Assembly (NCBI GenBank): GCA_026874595.1
Contig: CM049311.1
Coordinates: forward strand, 61,198,453-61,262,452
Direction: 5' to 3'
Origin: Sipunculus nudus
Lineage: Eukaryota > Annelida > Sipuncula > Golfingiida > Sipunculidae
Length of the DNA: 64,000 nucleotides
Shown one piece after another: positions 1 through 64,000 of the stretch. Numbering within the stretch: the stretch's first letter is position 1; each line of letters begins with the position of its first letter. The translations under genes were made by a program, and so were the position numbers. The notes under the pieces were generated by a model, which was given only the letters and a program-made list of their open reading frames with translations, had not been told where the DNA came from and did not search any database.

Positions 1-310
1 ACCAATCATGTCTGTGAAGCTGAGAAAGCTCAAGCATCATGTTGTTGAGATATTGCGCCAAAAAGAAAATCACTGATTGTGCTGTGGGGGACATATTGGA
101 ATACCGACAGGTCTGTTATTCAAAAGGTCTGGAGCCCTCGTATGTACCAATCATCCCCACGAATTTCGGAAAGCTGACGTATGATGTTGTTGAGTTTACG
201 CGCGAAAGAACGTGTCATTGACGGAAGGACGGAAGTACGGAAGGACGGAAGGACGGACTAACACGGTGATCACTAAAGGGCACCGCTTGTCAAGCTTGTC
301 AAATTGGTTG
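1..310. repeat. Interspersed repeat with a partly duplicated unit and a GGAC-rich end
   Basis: Two diverged copies of one unit lie in tandem: a block beginning accaatcatg at position 1 and a second beginning accaatcatc near 147, each running into a tgttgttgag segment. They are followed by a GGAC/GGAA tract (about 224-258) and a short stretch with ggtgatcacta. On the minus strand the tract reads as the GTCC-rich leader seen at the start of several repeats further on, so this is probably the leader end of a reverse-oriented copy cut by the window edge. The short open frame at 39-221 lies inside it and is not a gene. Confidence 0.55.
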
Positions 311-350
311 TTCTAAACAATAAATTGTTTGGACATATTTTGACCAATTA

Positions 351-392
351 AATTGGTTGGATTCAACCAATTTTTTTGGTTGATTCAACCAA
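351..392. repeat. Two adjacent hairpins with the same arms
   Basis: AATTGGTTG (351-359) pairs with CAACCAATT (364-372), and TTGGTTG (376-382) pairs with CAACCAA (386-392). The two small inverted repeats share arm sequence. They lie in an AT-rich stretch with further diverged aattgg motifs from 302. No function is visible. Confidence 0.6.
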
Positions 393-964
393 TCTGTTTT
401 TTAGTATCAGTTGGCTGGGCCTTGATATGAATAACACTGTTAAACTTAATTAATCAGGAATATTGGGCAAACTTTTGTGGGATATTCTAAAGCTCATATG
501 GTCATATATTAAACAATTGAAAACTTCATTACATTCGCACATTTTTACATAACATGTATCCTTTCATATAACACTTATGTCCATTGTTTTCCTTATTGCA
601 TCATTAAATGGTTTCAGGCTACAAGTTTCACTAGTGCACACAGTGCAAATGTGATTTATACCTAATTTGCTTGTTTTAACGCGCTATTTAGATTTTGCTT
701 ATGCTAATTTAAATTTTTGTACAGCATTTTATTTTAGTTAAAAAATTAATTTTTGTTAATAGACTTTTGATCATGCATGTCCAATATTCCATAATCCATA
801 TTTTTGCAGGACCATTTCCTCTTGGCTTTTCAAAGGCTAACAAATATGAAAAACAAAAAGAAATAATTATTTTTTGCATTTGCTAAAATCATCCAAAATC
901 CAGCTGAGCGAATTCTTGTATTTACTTGTTAACAGTTAGTTCAAATAATTTTATTTGTTAATAC

Positions 965-1090
965 CGCGTTTACCTGTCTTGAATAGCTTTGTCGTAGACC
1001 AGACAGCCCCACCTACCGTTCCGTTTTCGTAGAATACATTGATGCCCTTTTGTCAGGAGTTGTTTGCCGTATCGGATTGACATTTTGCAT
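965..1090. repeat. Fragment of repeat family D
   Basis: This segment (tagctttgtcgtagaccaga and following) matches the end of the larger repeat at about 27580-27670, including the text around gtagaatacattgatgc. Small overlapping open frames on both strands here are repeat-derived. The sequence from 1090 to 2930 is AT-rich and I recognise nothing in it. Confidence 0.6.
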
Positions 1091-2929
1091 GTCCATAGAT
1101 CTGGTATTGCATTATCTTGTACACGTGACTGGTGTAGAAACCTACATTGTTCTTTAGTTTCGTCCATGTGTCTTTTGATACTTGGTCATCTCGGATGCCA
1201 CAAATTTCTATGGCCGTCACGTAAATTGAGAATCTATGCCTCACTGATTAGGCGGATACTTGTCGCTTGTTGACTACTCAAATTCTGGTTGTAGTTTGTG
1301 ATTATAGGTGGATGTGCACAGGAACTCTTCCAGTACAACGGTTTTGCATATATTTAACTCTATTTGTTTCTGTTTAAATTTTTGACTTAGGGGTGTTTGA
1401 GCGAACGTGTGTGAGTCAAGAATTATTTATCTGTAATGACATCGAAATGATTGAGCATATTTACTTTATACTTTCGGTAGTGATATTCTAGAATATATTT
1501 GCTTTCAGAGACATTCATCTATTTTATCATTCCAAAAGAACGGAGTCATTTATTTCGGTTTAAAAGTATGTTAGGGATAAAAATATTTATTGCTCTAGAT
1601 AAATAAATTCCAAGAAAAGAATACACACAGGCGGTGTTATATTTTATTAGAGTTATATCAACCACGCGTTGCATCATACGCCATTCTACATATTTCCAAA
1701 ACTGACGAAACGTCAACTGCCTGTGTTTTACATGCGTGGTTATGTTATGGTTGTTGACGTACACTAAGTAGGAGACATTCGATCAGGTAAAGAAACATTC
1801 TGTACAGTTTTATTTTCTTCTGATTCATAATTTGACAATGGAGGAAAATTTCCATCTGAGGAATTATACGCAAGGGATGAAAAGCAGGCGTAAAAAACAT
1901 AACATAATTGTCAATTTCACAACGGTGGTCAGTTTGACTACGAAGGCCAGCCGGTGTACTTCCAAGGTTATAGAAACCCTGCTCAAATTGAATTTTTTTC
2001 TGGATGTTCAAGACTATTGCATCGTGCTACCCGAAATTCTTCATTTTAACGCATAAAATTTGTTTGGGCCGAAAATGCTAGGCGTCATGTTAAACATTCA
2101 GGACAGAACACCAGAATGGGTCTTTTGCTTTTATTTGGGTGACACGTACTTTTTAGAGGTTCAGTGGTGTAAGCACTCCCCCTTTGTTTATTCATAAAGT
2201 ATTCACAGGAAGAATTTTTCAAGATCAACAGATAAACGAACCAGAAGTAAAACACAACAGGAGAGCGATTGCATGGATTAATTAGCCTTATCTAAGGAGT
2301 TTCTTTTTTTGGTATAAACAGGTGATGATTTGACTACATGCACCATTTACCTACATTAGCATATGTTGGGACAAATAAAAAACTGTTCCAGAATCCATCT
2401 TCTTGAAAAGTGGTTTAGTAGTTCGTATTCGTTATTTATTTTTGAGGGGCCATTCTCGCAAAGTATAACTATTTTCACATTTTGTATAGTATAACACACG
2501 TAGTACATAATATGTTAAAGATAAGTACTTCTAAGTATGATCATCTCAGTTTCTACATTATTATAGAAATAATCGACCTTACGTCACATGGTGTATGTAC
2601 GGAAACATAGTTTTATTTCTCTTACACCAGAAAGGATTTCTTATTAAAGTCAGATACATATTATATAAATATTTATGAATTGTACAAATTTATTATTAAT
2701 GTTAAATAAACATTGTTTATTGAGAATTAATTCATAATAACGGATCGATCACCCGACATTTTGGGTGTATGGAATAAAGATATTTAACATATGTTTCTTC
2801 CGGAAAAACTCATTCATGAATAGAATATGTATAGTCGAATTCTAAACGACAAAACATATGTTCAAAACATCAACTTGTAGGTGCTAACAGTTTTAGGCTT
2901 AAAAGCTAACATTTGCATTTTTAGCTCAG
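1091..2929. other. No recognisable feature
   Basis: AT-rich sequence with scattered open frames of 60-90 codons on both strands (for example minus 1745-2011). None shows a domain, splice context or family resemblance that I recognise. Confidence 0.5.
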
Positions 2930-4440
2930 CTGACTGTAAGTCTTTGTCCGTCGTCCGTCCGGCTATCCGGCCGTCTGTCCGTTAACAAAACACAAATCGT
3001 AAACGCTGGACCTGGAACCTTCTTACTTTACATCCAAAGAGGTCCATGAAAAAATCTCCTTAAAAACCTGGAATTAGGTCTCTGTTACCCATATTCTTCA
3101 AGCTTTGGGGCTCCGAAGTACCCCCCAGAATAATGAAAAATTTGATAAAAAAGCTCAAGTATCTGAATAACTAATGCATTGATCACCATGATCCATTGCA
3201 TTGATCAGTTTCTGCAGACTGGTGGCGCCACCTGTATTTTTTTTCATTTTTTAACGATTTTTTTCTCTATTTTTGAGACCTTAAAAGATGTGGTGATCTG
3301 TTTACAGGGCACAAATCGTAACCGCTTCTCACTTTACATCCAGAGAGGTCCATGAAAAGTCTCCTTGGAAACCTTAAATTAGGTCTCTGTTACCCATATT
3401 CTCCAAGGTATGGGGCTCCGAAGTACCCCCCCCCCCAGAAAAATGAAAAATTTGATACAAAAGCTCAAGTTCCTGAACAACTAATGCATAGATCACCATG
3501 ATTCTTTGCATTGAAATTGATCATGGGGGGTTACGTCAGTTTTTGCAGAATGGTGGCGCCATCTGTATTTTTTCGATTTTTTACGATTTTTCCTCTATTT
3601 TTGATACCTTTAAAGATGTGGTCATCTGTTAACAGGGCACAAATCGTAACTTCTGTCTCGACATGCAGGGAGGCCCATGAAAAGTCTCCTTGGAAACCTG
3701 GAATTAGGTCTCTGGTATCTATATTCTCCAAGCTATGGGGCTCCGAAGTACCCCCCATAATAATGAAAAATTTGACACAAAAGGCCAAGTATCTGAACAA
3801 CTAATGCATTGTTCACCATGATTCTTTGCATGGATATTCATCATGGAGTTTTTCATCAGTTTCTGTAGACCGGTGGTGCCACCTGTATTTTTTCGAATTT
3901 TTACTATTTCTTTATCTATTTTTAGACCTTAAAAGATGCGGTCATCTGTTAACAGGGCACAAATCGTAACCGCTTCTCACTTTACATCCAGAGAGGTACA
4001 TGAAAAGTCTCCATGGAAACCTGAAATTGGGTCTCTATTACCCATATTCTCTTAGCTATTGGGCTTATAAGCACCCTCCATCATAATTAAAATTTTGATA
4101 CCAAAGCAGGACACAAATCATAAACATTTGACCTGGAATCTTCTAACCTAAAATCCAGAGAGGTCTATGAAAATCTCCTTGGAAACCTGAAATTGGGTCA
4201 CAGTGAACTATATTCTCAGAGTTTTTTTGGTAGTTTGAGCGCCCGAGAAATAATGCAAAATACACACAAATTGCCAGATTCCTCCTGAAAGGCCGGTTGG
4301 TTTGTCATCAGATTTGTTGTGCTTATAGGTCTTGATGAACAATGATGCCACCTACATTATCTTAATTAGTTGTCTGTGCAAGGACATATTGTCAACATGT
4401 CAGTCGGCTGAGCGTCATGACCACGGGTCACTTGTTTTTA
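2930..4440 (+). repeat. Modular repeat family A, copy 1
   Basis: It starts with a ttttagctcagctga terminus and a GTCC-rich leader (2945-2985). About four tandem modules follow, spaced roughly 313-338 bp apart as judged from the acaaatcgta motifs near 2992, 3309, 3648 and 3959. Each module has a block ggtccatgaaaa, a block tggggctccgaagtaccccc, and a GGTGGCGCCACC palindrome or near variant (exact at 3221-3232). The end near 4395-4440 has cggctgagcgtcatgacc, roughly inverted relative to the start. Open frames at 3511-3804 on both strands arise from the module. No coding capacity is evident. I infer a non-autonomous mobile element. Confidence 0.75.
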
Positions 4441-6170
4441 CCTAAAAACACTCGATATATTATGCGCTACTCCAGGTCGATGAAATTCAAAGAGTAATAC
4501 TCGTGTCAGCCTATGTGGAAACGTTTCCAAGAAACAGATCCCAGGAGTATTTCTGGTACTCAATAATTCTGTACAATCAAAAGGTTGAAAATTCTTTTTC
4601 TCTGATCGTATCATTTGTGTGCTCTGTTCAGCGCTCGATGAGCTTGATAATTATTGTATCCCCAGACAAAGTCGGGATACTATGATTTCACGACGGTCCC
4701 GCCGCCGCCGCCGCCGAAAAACCTTGTGAGCGGGATAACTCAAAAAATATTTCACTGATCTTTTTCAGACTTTTCATTTGTATAGATATAGGGAACGAAG
4801 CCTATTTAAAATGGGGTCATGACCTATGCCATGAGCGTGACCTTGACCTTGATTAGGTCCATTTTTGCTGTAAATAACACAAATTCTTAAATATCTCAAG
4901 GAAGCTTGCATGGACTTGTCCAAAAATCAAGGTGACCGAAGATCTTGGATAGCCTTGTGATATACCGGAAACTGGTGGCGCCACCTATTATCCTTTTCTT
5001 GTTTTTACGCCTTTTAATACCCCCATAATTGCCACTTGACAGTACTGAAAGCATTATAAGTCAAAAACTATTGGACAGATTTCTTTCATATTATGCACAT
5101 GTAGAGAGATGGGTTATGGGATGAGGTCTATTTACATTTGCGCCATGACCTTTACCATGAGAGTGGCCTTGACCGTAATGTGTCCATATTTGGTGAAAAT
5201 CACACACCTCTTATGATATCTCCAGTGTTGATAGCCACATGGATTTTTAACGTGACTTATGTATGGCCCACCACTAAAGTAAGAACCCTATAGGTTCTAG
5301 GGTCATGAGGTCAAAGTTCAAGGTCACAGGACACATCTTTAAAAAGATTGTGGATGCATTTTCAGCCAAAAATTTCATCTCAGACCTTTCATCTTGCACA
5401 TATAGTTCATCTGCCAATAGAGGAAGACCCCTATCAATTTTGAAGTCAAAAGGTCAAAGGTGAAGGTCACAGGAGCCATCTGTCCAAAAATTAGTTTCTG
5501 GATGATAATTCCTGCTTTTATTGATGTATGGATTTCAAACTTGACTTGTATATGTCCCATTGGAAATGCAAGACCCGAATTGATTTTGGGGTCATGAGGT
5601 CAAGGTAAAGGTCACAGGACACATCTTTAAAAAGATGTGGATGCATTTTTAGCCAAACATTTCATCTCAGATCTTTCCTCTTGCACATATAGTTCACCTG
5701 CCAAAAGAGGAAGAACCCTATCAATTTTGAGGTATCAAGGTCAAAGGTGAAGGTCACAGGAGCCATCTGTCCAAAAATTAGTTTCTGGATGATAATTCCT
5801 GTTTTTATTGATGTATGGATTTCAAACTTGACTTGTATATGTCCAATTGGAAAAGCAAGACCCGAATTGATTTTGGGGCCATGAGGTCAAGGTAAAGGTC
5901 ACAAGACACATCTTTAAAAAGATATGGATGCATTTTCAGCCAAACATTTCATCTCAGATCTTTCATCTTGCACATATAGTTCACCTGCCAAGAGAGGAAG
6001 AACCCTATCAATTTTGAGGTCACAAGTTCAATGGTGAAGGTCACAGGAGCCATCTGTCCAAAAATTAGTTTCTGGATGTTAATTCCTGCTTTTATTGATG
6101 TATAGATTTAAAACTTGACTTGTATATGTCCCATTGGAAAAGCAAGACCCAATTTGATTTTGGGGTCATG

Positions 6171-6189
6171 AGGTCAAAGGTCAAGGTCA
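6171..6189 (+). promoter_or_regulatory. Candidate nuclear-receptor element (DR1 plus adjoining half-site)
   Basis: Three AGGTCA hexamers lie in a row: 6171-6176, 6178-6183 (one-base spacing, a perfect DR1) and 6184-6189. The last also gives TCAAGGTCA, the extended half-site bound by ERR/SF-1-type receptors. The same triple recurs at 6460-6478. Resemblance is exact, but binding in this organism is unproven and the site lies in a repeat. Confidence 0.4.
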
Positions 6190-6459
6190 CAGGACACATC
6201 TTTAAAAAGATTGTGGATGCATTTTCAGCCAAACATTTCATCTCAGACATTTCATCTTGCACATACAGTTCCCCTGCCAATAGAGGAAGACGCCTGTCGA
6301 TTGTGAGGTCACAAGGTCAAAGGTGAAGGTCCCAGGAGCCATCTGTCCAAAAATTAGTTTCTGGATGATAATTCCTGCTTTTATTGATGTATAGATTTCA
6401 AACTTGACTTATATATGTCCCATTGAAAAAGCATGACCCCAATTGATTTTGGGGTCATG

Positions 6460-6478
6460 AGGTCAAAGGTCAAGGTCA
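6460..6478 (+). promoter_or_regulatory. Second copy of the triple AGGTCA element
   Basis: AGGTCA at 6460-6465, 6467-6472 and 6473-6478, the same arrangement as at 6171-6189 one module earlier. Confidence 0.4.
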
Positions 6479-6586
6479 CAGGACCAACATCTTAAAAAAG
6501 AGTGTGGATTGATAGATGGAAGAAACAATAATTGCTTGCCAAGTGTCAGTATATGCTGCTAAAAATGGGGGCCTATTTTTAAAGGG

Positions 6587-6715
6587 TGGGGGGGGGGGGG
6601 GGGATGGGGGCGTACTATGTCTGGGGATACTCTGGCACCTGCGGTGCCAAGAAATGTCTAGTTTATTATTGTAGTTATTATTATTATTATTTATATTATT
6701 ATTATTATTCAATAT
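6587..6715. repeat. Poly-G run and TTA/ATT microsatellite
   Basis: A G run interrupted only slightly (about 6587-6602) lies inside the right end of repeat B. A degenerate ATT/TTA tract runs from about 6663 to 6712. The 112-codon minus-strand frame across it encodes Asn and Pro runs and is an artefact. Confidence 0.8.
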
Positions 6716-7239
6716 ATTAATCACCGTGGGATTATTGGCACAGTATATATATGATATATATGATAAAAGGATAATATTACAAGAGACCTTGGGAAAAGAT
6801 AAAGTTTTCAACATCCTCAGAGGGACTGGTAATGGTCATGCATCATCGGAAGAATTGTTTCATAGATTTATAGACCTCTTTCGCGCGCTCATTGTAATAT
6901 GACCTGACCTCATTGATATGCACTTGGTTTCCTGCTGAAGGCAAAACATTGCCCAGCACTGGTCACTCAAGTGGGTAGGACAATTGCTGCCTCCAAGCCT
7001 CCTATAGAATGTTCACAATCAAACTCAACTTTAGTTTACAAAGCACCTCATATGCCCAGCAATTAGAACCAGCAGGTGTATATGAGCAAATTGACCACAG
7101 ATGATGGTACAGTGCTGACTGATCAATATGCTATTGAGGGTTCTTTGTGGTCAGACAGTCCCAGATGCTGACCTGAGCTGGAGTACCCTGATATCTATGA
7201 AAACTTTGTCGATTGAGAGCACTGGCCTTTAATCAAGGT

Positions 7240-7312
7240 CTCAGATGAAGTCATACAAGGCCCTGCCCTCATACAATTACTTTGTTTGTGGTCATGTACA
7301 GAAGGTGCTGTA
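7240..7312 (+). pseudogene. Possible remnant of a SWIM/YqaJ-associated protein gene
   Basis: One + frame reads MKSYKALPSYNYFVCG, then HVQKVL. This resembles the segment preceding the SWIM-type zinc finger in a large family of invertebrate proteins often found in transposon-like contexts. Neighbouring sequence (about 7090-7380) shows in-frame stops, so this is at best a broken fragment. The match is from memory over about 20 residues and could be chance. Confidence 0.3.
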
Positions 7313-7379
7313 ATATGAGTATGGTAATTGCTGCTATCTAAGGGCAGATGTATACCTCCCAGCAGACATGGGGTAATAG

Positions 7380-7560
7380 TAATAGATAAAAGTAATAGGC
7401 AGTAATTCAATTACTTTTCATCAGTAATAGGCAATAATAGATAATAGGCAGTCCAAAAATGTGGAATAATAGTAATAGTAATAGTAATAGTAATAGTCAG
7501 ATGAGTAATAGACCAATAGCTATTACTTTAACTATTACCAGTCTGGGGTAATAAAGAGTT
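7380..7560. repeat. Degenerate TAATAG hexanucleotide array
   Basis: Many copies of agtaat/taatag, purest at about 7465-7497. A related array lies at 9125-9260, so the two may derive from one spread sequence or flank an older insertion. Confidence 0.75.
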
Positions 7561-9120
7561 TGTGGGTCTGAGTGCAAGTCAGCAGGAACACTGATGAGAG
7601 CCCCAGCTGAGGTGAACCGGCATGCTTTCATGCTCATTAACAGGTGGCACAGGCTTATCCTGGGCCATGATGTTCTTACTAACAACAATAGCACATGATG
7701 ACTGCATTGTTGGAACATCAATGTAGGTGTTTTCCATGAATACTGATAGCTCTTTACAATCGAAGCACAGTACAACCATGCCCTTTGATGTTTGTGTATA
7801 GGGCAGAACCCAGTCAGGCAGATCACCAAAGGTTAACTCATACCTGGTGATTGTTTCCAAACTAAAAATTGTGACTAAAACTGTACCTTTTTAAACACAA
7901 ATCTGTGACTATTTCCTTTCCAATCTTGTAGATTTATTCTGTGACTTTATTTCCTACCCAAAATTATGACTTTTATTTCCTGTGTGTGACATATTTCTTG
8001 CAATTATATTGTCACCAGTTAGAAAGGAACACTCCATGAAAACCTTGTTTGCCTTATGTTATAAACATGACTCACCTCCTAGATGAAACTGGATGACAAT
8101 AGTGCGGAAGTACATTTGATTTAAGGCAGAAAATGAAATGTACATGTAATATTGAGTTAGTGTTTCTTTCAAAGTAAACTATGCAACTGCATTCAGTTGC
8201 AATTTGAATTTTGTTAAATTACAAAGGATTTTCAATTATGTGAAACAGGTAAGTAATAATAGTAACATTTTCAGATACCCACCCTGATACAATGAAGGAA
8301 ACCATACTTTTATGATGAGGACAAAGTTTACACATCGCCAAGGCTCACTGATAATTGCAGCATCTTAATAAACTAGATATCTATGAGTAGGCAAAAGGGA
8401 AACCCCCTGAAAGAGTCCTCAAACGCTTATCTTGCCTCTCTTGCCTACTTCAACCCCTGTCGAATGCGTCTTTAGGACTGCAGGAATAATCTTCAGACCA
8501 GATCATTGCTGGGTGTAGGACAACTCCCCCCTCTTTTGGATTACTAAATTAAAAATAACTCAAAATTAAAATTTACTGTATATTTTATATTTTTGGTTAA
8601 ATATACAAAAACAATATCAGTGTATACCTTACACTAGTAAGGTTATGAAAATAAACAAAAATTAGTCAAATGAAAATGCATATAATCAGTATTTGATGAA
8701 TAATCATTCATGATAATACAGATGTATATATTGTTGACGTTTATATTGTTGATAATCAATTAAGTGACTCATTATTTATCTCTATATACAATATTCTGCT
8801 ATCAACAGTTACTCCTGCGCTGTAACAGGACTCACTTTAAAGAATTTTAAATGTAGCCATACATTTAAAAAAATAATCTAAAATTTAAAATAAAGCTTGC
8901 AAAATTTGGGGGGGGGGGGCGCTCTTGTCTGTACCACACTTTTGCCACCTGGGGGATTCAGCAGCTTATGTTCATCAGGTGCAATGGACACTTCTTTTAG
9001 TTATGAACTATTCATGCACCATTTCTTGTTTATTCAGTGGTTGGTAACATATTTTAGTGTGGCCTAACGAGCGATCAACATAAGATTCTTCAAGATTAAA
9101 TGTTTTTACTTATTTTTATT
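7561..9120. other. No recognised gene; one unexplained minus-strand open frame
   Basis: A 93-codon minus frame (7579-7860) has even amino-acid composition, but I recognise no family and it has no clear splice context. The rest is AT-rich with a poly-G run at about 8908-8919. Confidence 0.4.
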
Positions 9121-9124
9121 AAAC

Positions 9125-9260
9125 CAGTAATAGTTAATAGTAATAGTAATAGGAGTAAAGTAATAGTAATAGCCACCTATTACTTTTGATGAAACACTGT
9201 AAATATTAGTTAATAGTAATAGGCAAACACCCAAAGTAATAGTAATAGGCCCTATTATTG
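9125..9260. repeat. Second degenerate TAATAG array
   Basis: Runs of taatag/agtaat, including ctattacttttgatg, which is close to a segment of the 7380 array in the opposite sense. The sequence from 9261 to 10390 is AT-rich with nothing recognised. Confidence 0.7.
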
Positions 9261-10389
9261 AAATCAGTAATCGGCCCCATGTCTGCCTCCCAGCCAACAC
9301 CGGTCTGATCAGGCAACTATGTACATGGCCTACTTTGTGCTGCTTTGCTAGCTTCGACAGTTTTTTTTTCACACAAAGCCTAAGGCCTGAAATTTATCCA
9401 AAATCAGGTTCTGTTCTAAATTCTTACTTAACGGCCGCTTTTATTAATAAATTCGAAATCTGAGTTTTTTTAATTTGAGAAGCAAATTATCATGAAAATG
9501 AATAATACAAATAAAATTATGTTTCAATGCAAAAATAACACTAAGGTTTTACTGTCCTGTGCACAACACAAAATTAAAACAAGATGCAATGGTATATATT
9601 AAATATAAACATTTTATAACTTTTCAACAAAATTTGAAGACTGAAATAATCTTAATATGTAACTTTAGCAAGATAATTAACTAGCGATTTCTTTTAAAAG
9701 TATTTAAAATACTCAAACTAAAGAGGTCATTTAATAATATTTATTTTAAAATAAATCTCTGCTCTCATGCTTGATTTAAATGTAAAAAAGATGTGTTCAT
9801 CCAACATATACATATTTTAAATTTCAACGCACTATATGTTTTAAAATATAGATCAGAAATATAATGACACGATTTCTTTGGATTTTTTTCCATGAAATTG
9901 TGTTAATTTTGTTATATTAGGACTTATTTTGTCACCCTTTTTCACAATATTAAATTAAAACTTGCCCTTTCCATTTCAGTGGAAAAGTATTGGCTGTGCT
10001 ACTGACTACATAACATGAAGGTTATGTATATAAATGGATTCAAAATTGTAATATTTAAAAGATTTTTAAATTAAAATTCAAGATTTAAGTAAACCATATT
10101 TTTAAACAAATTTAGGGAATAAGTGATACCCCCATGCTATTTCACTGGAACATACCCGTCAAAATTATGCTGTGCTTCAGCTCAACAACTGAATTTATAC
10201 TCAAAATATAAATATTATTCGATATTCATTTTATTCAATAAACTATTTTCAAAAAGTGAATTTTTAAATTTAAAACAAGACTTGTGACTGAATTGACCAT
10301 TTTACTGGACTAAGCTGATCGAATTGATGATTAGGATTAGTTTGGCAGATTATGGGCCTACCCAAAATTACAGTAAGGTTTTAAAGTGC

Positions 10390-10390
<1 letters not shown>
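9261..10390. other. AT-rich stretch with no recognised feature
   Basis: Long A/T runs and no open frame of note. I see no repeat family shared with the rest of the window. Confidence 0.5.

Positions 10391-10441
<51 letters not shown>
10391..10441. repeat. (TA)n microsatellite
   Basis: About 25 uninterrupted TA units. It creates a Tyr-Ile run in a spurious open frame. Confidence 0.95.
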
Positions 10442-10444
<3 letters not shown>

Positions 10445-10639
10445 GTTTATTTCGTAAACCAATACATACATTTTCTACTGTTTCAAATATTACAAATTTA
10501 CAAAACATACATGGAAAAACATGGAAACATACATTTACAAAACATGGAAAATACACAAACTACACATACAAGCACATATAGGTTTAGAAAGCTTGTACTT
10601 AAAACGTTTCATATTTCAACTAAGAAAAAAGTATATTGA

Positions 10640-12150
10640 TATTCTTCATAAATAATTTTAAACAGGTTTCCATTTTTCTTGATGAAATTCTAATATGTTA
10701 TGTGTTCTAGCAATTCTATTCTCTATCATATATGTATTTTTCAAGTTTTGTAAAAATTTATGGAGCAGCTGTACAAATGCTCTTTCTTAATTTCCATGAG
10801 TTGATTCACGATTTTTGTACAATATTATTCTCAATACAAGCAAAATTTGGTTAATTAACAAATTATCCTTATTAGCAGGTACACAACCAAACAATGCAAC
10901 ATGAAGTTCCCATTCTGGTAATGTTACTCTGCTGCCAGAAAAATATTTTAAAATTTTATTATTTTATTATTAGTGGCTCTACTACATTCATAAAATAGAA
11001 GTTGTACTGATTCTACACTTTCTACACAATATGAACACCTATCAGTGTCCTTAAGATTCCATTTAAATAAAATTTGATTTAGAGGCAAATAATTATTTAA
11101 CGGTTTATATTGGAAATCACGGGAATAAGCATCTATACTAACCCCATAAATTGCTTCTTAGCAGTACCCCTACCGTTTTTCATCCAGTTGGTGATTATTC
11201 TTCCTAAAATAAAATGCTGATGAAGTAGCTAATTTCTTTTCAATTATCTTTTCTTGAATAGTCTTGGTAATAAGTGAAATAGTATCAGATATATGTTTAA
11301 GATCATTTGTAACATCAGTAAGATTATTTTCATTTTTAAGTATCCTTAGCCACGATTTTGGTAATGAGTGGTATATTTGTACCCAGTTGAAATAAGTAAT
11401 GTTTGGTAAACTTTGATACGGACTTAAGACCTCTTAAACTTTAAGCATATGTCCATTATGGCTGAAAATGTCAGATACATAGTTTATTCCACTCTCACTT
11501 AGTTCCCTGTAAAATATACTCTTCTTGTTAACTAAAATATATTTGTTATATAAGAGTAGCTCTCTCAAAACCTCTCGATAGGTTTCTGGAGTTTTACTAT
11601 AAAATGAAGCCCAGTTTCTGAAACCTTGATTATAAAACAGTGGAATTTTACCTGGTACAGCCGTTACTTTCAAATTATGTCCAATAGCATTAATACCACC
11701 TGTTTTTTCCAAATAAATAATGGAATAGCTTTCCATATTTACACTTTCCATCCAGTAACCTGTTTATCCGTTTTATCCTTTGTGTCTGAATGATTGCGTT
11801 TACATCTGGTATTTTCAAACCTCCATTATTATAATTTCCTATTGTTGTTGTAAATTTCACTTTGGGTGGTTTTCCTTTCCAAATAAACCTGTTACATACC
11901 TGTTGTATATCTTTTATAAACCAATTGGGAATTGTGCGCAAATTACAAATATACAACAGTTCTGACAATGCAAGTGACTTCAACACCTGAATCCTTCCAT
12001 AGACAGTTAATTGTGTTCCTGACCAAATGTTAAGAACTGCTTTAAAATCTCTCTCAGGTTTTCGAAAGTTAAGAGTATTAAATTATTGTGTGTTGTATGT
12101 GAAATGAACTCCAAGTATTTTCAAACTTTTATTATTTAGATTAACCCATT
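10640..12150 (-). mobile_element. L1-like LINE, C-terminal part of ORF2 (dead)
   Basis: Read on the minus strand, this encodes the region after the reverse-transcriptase core of an L1/Tx1-like element, in several frames with stops. Visible segments are CEWVNLN then LKILGV (about 12130), LKSLALSELLYICNL (about 11975), FIWKGKPPKVKF (about 11890), GGLKIPDVN (about 11825), FYNQGFRNW (about 11630), IFYRELSESGINYVSD (about 11490), and further down a C/C pair (CSYC, about 11030) of the terminal zinc-knuckle-like region. The order matches ORF2 C-termini. The RT core with its catalytic motif is absent. It meets an oppositely oriented piece of the same kind of element at about 12150. Confidence 0.85.
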
Positions 12151-12154
12151 CACA

Positions 12155-12632
12155 GTCACCTATGTGAGGAAAGAAATACTTAATACTTCTTAAATCTACA
12201 AAAAAGAAACAAAGCAAAAACTCGCATTAAAAAGTTATTAGTAGATAGACATGAAATTACGAATGAACAAAATATTTTGAAAGAACTAAGAGACTTTTTC
12301 AAATATAAATATAAAAGTGTAAACAAACATTTAGAAGAAAATATAGAAACCTTTCTGTCAAAAGTGAAGGTACCTAGATTACCCACAGAAAACAATAACT
12401 TAATGAAATTAGAATAAACAATATATGACATACGTGATGCATTAAAAGATATGAAAAACAATAAAACCCCTGGGAATGATGGGTTATCTAAAGAATTTTA
12501 TGTGTTCTTCCTCTCTGATAATCGAACTGAATCACTAAACTGTTATAACTATTGCTTTGAGATGAAACAAATGACACCAAGTCATAGACAAGCAGTCATG
12601 ACATTAATATATTATAACACATTTGTGTTATT
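12155..12632 (+). mobile_element. L1-like LINE, start of the RT domain (inverted piece)
   Basis: The + strand reads, with one early stop, YFLNLQKRNKAKTRIKKL, then DRHEITNEQ, and from 12451 MKNNKTPGNDGLSKEFY and MTPSHRQAVMTLI. These are the classic segments from the end of the L1 linker into the first RT blocks. It stops before the catalytic core. It points away from the minus-strand C-terminal piece on its left, as in LINE insertions inverted by twin priming. Stops and frame breaks show it is dead. Confidence 0.85.
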
Positions 12633-13385
12633 CAAGGGAATGAATTTTTACTTATAAATATATATGGGCCAAATTTAGAGCAAATGCAAATGAAATGTTT
12701 GAAGAAAATAGTTGAAATCATAAAACTGACATTGAAAGAAGATGCAGATGGTGGTAATTTGAAATTAAAGAAAATTATCATATCCTACATGCATGATGTA
12801 TGCGAAGGTTTAAATATTCATGATATATGGCGAATTAGAAATCCAAATGGTAAAAGGTTTTCTTGGAGAAGATATAACCCTCTAACACAGAGAAGGTTAG
12901 ACTTCTTTTTAACTTCAACTGTCTTACAGCCATTTATAACACATTGTGACATAATAACATCAGTTGAATCAGATCATTCTGCAATACTTATGAAAATCTG
13001 TTCACTACCTGAGCAAAAATATGGTTCAGGGATATGGAAATTTAATAATTCTCTGCTGTCTGACAGGGAATATATACAAGAACTTAAGACAGCAATCAAT
13101 AAATGGAAGATAGAATTAGAATGTAATCAAAAGGAAAAGTGGGAATATCTAAAGTATTTAATAAGAGAATTCACTATCAGGTACAGTTAAACTAAATCAA
13201 GGAAATTCAAGGCTGAGTATAAAGAATTGGAAAAACTTGTAAATAATCTTGAACCTAAAATTAACGAGTCGTCTGACAATTTGAAAGAATATTTAGAAAC
13301 AAAACAGAAACTTGAAGATTGCTATCAACACATTACCAAAGGAATTATAATAAGGTCCCGTTCCCAATGGTTTATACATTAATTT
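12633..13385 (+). mobile_element. L1-like LINE, endonuclease C-terminal half and linker
   Basis: The + strand reads NEFLLINIYGPN (about 12640), then in a long open frame (12684-13190) DIWRIRNPNGKRFSWRR, RRLDFFL, ESDHSAI and IWKFNNSLL. These are the terminal blocks of the apurinic-type endonuclease, with the SDH catalytic motif kept. Past a stop the linker runs on to IIIRSRSQWF at about 13375. That is the residue just before the place where the 12155 piece begins, so the two pieces are parts of one ORF2 in swapped order. Confidence 0.85.
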
Positions 13386-14029
13386 TTATATTAAAGTTTG
13401 ATGGTGAAAATTTTGTATGAGAGTTACGCAATTATTTTTTATCGGATTCAGCCCATCTAATTTAGGAAGAAAGGGTAGCTCTGATTGAATTTAACACTAT
13501 ACATTTCACAAGATAACATTTTCAAGTGTGAACCCTGGTCATTAACCCATTTTAGGCCTATTTTTTAAAATATCTGTACAAAATTTGTTTTTAAATTTGC
13601 CGATTTCAGGCCTTTGTGTACATTTTTCCAGGGAATAATGCTTGAAATATATCTATTAATTACTTCAACGAAATATAGCATCAAAGCTAATCATAGGGGG
13701 GTGGGGGGTTGCAGCAAACTTGGAATTTAGGATCCTAATGGAAATTGGCCCCAGGACTATTACGGCCTTTTTGAATCCTGTGTAGTGTGACGCCCTATAA
13801 TTTGTCCTTTTTTGATGTGCCCCTAACTACAAAAGAGCTGGATACCATGATTTTACTGTAGTTTTGAAACACCTAGGTGCTTGCTGGAGTGCTGGAGTGC
13901 TATACAAGCAAAGGCTGGATGCAAGGGGCTTCCCAAGCTTTCTGCCTCCACTGAATATTAATGAACTACGTCAGAGGAGCCTCGCTTTAGCTCGAAATAG
14001 GTCTATAGGAATGGGTCTCCATACAAATT
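13386..14029. other. No recognised feature
   Basis: An open frame at 13864-14079 has no recognisable domain. A short poly-G tract lies near 13697-13709. Nothing else stands out. Confidence 0.4.
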
Positions 14030-14121
14030 TCGTACCGCAGTATTTTGCGATATTTGTTAGCGTATTGCGATACGTATAACGATATTTTCATTATAATAAA
14101 TTTACAGGAATTAAGTGTTTC

Positions 14122-14170
<49 letters not shown>

Positions 14171-14715
14171 AAAAATTCATCATATTAAATATAATGACGT
14201 GATAAAAGTTTATGCCGATCAGTTTCATTCAAACATGAAATATGGCAACATTACTTACTTATGTACTGTTGACAGCTCTCAAAGAAACTTTTAAGTAACA
14301 TTTATCTTAATGCAGTTATCACACGGTTTGAGCAGAGAATATTAATGAACGATTAATTATCAAAAACGTGTACAGCACTTCTTTCTTTTTGTTTTATGGA
14401 AATATTACTCGTATACCAATAAGTCATCGAGCAAACATTCAAATTTCCTGGTATATCATACAGGCCTACATGAAAATTCCCTACTAAATACTAGTATCTA
14501 AAGACACGGTAGAGGTTTTCCGTTTAAGCCTGTCATTAATCCCAACCAATTTAGATGCCTAAATTTGTAACAGAAATGCTGTTTTTGTTTTAAAAATTAG
14601 TTTTAGGCTCATTAACAAAATATCGAACAAAATCGATATTTTAAAACTGTATCGCGATACGCAATATGCGAATCACCGTATCGAGATATATCGATAATAT
14701 CGCACAGCCCTATTG
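14030..14715. mobile_element. Possible non-autonomous hAT-type element
   Basis: The right end, read on the minus strand, is agggctgtgcgatatta followed by CGATAT-rich text, which resembles hAT transposon ends. The left end has matching gtattgcgatacgtat versus gtatcgcgatac on the other side. A TA microsatellite (about 14127-14164) sits inside. I could not fix the exact left terminus or an 8-bp target duplication. Confidence 0.4.
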
Positions 14716-16027
14716 CTTTATCCCATATAAATATAATTAGCACTTATTTTTTTTGTAAGTTATTCTTAAATGTTTATTCATATCGAGCACATCGAGTTCC
14801 AGAACTGAGTCGCTGTTTATCAAGCGCAAACACAATCTGTGAGTTTTTTTTTATTTTGAAAAAATGCCATAATGTCCTTAATGTACTGGAAAGATCCAAT
14901 CTTTTTGATAAAAATGTATAAATCCCAGTAAAATGAAGCTGACTTTATATGTAAATGCTTATTTATTACGATGTGAATATCATTTACTTTATATTAAGAA
15001 AATGATTAAATCAGTCAATGTTATAATTGCTCTGATATTATATAAATTAAATCTGAGTTTCTCCTATATACTTATAAAAATCAGATCTGTTTTCGGTTGG
15101 GTATACTTAATTTTTAATTAAGCACTCTGAAGTCATGTTAGAATTCCTCATAAAATTCCAAGAAGAAGATTATAGAGACGGCCATTGTGATCAATTATTT
15201 CCAAGAAACATTATGAAATAAATACTTCCGAAGTTCAGGGACCTATGACAGTCGGAGTACAGAATACATGTTTAATGAATCATAAAAAGTGTAAAGTGTA
15301 TTAATATACACCCAGTACCTATAATCTTTAATGTCCTGTGTACATGTGTACACCAGAGATATGCCCCACGCACTGATAAAGGCTTTAGCGCCGCAGGTTA
15401 TCCTTCGTAAAGCTGTGAAAGCTGGGTTTTTTTTCCCCAGTAGACTTATATATGCGTCAGCAATGCATTATTTACATATGTATATATAGACTTCGCATTG
15501 AACTTTGAATCTGGCATCAGTCCAACAACATCACTAAGTGTTGGCACTTTAGGTCCAACGTACCAGTCTCGCGAGTAGTATATATTTTCTTAGTATTATA
15601 ACACAATGAAAACATTTTTTTTCACCGTTCCTTTTCTAAGAATCTGCGTAATTGGAATACTGAGACATTCATATTTATTAATTTTAACCATGCATTTTTT
15701 CGAGGTAGCCTCAAATAAAATAAGGTCAAGTGCCAATGTACAGTAATTAGACTGTGCTTTATTTATGTTTACAGTGGGCAGACAGGTGGGTCTATTTACC
15801 GTAACCCAGGGATATCAGTTTGACACATATATACTAAATATCTAAAGCTTTGGGAATCTGGTTGTGTTTTACCGGTTTGGCAAGTATTGATGTTATCTCT
15901 TGTCAGCAATTGCTTTAATTTATTCATTTTCAGTTTAGATTATTTTGCCGAACTTTTAAGTAGGACGCTTCTATATGTCTTGAAATCGTGTGATATTCAC
16001 ATTGATCTTAAATTAGTCAGACATTTT
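14716..16027. other. No recognised feature
   Basis: AT-rich sequence with a 62-codon hydrophobic open frame (14933-15121) lacking any recognised domain. No repeat shared with the rest of the window was seen. Confidence 0.4.
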
Positions 16028-18430
16028 TAGCACAGCTCACTATAAGTCATCTGAGCTATAGCGATCACTCTGTGTCCGTCGTCCGTCCAGGCGTCTGTCC
16101 GTTAACAAGGCACAAATCGTAACCACTGGACCTGGAATCATCTGAGTTTACATCCAGAGAGGTCCATGAAAAATCTCCTTGGAAAAACTGGAATTAGGTC
16201 TCTGTTACCCATATTCTGCAAACTATAGGGCTCCGAAGTACCCCCCCTGAATTATGAAAAATTTGATACAAAAGCGCAAATATCTGAATAACTAATGCGT
16301 TGATCACCATGATTATGTGCATAGATATTGATCATGGAATGTTTCATCAGTGTCTGCAGACTGCTGTATTTTTCGATTTTTTTACGATTTTTTTCTCTAT
16401 TTTTGAGACCTTAAAAGATGCCGTCTTCTGTTAACAGGGCACAAAACGTACCGCTGGACCTGGAATCTTCACACTATACGTCCTGAGAGGTCCATGAAAA
16501 GTCTTCTAGGAAACCTGGAATTAGGTCTCTGATACCCATATTCTGCAGGCTATGGGGATCTGAAGTACCCCCCCGAATAATTAAAAATTTGATACAAAAG
16601 CTCTCTTACCTGAACAACTAATGCATGGATCTCCATAATTCTTTGCATTGATATTGATCATGGAGTGTTTCATCAGTTTCTGCAGACTGGTGGTACCACC
16701 TGTATTTTTTCGATTTTTCTATGATTTTTTTTCTCTGTTTTGAGACCTTAAAAAATGCCGTCATCTTTTAACAGGGAACAAATCGTAAACACTGGACCTG
16801 GAATCTTCTAACTTAAAATCCAGGGTGGTCCATGAAAAGTCTCCTTGGAAACTTGAAATTAGGTCTCTAAGCTATGGGGCTCAGAAGTACCCCCCCCCCC
16901 CCCAGAATAATAGAAAATTTGATACAAAAGCTCAAGTATCTGAACAACTAATGCATTGGTCACCATGATAATGTGCATGGATATTGATCATGGAGGAAAC
17001 ACTCAGTTTCTGCAGACTGGTGGCACCACCTGCATTTTTATTTTTAGTTTTTACTATTTTTTAAATCTTTTTTTGAGACCTTAAAAGATGCGGTCATCTC
17101 TTAAGAGGGCACAAATCGTAACCACTAGACCTAGAATCTGCTTTCTTGACTTGATGGGAGGCCCATGAAGAGTCTCCTCAGAAACCTGAAATTAGGTCTC
17201 TGTCAGCCATATTGTCCGAGTTATGGGGCTCAGAAGTATCCCCGAGAATAACTAAAAATTTGATACAAAAGCTCTGTTATCCTAACAACTAGTGCATCGA
17301 ACAGCATTATTCTTTGCATGCATGTGCATCATGGAGTATTTTATCTGTTCCCGCAGACTGATGGGGCCACCTGGACTTCTTTGAATTTTTACGCATTTTT
17401 ATCTTTATATTTGAGACCTTCAAAGATGTGGAAGTCTGTTAACAGGGCACAAATCATAACTATTTGACCTGGAATCTTCCTTCTTGACATCCTTGTAGGT
17501 CCATTAAAAACTCCATGGAAACCTGAAATTAGGTCTCTGTTACCCATATCCTCCGAGCTATGGTACTTAGAAGTACCTCCCAGAATAACTAAAATTTTGA
17601 TACAAAAGCTCCAGTATCTGAACAACTATTGCATTGATCACCCTGATTCTTTGCATGCATATTCATCATGGAGTGTTTCATAAGTTCTTGCTGTTCAAAA
17701 ATTTTAACACATTTTTTCCCTTTATTTTTTAGACCTTCAGAGATGCAGTTGTCCTTTAAAAGGACACAAATTGTAACCATTGGTCCTAGAATCTTCAAAC
17801 TTAACATCCAGGGAGGTCTGTGAAAATATCCTTGGAGACTTGAAATTAGTCTCTGTTGCCAATGTTCTCTGAGCTATCGGGCTTATATATATATAAGCAC
17901 CCCCCCCCCCCCTCCCCCAACATAATTTAAAAATTTGATACCGAAGCAGGGAACAAATCATAAACATTGGACCTGGAATCTTCTAACCTAAAATCTAGGG
18001 AGGTCTATGAAAAGTTTCCTTGGAAACGTGAATTTAGGTCTCTGTTACCCAAATTTTCTGAGCTATGCGGCTTATAAGCACCCCTCAGAATAATTGAAAA
18101 TTTGATACCAATGTAGGGCACAAATTTTAACCTTTCGGCCCAAAATCTTCTAACTTGACATTCTGAGAGTTCCTCAAAAGTTCTCCCAAGAAACCTGAAA
18201 TTGGGTCACAGTGACCTATATTCTCATAGTTTTGAGGTATGTTTGAGCACCCTAGAAATAATGCAAAAAAAAAAAAAAAACAAAACAAAAAAAAAAACAC
18301 ACACACACAAATTGCTCATGAAAGGCTGGTTGGATTGTCATCAAATTTGTTGTGCTTATGGGTCTTGATGAACTTAAGCCAATGTGCATGAACAATGATT
18401 CTACCGTCATGACCCACAGGTCACTTGTTA
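16028..18430 (+). repeat. Modular repeat family A, long copy
   Basis: It opens with a degenerate agctca terminus and gtcatctgagctatagcgat, then a GTCC leader (16075-16105). About seven modules follow, each with acaaatcgta-type, ggtccatgaaaa and tatggggctcagaagtaccc blocks and a palindrome variant such as ggtggtaccacc (about 16690) or ggtggcaccacc (about 17021). A poly-C run (about 17904-17920) and an A-rich tract (about 18266-18300) interrupt it. It ends near gacccacaggtcacttg, like copy 1. Several 70-85-codon minus frames here are module-derived. Confidence 0.75.
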
Positions 18431-18590
18431 GAATGTACATTTCTAATGCTGTAGTCTCACAAACCCTAGCGCACATGGGCAGAATCTTATAAGGTTGTGG
18501 GCTCAACTCAACCCCACTAACCTTTGTGACGTTATATAATGTTCATTGTACCAGCTTCATGACTTCATAATTTAGATAATGTCATTTTTT

Positions 18591-19615
18591 AGCCCTCAGC
18601 CCTTAGGCTGATGGGCTATTGTCGTCACCCAAGCTGTCCGTCCGTCCGTCCGTCCGGCGTCCGTTACTTTTACCTTGTGAGCGGGATATCTTGAAAAGGA
18701 TTCACCGTCAGAATTTTATTTCCTCGGTAAAGATGTATATTGACAAAATCTCGGTCAAGTTCGAAGATGGGTGACCTTGACCTATTTTTCTACATTTTAG
18801 AGCTGATTATAGAAAAACACTTAGATGCTTATTACTCAGGAACCATTTGTTGGATTTTCACAAAACTTACTATGATTATTGGGACTGATAGTCTGTACCT
18901 GCTTCACAAGTTTGGTGGCTCCACCTACAATTTCTGATTTTTAATGAATTTTTATCGGATTTTTCAACTTTGGGCTTGTGAGCGTATTATCTTTAAAAGG
19001 ATTCAACGTAGGAATTTTAATTTGTTCAGTGAAGATGTATATTGACAAATCTCGGTCAGGTTCTAAGATGGATGACCTTGACCTATTTTTCTACGTTTTA
19101 GAGCTGATTATAGAAAAAAAAATTAGAAGCTTATTTCTCAGGAACCATTGGGTGGATTTTCACAATACTTACTATGATCATAGGGACTGATGGTCTGTAA
19201 CTGCTGCACAAGTATGGGGGCGCCACCTGCAATTTCTGATTTTTAATGAATTTTGCTTGGTTTTTTCAACTTTGGCCTTGTGCGCGGGATATCTCTAAAA
19301 GGATTCACAATAGGAATTTTATTTCTTTGGTGAAGATGTATATCGACAAAATCTCGGTCAAGTTCGAAGATGGGTGACCTTGACCTACTTTTCAAGGTCA
19401 CATAGCTTATAATAGAATAAAACTTAGAAGCTTATTTTTCAGGAAGCATTTGGTGGATTGTTATGAATCATGGTACATACCTCTCCATTTTAAATTTATA
19501 ACTGAGACATGTACAGATATACATCCATGTGAGAACTGATATTTAGTACTTGTTACTGTTACCACCTCTAAACACTGTTCTTTTGGCTGAGGGCTTTTGT
19601 CAGCTTCTGCTGATA
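18591..19615. repeat. Modular repeat family C with hairpin ends
   Basis: The 5' end folds on itself: AGCCCTCAGCC (18591-18601) pairs with GGCTGATGGGCT (18606-18617). The 3' side has the exact inverse GGCTGAGGGCT (19585-19595) and a small tcagc/gctga hairpin beyond it. A (GTCC)n leader (18632-18655) is followed by three modules of about 300 bp, each with a gatatctt-type block, tgaccttgacctattttt, and a palindrome variant (ggtggctccacc at about 18910, gggggcgccacc at about 19216). The two similar + frames at 18740 and 18978 are two copies of the module. Confidence 0.75.
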
Positions 19616-20265
19616 TTATAGTTGTTTAACTGGTTATACTTCAGCTCGTTTAATAGTTTAAGTTCTTTTTTGAAAGATTTGTTTCTTAAAATACAACCTC
19701 AATTCAATTTATCCCACGCACGTTTAAGAAAGAAGTTAATATTACAAAAAAATCCCCCTTTACTCAACAGTTGAAACAGGGAAGTACACTGGGTTTTATA
19801 ACATGAAAACACTGATTCTTCGAACAGAGTAACTTGATATTAAACACTATTATTTAAAAAAAACCTCTTTGCAGAAGTCGGGGAAGGAGTGAAATTTTTT
19901 TGTTTGGTTTATACATACCCGTACAAGTGCGGATAGTCATTTGAACTCAGGCTTTTTGGTGACAGTTTCATAGCAGGCCAGATTCAGTGTTCAAATCGGC
20001 ATTTCACACGTCTTATGTATCCAGTAAGAGATGTAGATAGCGGATTTTCACGCTTTAACACAGGGCCTTAGCTACACCACATATATATGAAGCCGAATCT
20101 TGTGAAAAGCGGATTGTTGCTTCTGGAGTGTTTTGGATGTTATTTGTTAATTTTTTATTACATCCAGGATAGGTTTGAACCTATTTTAGTTGCATCATTT
20201 GGTGCGTTATAAGGTCAATGTCGTAAAGGGCCTTGCTGCTCCTTCAGTCAAACCAGGATTTGCAG
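19616..20265. other. No recognised feature upstream of IAP gene 1
   Basis: Ordinary AT-rich sequence. A promoter or untranslated first exon for gene 1 may lie here or further upstream, but I see no decisive signal. Confidence 0.4.
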
Positions 20266-20353
20266 TTTCTTCCAAGAGGTGTTTCTTCCATGCGAAGTAC
20301 CAGAAACTTGCATCTTGGAAGAAATCGTTTCCTTCATTTCTTCTGGAAGAAAT
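20266..20353. other. Long imperfect hairpin followed by a short palindrome
   Basis: TTTCTTCCAAGA (20266-20277) is perfectly complementary to TCTTGGAAGAAA (20313-20324). Inside, GTTTCT (20281-20286) pairs with AGAAAC (20302-20307), leaving a 15-base terminal loop. The 59-base fold has the size of a small precursor hairpin. A second palindrome, ATTTCTTC/GAAGAAAT, follows at 20336-20353. It lies about 500 bases before the first visible exon of gene 1. It could be a microRNA-like hairpin, a foldback transposon scrap or chance. Confidence 0.45.
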
Positions 20354-20942
20354 TATCACGTAATATGAAGAATACATTGCAAATTAATTAAAGTTCAGCA
20401 ATATTCCTGTTTAAATACAAGGAATCTGTTTGCAAGTCTTAAGATTTATGTTAAAATGCAGCGTCATCTTCGGATGTATAAGCATTTGTTTAATTTTGTT
20501 AGACTAAGTGATTTTATGTCCCATGTAATTCTGAGATGATGAGTTCAGGTAACATAATCCAACAGACCTAGGTTTCTGTCTTGTGAACTATGTCATGATT
20601 ACCACCTGATGACCTGAAAAAGTGTCGCTTCAGTAACGTCTAATTGCACAGAGTAGCAGGTAATGGGAAGCTATGTCATAACTAAACCTTTAATGATAAT
20701 TGACTTGAAATCACGGTCTCCACACGTTTTTAGCCAGGTGAATTAAATTCAATATGAATGACCATATGTTTCATAAATATCTCTTGATTGTTTGTCACAT
20801 TAATTTAATTGCTGTGATTTTGAGTATTTCATTCGTTTTTCTTTTTCATTGCAGATACAGTTCCGGTTTTCTCAACAAGAATATAATTCATTAGGGAGAG
20901 TTCGGTTCAAGAATAAAAAAACAGGGGTGGCCCCCCTGTGTG

Positions 20943-22269
20943 ATGACAAAATCCGATCATTGGTCTCCTTGGGAGTTACACCTGATCCAAAATGCACCCG
21001 CAGCGTGCATGCACGTCGAGGTTTTGAGGCTGAGGACTTTCCTATCGTGGAAAAATTACGATGTGTTTCCCACAGTGCTCGCCCGTGCTGGATTCTTCTA
21101 CAAAAAAGAAGGGGACGAGGTCGAATGTTTCCACTGTAGAGGACAGATCGCTAGGTGGAAAAAGGGTGAAAATGTTCATGAGAAACACAAAGTATACTTC
21201 CCCCACTGTTTGTTTATCCAAGGTAAAGATAATAAAAATATTGCCCTCGTATTACCACCAGATATATCGCAAAAATCTATTCGTTTGTTTCTTAATGAGG
21301 TATACAGGAAGAGAAAGAAGGAAGAGACATCCATCGTATTCAAACCTGACGCAGAATACATGGATTCCGGGGATCTTTACGAGAAACAGAGAAGGTCACC
21401 AACGCCACTGTCAATGCCAATTAGCGAAACTCAGCCTCATGCTTCTGTTTCAACGTATTCAGCTGGTGTACAAAGGGATGATATCAACAGGTCGGAGAAC
21501 ATTGATTTGGCAGTTTACTCTGATAATGGCACCCCTCCCGCAGGACCCTTACAATGTGTCACGTGGAACATTCAACCCAGATCAGAATCTTCTAGCCATA
21601 GTCAAGGGTATGTGGAGCCACGAAGTGCTGAATCCACGGAACTTATTGCTCTGTCAATTTCTAATGGCGATGAAAATGAAGTTAATATTACAGACAGCCT
21701 TCTTCCATTTGTTACAGAATCCATCGTACAAGCACGCGAACCGACCACTTCGTTTTTAGAAACATTTATAGACGAAAGTATAACTGCACCGTCCGACCCA
21801 CGATTGATGTTTTATGAATTGAATCGCTTAGCTACTCTTCAAATATGGCCCAAGAGGACGATAATTGACCCCAGCCTCATGGCCGCTACAGGGTTCTACT
21901 ATGTAGGACCCGGCGATAAAGTAAGATGTGTGTTTTGCCACGGCGCTATGATGAACTGGGCACGCGGGGATGATCCACAGAGTGAGCATGTCCGGTATTT
22001 CGGGGACCGTTGCCCGTTTATAAAAGGAGAACACACTGAAAACATAGCAATTGAACGAAGGTCTGAAAGTTCAAGCAACAGCTCTTCATTGCCAAGTATT
22101 ATAGCTCAACAAAGTGGACGCCATTCTTATCAAACACTTCAACGTATTCGAGATGCCTCTACACCTGAGCTTGCAGAAGAAAACGACCGATATTTAACCT
22201 TTCCTGGATGGCCTGCCAACAAAAAACAGAAACCTATAGATCTGGCAAGGGCGGGGTTCTTTTTCACAG
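20943..22269 (+). CDS. IAP gene 1, coding exon 1 (BIR1, BIR2, first half of BIR3)
   Basis: A 1327-base coding stretch. The exon itself probably starts at 20855 after a tttttcattgcag acceptor, with a short 5' UTR. BIR1 reads LRLRTFLSW, then LARAGFFY and ECFHC. BIR2 reads [16 protein letters not shown]. It has one extra residue between the zinc-binding His and the last Cys (seven rather than six). A long Ser/Thr/Glu-rich linker of about 190 residues separates the two. The third BIR starts with LTFPGWP and is cut by the donor gtatgt after FFFT plus one base (phase 1). A cIAP-like gene would more often have shorter BIR spacing. The ATG context is weak, so a start in an upstream exon remains possible. 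Confidence 0.9.
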
Positions 22270-25200
22270 GTATGTTATTTCAATATATTGCAATGCATTT
22301 AAAAATATATATTCCTTGATCCTCTTTTCCAAATACTAGGCATTAATCAATAAGATAAAGTATTTCTGACATTTCTTGGTTGCACATAGTTCACTACAGT
22401 TTCATATGATTCAGATATAGAATGAGTATACAGGAATTTCCTCGATTTTTTTATGCTACGCAGTGTCCAAACGTTTACCGTTTAGAATGTTATTAATAGA
22501 GGATGGCTTATCGATCGAGAGAACTGATCAGTGATGTAACTTAATAATCAACTAAAAGGTAACCCTCGAATTGTGAAAAACAGAAATTCAGTCTCAATCC
22601 TCTACTGGGATGCACGTCTTATAAAATATATATGACGGGGACGTCTTCCTCATCATTTAAAATTGATGCCTTTAAAATAATGATGGACCAAAGTTGAATT
22701 TTGCTTTTATTACCCCAAGTGCCGTAAGAATCACTTTTGCGCTTTGGATTGGCAGAATTTCCACACGTAACTTAAAAAGGGACATCGACTTTTTTCAAAT
22801 TCCACACTTTAATGTTAAGCCTTAAAGTAAAAGGAAAAAGTTATAGTTTTTACTTTAACTCCTTTAAATTCAAGGGACTGGTGATTTTAAACTTTCGACG
22901 TTAATTAAATAATCTCGGCATTGACACACATCTGTTCGGCTAAAACTCGTAGAGAAGACCTGTTTTCACATATTTCTTTTTCCAATTCACTGTGATAATG
23001 TGTTCTCCTTTCCGGGTTTTTGACAAGTTATGCCTTGACAGGGGCAGAAAAGGATCACAAATAGACATGGATCCGTCTCAGTCAGGATGAATCGTCTACC
23101 CTTTATGTTAGAAGAATCTTAAAAAATGCTACCTTCATCTATATATTTTATTTCAATTTTCAACAAAAACCGACGCTTTATCCTATCGCCCTTGAAGAGA
23201 TTTGCCAAACTATCAAACTTGCTTGTTCAACAGTATTCGAGCCACAAGTATCTTTGATAGCTCGACCAAAGGAACCTGTGGTCAAACACGTGTCAACATG
23301 GGCCGTTTAAAAGATCGAAAGAAGTGGAGGTTCTTAAACCACATGTGAGCAACCTACTATACTTGAGGGCAGACCCGACGTCATTCCAGGCATCTATTTT
23401 AGTAGGAAGGGACAGAAAAAAATCTGGATATCAAGGGTACCAGAAGATATATAAAATAATGATCGATATACAAGTTAATGTAAAAGAATTTAAAGGGAAA
23501 AATATGATATTCGATTGTGGTATATATTGACTTAAGTAAGGCAAGCAGACTTCAAAGTAGGTGGAATAAGTATTTGGTGATGTAAGCATTCCAACAAATA
23601 TCAGCGGATTTCTTCAATCAAATACCTATGTTACGATGGATATCTACCTGTTGAGAAAATGTAGAACTATCTTACTGTAGGGATTGAACATTTATGTGTT
23701 AGAATATGTATAATATTTGGTGTTTTGTAAATATGTCTACCTATTGAAGGTGTTACAGACACTTTTCGAAAGAGTTAATTTTAACTAACTAAGACTCATT
23801 TCGAAGAGTTCGAAGGAACAAATGTCAAGGAGTCATATTTGAAGGAGATAGCTTTAACCAATCGACGATTACCGATAACCCAGGGGTTGAGGTCACTGAG
23901 CAAATGTATGGGAATATTTCAGATTCACCAGATATTGCCAGTGACCGAGCGCGTGCGTGGTAGGGACTCTGCAAAGCAAGGAGAAGACTTTCCGGTATGT
24001 CCAAAAGGATTCATCGTACCGCCTAGGCAAGCAGGGAAAACGTTCCAGTGAATGCTGTTTTCATATAAACTGTTACAAGCTTAAGTCTTTAACATAGGAT
24101 ACAAGTAACAATACTGTGGCGTCCAAATATTTTGGGACAACTTTCTTTATAGCATTCCATAGCGCAAGGTTTGGAACCCATCGTCGAAATTCTAGGACAA
24201 GGGTGCACCTCGTTTATCTTTATATCATGACAATTACCCTGTTTTATTTCCAAGGTATCTTTCTGTTTCTTCTGAAATGGTAAGCAGTCACCAACTTTTG
24301 AAAGAAGAGTGGCAATAGATTCAACTGGTGTAGGTTCTTTCATTTTCTGCCACCTCTCTTGCTTTTTTATTGCACAGAAGATATGGAATTAATTTCTTTC
24401 AACGTCAGTTTAATTATATATATCTTAGTTTACTGTTTGGTGTGGCCTTGTACGATCATTGACTTAATCAGAAACTGATTAAGAAAATGTACTAGTTTTT
24501 AACACAGACATGGCTTTTAATCTTACAAGCTTCAATATGTTTTCGTGAACTGAAACTTATTTTTACTGCATGAAGCAAATACTGTATGAATCTTTCTCTT
24601 ATTATGACAAATTTACCATCATTCATCTGAATAATACACGATATACTCAAGGCGTATCTTCAAGCCTACGATCTGTTTACACAGTTCAACACAATTATGA
24701 CAATCTGCATGATCGTTTTTGGAACCTAACCTGATCAACGGAAATCACGATTCGTAGTCTTTGTAGTGATATTCTGTCCTTTCCGAATGATTCAGTTCAT
24801 GGGAATTCAATTCCAGGAATGGGGTCATAGTAACAGGCCGGCTTCTGTGGCTCAAGAGAAGAGCGCAGGACTCAAAGCCGGAAGATCATGGGTTCGAATC
24901 TCAGCCGAGGCGGTGAGGTTTTTCACGGTCGGCCCCCACCCGGGGTGAGCGCTCTGCAGGCTTAATGTGTAGGCTGTGCCCCACAGCCGTGTATACACTC
25001 ACATATGAGTGCGTGTTTGGGGGGTTCCCTGGTGTTATGACCCAGCAATGGGGATGATTACACACCTAGGACCCGCAGGTGCGGTAGAAACCGGGCCTAG
25101 GTGACACCAGGATATAACATAAAAGGAAGCGAGTGCTACCGCCTTGTCAAGTAGTCCGAAACCGAAATGGAAACTCTGCAGATGTAATACTTTGGTGAGG

Positions 25201-28200
25201 AATTAGATAAGTCAGCATTTAAAAAAAGTGGAGGCGGTTACCTCCACCAAAAAAATTAAAAAAAAAGCCACTCTGACTGTTAAGATGTACATCACAAATC
25301 TCACTGGCTTCATATACGGTGATGATTATTATTGATCTCTCGTGTATTTAGCCGAAATGGTTCAAAGATAGCAGCGGTACTACCGCGATCGTTTATAAAT
25401 CCCGACAGCTGCATTGTTTAGACGTCTCAAATTTAAAATTAGAAAGCACTGTAACAGTCTACCAACATTTATGTTGAAAATAATTTAAGAATGTAGACAA
25501 AGGGCGTTGTGGGACCATCTGCCTATGTAGATGTATCTTCTGCAGGTCATCAGCTTTGCTCTCTAAAAGAGTCTAGGATAATAAAGATCAGTTCAGATAA
25601 GACATTTTACTAGTGGGACCCGGCAACGTCTCCAGCCTTAATGATATCTCCAACTACAAACATGAAATAATTATGTAGTGCTGCAGACCTTACGTCATAC
25701 TCGTTGAGTTTGGGTGACTCCCTTTGGTTGACAAATTCGAATTTCAGCTGCAGCTCCAAAGGAGAGATATTTGTCACTAGCTGGAATCACGGAATGGTCT
25801 ATAATACTTTCGTTCCAACTGATTCCAAGCTGACATGAATCAAACGCTTCTGTTATCCTGGCAAGCTGATGGCTGAATGGATCGTTGATGAAAACATTAC
25901 ATTAAGGCACATATACGTCATGTTGCGTGGAAACCAATCATGCCCGGTTTAAAAAAAAAGAGGAGTAGGGGGTAAATGGAAAACCAGCGGTAATAGTGTA
26001 GATTTTAGATGAACTAAATGAATAAATCAACAGTCGTTAGGACATCTGTTTAACACCTATACATGTGCAAACAATTCTTCAAGGAAGAAATCACATTCGA
26101 AAATGGCTATAGATATCCCTCCACTTCACCATCAATTTACAGTACCACGTATTGGCTAACCTTAGAAGTTTTAACATTAGCGAAACATATTGCAACTTAT
26201 TTTCTAAAAATCGGCGTACGATCACATTTCTATTTTTTCTATGCGATAGTGTGTCGTCGGCCGTCGGGTGTCGTCCTTGCGTTAACCCAAACCACCTCAG
26301 AAACGGCAGGAACTTGCATCACACATTTTTATGCATAAATCAGTCATCTGAAGAACTCTATCAGAATGGGCTTATTTCTTGGCTATCTGCATTGACTTTG
26401 ATTTTACAGGGGAAAAGCTAAAATCCTTTTAAAATCTTTTACTCTGGAACTCTCCAGCCAAATTGTTCAATATTTAAAAAAATTATCCCTGAAACAATTT
26501 CTCGCAAGTTTGTTCGAATTGTTCCAGTTCGATGATTTTTTAACAGGAAGCTGAACTTAGTAATTTGGCCAATTTAGCATACTAAAATCACAACTCAAAA
26601 GGCTGATCTATCATCACCAAATTTTTATAAATGTCGGTCACATGAGTCATATGTGGAATTAGGGTATTGGTGACGCCACCTGCATCGATTTTTTTTGTAC
26701 CTGGTCATCGGTCATCAGTGCATTCACCCATAATTACCCAGGAACAGGAGGAGCTAGCATCAAAAAATATTTTTTCTCAAAAATTAGTCACATGTCAAAT
26801 CAGATTGAGTTTTTTGTGGTACCACCTGAATCAACTAACATTTTAAGGGGAAAAAGCTAGAAAACCTTAAAAAAATCTTCTACTCAGAAATCATTTAGCC
26901 ACATTGTTCAATATTACACAGAAATGATCCAAAAGAAAAGCTGACTACAGTTTGTTCAAATGGTTTGGGTTCGATGACAAATGACTACGTTCAAATTCCT
27001 GTAACTCGGCCAAGTAAGCATGCTAACATAAAAGTGTCAGAAACGGCAGGAGCTAGCATCACCATGTTTTATGGAAATGTTGGTAACACGAATCATATTT
27101 GAAACTGAGGTTTTTGTGGCACCACCTGCATCGACCTGTTTCTTCGGGGATACACTCGTAATTTTAGCCTCTTTCATCTTCTGCATTCAAAGTTTGCTAT
27201 GATGAAACTGTCAAGCTGAATTATTTAATTACTGTGTTCCGCCTTCTCTGAGACCCTTGGACCGATCTTTCCGAAACCAGGCATAGTTATTCGCTCCCAT
27301 ATGTAGTTGTGCCTAACGAAGTCAGGGGCGCCACCTGCAGTCCTTTATGCGCAGCATGAATCTGGGTGTCTTTGTGATAACAGCCTGTACCTCAGGAGTG
27401 GTTCAATGTATATAGCTGAAATTTTGCATGTCTATAGATCTTGAATCTCTACATCTACTCAATACTGTTGGCGGCAACTGTAATCGTTTTTGCGTGGCGT
27501 CCATCCATACTTTGTGTGATAATTGCTCCCATCCTAGGAATGGTCCAATGTATTTGTCTGAAACGTGGCTTGTCAATCCATCTTGGATAGCTTTGTTGTA
27601 GACCAGACAGGTAGCGCCACATGCTGTTCCGATTTTATAGAATACATTGATGCACTTTTCCTCAATACGAATAGAGCGGGTTCATTGATTTTACGTTGAG
27701 TTATAGAAAGCTGAAGTTGGTCTTGTGGCCAAGCAAGCCTATATAAAAATGAGGGCTGCAATAGTCTTCTTCTGCAAAACTGTTGTTTCAAAATCTGTAA
27801 CATTTATTGTTAAAAATGATTTTTAAGTAGTCTTGTCTAAGATTACCTAAATGATTTTGGCTAAATTGTTGGGCCTTTTACACAATAAAGGAATGGAGAT
27901 ACTTTGGCACACTAAGCTAGTATAGTTATTGTAATAACAGACTGAGCTCTGTGGGTATATGAGCATAGTTGTACAGGCAACATTAATAATTAGTGTCCAT
28001 ATCCAGCCTGCAGGCCTTGTTTAATTTGATGGCCTTAAACTGTTGAACAGTTGTTTACGTCCTGGTCAATTTATCCTGATGGAGGAAATGGTAGTTCCCG
28101 GAAATCCTCGATAGACCACTCTGATGATCTGCAACTTCGTCAATGAATTTTCTGGTTTAAGTACAATTGCCAAAATGTTCCGGCTCACCAGGTCATGAAT

Positions 28201-31200
28201 ACAGTATGGTGACGCCATTACCACGCAGCAACTGATTTATAACTGGTTTAGTGCTTCTGCACACCAGCCAATAACGGGCTGTTCTGTCATCTTTTCCAAT
28301 ACGGCACCACCTTCAAAGGCAAGGTTACAACAAGACCACGAAACTACCCTCACATCATGATGTTCAGGAGAAAAGTTCACAAAACATTTTGACGCCACAG
28401 TAATTGTTAAACTCTCACCTATTAGGGAAAATATTGTTCTGATTGAATTCGATGTTCAGAAGAATTTGGTAAAACTGAGGGCCTTTTCTGCATACTTTCA
28501 GGAACAGGTGATCAGGTTCGCTGTTTCTTCTGTGATGGTGGGCTCTGCAACTGGGTACCAAATGATGATCCATGGACCGAGCACGCTCGCTGGTTTCCAA
28601 GATGTGGTTTCCTCATTCAGACGAAGGGCGAGTCTTTCATCAGGCAAATACAGGAACGTTATGAGACCCTCAGTGCTGAAAATATGGTAAGTGTAACAGG
28701 ATCGTTCTAATGCTGGTCTGATCAGCCACCTTGATTAACATTTTATTCTCGTGGAAATGGACAAACACGACATAGCAACCGAGCGATGTGTTAAGATTTA
28801 ACAAGCTAACTGAATTGGTACCCTGTGGCTAATTGTAACCACCAAAACAGAGTTTTGAAAGCGTGCTCGACAGCAAAGTAAAGACAGACTGCCTCCAACT
28901 GAGTAGGCGCCTCTAGATATATATACCTTCCTCCTGTCCATGAACGCATGCGTTGCTTCCATTTCACTTTCATCTTGACTATGTATGTGGTTGGTTTCTA
29001 TATACACAGTATTTATAATAGGCCAACAAGCATGCGGGTTCCATCTGCCTGATATATTGGATTAATCGTTTCTTATGCTTATACCTTCTCATTTATAAAA
29101 GTTGTCATACTCTTGAGGGAAAATCTCGAGTTAAACCCCTGTCACACATACATCAAATTGCACATGACGCCTTTTTAAGCATGATGATGCCACGGGGCAT
29201 ACCAACCTTAAACATCAGAAAAAAGTCACGATAGATAATGTTTGTATTAGCCCTGTTGCGAAAAGGTAAAATAATAAAGCAAATCAGATTATCTGGGAAT
29301 ACCGTGTGTGTCTAAAATATAATTCAGTGCGACTGACTGAATGAAAGTGAAGTCGGTGCTCGAGCCAGTCACAGGTTACTGGAAATCCGGCCCGCAATGG
29401 CTCCCTCAGCAACGACAAAGTTTGACAGATTGAGTGGGCACACAGTTAGATATTTAAGGGGAAAATAGGAGATACTGATGGAGTTGAAGATCGTAGTGAG
29501 AGAAGCGGAAAAAGCCGACTGCAACTTGGATCGAACCCGCGTCGCCAGCGGAGCAGCCCAATTGTTTAACCGCTCAGCTGTCCAGACTTATTTATTGTGA
29601 AGCTGTTTGTAATTTTTATGTGGCATATAGATACATCAAGTTACATCCATGATAGGTCTTTTACTTTTCATGATCTTTGATTGCGAAGCCTATCGATCTA
29701 TTACTTATTTTGTTAAAGAGAAATCAATACAGTCATTGAATTTAGTATTTATTTATTTTTAGCTCAGGTGACTTAAAGTCACCTGAGCAATAGCGGTAGT
29801 CCGACCGTAAATCCGTTAACAGGGCACAACTCGTAGCCGTTAAACTTATAATCTTCTAAGGCAACATCCATTGAGGTTCTAGTCAAATCTCCCAGGAAAC
29901 CAGAATTAGGCCATGTCGACCAATATTCTTTAACATACAGGTCGAAAACGTGATTATGAGCAGCCAGACAGACAGATGGAACACAAATTGTATCCATAAG
30001 GCATAGAATCTTCTAATTTAATATTCAGGTAGGTTCTATGTAAATATCCTTGGAGACATGAAATTAGGAAATTATGTTCTGCGACCTACAGGCAAAAATG
30101 TCATGAGAGCACCCTGAATATCAAATGGGCACAAATCGTACCTGCTGGCCTAGAATCTTCCAACACGACATACAGAAAGATTCTAGGGCAAAATGCCTTG
30201 AAAACCTGACATTAGGTCAGGGTGACCTATAATCTGAGAACTATGGACCCAAAACTTTATTTTAAGCCCCCAGACAGATAGGGTACCGACTACATCCATT
30301 TTCTTTGATATATTTTAACATATCATCATTTACAGATTTCCTTTGAAACCTGAAATTATGTCATTTTGACCTACATTATATGATGTACTGGCAAACAACA
30401 TGATTCTATGCACCTATAGACAGCCACACAGGGCGCACAATTTAACTGTTGGACCCAGAGTCTTCTATTGTAAAATCCAGGGAGGTCCTTGGAAAGTCTT
30501 CATTGAATCTTCAAATTAGGTCACTGTGACATATATTCTGTGAGGTATAAGAAAATAAACACTTTTAGTACCGTGAAAGTCAGTTAGGCACAAATCATAA
30601 CTGTTGGACCTAGAACCTTTTAACTTAAAATTTAAGGTGGTCTTGGACAAATTTCCTTCAACACTATGATTCTCTATATACTGTAAGGTACCAGAGAAAA
30701 AAAGAACTAATTTTGAGTTATACTGGTGTACTCGTCTCTGAATAAATTTGGAGAGAAGGTTATATATGTGTGATCAGTTGACTGCTGTCTGCGCCACCAG
30801 TAATGAGAAGTCATATATGTTCAGCCTGACATGCCTGAAACCAATCTTGCATTTATGAAACGTCAAATGTGAAATATTCCTTGAAATATTTCTTAATAAG
30901 CAAATATGCCATCTCCTACTTTATAACATTTCCCTCTGGCATTCAGAATGAGGCTCCGGCCTCATTGACAATGTCAGCGAACAATTAGTAATTACAAGAA
31001 GTATAAGCCTGACAAAGGTGCGCTCCCGAGGCAGCGGAAATCTTGCGCTTCTAAGAAAGCTACGGATTTTCCCGCTGCCTGCTTTGACCGTTTATGATGC
31101 ACTTAAACACCAGGTGGTGGGCCTGTCTGCTAAAAAAAAAACTGCTTTTGTGACTAGCAGCCAACCAAATGCCAGTCAACAAACACTCAACAGGCATCAG

Positions 31201-31711
31201 GCTCCGCCAAGAAACCACGTGCGGGGCCATTCTATCTGAGCCTGTGGCCTGATAAACGGTTGCCGGGGCGATGAGTTGTCACTTAAAACGAAATGAACAA
31301 CATTGGCTCCGTGTATTCCTCGCTTGGCTGGTAAACCGTTTTGTCTACCAGCACAGGGTCTCATCTGATTAGAACAAAATACAGTGTTCCCCTCTGGTGT
31401 AGCGATACAGGATATGAGGTCAAAACAAATAGCGCTTACGATATTGGTAGTAGGCCTGTAGGTAAAGCGCTGTGTAAAGAGCGTAGACAAAGGATAAAAG
31501 ATAATAAATTGATGGCTGTAGACTGTAGTAGCTAGATTGCCAAGTTTTACACAGACTGCATGAGCAGTATCAATAATGTGAATGAAAAAGCACTTCCAGA
31601 TGCTACAGTGATCGGAATTAGGTAGTGCCTGTTTTAAAGTATGTCTAGTATTACAACAACAATGCTTAAGCAGTCACTTAATAAGCTGAGAAAAGATATA
31701 TAAATTTATAG

Positions 31712-31764
<53 letters not shown>

Positions 31765-34700
31765 CATATATACTACAGACATCTGTTTGACATTTTTTGT
31801 AATGTTTCTTTTGTGTAATGACAATCCTAAACAATATCTAGAAGATAGAATGCTGATTGGTAACAAAATCAGGGATAACATAGCAACTATGATGACACTA
31901 TTTGACATCCTGATATTAGCTTTACTACATCAGATTATATAAGTATGACAAATTTAAGTACAAGATAGAAATATCGTAAGGGATATGGTTATAGCAACAT
32001 ACTAAATGCAAACAAGATACAAGTTCTATGCATACTGTATAACCACGTCTTTCCTTGAAATATGAAATCAGAGTTTACCCACGGGAGGTTATGCAAAGTC
32101 CAGAGTTCTGCCAGCGAATCAAAAATGGATAGGATCCGATTGTTCTTCATTCTTCTAATATACCCCTATTATTGTGTCCCCCTCGTGAGCAGTTAGTGCA
32201 TGTTAAGTTAACAACTCCGACACGGGGGGATGGTTGTCCAGGTGACATGCAATGTGTCAGCAACAATATAAACAACCCGGTATACGCATACAAAGACCAT
32301 ACAGAATGGTTTGGAAAAAAATCTGTGTTGCAATAAAATCATGAGAATCGTGGGTCTGACAAAGATTAAAAGTCAGCAGATCCAGAGTTTCATGTACACT
32401 CGCTGTCTATATCCATGCCAGAACATCACATCTAACCTTCGTGAGGCGATGCGGTTCAATAAGTGCATATTAAGGTTCATAAGACTAAAGGGTTCTTTCC
32501 ATCAAACCGAATGGTTATTGAGACAATTTCCCGCAACAGATTTTATCAGTCTACTTTTTTATTGGTCTATATTTTACAGTACAATAATGCCTTATTTATA
32601 TGAAATAATGTACTTAAATGCAAATATATATTTAAAATGTAATTTTAATTTAAGATGTAATTTTACATCATTTTTATTCAGTAGGATGTTATCTGATGAA
32701 GTTTATTTTTTTTAGAAATAGTGGAAATTATCCTCCTATTTGCTGTGCAGTGTTCCAATTTGTGGCAACACAAAGAGACATAAATCACATAAATTCAATA
32801 ATCAGCGGCTTGGCCATTTTTAATTCCGTTCTTGCGTTGAGACAAATTCCGCAGGGTTCATTTTCGAAGCTTTTATCTGGGCTGTGTTCACCCGCTGTTC
32901 GACGCCTTACACCCATCTATGGTTCATAATTATGTTTATTTTGGTCCATTTGTAGAGTCTGCAACCTGTTGCTGAGAGCACACGGAGAAGTCTACCTTCA
33001 CTTTCAGGTAAGGGTTAAGTTATCATTAACTTTCCAAAAAGTAAAAATGGTCTGAAACATCGCGTGTTGCGGCTCAAAATCGCACCTCCGGTCAGGCGGC
33101 CTTGTTATTGTAAACAGACACACGTGACCGTGTTTACCAACACGCAGAGCCTTTACAAGGTGTTAAACAGCCGTATGCGGGCGCTGAGATTGTGTGCTGG
33201 GATGGTTTTGCTGGAAAACTTTTGTATAAAGCAAAACTGAACTGACAGTGTGAAATAACAGGCATAATATTGGTCCTGATTATGTCGCTTTAACTGTTTA
33301 TTGATTTCATTGTGGGCACTTGACACACTGGATGTTGAGCCAGTTAGCCGAACGTTGGTCTTAAGGGGTCGTCTCAAAAAAGGAGATCTTCAGCAGAAAA
33401 TGGCCAATATTCACGGGAAAAAATGCACATCCGCTTGACGATGTGACGGTGATCCCACATCGCTTACTTTCATTGACAGAGAAGGTAACCGACCATCATA
33501 AGGGGATCGTCGGCGGATGTTACGTAAACAACGCCAAGACGCAGCTGTTATTGGTACCATGTATCAGAAATTTTCAGCGTGGGTTTACACCCGACTATCT
33601 ACTTGAATCAGTTATTTTGTCGACACCAAAGGATCCTGTAGGAAATTTATCGAACATGAAAATTATCGAGGTATCTCGTTGTGCAGTGGTATACGAAAAC
33701 AGTTTTAACTTGTTATCTTACAGTAATGTCGTAAACAACTTGAAACATCAAATCTGCAGTTTGCTTTCAAAAAGCAACAATTCACTATTATTTGTACGTC
33801 TGTGTTAAAGAGTATCACTGCAAAGTTCATGTCTCTTGGTTCTAAAGTGCACTATTGTTTACTAGACACGTTTAAAGCTTTTGACAAAATTCATTTTGGT
33901 ACATTAATTAACTTTTTTTTTATTCCATAAATCATCTTACAAAAAGGAAACTACTATAACAGTACAATACAATCACAAAGCGACTTACAACAAATAATAT
34001 GACAATACACTACAAGCAAAACACAAGTGACGCAGCAAAGTAGTACGTAGAATAAGGAAAGAGTCATACTTAGGAGATAAATGCTATGTGAAACAAAGTA
34101 CATGAAATATAACATAATACGTATATTGTCAAACTTACAGTAAGAACAGAATGTCTCTTGCACAAGTATTTTAGTATATATTTAAAAATAAACGTTATCA
34201 ACTAGTTTAATTTTTGTTCATGGTTGCATGAAGATGATCTCAAAGTGGAGAAGGAGGGGTTATCATGATAAAAAAAAAACACAAGAGAGAGAAGAAAAAA
34301 ATGATTGGGGGGGGGGGGACTCTTTGAGGTTGTCTGTGTCAGATAGTTTGAATGATTCTCAGCTACGAAGTTGAGGTTTCAGAAAAACTTTCATCCCACT
34401 TTTTATAATGTAGGGATATGTTACCATTCTTATAAGCAATATTTCTTTCTATGGTATAGATCTGTTTGACATTTGATTGGTAATTGACGAAATTTGGCAT
34501 AATATCTTTACATTTACACACATATACACATCGTTTAACTAATAGTGTGAAGGTGTCTAACAGAGGATTTTTGTTGTAGTTGAAGATAACAGACTTCATA
34601 CTGAAGGTACTTTCAGGTATTATAATATGTAAATTTTCAAGCCATTTTTTAAATTGTGATAATATGGTCTGTGTTTAACAGTGTTGAAGTTCTCATCAAC

Positions 34701-37700
34701 TGGGAACCGTGACCTGATTTTAAATAGTGTCACTGGCAGTTCTCATCAAATGACCGTGGCCTAGCTTATAAAAAGTGTCACTCTCAGTTCTCGACAAATG
34801 AGTACCATGACCTAATGTATAATGGTTTTTCTCATCAAATGAGAACCGTGACCTGATTTATAATTGTGTTACTGGCAGTTCTCATCAAATGAATACTGTG
34901 ACCAAGTTTGTGATAATGTCAATGGTAGTGCTCGCCAAATGAGTACCTTTACCTAATTGTCCCCCGCTTCCTCGGAACGGGGGATATTAATTTGGGTTTG
35001 TCTGTCTGTCTGTCCGTTCGTCTGTCCGTCCGTTTGTCTGTCCGGCCGTAAAGTTTTCGTTTCCGTGCGATAACATTCCTGAATATTATCCGATTTCATT
35101 CACTGGTTTTGGTGACTTACTGCTCTCATGCATACCTCGGTCGGGGTTGATTTTGGAGTGTCTGTCTGAAAATTATTCTCCCCATCTTCAAAACAAACAA
35201 AAAATTTGTTCCTATTTAACAACCAAAAATTACGTCATGTGGAGGCACCTTCAGGGCACTATGAAAACTAAAACACAGCCCCTATGACATATGAAGACAT
35301 CTTCAGGCAACAATAAAAACTAAAACATTGATTAGGCTAGAATCAATGACAGCAAGAGGCGGAAGCGAAGAACAAATTCCGCGATTTTGGTTCTTTATAT
35401 CAGTGACAATGGCAGGCTCATCGAGTATCGTGGGCTATTTTATAATAGTGTCACTGACAGGTCTCATCGAGTAACGTGCCCTAGTTTATAAAAGTGTCAC
35501 TGGCAGTTTTTTTCCAAATGAGTACCTTGACCTAAAAAATAATAGTGTCACTGGTAGTTCTCTTCAAAAGAGTACTTTGGCCTTATTCATAATAGTCTCA
35601 CTGGTAGTTTTAATCAGTAGAGCACCGTGACCAGTCATGCTAGTGACACTGGTAATTTCCAATAAATGAGTGCCATGACATAATTTATTATGATGTCACT
35701 AATAGTTCTCATCAAATGAGTACCTTACCTAACACTTGTCCTGAAGAATAGTTGTTGGTTATCTTTGAAGTTTTCTCTATTTGTTTCCCAAAATGTTCCA
35801 TGGCTTTGCATTTGGTGATAAAAATTATATCTTTTATTTTTCTTTTGTGCCCCTGATTACTTTATATACTCTTTATGGCGATGTTTTTTCTGTCTATGGA
35901 AATTAATAAAGGTGATATAAGCAGGTGATCAGCGTCTCACACGGGGAGGACATTGAGTTGTTCTTGGAAGCATACCTAAATTAGTTTAGAGATATATATC
36001 TGTTTCATCACGATTTAACTCTTATGCTTAATTCTCGGTCTGTTTCGCTGTCCCTTTCCAGAAAGTCCCGCTTACTTCGACAGACGCCAAATTCCGGCAC
36101 AGATGGCTACACCAATGGTTCAAACGGCGTTGTCAATGGGATACCCACGTGATCGAGTCAGAGACCTTGTTGAGAATCGCCTCAGAACCACAGGTGAAGG
36201 CTACCCTAGTCTAACTGCTTTGGTGGAAGAACTCCTCGAGTCCGACGTACCCGACAACCAGAACCAAACCAGTGTTCCGCAAGCCAGGAGGGAATGTACG
36301 TCTCTGACAGTGGAGAGACAGACCTCAGAAACCACAAGGACTCAAAGTATGCCATCCACCTGGCCGGAGAATAGATCTCAGAGTATAGAAGAACGACCTA
36401 CTACCTCAAGCGCCGCAATAGGTGAGTGTCTTGTGATATTTCATTTCCCTTATCCTGGAATGAGGGTCTTGCGAACTTCCAATTGTAATTCTGTGGCACA
36501 TCGTTTTATATTTAATAAGCAATATTTGATTTTTTATGTTACATGTATAATAAATTACAAGAATGTCCATGGCCTCAAAAAGGCACACAGAAAACAAAAT
36601 AAGAAACCGACTACTGGATCTTAAAAAGGTGAAATTCCTTATCTCCGCAACAGGGTAGAAACTTTCATTAGAGTCTTAAGAAAGTAGAACTCGGTAATAT
36701 AATGACAACTTTCCTTTGATATATATGGGCTTTCCAACTGACATTGTTGGGTTCACTATAATTATTTTTATTAGTATTCTCTTTTGACTTACGCGCTGGC
36801 GCCGCTGCCTCCGTCCACCTTTTGTTACAAAATATCTCAACAGCCACTGCAACAGTCATCATGAAACTTTGCAGACTTTTTTTCATGTGATAAATATGCA
36901 TAAATAAGCTTTTGGTGGCGCAACCTATAGATGTTGACCTACTTTCTGTGGGCTGAATGATCTTTTCCTCTATTTCCGATATAAGTCATAAAGTGTAAAT
37001 ATTTTGGCTTCCATGTCATAGTCAGCAGTTCCTTAGAGGAAGGAGAATAAATTGAGTGTAACTTAAGTCAGATTATTTTCAAGTTGGCGGCGTGTTGTCG
37101 ATCGGAATTTTGACAATTTGACGTGTTTGCATACACGATGTCATGTGTATTATCAAATATCTTAGGAACTGCTGCACCCTTCAACACAACATTTTACAGC
37201 AATATTGATCATGTGACAGCTATTCAATAGTGACCTGCAGGTGGCGCCACCTATGTTGATTTCTCTCTGCAATTTGTAATGGTTTTTCTGTTTTTTTTCC
37301 CCCAAGATTTGTCATAAAGTATTCATATTTTGGCTTTCATATCAAAGTACACAAAAAGTTAGGGGACAAAATGGGTGTTAATTCAGTCAAAATAATATCA
37401 AGATGGCGTCTTGACAGAACTTCAGATTTTGTCTTCTTAGTAGTCTGTGTCCGATTTAGCATTTTATGTCATATTTTAAGTTCGATCACTCTGTAAGCTT
37501 GTGCAATAGCAGAGTATCCTCAACGAAATGCACGAATGGCATTTTTACATCACTTTTTTATTTCTTAATCACCCACCATCATGAACAGTAATTAACAGAG
37601 TGAACGTTTGACCCCTGGGTTTCTTGTTATAGTACCTTAGGCACAGTCATTACATATAGCGCAGATGTATTCATATCCATGACATTTTCCTTGGTTTTCA

Positions 37701-38165
37701 ATTCAAAATACACACGTACAAGGACTGAAGAAGTGTCACCTCATTTATATTACGTATGTATTGTAAGGGGACTTTTTATTTGAATTAAACATTACGTATA
37801 ATCCATGTTGACTTGATGTAACCTCATTGCTACACAGGAAACGTGTCCTTTTTGTTATCTTCTCGAACCAGAGATCTAAAATTGGGCAATCAAACTATGG
37901 ATAACTATATTTGAATTATGTTAATATTGTTTATAAATATTAACGAAATACCTTTATCATTTCAGGATCAGACACCACTCTAGCAGAGGAACTTGATGAA
38001 ATGCGTCGACAGCGGCTCTGTAAGATCTGCCTGGACGCTGAAGCTAATTTACTTTTATTGAAATGTGGTCACTTAGTGGCTTGTGTTGATTGTGGTAGAA
38101 GACTTACCAGGTGTCCAGTTTGTAGAGGTGTTATAAGGGGAAGTGTTAAAGCTTACTTGTCCTAA
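20943..38165 (+). CDS. Inhibitor of apoptosis protein, BIR-BIR-BIR-UBA-RING (cIAP/XIAP-like), five coding exons
   Basis: Joined exons 20943-22269, 28502-28686, 32956-33007, 36062-36421 and 37966-38165 keep one frame through GT-AG introns (phases 1, 0, 1, 1) and give 707 residues. BIR1 is about 28-93 (zinc ligands C62, C65, H82, C89), BIR2 about 287-362 (C329, C332, H349, C357) and BIR3 about 415-485 (C450, C453, H470, C477). The UBA domain is about 536-583. The C3HC4 RING is 660-694 (C660, C663, C675, H677, C681, C684, C691, C694). No CARD is present. By family, the RING is an E3 ubiquitin ligase, the UBA binds ubiquitin chains, and BIR3 keeps the groove residues (W, D, E, W at the XIAP 310/314/319/323 positions) that bind IAP-binding motifs. 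It should act in the cytoplasm on caspases or immune and TNF-type signalling. The start is the first in-frame ATG after an in-frame stop at 20892; untranslated 5' exons are not located. Orthology to a single vertebrate BIRC gene cannot be assigned. Confidence 0.93.
22270..24824. other. Intron 1 of IAP gene 1, first part, no recognised insert
   Basis: About 2.5 kb of ordinary intron sequence. An 84-codon minus frame (24089-24343) rich in Cys, Pro and Lys looks protein-like, but I recognise no family and find no splice partners. Confidence 0.45.
24830..25180 (+). mobile_element. tRNA-derived SINE
   Basis: It begins with an RNA polymerase III type-2 promoter: box A-like tgtggctcaagagaagagcg at about 24845 and box B ggttcgaatctc at about 24891. 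A body follows with gcccacccggggtgagcgc-type text and a region ending near aacataaaaggaagcgag. The arms at the head do not form a proper acceptor stem, so it is a SINE and not a working tRNA. It lies in intron 1 of IAP gene 1, in the sense direction. The 3' limit is approximate. Confidence 0.75.
25181..26229. other. Intron 1, stretch with no recognised feature
   Basis: Ordinary intron sequence with two A-rich runs (about 25218 and 25950). Nothing recognised. Confidence 0.45.
26230..27850. repeat. Modular repeat family D
   Basis: It starts with a GTC-rich leader (gtgtcgtcggccgtcgggtg, about 26251) and runs into diverged modules with aaacggcagga, catcaccaa-type blocks and ggtgacgccacctgcatcg (about 26670). 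Further variants lie near 26823, 27117 and 27326 (ggggcgccacctgcag). Its far end (27580-27670) is shared with 965-1090. It sits in intron 1 of IAP gene 1. Plan and palindrome are like families A-C, but the module text differs. Confidence 0.65.
27851..28501. other. End of intron 1, no recognised feature
   Basis: Ordinary intron sequence up to the polypyrimidine tract and acceptor before exon 2. Confidence 0.5.
28502..28686 (+). CDS. IAP gene 1, exon 2 (second half of BIR3)
   Basis: Acceptor ctttcag, donor gtaagt, entry phase 1, exit phase 0. It encodes [16 protein letters not shown], then [16 protein letters not shown]: the CxxC, His and Cys zinc ligands with canonical spacing and a type-II peptide groove. 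It is in a different frame from the 74-codon open frame over the same bases, so it is only seen by following the splice phase. Confidence 0.93.
29340..29590 (-). mobile_element. tRNA-derived SINE, minus strand
   Basis: On the minus strand, box A-like cagctgagcggttaaac (about 29567-29583) and box B gggttcgatcc (about 29531-29541) lie at tRNA spacing, with a pyrimidine-rich body running down to about 29340. The head resembles a Leu/Ser-type tRNA. It is a different family from the SINE at 24830. It lies in intron 2 of IAP gene 1. Confidence 0.7.
29755..30720 (+). repeat. Modular repeat family A, diverged copy with near-perfect end palindrome
   Basis: The start is a 13-bp inverted repeat with a one-base centre (29762-29774 against 29776-29788), the best-kept form of the family's terminal hairpin. 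Diverged modules follow, with gggcacaactcgtag, aggtcactgtgac and similar blocks. It is older or from a different subfamily than the copies at 2930 and 16028. It lies in intron 2 of IAP gene 1. Confidence 0.65.
31030..31082. other. Short hairpin
   Basis: AGGCAGCGGAAATC (about 31031) is complementary, with small bulges, to GATTTTCCCGCTGCCT (about 31066) across a loop of some 20 bases. No longer terminal repeat is evident around it. Confidence 0.45.
31714..31771. repeat. (CA)n(TA)n compound microsatellite
   Basis: About 18 CA units run directly into TA units, in intron 2 of IAP gene 1. The minus-strand open frame across it is an artefact. Confidence 0.95.
31772..32955. other. End of intron 2, no recognised feature
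   Basis: Contains a 134-codon + open frame (32311-32715) that is hydrophobic and AT-driven, with no recognised domain. I do not call it a gene. Confidence 0.45.
32956..33007 (+). CDS. IAP gene 1, exon 3 (short linker)
   Basis: A 52-base exon between tttgtag and gtaagg, entry phase 0, exit phase 1, encoding [17 protein letters not shown]. It has no domain. Its size and phases match the 49-base exon 3 of gene 2, which supports the call. The acceptor could shift by two bases, but that would break the frame. Confidence 0.75.
33440..33908 (+). mobile_element. Non-LTR reverse transcriptase fragment (dead)
   Basis: Across two frames the + strand shows RT blocks in order: [16 protein letters not shown] (about 33585), the NYRGIS block in a shifted frame (about 33660), [13 protein letters not shown] (about 33750), and [17 protein letters not shown] (about 33865), which covers RT motif A with the second Asp of the usual DASKAFD pattern kept. 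Frame changes and a stop make it inactive. It is cut off abruptly by a T run at about 33911, the tail of another insertion. Confidence 0.8.
33911..34675 (-). mobile_element. LINE 3' end with poly(A) tail, minus strand
   Basis: The + strand T run at about 33911-33919 is the A tail of a minus-strand insertion. Its 3' UTR would be 33920-34362. The C-terminal ORF2 piece is 34363-34665, reading [34 protein letters not shown] and KKWDESF, the tail pattern after the RT of L1-type LINEs. It is 5'-truncated. It inserted next to, and probably into, the older + strand RT fragment at 33440-33908. Confidence 0.7.
34680..35735. repeat. Diverged minisatellite of about 49 bp, split by an insertion
   Basis: Units contain gtgtcactggcagttctcat, then caaatgagtaccgtgacc. 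The tcatcaa-type core recurs every 41-53 bases from 34690 to 34930 and again from 35424 to 35711. The gap between is an unrelated element (34960-35400). The array lies in intron 3 of IAP gene 1. Confidence 0.75.
34960..35400. mobile_element. Repeat family F inserted in the minisatellite
   Basis: It starts with a hairpin, cccccgcttcctcggaacgg, then a long GTCT/GTCC leader (34998-35050). It ends near ggcggaagcgaagaac, whose complement partly repeats the start. The minisatellite continues on both sides, so this is a clean insertion of roughly 440 bp. A related start appears at the last bases of the window (63990) and at 38699. Confidence 0.65.
36062..36421 (+). CDS. IAP gene 1, exon 4 (UBA domain)
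   Basis: A 360-base exon between ctttccag and gtgagt, phases 1 to 1. It encodes a UBA of the IAP type: [19 protein letters not shown], then [19 protein letters not shown], with the MGY/MGF loop and the helix-3 leucines. In cIAPs and XIAP this domain binds ubiquitin chains. A Ser/Thr/Pro-rich tail leads to the RING exon. Confidence 0.9.
36780..37640. repeat. Modular repeat family E in intron 4 of IAP gene 1
   Basis: Two diverged modules, each with a cataaagt(g)ta-ttttggctt-type block and aaatatctcaacagccactg or its counterpart. They carry ggtggcgcaacc (about 36912) and an exact GGTGGCGCCACC at 37240-37251. A short ctccgtccacc leader lies at about 36811. Confidence 0.65.
37966..38165 (+). CDS. 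IAP gene 1, exon 5 (RING finger and stop)
   Basis: Acceptor atttcag, entry phase 1. It encodes an acidic lead ([11 protein letters not shown]) and a C-terminal C3HC4 [22 protein letters not shown], then [15 protein letters not shown], ending VKAYLS and TAA at 38163-38165. Placement of the RING at the very C-terminus is the IAP rule; the last residues take part in RING dimerisation and E2 contact in known members. I saw no convincing poly(A) signal close downstream. Confidence 0.95.
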
Positions 38166-38690
38166 TTAAGTTTGTAAAAGGACTGAAGTTATTTTTTAAT
38201 GTTTTGAAATGATTTTTACTTGTTCATAAATTTAAAGCAATTTATAAGATTAAGTGTTGATCAAATATGTTTTTATTATTAATATTTAAAACGCGTCAGA
38301 AAAACCGTTGTCTCCTCTTTGAAACTGTCATAATGTATAGTCGTTATTATTATCTATACATGTATACTTATACATGTTACTTATTTGAACAGACAAAGAG
38401 AAAAAAATATAATTTTGTATACCTGATTTATGTGTCATTATGTGTAATTTGGCTTTGTGAATAAGAAACGCTGCACCAGTTCATAGCCTTTAAATATACT
38501 AGGCAGAGTTATATATTGTCTCATATATTTTATGTTCCTGGAGATGTTTGTGATGAATACAATGTGTAGATTGATAGAGCTACCCTATGACCTCTAACAA
38601 GTTTCAGGACTTACATGAACTCATGTGAGGAGATTCCATCACATGTAATAACTGACCATCATTCAGGGCTATTGATACGAACAATAATCT
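38166..38690. other. Region after IAP gene 1, presumably 3' UTR
   Basis: AT-rich. No standard AATAAA was seen close to the stop. A hydrophobic 65-codon frame here has no recognised domain. Confidence 0.4.
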
Positions 38691-38694
38691 TTGC

Positions 38695-39480
38695 TTTTAG
38701 TCCCCGTCGTAAGGAATGAGGACCTCTAAAATGGCCCACGCCTGTCCGTCCGTCTGGCCCAATTCTTTTGCCAAATACCCCATCTGCTTTTAGTTCTGAC
38801 CGAATTTCACAGTCATACTCGGCACATGACTGACATATGATTATGTTCTGTAGGTGGCTCCATCCTGTATAGCGACTTTCTGCTTTAAACAATGGTCTTT
38901 TTTCACTTTTCTTTACATAAGTCAGTAAATAAGAACACTTTAGCCTTCAAATCATATGGAGAAAATAGGTAGGGAAATTCAATGAATACTATATTGAATA
39001 GAATTATTTTCAGACTGATGTTTCCACAGGACTAAACACATGACTCGCATGTAGTTAAACATGCCGCTTGCGTCACTTCTGTTTATCGATAAACCGCAGG
39101 TGGCGTCACCTCTGTTTGACGTTAAAACTGCACGTGGCGTCACCTCTGTTTAACGTTAAAACTGCAGGTGGCCTCACCTCTGTTTCACGTTAAATCTGCA
39201 GGTGGCGTCACCTCTGTTTAACGTTAAAACTGCAGGTGGAGTCATCTCTGTTCAACGTTAAAACTGTAGGTGGCGCCACCTCTGTTTAACGACTTTGTGC
39301 GGTCCAAAATGGTCTTTTCCACTTTCCTTCAGATAAGTCAGTACATGAGAAGACTTAAGCCTTAACATCATTTGGAAGGATTTCTTGGAGCTAAGGGAAT
39401 ACAATGAATACTACATTGAATAGAATTTCAGACTGATTTTTTCCAAAGGACTTGGAATTATGATGATTGTCTGATTTCAC
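38695..39480. repeat. Interspersed repeat (family F-like start) containing a minisatellite
   Basis: It starts tttagtccccgtcgtaag, has a short gtccgtccgtc leader (about 38747), and two diverged blocks with cttttctttacataagtcag / cactttccttcagataagtc on either side of the 34-bp minisatellite. Confidence 0.6.
39063..39290. repeat. 34-bp minisatellite built from two palindromes
   Basis: The cag/tag anchor recurs at 39097, 39131, 39165, 39199, 39233 and 39267, exactly 34 bp apart. Each unit holds GGTGGCGTCACC (exact palindrome GGTGGCGCCACC in the last, 39269-39280) and TTTAACGTTAAA, itself a palindrome. The first half-unit is diverged. Confidence 0.95.
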
Positions 39481-41100
39481 ATGTTTTCATACATGGGGCA
39501 AAATATTTTGCCTATTATTTCATGATCAGTCAGTCAAATCATTACAAACGTTTTAGACATGATGAATTATTTCACCGCTATGGGATGTTTGCCGGAAGAT
39601 GAGACTACCTCTATTAGCTTACTCTCCCTCAATTATTCAGTAAAAGTTTAAATTCATCTTTCCAATCATGGTCAACTGTATCTTTGATCAAGAGACTGTA
39701 TCTTCGATTTCAGGTTTTTATAGATGATATTTACAATCAAGTTTTCGCAATTGTTTACATGATGTTAAATGTACTACCAAATATTCCAGCTACAGAAGGA
39801 GCTGGTAGCACAAACTCTCCAGGCATATTTCGTGGCCACAACCAAGACAGCCATCTATTTTTTTTTATAACCTCTCCCTCGGCATCTCTTTTTCAAATCT
39901 GTCTAATTTACAAATTTTATCCCCCATTGCTCACAGTTAAAACGGGGTGGATAACAAAAGAGTTGAAATCCAGTTTGTATTTTGCGAATATTTTGAATTT
40001 AAAAGGGGTTCTTGCCAAAGTTAGGGGATATTTGGGTATCACACTCCTAGTTAAACCGATGTGACGGAGGACTAATTGTGCCTCATAGTATATATAGTCA
40101 TGTTATTCTGTCAAATATACATATAGATTTATTGCGACCATACATTTTTTCAAAGCCTTGGACCATAATGTGACTAAAAATCGATGTTTGCATCCCTCCC
40201 CCCCCCCCCCCCCCCCCCGCCATTTTGAAAAAAAAACGTGGGCCATGTTAAAACCTTGGCTATGTATCACTCGAGAACAGCCATTGTAAACAGGGCTTAC
40301 CCAAGAAAACTTTTCTTTGTTGATTGTTGGTTAACTTTATCTGTATTATCGTTTTCTGCTACTCAACAATATGTATTTTACATATTTAATGAGATAATTT
40401 GCATTTCTGAATAAATGAGTGGACTTAATTATTTAATAAATAAACCTATTGATTATTTGTCATTTTATAGAAACAGTAAAGTATTTGAGGTAAAAAAAAT
40501 TGGATTGGATAAGATATAACGTTTGTTTAAATAAAATCTCGTATTTTTTTGTTAAATAAATGCAGATAATTTAGGCAAATTATTTAGATTAAAGGTAGTG
40601 GTCATTTATAAGAACATCATATCGGAAAAAGCTGATTATTATTATATTACTAATTAGCCGTAATTTATACTGTTTTTCATTTAAAAGATAATTTTCATAT
40701 TTGCGTTATTCATCAACTAATTTGCATAAACAAATGTGTTAATGTCAAATGGGAATTGCGATACTGATTGGAAAATAAAAAAAATGATGTTATTAGGAAG
40801 CATATATTCAGTGTGATTTAAATGGTATGTCTGTTTCAAATTATGTTGTCCAGTAATATATAATTTGCTAACTTGCATATGCATTGAGCATCTGATTGGT
40901 TATTGCTGTCAAGGTGTTAGTGGCTAAGCGTGTCCATTTACTGTATACAAAATTAAGTTGATTCACCAATTTAAAGAAATATTTCAATTTCGGCATATTA
41001 GCATTTTTAAATTAAAATTATTAACAGAGGGTGTCCAACTCATTGTCTTGTGATGTTTTTCTCAAAGTGAATGAATATGATATCCTTTCCATGTGTATTG
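39481..41100. other. No recognised gene; poly-C run
   Basis: A 126-codon + frame (39684-40064) has no recognised domain or splice context. A C run lies at about 40197-40218. The rest is AT-rich. Confidence 0.4.
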
Positions 41101-41141
41101 ATGTTTGCAGTATATGGCTTGATGTTTGCAGTATATGGCTT
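41099..41141. repeat. 21-bp tandem duplication
   Basis: ttgatgtttgcagtatatgg is present twice in immediate succession. It is a small local duplication. Confidence 0.85.
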
Positions 41142-41145
41142 TGCT

Positions 41146-42900
41146 CATATTATCATGGGTTAATTGGCACAAACATGGAAAATACGGATCCAATCCAATT
41201 AAACACAAAGGGTACAATTGAACACTTCGGATAATGTGTACTTGTTCTGCATCCAAGTAAAAAGCCAATATGATCAAAGAATGATAACAACGGAGGCCTT
41301 AGCTCCATGCAGTCATGGTTGCTTGATATGGGTCACTTTTTAGCATACAAAATACAAAAAAATGGACAGTGTCTGAGAAAAAGTCAATGATAGTGGCTTA
41401 AATGGTCTATGAAACTGACATTTTGTAAACCAACGATATTTGAAGCTATATATAGGGTGCCAATGTTTTAAGAGAAAATACTACCACGTGTTTCTGTTAG
41501 AGTCTATTAAATTTGACAGATCAGAACATATACCCTTAAATGACACTTATTCCGATGTTACATATTATGGAAATATAAACTTTCAGTTAACAGTATGCTC
41601 TACACAGTGTAACAAATGCATACAAATATATACCCTACATATAATACTTGGATTTTAGCATACCGTATTCGTGAATGCATATTTTGTTTTGCTTATGTCA
41701 AACAAAGTACATTCATAACATATATACCAGAACAAGATACAGACAAAGGAGGCAATAATATGATGACCGCGATCTCCATCATAACCCATGGCCACTTACT
41801 TGAGGCTTTATATTACATATTCTATTTTCTATTGGTCTCGGTTCATTTTCTTACATATGCCATGCATGTATATTACAGGGGACCTATTCCAGTACATTTT
41901 CTGTGGAATATACCAACAACTGTCTCACCATTTTGTACAGTTTAACAATAGGTATCTGGCCCTATAAATGTATTTTAAAATAACATATGGCATATCATGT
42001 AATAGACCTTCACCACGAGCATGCGCACTGCACGTAACGGTCGTCTGCTCGGTTCGGGTCCTTTGATCTAGCATTGCGGGTTTTGTTCAATGAAAGTAGA
42101 AACATGCCACACACAGAAAGGAACCCCACCGCTCATGATAAGATCGGAATCTTTTACTTTTTTTTCATTTAATATATTTCAAAAGTCTCTTTGTTTTTTT
42201 AGTAAAATAACGGACCCGAATTATTCGTGTTAAATTTCCCCAACAGATGTCGTTGGTGTGGTGGAAAAGGTCTATTCGATCAATATTATAAATGAGTATA
42301 ATGTGACTTAAACGTACATTTTCATACTAGTAATGTATACGTAATTGCATATGTGAGCACATCATGTATCAGCATGTATAAAATAAAATATACATCTCAA
42401 TGAAGCTTATTGAATAAATATTATAACGAGTTGATAATATATTTCATGAATAACAAGGGCCCAGAGGCACAGATAGTCCCCCGCCCTATTCGTAACTGAA
42501 ATACTTATTATTTGTGACATGCTTTCCCTTTGGATTTGCTTAAATAGGATAATTCAGGATCCTAAGGTGTCTTGTGTAATGAATGCAACTAAACAAGAAG
42601 AGCAGGTTCACAAAATTTCGGAATAATCCATGATATAATTCATGAAACTTCTTAATGAGAATTGATTTGAACTAAGAAGGTCATCAAATAAGGCATTAAA
42701 ATACTGCAGTTATCACTCAAACAATTTTTTTCATAAAAAGGAATTAAATGATCAGTGGATGTGTTTTGTAATTCCTATCCATTGACATTCTCTATAGGGT
42801 GAAACTGTAGGACAGTGAGAAACAATCATAGGTAATGTAAGCAGCTCATATCTATGGACATGAAATATCATACACTGATGATAAGTACTGGTAATGGGGC
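41146..42900. other. No recognised feature
   Basis: Open frames at 41440-41658 and 41616-41945 show no recognised domain. A C/G run (about 42899-42921) ends the stretch. Confidence 0.4.
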
Positions 42901-42944
42901 CCCGGGGGGGGGGGGGGGGGCGGGCACCTTTTCTGGTTACAGAT

Positions 42945-44010
42945 TATCAGTGGCGCTACCTGTCTTATGTATGCGATAAAACTCCATGATGTACGGCTGT
43001 GCAGTTTCAGGCCAATACCTTACATCATAACTGAGATACGTGTAATTTTTACCTAATATAGATATGTAGATGCCAATAACTAAAAAAAAAAAGATTATAG
43101 ATGGCGCCACCCAGAGTTAAGTACATAATAAAGCTATCCAAAAGCTTACTATAGACACACATATTGCGCAAATCTGCTGAATGACTCCTGAAATATGGGC
43201 GATTTTTAGCTCAGCTGAATGAAAGTCATCTGAGCTATAGCGATCACTCTTTGTCCGTCGTCCGTCTGTCTCTCTGTTCGTTAGCAAGGCACAAATGGAA
43301 ACCCTGGACCTGTAAATTTATGATTGAAAATCCATTAATGTCCATGAAAAATCTCATTGGGAACTTGAAATTAGGTCACTGTGACCTACACTTCTGAGCT
43401 ATGAGACTTGAAGGTACCCCCAAGAATAATTAAAAATGTGATACAAAAGTCCAGCATCTGAATAACTAAAGCATTGATTGCCATGATTCTTTCCATGCAC
43501 ATTTATCATGGAGTGTTTCATCATTTCCTGAAGGCTGGTTGCGCCTCCTGTATTTAATTCTAATTTTCGCATTTGTTTTCTCTGTAATGAGACCGTCGGA
43601 TGAAGCAGTCCATCCGTTAATAGGGCACAAATCGTTACCGTTCGATCTAGAAAATTTTAACTGTACATCCAGGGAGGTCCGAGGCAAATCTCCTTGAAAA
43701 CCTGAAATCAGGTCATGATACCTATATTTTGTGAACCACAGGCTGAAAACATGATTTTGCCGATTACAAGTGGCACCATCTGTCTTATGAACGCGATAAA
43801 TCCATTCACGATCTATGCTGTGCAAAAAAATTTGGCCGATAGCTTACAACATTCCTGAGATAAGTTTCACCTTAAATAGACGCATAGATGGCTATAATGG
43901 AAAAATAATTATAGATAGTGGTACCAGGGTTCAGTACTTGATAAAGCTATCCAAGAGGTTTACACAGTAATAAACATGGAGGAAATATGTTGAACCACTC
44001 TTGAGATACG
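42945..44010. repeat. Nested repeats: family A copy between two copies of another unit
   Basis: A unit with gtggcgctacctgtcttatg, gctgtgca and aagctatccaa lies at 42949-43190 and again at about 43768-43980 (gtggcaccatctgtcttatg and so on). Between them is a short family A copy (43205-43765) with its ttttagctcagctga end, GTCC leader (43253-43285) and two modules. Either A inserted into a tandem pair, or both belong to one composite. Confidence 0.65.
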
Positions 44011-44345
44011 GATGATAGAAGCAAAAATGACCTATTCATGGTCAGTCCAATAGAAAAATAATCATGTCTCCAATTTAAAAAGGCTTCGTCCTCTGTCATA
44101 TATCTATGCGCACGAAAAAATTGATAAAGATCAGTCAACAACTTCTTGAGTTATCTGGCACACAAGATTTGTCTGCGGCGACGCGACCGTATCAAAACCA
44201 TAGTATCCTCAACTACTCGGTCTGGAGCTACAATAAACCATTCACATGCATTTTATTTCTGTTAAAATGCACATTTAAGTCACATGCATATATTTCTCTT
44301 GCTCCATGATAGATGTGACCAAGGTTTATGAAAGATATAGTCTGT

Positions 44346-44444
44346 GGCGTCAATTTTTTTTAAGGGTGGGGGGGGGGGATGACTTTGTCTATATATACAC
44401 ACACACACATATACAACTTTTCAGCGTCTCTAAGTTACATATTC

Positions 44445-44487
<43 letters not shown>

Positions 44488-44654
44488 AATTCTAAGCAAG
44501 GTTTAGATATAACTTTTTTAATGGATCCAGTATTTAATTCTATTTATTAATATATTTCATTTGCAATAGTATAATATTGTTCTCTGAAAAGTTGGGGGAT
44601 GATAACATTGACCATCCCCCACTTGCCATCCCCCCCTATATTGACGCCCCTGGA
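44346..44654. mobile_element. Short inverted-repeat element (MITE-like)
   Basis: The left end GGCGTCAAT then a G-rich run and GGATGAC (44347-44385) mirrors the right end, where CATCCCCCCC and ATTGACGCC occur (about 44626-44648). About 300 bp with no coding capacity. A CA tract (about 44398-44409) and a TA tract (44447-44484) lie inside. Target duplication was not resolved. Confidence 0.6.
44447..44484. repeat. (TA)n microsatellite
   Basis: About 18 TA units inside the inverted-repeat element. Confidence 0.95.
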
Positions 44655-44659
44655 TATAG

Positions 44660-46142
44660 GTGACATTTCCAGACTACTTCAGTAATAACTAGAAAATAAT
44701 CTTTTACCTCACAGAGAGGGCACGACCACAGGTGGTGCCATCTGCTGGTGAAATATCAAAAACAAAATTCAATATAAAGCATTAAAACAAAATAAGTCAG
44801 GGTAAGGAAACACCAATAAAACTATAAAATTTATAATTTTTATTAGTTTGTGCCTTTTTTACATATTTCAAAAAAGTATCTGTAGATATTAGATATGATA
44901 CCAATATATGTCAGTGTTTGTCTCATTATTTAAATAATGACACTCTGACAGACAGAAATGTGATAATTCTTAAAATGATACAACTGCACGTCCATATGTG
45001 ATATCTAAACATGGATGGATTTAATTGTTGGCATGATATATAGCCCTGATGTATCAATCGATGCAAGAGGACAGGTATGATTATCCATATGCTTTGACAT
45101 GACTCGATTATTGATTATTGGTATGATTATCCGTTGCCCTGAGAAGAATCGAAATACCGTATTTCCTTTATAAGACACTGGGCCTTGAAGAGTCGCCTGC
45201 CTTATTTAGTGGCCGGGACAAAACTGTGTCTCAGAAAAATAAACGTAGGCCTTAAATAGACGACGGCCTTGTTCAGCGGCTGAGTTTCAGAGTACATTTC
45301 ATGTTTGCCCCCAGATGTCTGTTCCCCTCGCTATAATGTGTGCATTTACGGGTCAAATTGACAGGAGACTGTTGTATGAATTTCGGTTTGTGTGTGTGTT
45401 GATAATATATTTAATTCCTCAGTCAATCTTTTCTTATGGGCATGACTATTTTATTCATAAGTGACATTTGCCCATTCTGATTTGTCCATTCTGATTGAAT
45501 TCGATCACCGTTTCTAGTAAATTTTATACAATTACAATGTCAGCAATGAGAAAGCCGACACCAATACCAATGCGCGCCCCTTGCTTCCATTTTAAAGCGC
45601 TGTCTTTTAAGTGCGTCCCATCTGTTACCAAAACTACGCTTCAGAGTTTTCAATAAGAGTTATATATGGTATTTACACTGTCGACGACCAATACATTCGT
45701 TTGATATCACTGCCCGGAAGGAATGGACTTTCCAGGTTCTTTTAAACGGTAGACTAGAACTGCAAGAACTCACACATACACTCAAGATGATGAGAGATAT
45801 GTGTGTAGCAAAAACAATAAAAGTATAATAAAATCAAACTTACAATTTTTTGAAGAGGCTTTCAAAAGACAAGGTAAAATGATCCTTAGAATCTACAAAA
45901 AAATCAAAAGGACAAAATTCCTGATTAATTCTGACACTCGCCGTAACCACAGATAACACAAAAAGTTCGCCAGGCAACCCGGCCGCTAGTCACATGATCA
46001 TCGTGCACGTGACTTAGGAATGTACTCCTCGAGTCCAAGCGGTTTATCACTGTATACACACGCACTAGTGCTTCTCGCTTTTAAACAATACACTGGCTTG
46101 ACACAATCCCAGACTCCTTAAGTACTCGCTTCTCTATTCATT
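44660..46142. other. No recognised gene
   Basis: Near 45163 a segment taccgtatttcctttataag followed by repeated ggccttgaa/ggccttaaat text resembles the ends of a widespread invertebrate short repeat, but I cannot bound it. The rest shows nothing recognised. Confidence 0.35.
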
Positions 46143-47655
46143 GACATGCATAAAACGCTGCAGAGAAGTCCATTATTATCAGCACCACCATTAACCCACT
46201 ATCAAGAGCTTCCGCTATATCTGAATGGACCTTTAGAAGCGCCGGCTCAGTACAGTGATTCTATTGATAAACTGATTGCAGGCTGTTGCAGAGATCATTG
46301 GAGACTTATTCACAAAGTTGATAACCAGAGGTGTGAGATGAGGGAAGCAGTCCTTAACCAGCCACAATGGGGCCTGGTCCAGGACATAATATACTTGTTG
46401 GGAGCTTTCATAATCAGCTTGGGATCTCTTACTCAGTGGCAAGTCTAAACAAAGGAAGCGGATATTTTGAAAGGGCATGTCCGATGCTAGTTTGTCATCA
46501 CAATCACCCTGGGTGGTCTCGAACATTTTCTGTGATCTTTTGTGAGAGGAAATCTCAAAATTTCCACTCAAGCGCATCAGGTGAGTCTATAGTTGGGAGG
46601 AGTGTTATACCATTTTGTCTGAGCAGATATCTTATTACTTTGAGCATGTTGGCCTGGTTCTGATCAAATTCACTCAGTTTCATGTAGTAGTGATCCCGCT
46701 TGGCCTGATTTATAATTCTGTTCACAGTTGTGCACTGGTGTTACCTTATGAACGATAAGCTTAGATTGACACCACTGGCGTTCCACCCTGCGCTTGTACT
46801 GCTTGGCTGCAGCTCATGAGTGTACCACTGTATATTTGGTCTCAAGCATAAAGACTACGTTTGCTGGGGAGCATATGTATCCAGCAGTAAAGCGAAACAA
46901 GGGACATACAATGGACAAGGGCATGACCGAACTCCTTGATAGGAATGTCTTCATCCTTCATGAAGGTCACAAGTTTTAATGTCTTGGACGGTAAAGTTAA
47001 TGCCCGGCGATTACTGAAGCCATGGTCTGCGACTGATTGATTCACAAGGAGTGGGTTAGTCTCGTACGTGAGAGCAACATTAAGTGTGTGGCCTCTGTCG
47101 TGAGTAGGGTCACAGACTCTTTGGACTAGACCATGCGATTCAATGAGACTCATGAATTATGCAAGGGTCACTTTCATTGTTCACGTGGAAGTTCTGATCC
47201 CCGAATAATAGTAGCCATTGGTGAGTGTAAAATACATAACTAAGGTATGTGTCCCACTCTTTCAGGTATCCAATCACTGCAAATCCATTCGAGGCTGTTG
47301 GCGGAGGTCAATACACAACATAATAGAATCTTTATCCGCACTGACAAAACAGTTCACATATTCAATTTGGATAAATGTACCTGCCGAACTAGAGTCGCGC
47401 ACAGTGACCTTCATGTTGCTCTTGAATATAACTGCTACTAAACCGCTAAATTCAGTTTAGTCTCATCCCAATGACAAATGGCGCTTTAATGATATGTATA
47501 TATGATTTATATATCTTAGGATAATGAACCACTTTAACAGTAGATCTGTATAATTTAGGAAACAATATAACGCATTCAAATTCTGGTGGCTTGAAGACTG
47601 GCACACTGATTTCGTTAATCTGGCCAAACAATGACATACAGACTGACAGCAACCC
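46143..47655 (-). mobile_element. CR1/L2-like LINE fragment: endonuclease end through RT motif A (dead)
   Basis: Minus-strand reading, in order: an endonuclease part (SVPVFKPPEFECVILF, about 47590), VCDPTHDRGHTLNVAL (about 47100) followed by the ADHGF block in place of the usual SDH (about 47025), then NRIINQAKRDHYYMKLSEF (about 46700), LDQAPLWLVKDCFPHLTPL (about 46360), and motif A around VVLIIMDFSAAF (about 46160). Frame changes and stops are frequent. It ends just after motif A, so the catalytic YADD region is missing and the 3' part of the element was lost. Confidence 0.85.
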
Positions 47656-50400
47656 TGAGCGAAACTAAGGTCCGTTTTATTCATTGCAAGTTCACATTTA
47701 TAAAGCCAGAAAGTACATATACGACAAACATTTCGCCATTACGCTACAATAACTATGCATATGATTTTATTAACACTGAAATACTATCTATTCGGGAACT
47801 GTTTGACCACTTGCACAGTGGAACAAAATAGGCAGTGTCACATACCGGTCGGGACACGGGTGTGGAGGGCCTCAGGCCAGGATTCTGGGTAACAAACTGC
47901 TTTCAGACAATACTAGTTGCAGACATGTGGCGCTGCTATAAATTTTGAAATATCTCTGAATTTATCGAGGAATTAGGTGAAGGAATGTGAAAAAAATGAA
48001 TAATATTTACATTTCATGGGGTCTCTGGCATCACGCGTCTGTAAAGCCCCACAGATGATATAAAAGGTCCTAAATTCCACTTGACATTTTCCCCCAAATT
48101 TCAAATTAACTGTTTACTTAACATCCTTTTATCGGGTTGCATTTTAAAATAATTAAAAAAGTCACGGTTATATTTGTGGGCTCGTAGCACTCGCTGAACA
48201 ATCAATGCAGACACAACTCCAGATATTGTGGACACTAACTTTTTTCTCTCATGCGCATGCGCAATGCTATAGGCGCACTATAGATTGCGCCACATAATGA
48301 TGATATACAGATATATTACATGTAGTATAAAACAAGTCCACGAGATGGCGAAACCGTCATAAATACTGTTCACTTTCCTTATATACTACAGTCACTAAAT
48401 ATTACATTGTCACTACCTGCTTGTGACAGTCTCCAACACCATTCCCTATTTTTGCTTAATATTTACCATGAGTCTTACCATCGAACGCCCTCGATAAATT
48501 AAGGACGACACCAGGCACACCTTCAATTCATTCATACGACAAATATTTAGTCTTCTATTGATTTAACTAATGTGGTGGTGCAGCTCAGTTTTTTGGCTGA
48601 AATATTTAGAAAAGTAACTTTAAATAATTAATTGCAATGATATATTAATGAAATATCCAAGGGATTAAAGCGAAGGGTGCACATACAACAATGTATTTGC
48701 TCTTATTGCATTCTGCTAATACATTTCTATCAACCACTGCTTGCACGGGGAGAATGTTTTCATAGACTCCCAGCATGCGTTTTGACAGGGCAAAGTTTCT
48801 TCAACCAATGGTTTCGACCATGCACTTTAAGATAAGGCTAACATCCCGACCTTATGAAATTCCTATTAAGGGACGTCTTACGATCCCGCTGATATTGACA
48901 TGTTTGTTTCGCATCGCAGCACATCCACGGCGATTCAGGAAAACTTAGAAGAACCAGTGATAATTGTATAAAATTATGAATATGATAATAACTAACCCAA
49001 ACAATCTTTTATGTATTCGGTGTATATTGGTGTATATTACACAAGCACTTTACATGAATAGCAAATACACGAAATGCTAATCTAAACGAGCCAACGTATT
49101 TTGATTGAAGCACGGGCGCCATCTACCATTAACCACAGGATATAGAAAATTATAGAAAAGGACGTAAAAACTCAAACAGGTCCTCCACCCTTTTTGTTTA
49201 TATTTTTTAAATATCCCCTGAAACTACACACGTTCATATATGACATGATATCTAACAAATTACAAATGTCGTTTGACGAACTCGACTGACCAGTAGAACA
49301 AATGTGAAGATTAGCAGGCAACATTACCCAATGTTCCTAAAGACGATAGGTTTTCCTGTGCATTCAATAGAATCCGTGGATTTAACAAGGGTATGTAAAG
49401 ACCAAAGATCGAGGAATTCCTACTTATCCTTGTCAAACATGACACACAGAAGCCCGCTTCTGCTTTTATTGTCCACCTGTATTTGATAGAGAATAAACAG
49501 TGTAATTTGCTGTAAAGATGACACCATATGTATCCATATGTCAAAACAAAGAAAGGTTTATGTGGCCTGGACGTGCTGCATGGGGGTTTTAAATTGGGTT
49601 AATGTTTATAATACGGAATTCTTGTCGTTTAACGTCATCTAAACTGTCACATTTTGACGTAGCTCTCTGGAAAAATAACTACAGAGCAATTTCCCTGTAA
49701 AATAAAAGCAAAGAACTTCTTGAAAGAGCACTGAAATTCTCTTCAAAAGTACAGATTTTTTACGTATTTTTGACGGAAAACGACTTGGGTAATAGTAAAT
49801 ATGGTAGTGGACGATTGCATTAATTCACAGAGTGCTAAGAACGTGTCTAGATATGAACTTTTAAAGAGGATCTCGGGAGAACCTTTACGTGGTAATCTAG
49901 GTTTAATATACTTTTGCTTCCCAATATTTAGTGACTGAAGAAACCCTTATCAAACTTTTTCATCATCGGATCAAACTCCTCCATCAAACGAAGCGGGTAA
50001 GTAACGCTGACCGGAAATACTACTTAAGCTTTAAAGGTGACAATGCCTGATCCCTTCGGTTTTCTCAATGAGATTCCGCAAAATTCCATGGAGCGCTTAA
50101 TGCGTCATACAATATATATATAGTTTATGGGGTCTTATACACACACCAAAAAAATATTAAAATAGATGAAGTTGATGGCGCGCAAGAATAAATAAAGCAA
50201 TACTATAAAAACGGTTCACCCATCAGCGGTGACAGTCAGGTATGTCAGGTTTGACACATATTCAGTAATACCAGTAGTTTCCATCTGTTATGCTACATGT
50301 ATATTATTTATACATATTAAGAACACATATAGGGGAGGATCCATGGACATTAGATAATCCTGCTGATCAGTGACACCCCCGCCCCCCATCACTATTAAAA
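47656..50400. other. No recognised gene
   Basis: A consensus-like donor (gcgggtaagt, about 49994) might mark an untranslated exon upstream of IAP gene 2, but nothing else supports it. No modular repeat was recognised here. Confidence 0.35.
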
Positions 50401-50421
50401 ACGCTCCAAAGCCTATGCCAA

Positions 50422-50605
50422 AACCATTTGATAAATGCTGGTAGGCTTATACAAAGGGTAAACCGTTTGATAAATGGTGGTAGGCTTATACAAAGGGTAA
50501 ACCGTTTGATAAATGCTGGTAGGCTTATACAAAGGGTAAACCGTTTGATAAATGCTGGTAGGCTTATACAAAGGGTAAACCGTTTGATAAATGCTGGTGC
50601 ACAAC
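50422..50605. repeat. 39-bp minisatellite, open on both strands
   Basis: taggcttatacaaagggtaa recurs at 50442, 50481, 50520 and 50559, exactly 39 bp apart, with partial units at both ends. Since 39 is a multiple of three, it makes 13-residue protein repeats on both strands. These frames have no gene context. Confidence 0.95.
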
Positions 50606-50609
50606 AGGC

Positions 50610-52060
50610 TAATAAATAAATAACCAGTGTCGATGCGGATGATATATAGGTCTTCCGACATAGGTACCAATCTTTATGTCTCTGCTTATTTATTCGTAAT
50701 CTCGTATAATTATATGTACGGTACAGCTGTATATGTTTTGTGTTGCAAAACATGGGTCCCACCCCTAATTCTGAGAAGCAGTATTACAGGGATGGTTTTT
50801 TTTTAAATTAATTAATGATAGCGAGGCTGAAATTACAAATGCTCCTACATGCATACAACAGACAACAGAACTATACGACAGAGAGATGGTCACAATAATT
50901 TGAATAAGAAGCAAATATGTAAATTACAACAAGGGATACAAGAACTACCTATCATTATATAAGTATTTATACTGACCTACTGAAGACGTACACCAAGCTG
51001 TCAATAATACTCTCAACCTTTATTTTTAGCTTCTGTAAAAAAAAAAGCTAAGACCGAACCAGAGGCTCGCGGTGGTTCAGGGAGACTAAGCTCAATTAAT
51101 GTCCGTTTATTTTTTTTCAGAGTATGAACGAAACAAACTAGTTATTTGGCTCTTCGCCGACACCGGTCACCATTTGCATAAGCCGATTAAAACCAAACGA
51201 ATGTTAAGCCATATATAAAACCACCACAGTAAATCGTATTTGCAGACCTCGACATCATCTGCTAGCGAAATCTACATGCAGGCTATGTAATGTAAGCAAA
51301 TTTAAGACAACTGAATGTATGCTACTTTAACCTCACAGGTTAAACACATTTAAGCTCAAGTGGGTCTTACTGCTGGACTTTAAACATTATGGCCTATTGA
51401 TGATTGTGACAAAGTCAGGTACAGGTGTACACATAACCACATTGCACTGATGCAATACGCAGCGTGCAAAACTTTATGTAAACGGTTATACACAGTCACA
51501 ACGCTTCGGGGAGCACGGCTCCTTCTGATATACAATGATTACGGAGCACTTAAACTATATTTTCAAAACTCCTTGACTGAAGAGCCCAGACCTTAATTTG
51601 TGCGGGCTGCCTGTCCATATTCCCAAATAGAAATAACCCAACTCCCAGTTAATTGACATCAACACTAGAACGAGTCAGTGAGAACCAAATTAACCTGATA
51701 AATTTTATTTGCAATTCAAGCCTTCATGTGTGAAGAAAATAGGTAAATATTGAGACAGAAGCACCAGTATGATACCAGAGCTATAAAGCTCCGTATACCA
51801 GCATATGCGTGTGAACAACGAGCAAATCTTCGTCAAATCTGGACAGCCAGTCCTCTTGAAGGGTTGAATCGCCAAATTGCTATTGAAAGACAGTTTGGTC
51901 TAGAAGAAGAAGCGAGAAGAAAGCAGTTTACAACATTTTACATTTTTGATTTGGCTGTGTGACGAGTGTGCTTTTATATATTTCAGGTGATAATAGCCTT
52001 TAACGCCCTAAACACCTCCCTCTCTGCGAAACGTAAACAGCTTCAGGGAGAAGTCTCAAA
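50610..52060. other. Upstream of IAP gene 2; one coding-like but unrecognised frame
   Basis: The frame 51750-51962 ends in an Arg/Glu/Gln-rich stretch (LEEEARRKQF) and has balanced composition, but no family is recognised and no splice site links it to gene 2. A tatatatttcag acceptor at about 51986 could begin the exon that holds the gene 2 start. Confidence 0.35.
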
Positions 52061-52169
52061 ATGGAGAAATTTCACATAAGCGACCGACTGGCCACGTTTA
52101 AAAGTGATAATTGGCCAAGTGGCAAGCCTGATATTAGGGCCCTGGCAGAAGCTGGTTTTTATTACGAAG
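52061..52169 (+). CDS. IAP gene 2, exon 1 (start and first half of BIR)
   Basis: ATG at 52061 with favourable context (aaaATGg), then MEKFHISDRLATF, NWP and ALAEAGFYYEG, the N-terminal half of a BIR beginning eight residues in. Donor gaaggtgagt, phase 1, at the same codon as BIR3 of gene 1. Confidence 0.9.
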
Positions 52170-55100
52170 GTGAGTCATACAAAGGGCAAGTAATCGTATA
52201 TTGAAAACTTATATATGGTTAAGTTTGTTATATAGGATCAGCATGAGAAATAAACATATATTAGGGGGTAACTTCCAGCGTATAGTGACTTCAGTGAATC
52301 CTAAGATTATATTCGATTAGGATCTAAAGGTGTGCATGCATGTAAAATAAATGTCCTTCTGATATAGACCATTTGGTATAAATAAATTACCATATGAAAA
52401 TAGTTTTCGGCCCTACTTGCAAAAATAGATTTATATTCATATTATTTTCCCAAGATCAAATGGTTAGCGAAGTCAGGGGCGAAGAAATACCCCCTTGTCA
52501 TATGTTTTACATTTGATCATTCATCCCTCAAAGCCAAGTTAAACCCCCTTGTGTACTTCCCGTTGTTGTGATAACATAATATAAAGTCATATTTTACTTA
52601 AGGATTCACATGTATTGCACTTAAAGCATTTAAAATGTGAATGAGCAAATCTTAATTTGAATCCTACTCATGAGATGGTTTTAAAATGGTTTCATTGCGA
52701 ATATTCTAGCCATGAGTGTTTTGATACCGTATATGATCTGCATGGTGCAGCCCCGTGTGTTATGTTTCACGGTCATGATCGATTTAAGATGGAATTCCAA
52801 TGCTGTATATACTAAGTTCATATGCGTATAAAATCGATGACTGCAAGTTTTATGCCTGTGATTCCGACATGTTACATTTGGACTTGAGCTAGCGCCTCAT
52901 GCGATAGAGAAAACCCAACCCCTCGCAAGTGATTTTTATAATTCTGCAGCAAATAAATAATTTCTTTCATCCAACGAAAATATGCATGTCTGTTTTTGTC
53001 TACTTGATCTAAAGGACTCATTGGCCTCCTTTCATTAGAGTAAGTGTGGGCTGCTTAATTTTTCTATTAAAATAGTACTCGATGGATCCACTAGCTGCAT
53101 GTATTTTTGAGGTAGTTTTTATTTACACAGAGGGGTGGGCATATAGTTCAGTTCTTGCAAAATGAAATCCAGAGTAGACGTGGCTGACAAAATATAAAAA
53201 CATCGTTGTATTGCACACCACACACAGATAAAATATATTACTTCTCGCTGAAACATGATTTGCCGTTTCCTACTGCGTATAAACATACTTACTATATACT
53301 CATATATATGGAATCCTAGCTTCATCATGTCTTGGTGAACATATTCAAATCCGCTTGACGAATCCCTTTACATGCATAAGCTTGCAGGCTGGAAAGTTTC
53401 ACATATTCTTATTCATATCGAAGTGGATTTCTGTGTCTGAATCTGTGTATCACTTTTAAAATCTTTCATTATGATGGCCGGATTTAACGAAAGCAGATTG
53501 GAGTGATCATATCTATGCCTGACCATACCGATTTATGAACCAATTTTGTTAAACATATATAATCATGCTTGTTGTTAAAACAATAGATTATTATTTTAAA
53601 GTTATTCCCTTTGTCTTCGGTTGAGTGTTTTTTTTAAATTAATTCAAAATAATTTGTATTTTTAGTTTAATTAATAAAAGCAAAGTTTACATTATTATTT
53701 GTTTCAATTTTTAGGGGTACGAGATGTAACTAAATGCTACAGTTGTAACTTCCAATTGCATGGCTGGGATCCCAAGGACGATCCATGGGAAGAGCACGCG
53801 AAAACAATATATCCATGTACCCATCTCCAGAGGCACAAAGATGAAGAAGCCAAACGCTCACAGGAACAGGAAACGCCTTTATATGACCCCGGTGTAGTTA
53901 ACACAATCTCATTTGGTTATGCTATCTTTTATATTAAAACATCTGTTTTCATTTGCCCTCTCCACTATGTAAGCAAGTAATCAACATGATCCCAACAGCA
54001 TTATTATTATTGTATGATATAATAAGAAAAAGGCAAGGGTACTATGGCTTGCAAGCGAGATAACTAAAAATATATTTCACAGAACTTTATTAAACGTTTT
54101 ACATTTTGATATGGATGAGAAGACATAGCCTATTTAAAGTGGGGTGTTGCTTTCACTCGGAGAGTTGCCTTGACCTTGATAAGGTCCAATTTTGGTGAAA
54201 ATCATAAAAAAATCTTAAATAGCTCAAGAAAGGCACCGTGGATTGGAGCACAAATCAGTTTGACAGAAGGCCTAAGATATCATTTTTTAGTACGGGAGAC
54301 TGGTCGCGCCACCAACAATCGTTTTCTTGTTTTCTTTTTTTACGCACTTTACAAGTCAATACTAATAAAGATATTTCTTTTAACAAATGCACATGCATTG
54401 ATAAGGGTTAAAGGATGACGTCTATTCAATGTTCAGCCATGACTATTAATATGTGAGTGGCCTTTAGTTGGAAAATTTACATGTTTGGTGAGAAACAAAA
54501 ACATATTTCTCAATTGGATGGTTATGATTTTCTGAAAATCAAAATGAAAGATGTCAGATTGTAAATGGTCGAACGATTGACCGTAGCCTTCATGTTCAAA
54601 TCTGCAGAAATATAAGATTTTTGTGAACCCCATGACTTACATAAAGAACTGCATCAAAATCTCGATAATGTCTGAAAACTGATGACTTTGGCCTTGGTCT
54701 TGGAACTTGGTCAAAGGATTCTTGTATTCACTGAACTGTTGATTAACCATTTTTTCCCTTCAAATTTTATAGACAAATAGTTTACAACAAACCTATTGGA
54801 CAAGTTAAACAATGCGTGACCTTGGTCCTAGAGGCCATGTCTTTTTATATTGTCAATATATGGTTCAGAAGAAGTGGACCTGTTTTTATCGTCCGGGGAT
54901 ACTACGGTATCTTCGATGCCAGAAATTTCTAGTAAAGTTTTTAAACATAAAACATTTGTATAGCGCCTTATTCAGGACACGGATGCTTTAAGGCGCTTCA
55001 AGTTAAAATAAAAAGTATTTTTTAAATTTTAAATTTGCACAATGACATGTTAGACTAAACTCATGTTAAAAAATATGAGATAAAATAAACAATAACAGAC

Positions 55101-56041
55101 TGAATAACCAATTAAAAAGTATTTATGCCTGTCTTTCAGATAGGTTAGATATTCATTTTATTACATTTACACTGATAAGAAACAAAATTTTTCCTTAATC
55201 ATATTCACATATGCTGTTTCTTAAGAGCATGTTTAAAACCCTTCAGCGTGTTAGTAGTTTTTACACATGTAATTTTTACTTTAACTTTTAATATAATGAT
55301 GATTTACGTTGTTTTCAGATATCCAAAGCAGAAAAGAATGACGAGGACAAAAAGAAGAAAACCACAGGTAAATATGCCTGAGTAAAAAACCATTAAGTTA
55401 CCTGTTTGTCATACACCAAGAATATCAAATAACAACATAATATTCATCTTGGCAGTTGACGATTCTGCTCATAGACATTATTGTACAATTATTGTTAAAT
55501 ATACACCAGCCATGTCAGTTGATGATACATTTATGTTTTTTTAAGTGTTTCTGAAAATGTGAAGATCATTATGTTTACGTTAAATCATTCAATATACACT
55601 TTTAGACGAGAAAAAAGCTTCCAAACCCAAGAAAGAAAAGAAAAAGGAAAAACGTAATATAAAAGGACAGAAGGAGGCAAAGATGACCCAACTAAAAGTG
55701 ACGTCAAACAAAGACAATTCCCAAGGTCAAGGTATGTGATATGGGAATATTATCTGAACGTTAGATTATTTATCAGATATTTTACATTGGATATTTAACA
55801 TGGTTTGATAATTAAGCCCTGTCCTTGTTTTATTTCAGAAATGGATAAGTTAAAGCTAGAAGCAGAAGAATGGAGAGAGAAGAATGCCGAAACTCAGTGT
55901 AAAATATGCTTGGATGAAAAAGCTCAACTGCTTTTTCTCCCTTGTAAACATATGTCAGCGTGCGCAGAATGTGGGAAAGACATGAACAAATGCCCTATTT
56001 GCCGAGAGTGGGTTGTTGAACAAATTAAGATATATATGTGA
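52061..56041 (+). CDS. Small inhibitor of apoptosis protein, single BIR plus RING, five coding exons
   Basis: Joined exons 52061-52169, 53715-53893, 55319-55367, 55606-55731 and 55839-56041 stay in frame (phases 1, 0, 1, 1) and give about 221 residues. The BIR is about 8-73 (C44, C47, H64, C71). A lysine-rich linker is about 97-150. A C3HC4 RING is 175-209 (C175, C178, C190, H192, C196, C199, C206, C209) at the C-terminus. This is the size class of livin-like (BIRC7-type) IAPs. The BIR keeps the Trp and acidic groove residues (GWDPKDDPWEE), but the Trp matching XIAP W323 is Thr, so peptide binding may be altered. It lies 14 kb after gene 1 on the same strand and shares its intron position in the BIR. 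The RING implies E3 ligase function. The weakest point is the donor of exon 2. Confidence 0.9.
53715..53893 (+). CDS. IAP gene 2, exon 2 (second half of BIR)
   Basis: Acceptor aatttttag, entry phase 1. It encodes VTKCYSCNFQLHGWDPKDD, then PWEEHAKTIYPC with canonical C-x2-C-x16-H-x6-C spacing. It must leave in phase 0 to match exon 3. The only nearby phase-0 donors are weak (gtagtt after 53893, or gttaac after 53896). Reading through gives a spurious 93-codon end. Confidence 0.8.
54035..54940 (+). repeat. Shorter repeat family B copy in intron 2 of IAP gene 2
   Basis: It starts with gggtactatggcttgcaag and gcgagataactaaaaatatatttcac, like 4715 onward. It has ccttgaccttgataaggtcc and a palindrome variant ggtcgcgccacc (about 54303), and ends with the cggggatactacggtatctt-type terminus. 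It lacks the 288-bp array. Confidence 0.65.
55319..55367 (+). CDS. IAP gene 2, exon 3 (charged linker)
   Basis: A 49-base exon, ttttcag to gtaaat, phases 0 to 1, encoding ISKAEKNDEDKKKKTT. It is the counterpart of the 52-base exon 3 in gene 1. Confidence 0.75.
55606..55731 (+). CDS. IAP gene 2, exon 4 (lysine-rich linker)
   Basis: A 126-base exon, cttttag to gtatgt, phases 1 to 1. It encodes KKASKPKKEKKKEKRN followed by a Gln/Thr/Ser-rich stretch. It takes the place of the UBA exon of gene 1 with identical phases, but shows no UBA. The basic run could serve as a nuclear signal or nucleic-acid contact. Confidence 0.8.
55839..56041 (+). CDS. IAP gene 2, exon 5 (RING finger and stop)
   Basis: Acceptor tatttcag, entry phase 1. 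An acidic helix (LKLEAEEWREKN) leads to CKICLDEKAQLLFLPCKH, then CAECGKDMNKCPICR, ending VEQIKIYM and TGA. All eight zinc ligands are present. A possible ATTAAA lies about 620 bases downstream (56664). Confidence 0.95.
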
Positions 56042-57400
56042 GACTGTAGATACAACCTTACTGCAGCGGGTACAGACAGATGAAGAAAAGGGTATCATGT
56101 GAAAGGCGCATGTGACCTATGGCGATACGCCATGTAGTGGCTAAACTGTAAATGCCACAATGACTGCTCTTATTATATTTAACTACTGCCTTTTAAATAA
56201 CAGAAAAAAAGTACCAGTGTTATATATTGACTGATATTTTTAATGATTGAACCTTGCTAATTGTCCGATATTGGATGAATGGTAATTTAATGAGACCAAA
56301 AAGATCGAATGTGTTCTCTTTCGTATTTCAAACGACCACATGTAATCAAGTGGGGGAAAAATGAAAAAGATAAGCCACATTGATTTAAATATATTTTTTG
56401 TTGGTGACTGCTTTTCCGCCTCGCATTAGACCTAGTCTGTTCTTGCATATTATGCTGTTGGACTTTGACATCCATTGTCTATGGAAGGGACACAACGCGC
56501 ATACACAACTAAGAGACCCTGTACATTTTTTAGCCACAAAGTGGAGCAATACGCAAATTATATACTAGTATGTGACACGAAACTTGGTTATAACATGGTA
56601 TTAACATGCCGAGCTTCAATGTGCATGGTTTGCAGTCCTAGTATGTACAAGATGTGGTGTTATATTAAATAGCAACCTCAAGTACAAGTTGCTCAAAACC
56701 ACAGTTTGCTAAGATATCATCACAATGTACTAGACTACAAAACCATAGGCATATGCTTCCAAATAACTGTTCAGGCCACTGAGCTTCAGGTCGTACCGTT
56801 GTAGTCTCATCAATAGGCGCTTACGTGTAACGGGCACTCATTCAGTAGTTCTTATTCTATTTGTGCGTAGTAAGTTTCCGCACTGGTCATGGTTCTTGAC
56901 GGATAGGAAACCGGCTTCCAAACGTCGTCGTGAAGCTGCAAAACACAACCCCAAGCCCATTTTAATGTGTGTCTGAGGACATGCGTATCTGGTTACCAGT
57001 TTGTAGTACTGAAGCACTGATGTTGTTGTCACTGTCACCAGAGGGCTGTGACTTTGTATATTTAGGTATAGGGTGTAAGACCAGATAATTGTTTTGCAAG
57101 TTTTGTCAATTTTTTAAAGAATCATGTTTAGCCATAAGCGTGAGAAACTCAGTTATGAAGAACACTAGTTTCATTAAATGTACATTACAAAGCAGTTTAG
57201 TAATTAGTAGTTGTAACCCGCATCCTTTAATGTGTCTTTCTATATAGCATAGATTTCGTGAGAACAGATCTTGTATGATGGTCTCAATAGTAACTGTGCC
57301 TGGTACAAGACATGTTAACTGCGAACATGCTTAGAGTAGCTTTCTTACGAAATAATCTCCGGGCGCTTGTCTGCGTTAAGTTATATGTGTGTTAACAACG
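56042..57400. other. 3' of IAP gene 2, no further gene recognised
   Basis: Presumed 3' UTR followed by ordinary sequence. Small open frames show no recognised domain. Confidence 0.4.
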
Positions 57401-58200
57401 AAGTCCGGCGGAAGTTGTGACGTCAGGTGTAATCTTGAGAAGAGCAGGAGCTTTTGTGAGTGTAGCACACCTGAGAGTGCTTCAGCAGTCCAACCAGCTG
57501 GTCTGCTAACTTCTGAATGTCCAGATAGGCGATCGTGGCAGTGGTTATTTACAGTCTACGTCTGAGGGAGGCCGCCTTGTTGATACTCGTTCTGTAAAGT
57601 ACTTCAGAAACAGTGAAATTATTTGCCGAAGGACAGGCATTCTTGTGATGGATAGCGCTCCCAAGAACAGCCAAGGGGACTTTATTATTGCTGAATTTCG
57701 CTAGAGAGTGCGTTTTTTCGGTATCCGGGAGCTGGAGAGCTACAGAAGACTGCAGCTGAGAGAGCCGTTGATTCAGGGTTCCACAGGAACATTCGGTGTG
57801 CAGCACGCGAATCGGTTTTACTGACGATTAACAGTTATACCGCAGTCAGAACCAGTTATGCGTTGTAACCATCTTTATAACGCTCCGATTGGACTATGCT
57901 CCGTGTACACATGGAATACGCCAAAACCACCAGAACGTCTAAACGTCACGTGAGAGCGAGAGGTCGTGTGACCTGGAATATTTGGTCTGTTGTGTTTCGA
58001 GGATAAGAGTTATAAGTATCAATGAACAATCAAGATTACTGCTTTATATGTGTTGACGGCAACCCCCCCCCCCCCCCCCCCAGAGATCTGTAAGTAACCC
58101 ATTTATTTGTTATTATATTTTTCTGTTATCCTACGACTGTCTTAGAGTTTTTCTTAGGGTGTGTAAATGTCTGGTCTGCCTGTAATTGTGACCGACTGAA
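57401..58200. other. Unassigned, with a poly-C run
   Basis: An 85-codon minus frame (57549-57806) is Ser/Leu-rich with no recognised domain. A C run lies at about 58066-58081. This lies beyond the RT end of the gypsy-type element and may be unrelated sequence. Confidence 0.4.
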
Positions 58201-60226
58201 AAGAACCTAGAAGTTCACATTCCTAGTGGCGTGACAGTCACTGCTTTTTGCAGTTCTATGAAGGCTTGATCATGTTCATGTCCAAGAGCCATTCATTATC
58301 TTAATTTAAGAGTGATCTGAGTGTTGCCGACTTTGGGAAATATCCTGGGATCCATTTTTAGAGGAATGTCACCATCCCATGGAAACGTTCTAATTCCTGT
58401 TTGTTGTTCGGTTTAAACGTGTTATCGATCGCGGAGACCTTATTGGGATCTGGCTTCAGCCCATGACGTTTGACGAGATCGCCGATACAGGTTTACTGTT
58501 GGACACCCATTTAACATTTTGCATTGTTAAGATGTAAATAAGAGCTCCTTGCTCTCTGCAAGGTTGCACGCAAGTTACGCCCATGATCTTCTTTTGTAAC
58601 TCCGCAGATGATGCCGTTTGCGATAGTGCTGACGCTAGTGAGTGACTCGAAAATTTGATGTACAATCTTGCGGGACACTACGGGCGGAGACGATATACCA
58701 AACGGGAGACTTGGGTACATTGTACCTCCCATACGGCGTTTTGAAGGTACGCAGGCGACTACTGACTTTGGAGCTGCCAAAATCCTTGAGACGCGTCTGA
58801 TTTTTTTAAATACGTGGCATCAGGGAATTGTGACATTATCTCTTCACGCGTGGGAATTTTGTAATGCTCCAGTCTGTTGCCCGGTTCAGGTCACACGCAC
58901 TCGCAAATGTCACCGTTCTTTCTCTGGGCACAACCAGGGAATTAACCGAATCAATAGGGTCACTGACTTTAACAATAACGCCTAACTGTTCCATGCACCC
59001 CAGTTCGGTTTTCAGCTTCTCCCTGAGCGTAACGACGCCTTTCTGCTTAAGTTTATTCTTTATTTGATTAAAGTTGACCCAGACATAATGTTTCCTTGTG
59101 CACCGGTTTCCAACTCTACTGACACAACTGTATCATTTATCACAAGCGAATAAATCCAGTCATTTTTCTCTGTTTTAACCGAGTCCACTGTGATACTGCC
59201 CAAGACAAACGGTGCAGGTTCATCCTCAACCGTGTGAACGATTATTAAGACAACACCTGGCAAATTGATTCTTTCTGTTGCAAAAACTACAGGTTGCTCC
59301 ATATGCAGGACAATTGCAAGATACATGCCTATTATCACAAAGGATGCTTTTTACCGTCACTGTCAGTCTGTTGATCTTGACTAGGCCTTTGTGTTGTTTG
59401 GACTATTATGCTTGTCTCTGCCAGTCATCTGTGAGTGTGAGACAGTCTGACTCCGAACCTGAGGATTTTTATTAGCTCCGTGGTATCTGCTCTTAGCTGG
59501 CTTGTTTTTCTGTACTGTGTGTACAGTTGGTAGTGGGTTTAGTTCTTTAGATCTTTCATTTAATAACGCGGCGGCTTTGCACACTTATTTAACTTTGTGG
59601 AGAGTAAGGTCGTCCTCTCTTAGCAATCGTTCACGAGTTAGATTATCTATGATCCCGCACACATGTCTATACTAACAGGTTTCCAATTGACCGAACTCGC
59701 AGGTTTTGCTATTTTTTCTCAGCCTGCTCAAGTAAGCGTCAATACTTTTACCTGACTGCTGAGTAAAGTTATTAAAGTGGAATCGTTCTAAAGTCACGTT
59801 TGCCTTAGGTGTAAAATATCTTTCGAATATCGCCATGTCTTTTGCTAGCTGCATATTGTCACCATTGGCGTTGCCTTCCCCACCCAATTTAAAGGTGTTG
59901 TTAACTTCTAGGGCGGAATCACCGATATTATGAAGAAGGATAGAAGTTTGTTGTTTGTCATCCTCCAAAGATGCCCCCGTGGCATCAAGATAAACTGGAA
60001 GCGTTGTTTATTTTTTTCCAAATGTCAGCAACGTTGCCGTTTAGTTCTAAAAAGCTCGGCGGCGTTAACACATCCATGGTTCGACTGTGGCAGTTCTTGG
60101 CGGCTATCTGTGATCGGTTATATGGCGGCACGACAACTTGAATCTTGTGAGAAGCGAGCGCTGTAATTTATAGCGTACTTACTCTCAACAGCAGGTCAAA
60201 TAGGTCTGTAACAACTTCTGACACCA
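58200..60226 (-). mobile_element. Ty3/gypsy-type retrotransposon 1, gag to partial RT (dead)
   Basis: Minus-strand order: a primer-binding-like site (60214-60226), gag start MDVLTPPSFLELNGN (60077 downward), gag body (FERYFTPKANVTLERF, about 59800), zinc knuckles (about 59330-59240), protease (about 59140), RT beginning MEQLGVIVKVSDP (about 58975), YPSLPFGISSPP (about 58700) and GLKPDPNKVSAI (about 58460). The second zinc knuckle has Gln where the His belongs. The protease reads ETG instead of DTG. The YxDD-type site (expected VDD) reads ANG. Stops and frame changes occur, and RNase H and integrase are absent. It is inactive. Confidence 0.85.
60214..60226 (-). promoter_or_regulatory. Putative primer-binding site, tRNA-Leu type
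   Basis: On the minus strand it reads TGGTGTCAGAAGT, complementary to a CCA-ended Leu tRNA 3' end, 137 bases before the gag ATG and next to the presumed LTR edge. Confidence 0.6.
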
Positions 60227-60231
60227 TTTTG

Positions 60232-60515
60232 TGTTCTATGAATAGCATATTGAAGACCTGTTGCTCCAAACCACAGGTTTATTCCGAGATGCATACAATG
60301 AACAGCAAGCATGGCTTGAATACAAACTATACCGTAATTCTTGTGGATTAGCATATTACTACACATAGGGCACTATATGATTACTGCACATAAACGCATA
60401 TAGTCAAATTATGTATACTTATCACCACACAAGCCAGTGTTTAAAGATTTTCTAGGAAAGAATCGAATTATATTAAGTAACTCACCGCAATGACGTCTAG
60501 CAGACGTCATATAAA
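60232..60515 (-). repeat. Presumed 5' LTR of retrotransposon 1
   Basis: It lies just upstream (minus sense) of the primer-binding site and is about 280 bp, an inferred length. It contains a 9-bp inverted repeat ATGACGTCT/AGACGTCAT (about 60492-60512) holding a CRE-like TGACGTC. No partner LTR is found in the window, so the ends are uncertain. Confidence 0.45.
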
Positions 60516-61112
60516 ACAAGTGACCCATGAGTCATGAGGCTCAGCCCAATGATATCTTGACAATATGTCCTTGCACAGGCAACTAATTAAGATAATATAG
60601 GTGGCATCATCGTTCATGTATACTAGCTTAATTAAGTTAATCAAAACACATAAGCACACCAAATTCGATGACAATGCAACCAACTTTTTCTGAGGAATCT
60701 GGCAATTTGTGTGTACTTTGCATTATTTCTGGGTTCGCAAACTCTGAGAATATAGGTCACAGTGACACAATTTCAGGTTTCTTGGGAAATCTTTTGTGAG
60801 AAGATTTCTGGTCCAAGGTTTTTTTATTTTTGCCCTGCTTTGGTACCAAATTTTCAATTATTCTGAGGGGTGCTTATAAGCCCCATAGCTAGGAGAATAT
60901 GAGTAACAGACATCTTATTTCAGGTTTCCATGGATATTTATCATGGACCTACCTGGATGTCAAGTAAGAAGATTCTAGGACCAACGGTTACAATTTGTGC
61001 CATGTTAACAGATAAGTAAATCTTTAAAGGTCTCAAAAATAGAGAAAAAATGCGTTAAAAATAAAAAAAATGCAGCAGGCGCCACTAGTCTGCAGGAAAT
61101 GATGGATTCTGT
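60516..61112 (-). repeat. Modular repeat family A, reverse copy, truncated
   Basis: It begins aagtgacccatgagtcatga with ggctcag, the reverse of the family's end, and runs through ccccatagctaggagaatat, ggtttccatgg and gcaggcgccactagtctgc. The leader end is missing. It lies between the two gypsy-type elements. Confidence 0.7.
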
Positions 61113-63900
61113 AAATATAATATGGTTTGTGTCATCAGCCGTGTTAATTACGGAGTTTACCTGTTTGAACTGGTTGGCATCGCGGCACACGGTCCTGTTA
61201 TGTGTTATCCTTCTGGCTGTGACTTGTGATCCTGATATGTGAATGACTTTGTAGAATATTGGTTAATATGGTGTAGTCCATTTACTTTCTTTGCTTGTCG
61301 GACCAGGACATAATCTTCTAGTATAAGGTTTGCTTGCAAATATTTCTATTTTTCCGATAAATTTTCATTTTTTATTGTAGTTGGCATCTCTTTTGCCTAT
61401 CTCTTCACCCTCTGGACTTGTTCGATGATAGGGTTTGATGTACTCTAGTTTTGTGCGGATTTCTCGATTTTTCATTGTGTCATAAGGTGCCACGCCTGTT
61501 GCTGGGTGTTGCGATGAACGTTACGCTGTCAGCATGTATTGTATGGCGACTCTCCTTTCAAATTTGTCTTTGTTTTGATGATTGGCTATTTGTTCAGTCT
61601 TGTTTTGTTTAGCAGTCTCATGAAATATTCTGCTTCTCCATGAGCTCGAGGTTGTAGTGGTGTTACATTGTGATGTTCGAACCCGTCTCCTGCAGCGTAG
61701 TTCTTTAAATCGTTTAGATTGAAAGGTGGTCCGTTGTCACTTTTTATTCGCCGCGTGGTGCCATACGTGGCAAACAGGGTTTTCAGCTTTTCTCTATTTG
61801 GCATTAATGCCGTGATGATGTTGATTCCCCAGCTGGATATTTTGCTCTCTTGGCTTCACAACTAAATAAAAATGAACATCTGGATAGGGTCCTCCGAATC
61901 TGTGTCTGTATATCAGTCCATATATCACTGACTGTTCTTCTTTTACGCCATAGTATAGTGTAAGGTCTTTATCCTGTTGATATTTGCACCAGTCTCCAGT
62001 TCTGATGCGATCTAAAAGTTTTTGTAGTATTTTGTCTTTCTGTTTCTTCCTGTATTTTAGTCATTACTACTGCATTGTCAGCTTGCGCTACCAACTTCAC
62101 GATATCTTAAGTGTCATCGTTGTAGGTATCAGGAAACGGGTGCCGAGATATAAAGGCCAAAGGATTTGCTTCATTATTGCCCCTTCATATACCAGTTAAA
62201 AATCGACATCTTGCATCCCCATGATCCATTTCTCTATCCTTGGAGGTACTTTTGCTGTAGCTTTGTTGAAGATGGTTTTCGGGCAGTGATTATTCGGAAT
62301 CTTGGTACTCCGCTAAGGTAATTCCTCAGTCTTGATTTGGCCCATATGATGGCCAATGCGTCTTTCTTTGTTTGACTGTATCGTGTTTCTGGTTCAGTCA
62401 AGCTCCTGCTGATGATGTTGACAAGCTGCATCCCTTGTTCTGTTTTATGGACCAAACCAACAGAAAGTCCTTCGAGGAAACTGGCTTCTTTGCATATAAT
62501 GATTGGTCTCTTAGGATTGAAGCAAACCACTGTCTCTTGGTTAGTGATAGCTTCAATAATTCAGTTGTATGCTTCCTGCTCTTTTCGCGTCCACCGTAAT
62601 TTCGTCTCCTTTCGGGTTAAATTCCTGAGTGGTGCTGTCATGGCTAAGTAGTTTCTGACAATGTTACTCATGAACCCGGTCATACCAATGAAGCTCCGGA
62701 CTTCCTCTTTTGACTGTTGTGCGCTACATTCCCTGACGACCCGGATTTTGTCAGGGTCTGTTCGGCGACCAACTTTAGAGAACAGGTGCCCGAAGAAGCT
62801 GACCTGCACTTGGTCTTTGTAGTACTGCTGCAAGTACTTTGTTGCGCTCATCAATACCACGGCCTCCTAAGAGCAAGTCATCTCTTTGATTCAAACATTT
62901 CGGGATATCTACAAATATCCAGGGCATGACTGATCAAACACATCTTGAGAAGATTTCGCTCCGAATTCTAATCTTTTTGGTCTGTAGTTGCCCCAGGGCG
63001 TGCTGCATGTGGCTATGGCTTAGGTTTCTTTGTCGATTGCTAGCTTGTGAAACCCTTGCCGGAGGTCCGTTTAACTAAACACTATAAGTCATTGACGTGA
63101 TCGGTAAAATCTTCTATGAATGGAGCCTGAATGCACCGGCTTCTTTTATAGACTTGTTTGGAATGTGTATATCAATACTGACTCATATCATATAAGGTTT
63201 GGTTTGGTTCCCTGTTCCCGCGCAAATCTGTGGTGAGCACTAGGTTATAGGTTTTCCATCTGGACCCTTTCAACCATCAGTTTCGCCTTACTCGAGCCAA
63301 TTTTGCAAAGGATCCATCAGATAATATGCCATATGACGCGGCTTTTGTGATGCTGGCACGGCTTCTGGGTCCATTTCTAGTCGAATTTGCATTTTCTCTC
63401 CTGTTTGCGGATTTCTAATATTGCAAATGCCATCAAACACATCGCTGTATCTTTGCAGCATATCTTCATTGCTATTCTGTTGTGTATCTCCCTTCACATT
63501 CATTATACCTAGCTCATTCTGTTCTCTCAGTGAACCGCCTGACTCAATTAGTAACATTCCAAGTTCTCTCAGAGAAGCTTTAATTAAGAGCGGTAGAGAG
63601 TCCATATGACCTTTAATCACCATAAAACTGGTTTTAACACGGCGTGTTTTGTTTCTCACTACAGTTTGGAATTCTCCGTTAACGTCTAGGTCAGACTGAA
63701 GTGTTTTAACTTTGTCCTAAGTTGATTGGAGTTCCATTTACCAACCGATCTGCATCGCAACGCCCTTAACTGATATTCGTCCATGATGTTCACTGATGAC
63801 CCGCTATCAGGCTCACACAAAGCATCAATGTCGCTGATTTGAACGTGCAAGGTCTCTGTGTTTTTGTTGCTGAACATCCGTTTTACTTCGTGTGTTACAT
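61113..63900 (-). mobile_element. Ty3/gypsy-type retrotransposon 2, protease to integrase (dead)
   Basis: Minus-strand order: protease with an intact DSG (ALCEPDSGSSVNIM, about 63815), the approach to RT (RLEMDPEAVPASQKPR, about 63370), post-catalytic RT (FFGHLFSKVGRRTDPDK, about 62790, and EEVRSFIGMTGFMS), RNase H (LTEPETRYSQTKKDALAI, about 62380), integrase core (RIKSDNGPPFN, about 61740, and VTPLQPRAHGEAE) and integrase C-terminus (GVAPYDTMKNREIRTKLEY, about 61480; ISGSQVTARR, about 61230). The RT palm between about 62870 and 63290 is badly decayed. Gag lies beyond the window, if present. It is a different element from the one at 58200. Confidence 0.85.
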
Positions 63901-63984
63901 TTTTGGTACCTGTTTCATAAATGCATAGTCATCGGAGTCATCACTGGAGACATCTTCATATTATTCTTCTGACATAGTTATTGT

Positions 63985-64000
63985 TTTAGTCCCCCGCTCC
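63985..64000. repeat. Start of a family F-like repeat cut by the window edge
   Basis: ttagtcccccgctcc matches the hairpin start of the element at 34960. Confidence 0.4.

Follow-up and report, generated by a model that had tools for sequence, protein, structure and literature searches.

A candidate directional CTCF-type site in the tandem modules of HINE elements of Sipunculus nudus

Mouse B2 SINEs are said to spread CTCF sites (SINE work of this kind is cited in PMC13317027), and the ISX element of Drosophila miranda reportedly represents host binding sites spread by a Helitron. In both cases, as in the process proposed here, a mobile element multiplies a site for an architectural or regulatory host protein, but the present case differs in that the element is a Helentron, the site lies in tandem monomers, its exact copies number at least 111,757, and of the CTCF motif it covers the 3' two-thirds only. 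The closest described elements are Cg_HINE and the other HINE (Helentron-associated interspersed elements), which include the pearl-type bivalve elements CvA and DTC84. According to the passages searched in their descriptions, they share with the elements found here a left subTIR with an inverted repeat, a GTCC/GTCY microsatellite, central satellite-like tandem repeats, a right subTIR with a palindrome and probably T-rich insertion sites; those passages mention no CTCF-like site, directional and conserved, within the monomers such as is seen here (PMC7492417, PMC4067079). Going by its description, the BIV160/Cg170/HindIII superfamily of bivalve satellites, whose monomers of ~160 bp are widely diverged, hold two conserved motifs and are embedded in Helitron-type elements (PMC5139131), may also be comparable to the modules.

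The window, that is the whole stretch of 64,000 nucleotides analysed, contains the 12-mer GGTGGCGCCACC four times in exact form, at 3221, 4974, 37240 and 39269 as an earlier note had reported, and 26 times at up to two mismatches. Every variant listed in that note exists, some of them displaced by 1-4 bases (the starts are, for example, 17019, 18914 and 42949 instead of 17021, 18910 and 42953), and its list lacked the copies within two mismatches at 17360, 27115, 27610, 38853, 39099-39201 and 43537. The recurrence of the word proved larger in scale than claimed: over the whole genome the exact word occurs 111,757 times, whereas a reversed control word of equal composition, likewise palindromic with a central CpG, occurs 14 times; when up to one mismatch is allowed, the counts are 218,229 and 575. 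The excess over the control is extreme. The total is carried by the copy number of the modules. With 4 exact copies per 64 kb the window equals the genome average of ~1 per 12.8 kb, hence it is not special. A literature search found no paper with the 12-mer in such a setting, and Rfam gave no match within the window. A guide RNA against mouse alpha-globin HS+44 contains AGTGGCGCCACCT, which is a lead only.

The modules make up the tandem core of HINE elements, which are non-autonomous Helentrons and have typical ends here; this architecture was shown for family F1. The left end, AGCTCAGCTGACT-RTA-AGTCATCTGAGCT, consists of the 5' subTIR and a complementary inverted repeat and has ~40,600 copies at up to three mismatches; the right end, AGTCGGCTGAGC followed by TGACCCATGGGTCA and CTTGTT, joins a palindrome to a 3' subTIR that is the complement of its 5' counterpart and has ~13,900 copies, the reversed controls giving 0 for both ends. 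The left terminal hairpin folds strongly (z -4.65 against shuffles), and inserted copies almost always have a T-run at their left boundary. Between paired F1 ends, 1.0-2.0 kb apart, lie 1-4 sites, and a GTCC/GTCY run follows the left end; for F2 and F3 no complete end pair was isolated. The genome also contains 143 Helitron_like_N matches, and Rep genes of the Helitron type occur in it with long open frames.

One element of the window, at 2918..4436 on the plus strand, is complete, with both ends recognised. It starts with a T-run and AGCTCAGCTGACT (2918-2935) and a GTCC/GTCY microsatellite (~2945-2980), and it finishes with AGTCGGCTGAGC (4402-4413), the palindrome TGACCACGGGTCA and CTTGTT; the inverted repeat behind the left subTIR is deleted. 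Its three F1 modules carry their sites on the minus strand, one exact at 3221..3232 (CAGGTGGCGCCACC on that strand) and two with one mismatch at 3552..3563 (CAGATGGCGCCACC) and 3872..3883 (CAGGTGGCACCACC). A left end with subTIR and inverted repeat (16029..16057, plus) lies ahead of an F1 array at 16689..17371 (minus) with sites at 16689, 17019 and 17360, of 1-2 mismatches, and with modules at 16353 and 17700 that lack a recognisable site. The left-end hairpin at 43208..43236 (plus) is followed by a GTCC microsatellite and an F1 module whose site, at 43537, has 2 mismatches. An F3 array at 18914..19227 (minus) holds sites at 18914 and 19216, one mismatch each. Diverged modules account for the exact sites TAGGTGGCGCCACC at 4974..4985, in a single module, and 37240..37251 (both minus; flank-profile E 8.9e-10 and 1.6e-11) and for a site with one mismatch at 36914..36925 (minus, E 3e-9); another, TAGATGGCGCCACC, lies in a module at 43100..43111 (plus, E 4e-6). 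Four diverged copies with 1-2 mismatches, at 26669, 27115, 27324 and 27610, occupy 26669..27621 (strand unassigned), and the flanks confirm the module status of the last two. The minisatellite at 39070..39291 (strand unassigned) comprises 6.6 units of 34 bp, all of which bear the site or a variant of it; GGTGGCGTCACC is common, and the exact copy lies at 39269-39280. The copy near 44733, listed as a variant in the earlier note, is at 44731..44742 (minus) and has no recognised module around it; it reads CCAGCAGATGGCAC on that strand and fully matches the canonical CTCF consensus CCASYAGRKGGCRS. Finally, a degenerate copy with one mismatch at 54302..54313 (minus) has no flank-profile match.

In 87% of 344 modules, sampled almost entirely from one contig (C1), a profile made from nothing but the flanks located the 12-mer at a single fixed position. 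Since this placement was found from the flanks alone, the families descend from one module. The different repeat contexts with unshared flanking text described before are therefore diverged members of one ancient module, the 12-mer keeping a fixed spacing, and its reuse means inheritance; independent gain of the word by unrelated families was discarded for the reading of deep homology. Single-linkage clustering of flanks, which chained nearly all modules into one group, was never the sole evidence. Among 33 flank-defined clusters the 12-mer is the most conserved block, with a mean pairwise identity of 0.76 against 0.47 for its surroundings, values to be read knowing that descent from one ancestor deprives both flank bases and families of statistical independence. 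Substitutions are tolerated at particular positions, C/T at -2 and G/A at +7. Within families the test for conservation was negative, the motif decaying as fast as its neighbours. Hence the suggested stronger retention of the motif than of the sequence around it holds between families and fails within them, and of the opposite proposal, descent from one module with equal decay, the ancestry was found whereas the equal decay is confined to the within-family comparison. Conservation between diverged families together with neutral decay of inserted copies would imply that selection acts on the transposing master copies, and the best reading is that the site is constrained there and decays neutrally after insertion.

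The profile of the site is directional, YAGGTGGCRCCACC, with the consensus T-R-Y-A-GGTGGC(G/A)CCACC. The motif comparisons were done with a working version of the CTCF matrix. Over columns 8-19 the profile matches the CTCF core YAGRKGGCRSY with r=0.83 (0/5000 permutations with that matrix), and positions 8-19 of the canonical motif (YAGRKGGCRSYR) are alike, including the tolerance of C/T at 8 and of G/A at 16. None of 200 column-permuted matrices scored the families as well as CTCF. The 5' CCA of the canonical motif (positions 4-6), which is read by ZF7, is in contrast absent, a conserved T replacing A at position 6 (r=-0.29 over positions 4-7), and typical exact copies reach on this matrix a p of only ~7e-5, far below canonical sites. 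The canonical consensus is itself enriched 70-fold genome-wide (5,310 against 76). A CTCF ortholog is present in the genome, and its base-contact residues in ZF3 (TGER), ZF4 (ESKR) and ZF5 (DYKR) are 12/12 as in human; ZF6 differs and ZF7 retains Arg and Asp. Two further zinc-finger matches (C7 and C17), considered as CTCF paralogs, are ordinary zinc-finger arrays. The commonest variant of the site changes CpG into CpA, a form accepted by ZF4 of CTCF (PMC12264921); it may also be simple CpG decay.

From these sequence comparisons we infer protein binding, CTCF as the binder and a benefit to the element: a directional protein-binding site is likely, and the chances that CTCF itself is the binder are about even. 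The 12-mer would be the core of a directional site, one per unit of the ancient tandem module, and the modules, forming the middle of HINE elements, would be scattered by them through the genome. Host CTCF would bind mainly by ZF3-ZF5, and the element would profit by recruiting a host factor that opens chromatin, phases nucleosomes, promotes transcription or insulates against silencing. In this way it would have seeded more than 100,000 sites of the CTCF core, all pointing the same way within any one array. This whole explanation, a CTCF-type site kept on transposon master copies and spread by HINE elements, could equally well be right or wrong.

Action of the palindrome by symmetry, as a hairpin, cruciform, nicking or recombination site, is very improbable and largely refuted. 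The 12 bp do form a perfect palindrome, and a palindrome of that length occurs at satellite breakpoints in the clam satellite phBglII400 (PMC5139131), but mirror-compensated double changes are fewer than expected (6 observed against 14), so that the arms show no compensation, and changes are unequal, 235 in the 3' arm against 150. On either side of the dodecamer the adjoining bases are mostly A...A and unable to pair, single-strand folding of the site was no better than that of shuffles (z -1.0 and -0.3), and the variant amplified in the minisatellite is uncompensated. The site does not work as a dyad. The 12-mer is preceded by Y (95%) and A (96%), and an A adjoins at least one arm in 110,575 of the exact copies (98.9%) and both arms in 41,727. 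As C and T are nearly equally frequent before that A (0.49/0.46), the E-box reading is ruled out, and E-box arms, thought to be frequent in the earlier note, are not the rule. From its proposal of a binding or nicking site, binding survives as the best reading of the sequence and nicking falls with the symmetry.

Binding could instead be due to another host protein, for instance a C2H2 zinc-finger protein whose core resembles that of CTCF. The 5' part unlike CTCF, with its own conserved T at -4, and the hundreds of C2H2 arrays in the genome would fit such a protein, but the close correspondence to CTCF, column by column along 12 positions, makes it unlikely. That an old word without function was carried by copy number and kept by chance or homogenisation is improbable; the number of modules explains the count and decay within families is neutral, yet drift predicts neither the most conserved block between clusters nor the tolerance at -2 and +7, a test that the kinship of the families weakens. 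About as improbable is a site for the element's own Rep, helicase or endonuclease, or an internal promoter, serving transposition or tandem amplification. Conservation only in transposing lineages and the Rep genes would agree with it, but the described HINE transposition signals sit at the ends, also present here, the site recurs within the element as often as every ~130-150 bp, and its likeness to a host factor motif would be a coincidence.

The directional CTCF-type site would have consequences beyond the element. It is possible, though less likely than not, that a rolling-circle family with a directional CTCF-core site in its monomers, kept as the module diverged, seeded more than 100,000 CTCF sites, of one orientation in each array, that may serve as loop anchors or insulators genome-wide. 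How CTCF acts outside vertebrates, and the role of motif orientation there, is an open question (PMC13317027, PMC10658182). If CTCF binds, every chromosome would hold many near-identical, oriented and countable test sites from one repeat family, and rolling-circle elements would be shown to spread a genome-folding signal. Even with another binder, conservation of a site in these repeats would hint at why HINE retain tandem satellite-like repeats.

The window holds the palindromic 12-mer GGTGGCGCCACC 4 times exactly and in 22 further places with up to 2 mismatches, a density equal to the average for the genome. Genome-wide (1.43 Gb, 153 contigs), the word stands in strong excess over its reversal, with 111,757 exact copies versus 14, and 218,229 versus 575 when one mismatch is allowed. 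Module copy number does account for this count, an outcome that the earlier note had set against its own reading of a motif retained for itself. In a listed sample of genome copies neighbours are often 128-131, 147-150 or 335-337 bp apart; from these recurrent spacings it follows that the copies are located in tandem modules.

Module families F1 (~330 bp), F2 (~278 bp, two sites) and F3 (~302 bp) were gathered by flank words and not by the motif. Within each of them the motif columns are not better conserved than the remainder of the module (0.905 vs 0.884 in F1, 0.891 and 0.935 for the two sites vs 0.890 in F2, 0.922 vs 0.936 in F3), the central CpG being among the least conserved motif columns. 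The families had been thought to share no flanking text. They do align, together with window copies 4974, 36914, 37240, 27610 and 43100, on a weak common text in the order site, CATGCAAAATTTCA at about +51 and TCCTGAGATATGAG at about +84. A profile made from this text only, with the site left out, matched 436 module copies (E up to 0.01), and in 87% of the 344 module copies with E < 1e-4 the site (up to 2 mismatches) is no more than 8 bases away from the predicted position. Over 33 clusters of flank-profile copies, a count that overstates independence because the families are interrelated, the site averages 0.76 in pairwise identity vs 0.47 outside it, the next two best-conserved blocks reaching 0.64 and 0.63; the sampled loci are almost all from one contig, and the seed families, initially picked for carrying the motif, are biased towards keeping it, copies within and around them being subsequently taken by flank. 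A common ancestral module is thus upheld and decay at an equal rate is not, and the greater conservation claimed for the motif holds between families and fails within them. Placement and identities argue for inheritance of the site, with neutral decay once a copy is dead and retention in lineages still transposing.

Flank-chosen copies read in module orientation gave the site profile Y (95%), A (96%), GGTGGC(G 0.71/A 0.23)CCACC, then A 0.65/T 0.31. They carry 235 changes in the 3' arm and 150 in the 5' arm, and mirror-compensated changes, for which the earlier note had proposed to look, are fewer than expected (6 vs 14). Genome-wide, an A adjoins at least one arm in 110,575 of the 111,757 exact copies (98.9%) and both sides in only 41,727. 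Given unequal arms, low compensation and the one-sided A, a one-way YAGGTGGC(G/A)CC is a better reading of the functional unit than a palindrome. As a single strand the site folds in no noteworthy way, in contrast to the terminal hairpin of the element. At window 39070-39291 the site has been multiplied together with 22 bp as a 34-bp minisatellite of 6.6 units, in which the uncompensated variant GGTGGCGTCACC is common.

The F1 arrays begin at a sharp boundary, consisting of a T-run, AGCTCAGCTGACT, a short loop, AGTCATCTGAGCT and a GTCC/GTCY microsatellite, and end at the right with AGTCGGCTGAGC, the TGACCCATGGGTCA palindrome and CTTGTT, beyond which the sequence is unrelated. These parts are shared with the oyster Cg_HINE elements (PMC7492417) and with HINEs, non-autonomous Helentron elements, in general (PMC4067079); Helitron-type Rep genes are present in the genome. 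The sampled loci yielded eight left-right end pairs of 1.0-2.0 kb, each with 1-4 sites (two of the pairs being one element in overlapping loci), and a complete element occupies window 2918-4436. The loci fetched for F2 contain a related left-end type, and no complete F2 element was isolated from them. Within 3 mismatches of consensus the genome holds 40,564 left ends and 13,877 right ends, with none for either reversed control; this roughly threefold surplus of left ends may mean that right ends come in several types or that 3' truncation is frequent. Some left ends lie within T-runs directly after an F1 site (sampled loci L012 ~1123-1172, L035 ~1999-2049 and L074 ~2600-2661), as if HINE elements inserted into one another's modules. 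Homology of the modules to the BIV160/Cg170 satellites is plausible, judging by the description of the latter.

The window also encodes BIR-domain and BIRC2/3-type UBA proteins, at 20895-22319 and 36019-36624, and this is an inhibitor-of-apoptosis locus; bivalves are known for an expansion of this gene family (PMC7831173). Taken with the HINE architecture, this gene content pointed to a bivalve as the probable source of the DNA. Nuclear-receptor-like half-sites (GGTCAAAGGTCAAGGTCA; TGACCTTGACCT) occur in other tandem modules (window 5300-6509 and 18666-19459), and in F3 no flank 12-mer is better conserved than GACCTTGACCTA (0.991); these repeats may therefore carry a second site resembling that of a host factor. 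On the minus strand, within an open frame, a 39-bp repeat (window 50421-50598, 4.6 copies, 97% alike) encodes the 13-residue repeat PAFIKRFTLCISL.

As to a possible binder, the site was compared column by column with the vertebrate CTCF matrix MA0139.1; it agrees with positions 8-19 (r=0.83, reached by 0 of 5000 permutations) and disagrees with positions 4-7 (r=-0.29). On this matrix canonical sites score far better than typical exact copies (p ~7e-5 for the latter). A single clear ortholog of CTCF is encoded in the genome, with 11 fingers on one exon, 56% identity to the human protein and a match to chain H of PDB 7w1m at E 6e-109; the next two zinc-finger matches are ordinary arrays. At helix positions -1, 2, 3 and 6 its ZF3 (TGER), ZF4 (ESKR) and ZF5 (DYKR) equal the human ones, ZF6 differs (QGTM to QNSA) and ZF7 retains Arg and Asp. 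In published structures the core CpG lies under ZF3 and ZF4, of which ZF4 also accepts CpA/TpG, and ZF7 sits on a 5' cytosine (PMC12264921, PMC6222495). What the modules conserve is the bases that ZF3-ZF5 cover and the YA predicted to face ZF6, and the change seen most often in the site is CpG to CpA; they lack the CCA that ZF7 would be expected to contact. One part of the site thus fits CTCF strongly and the other not at all. The canonical consensus CCASYAGRKGGCRS is enriched 70-fold genome-wide (5,310 vs 76 for the reversed control), and window site 44731, outside the modules, matches it; some of the genome-wide matches form close pairs. Of the binding or nicking site suggested at the outset, the sequence comparisons favour binding: the unit is probably a directional binding site, whichever protein binds, and the chances that CTCF would be the binder of this putative site appear about even.
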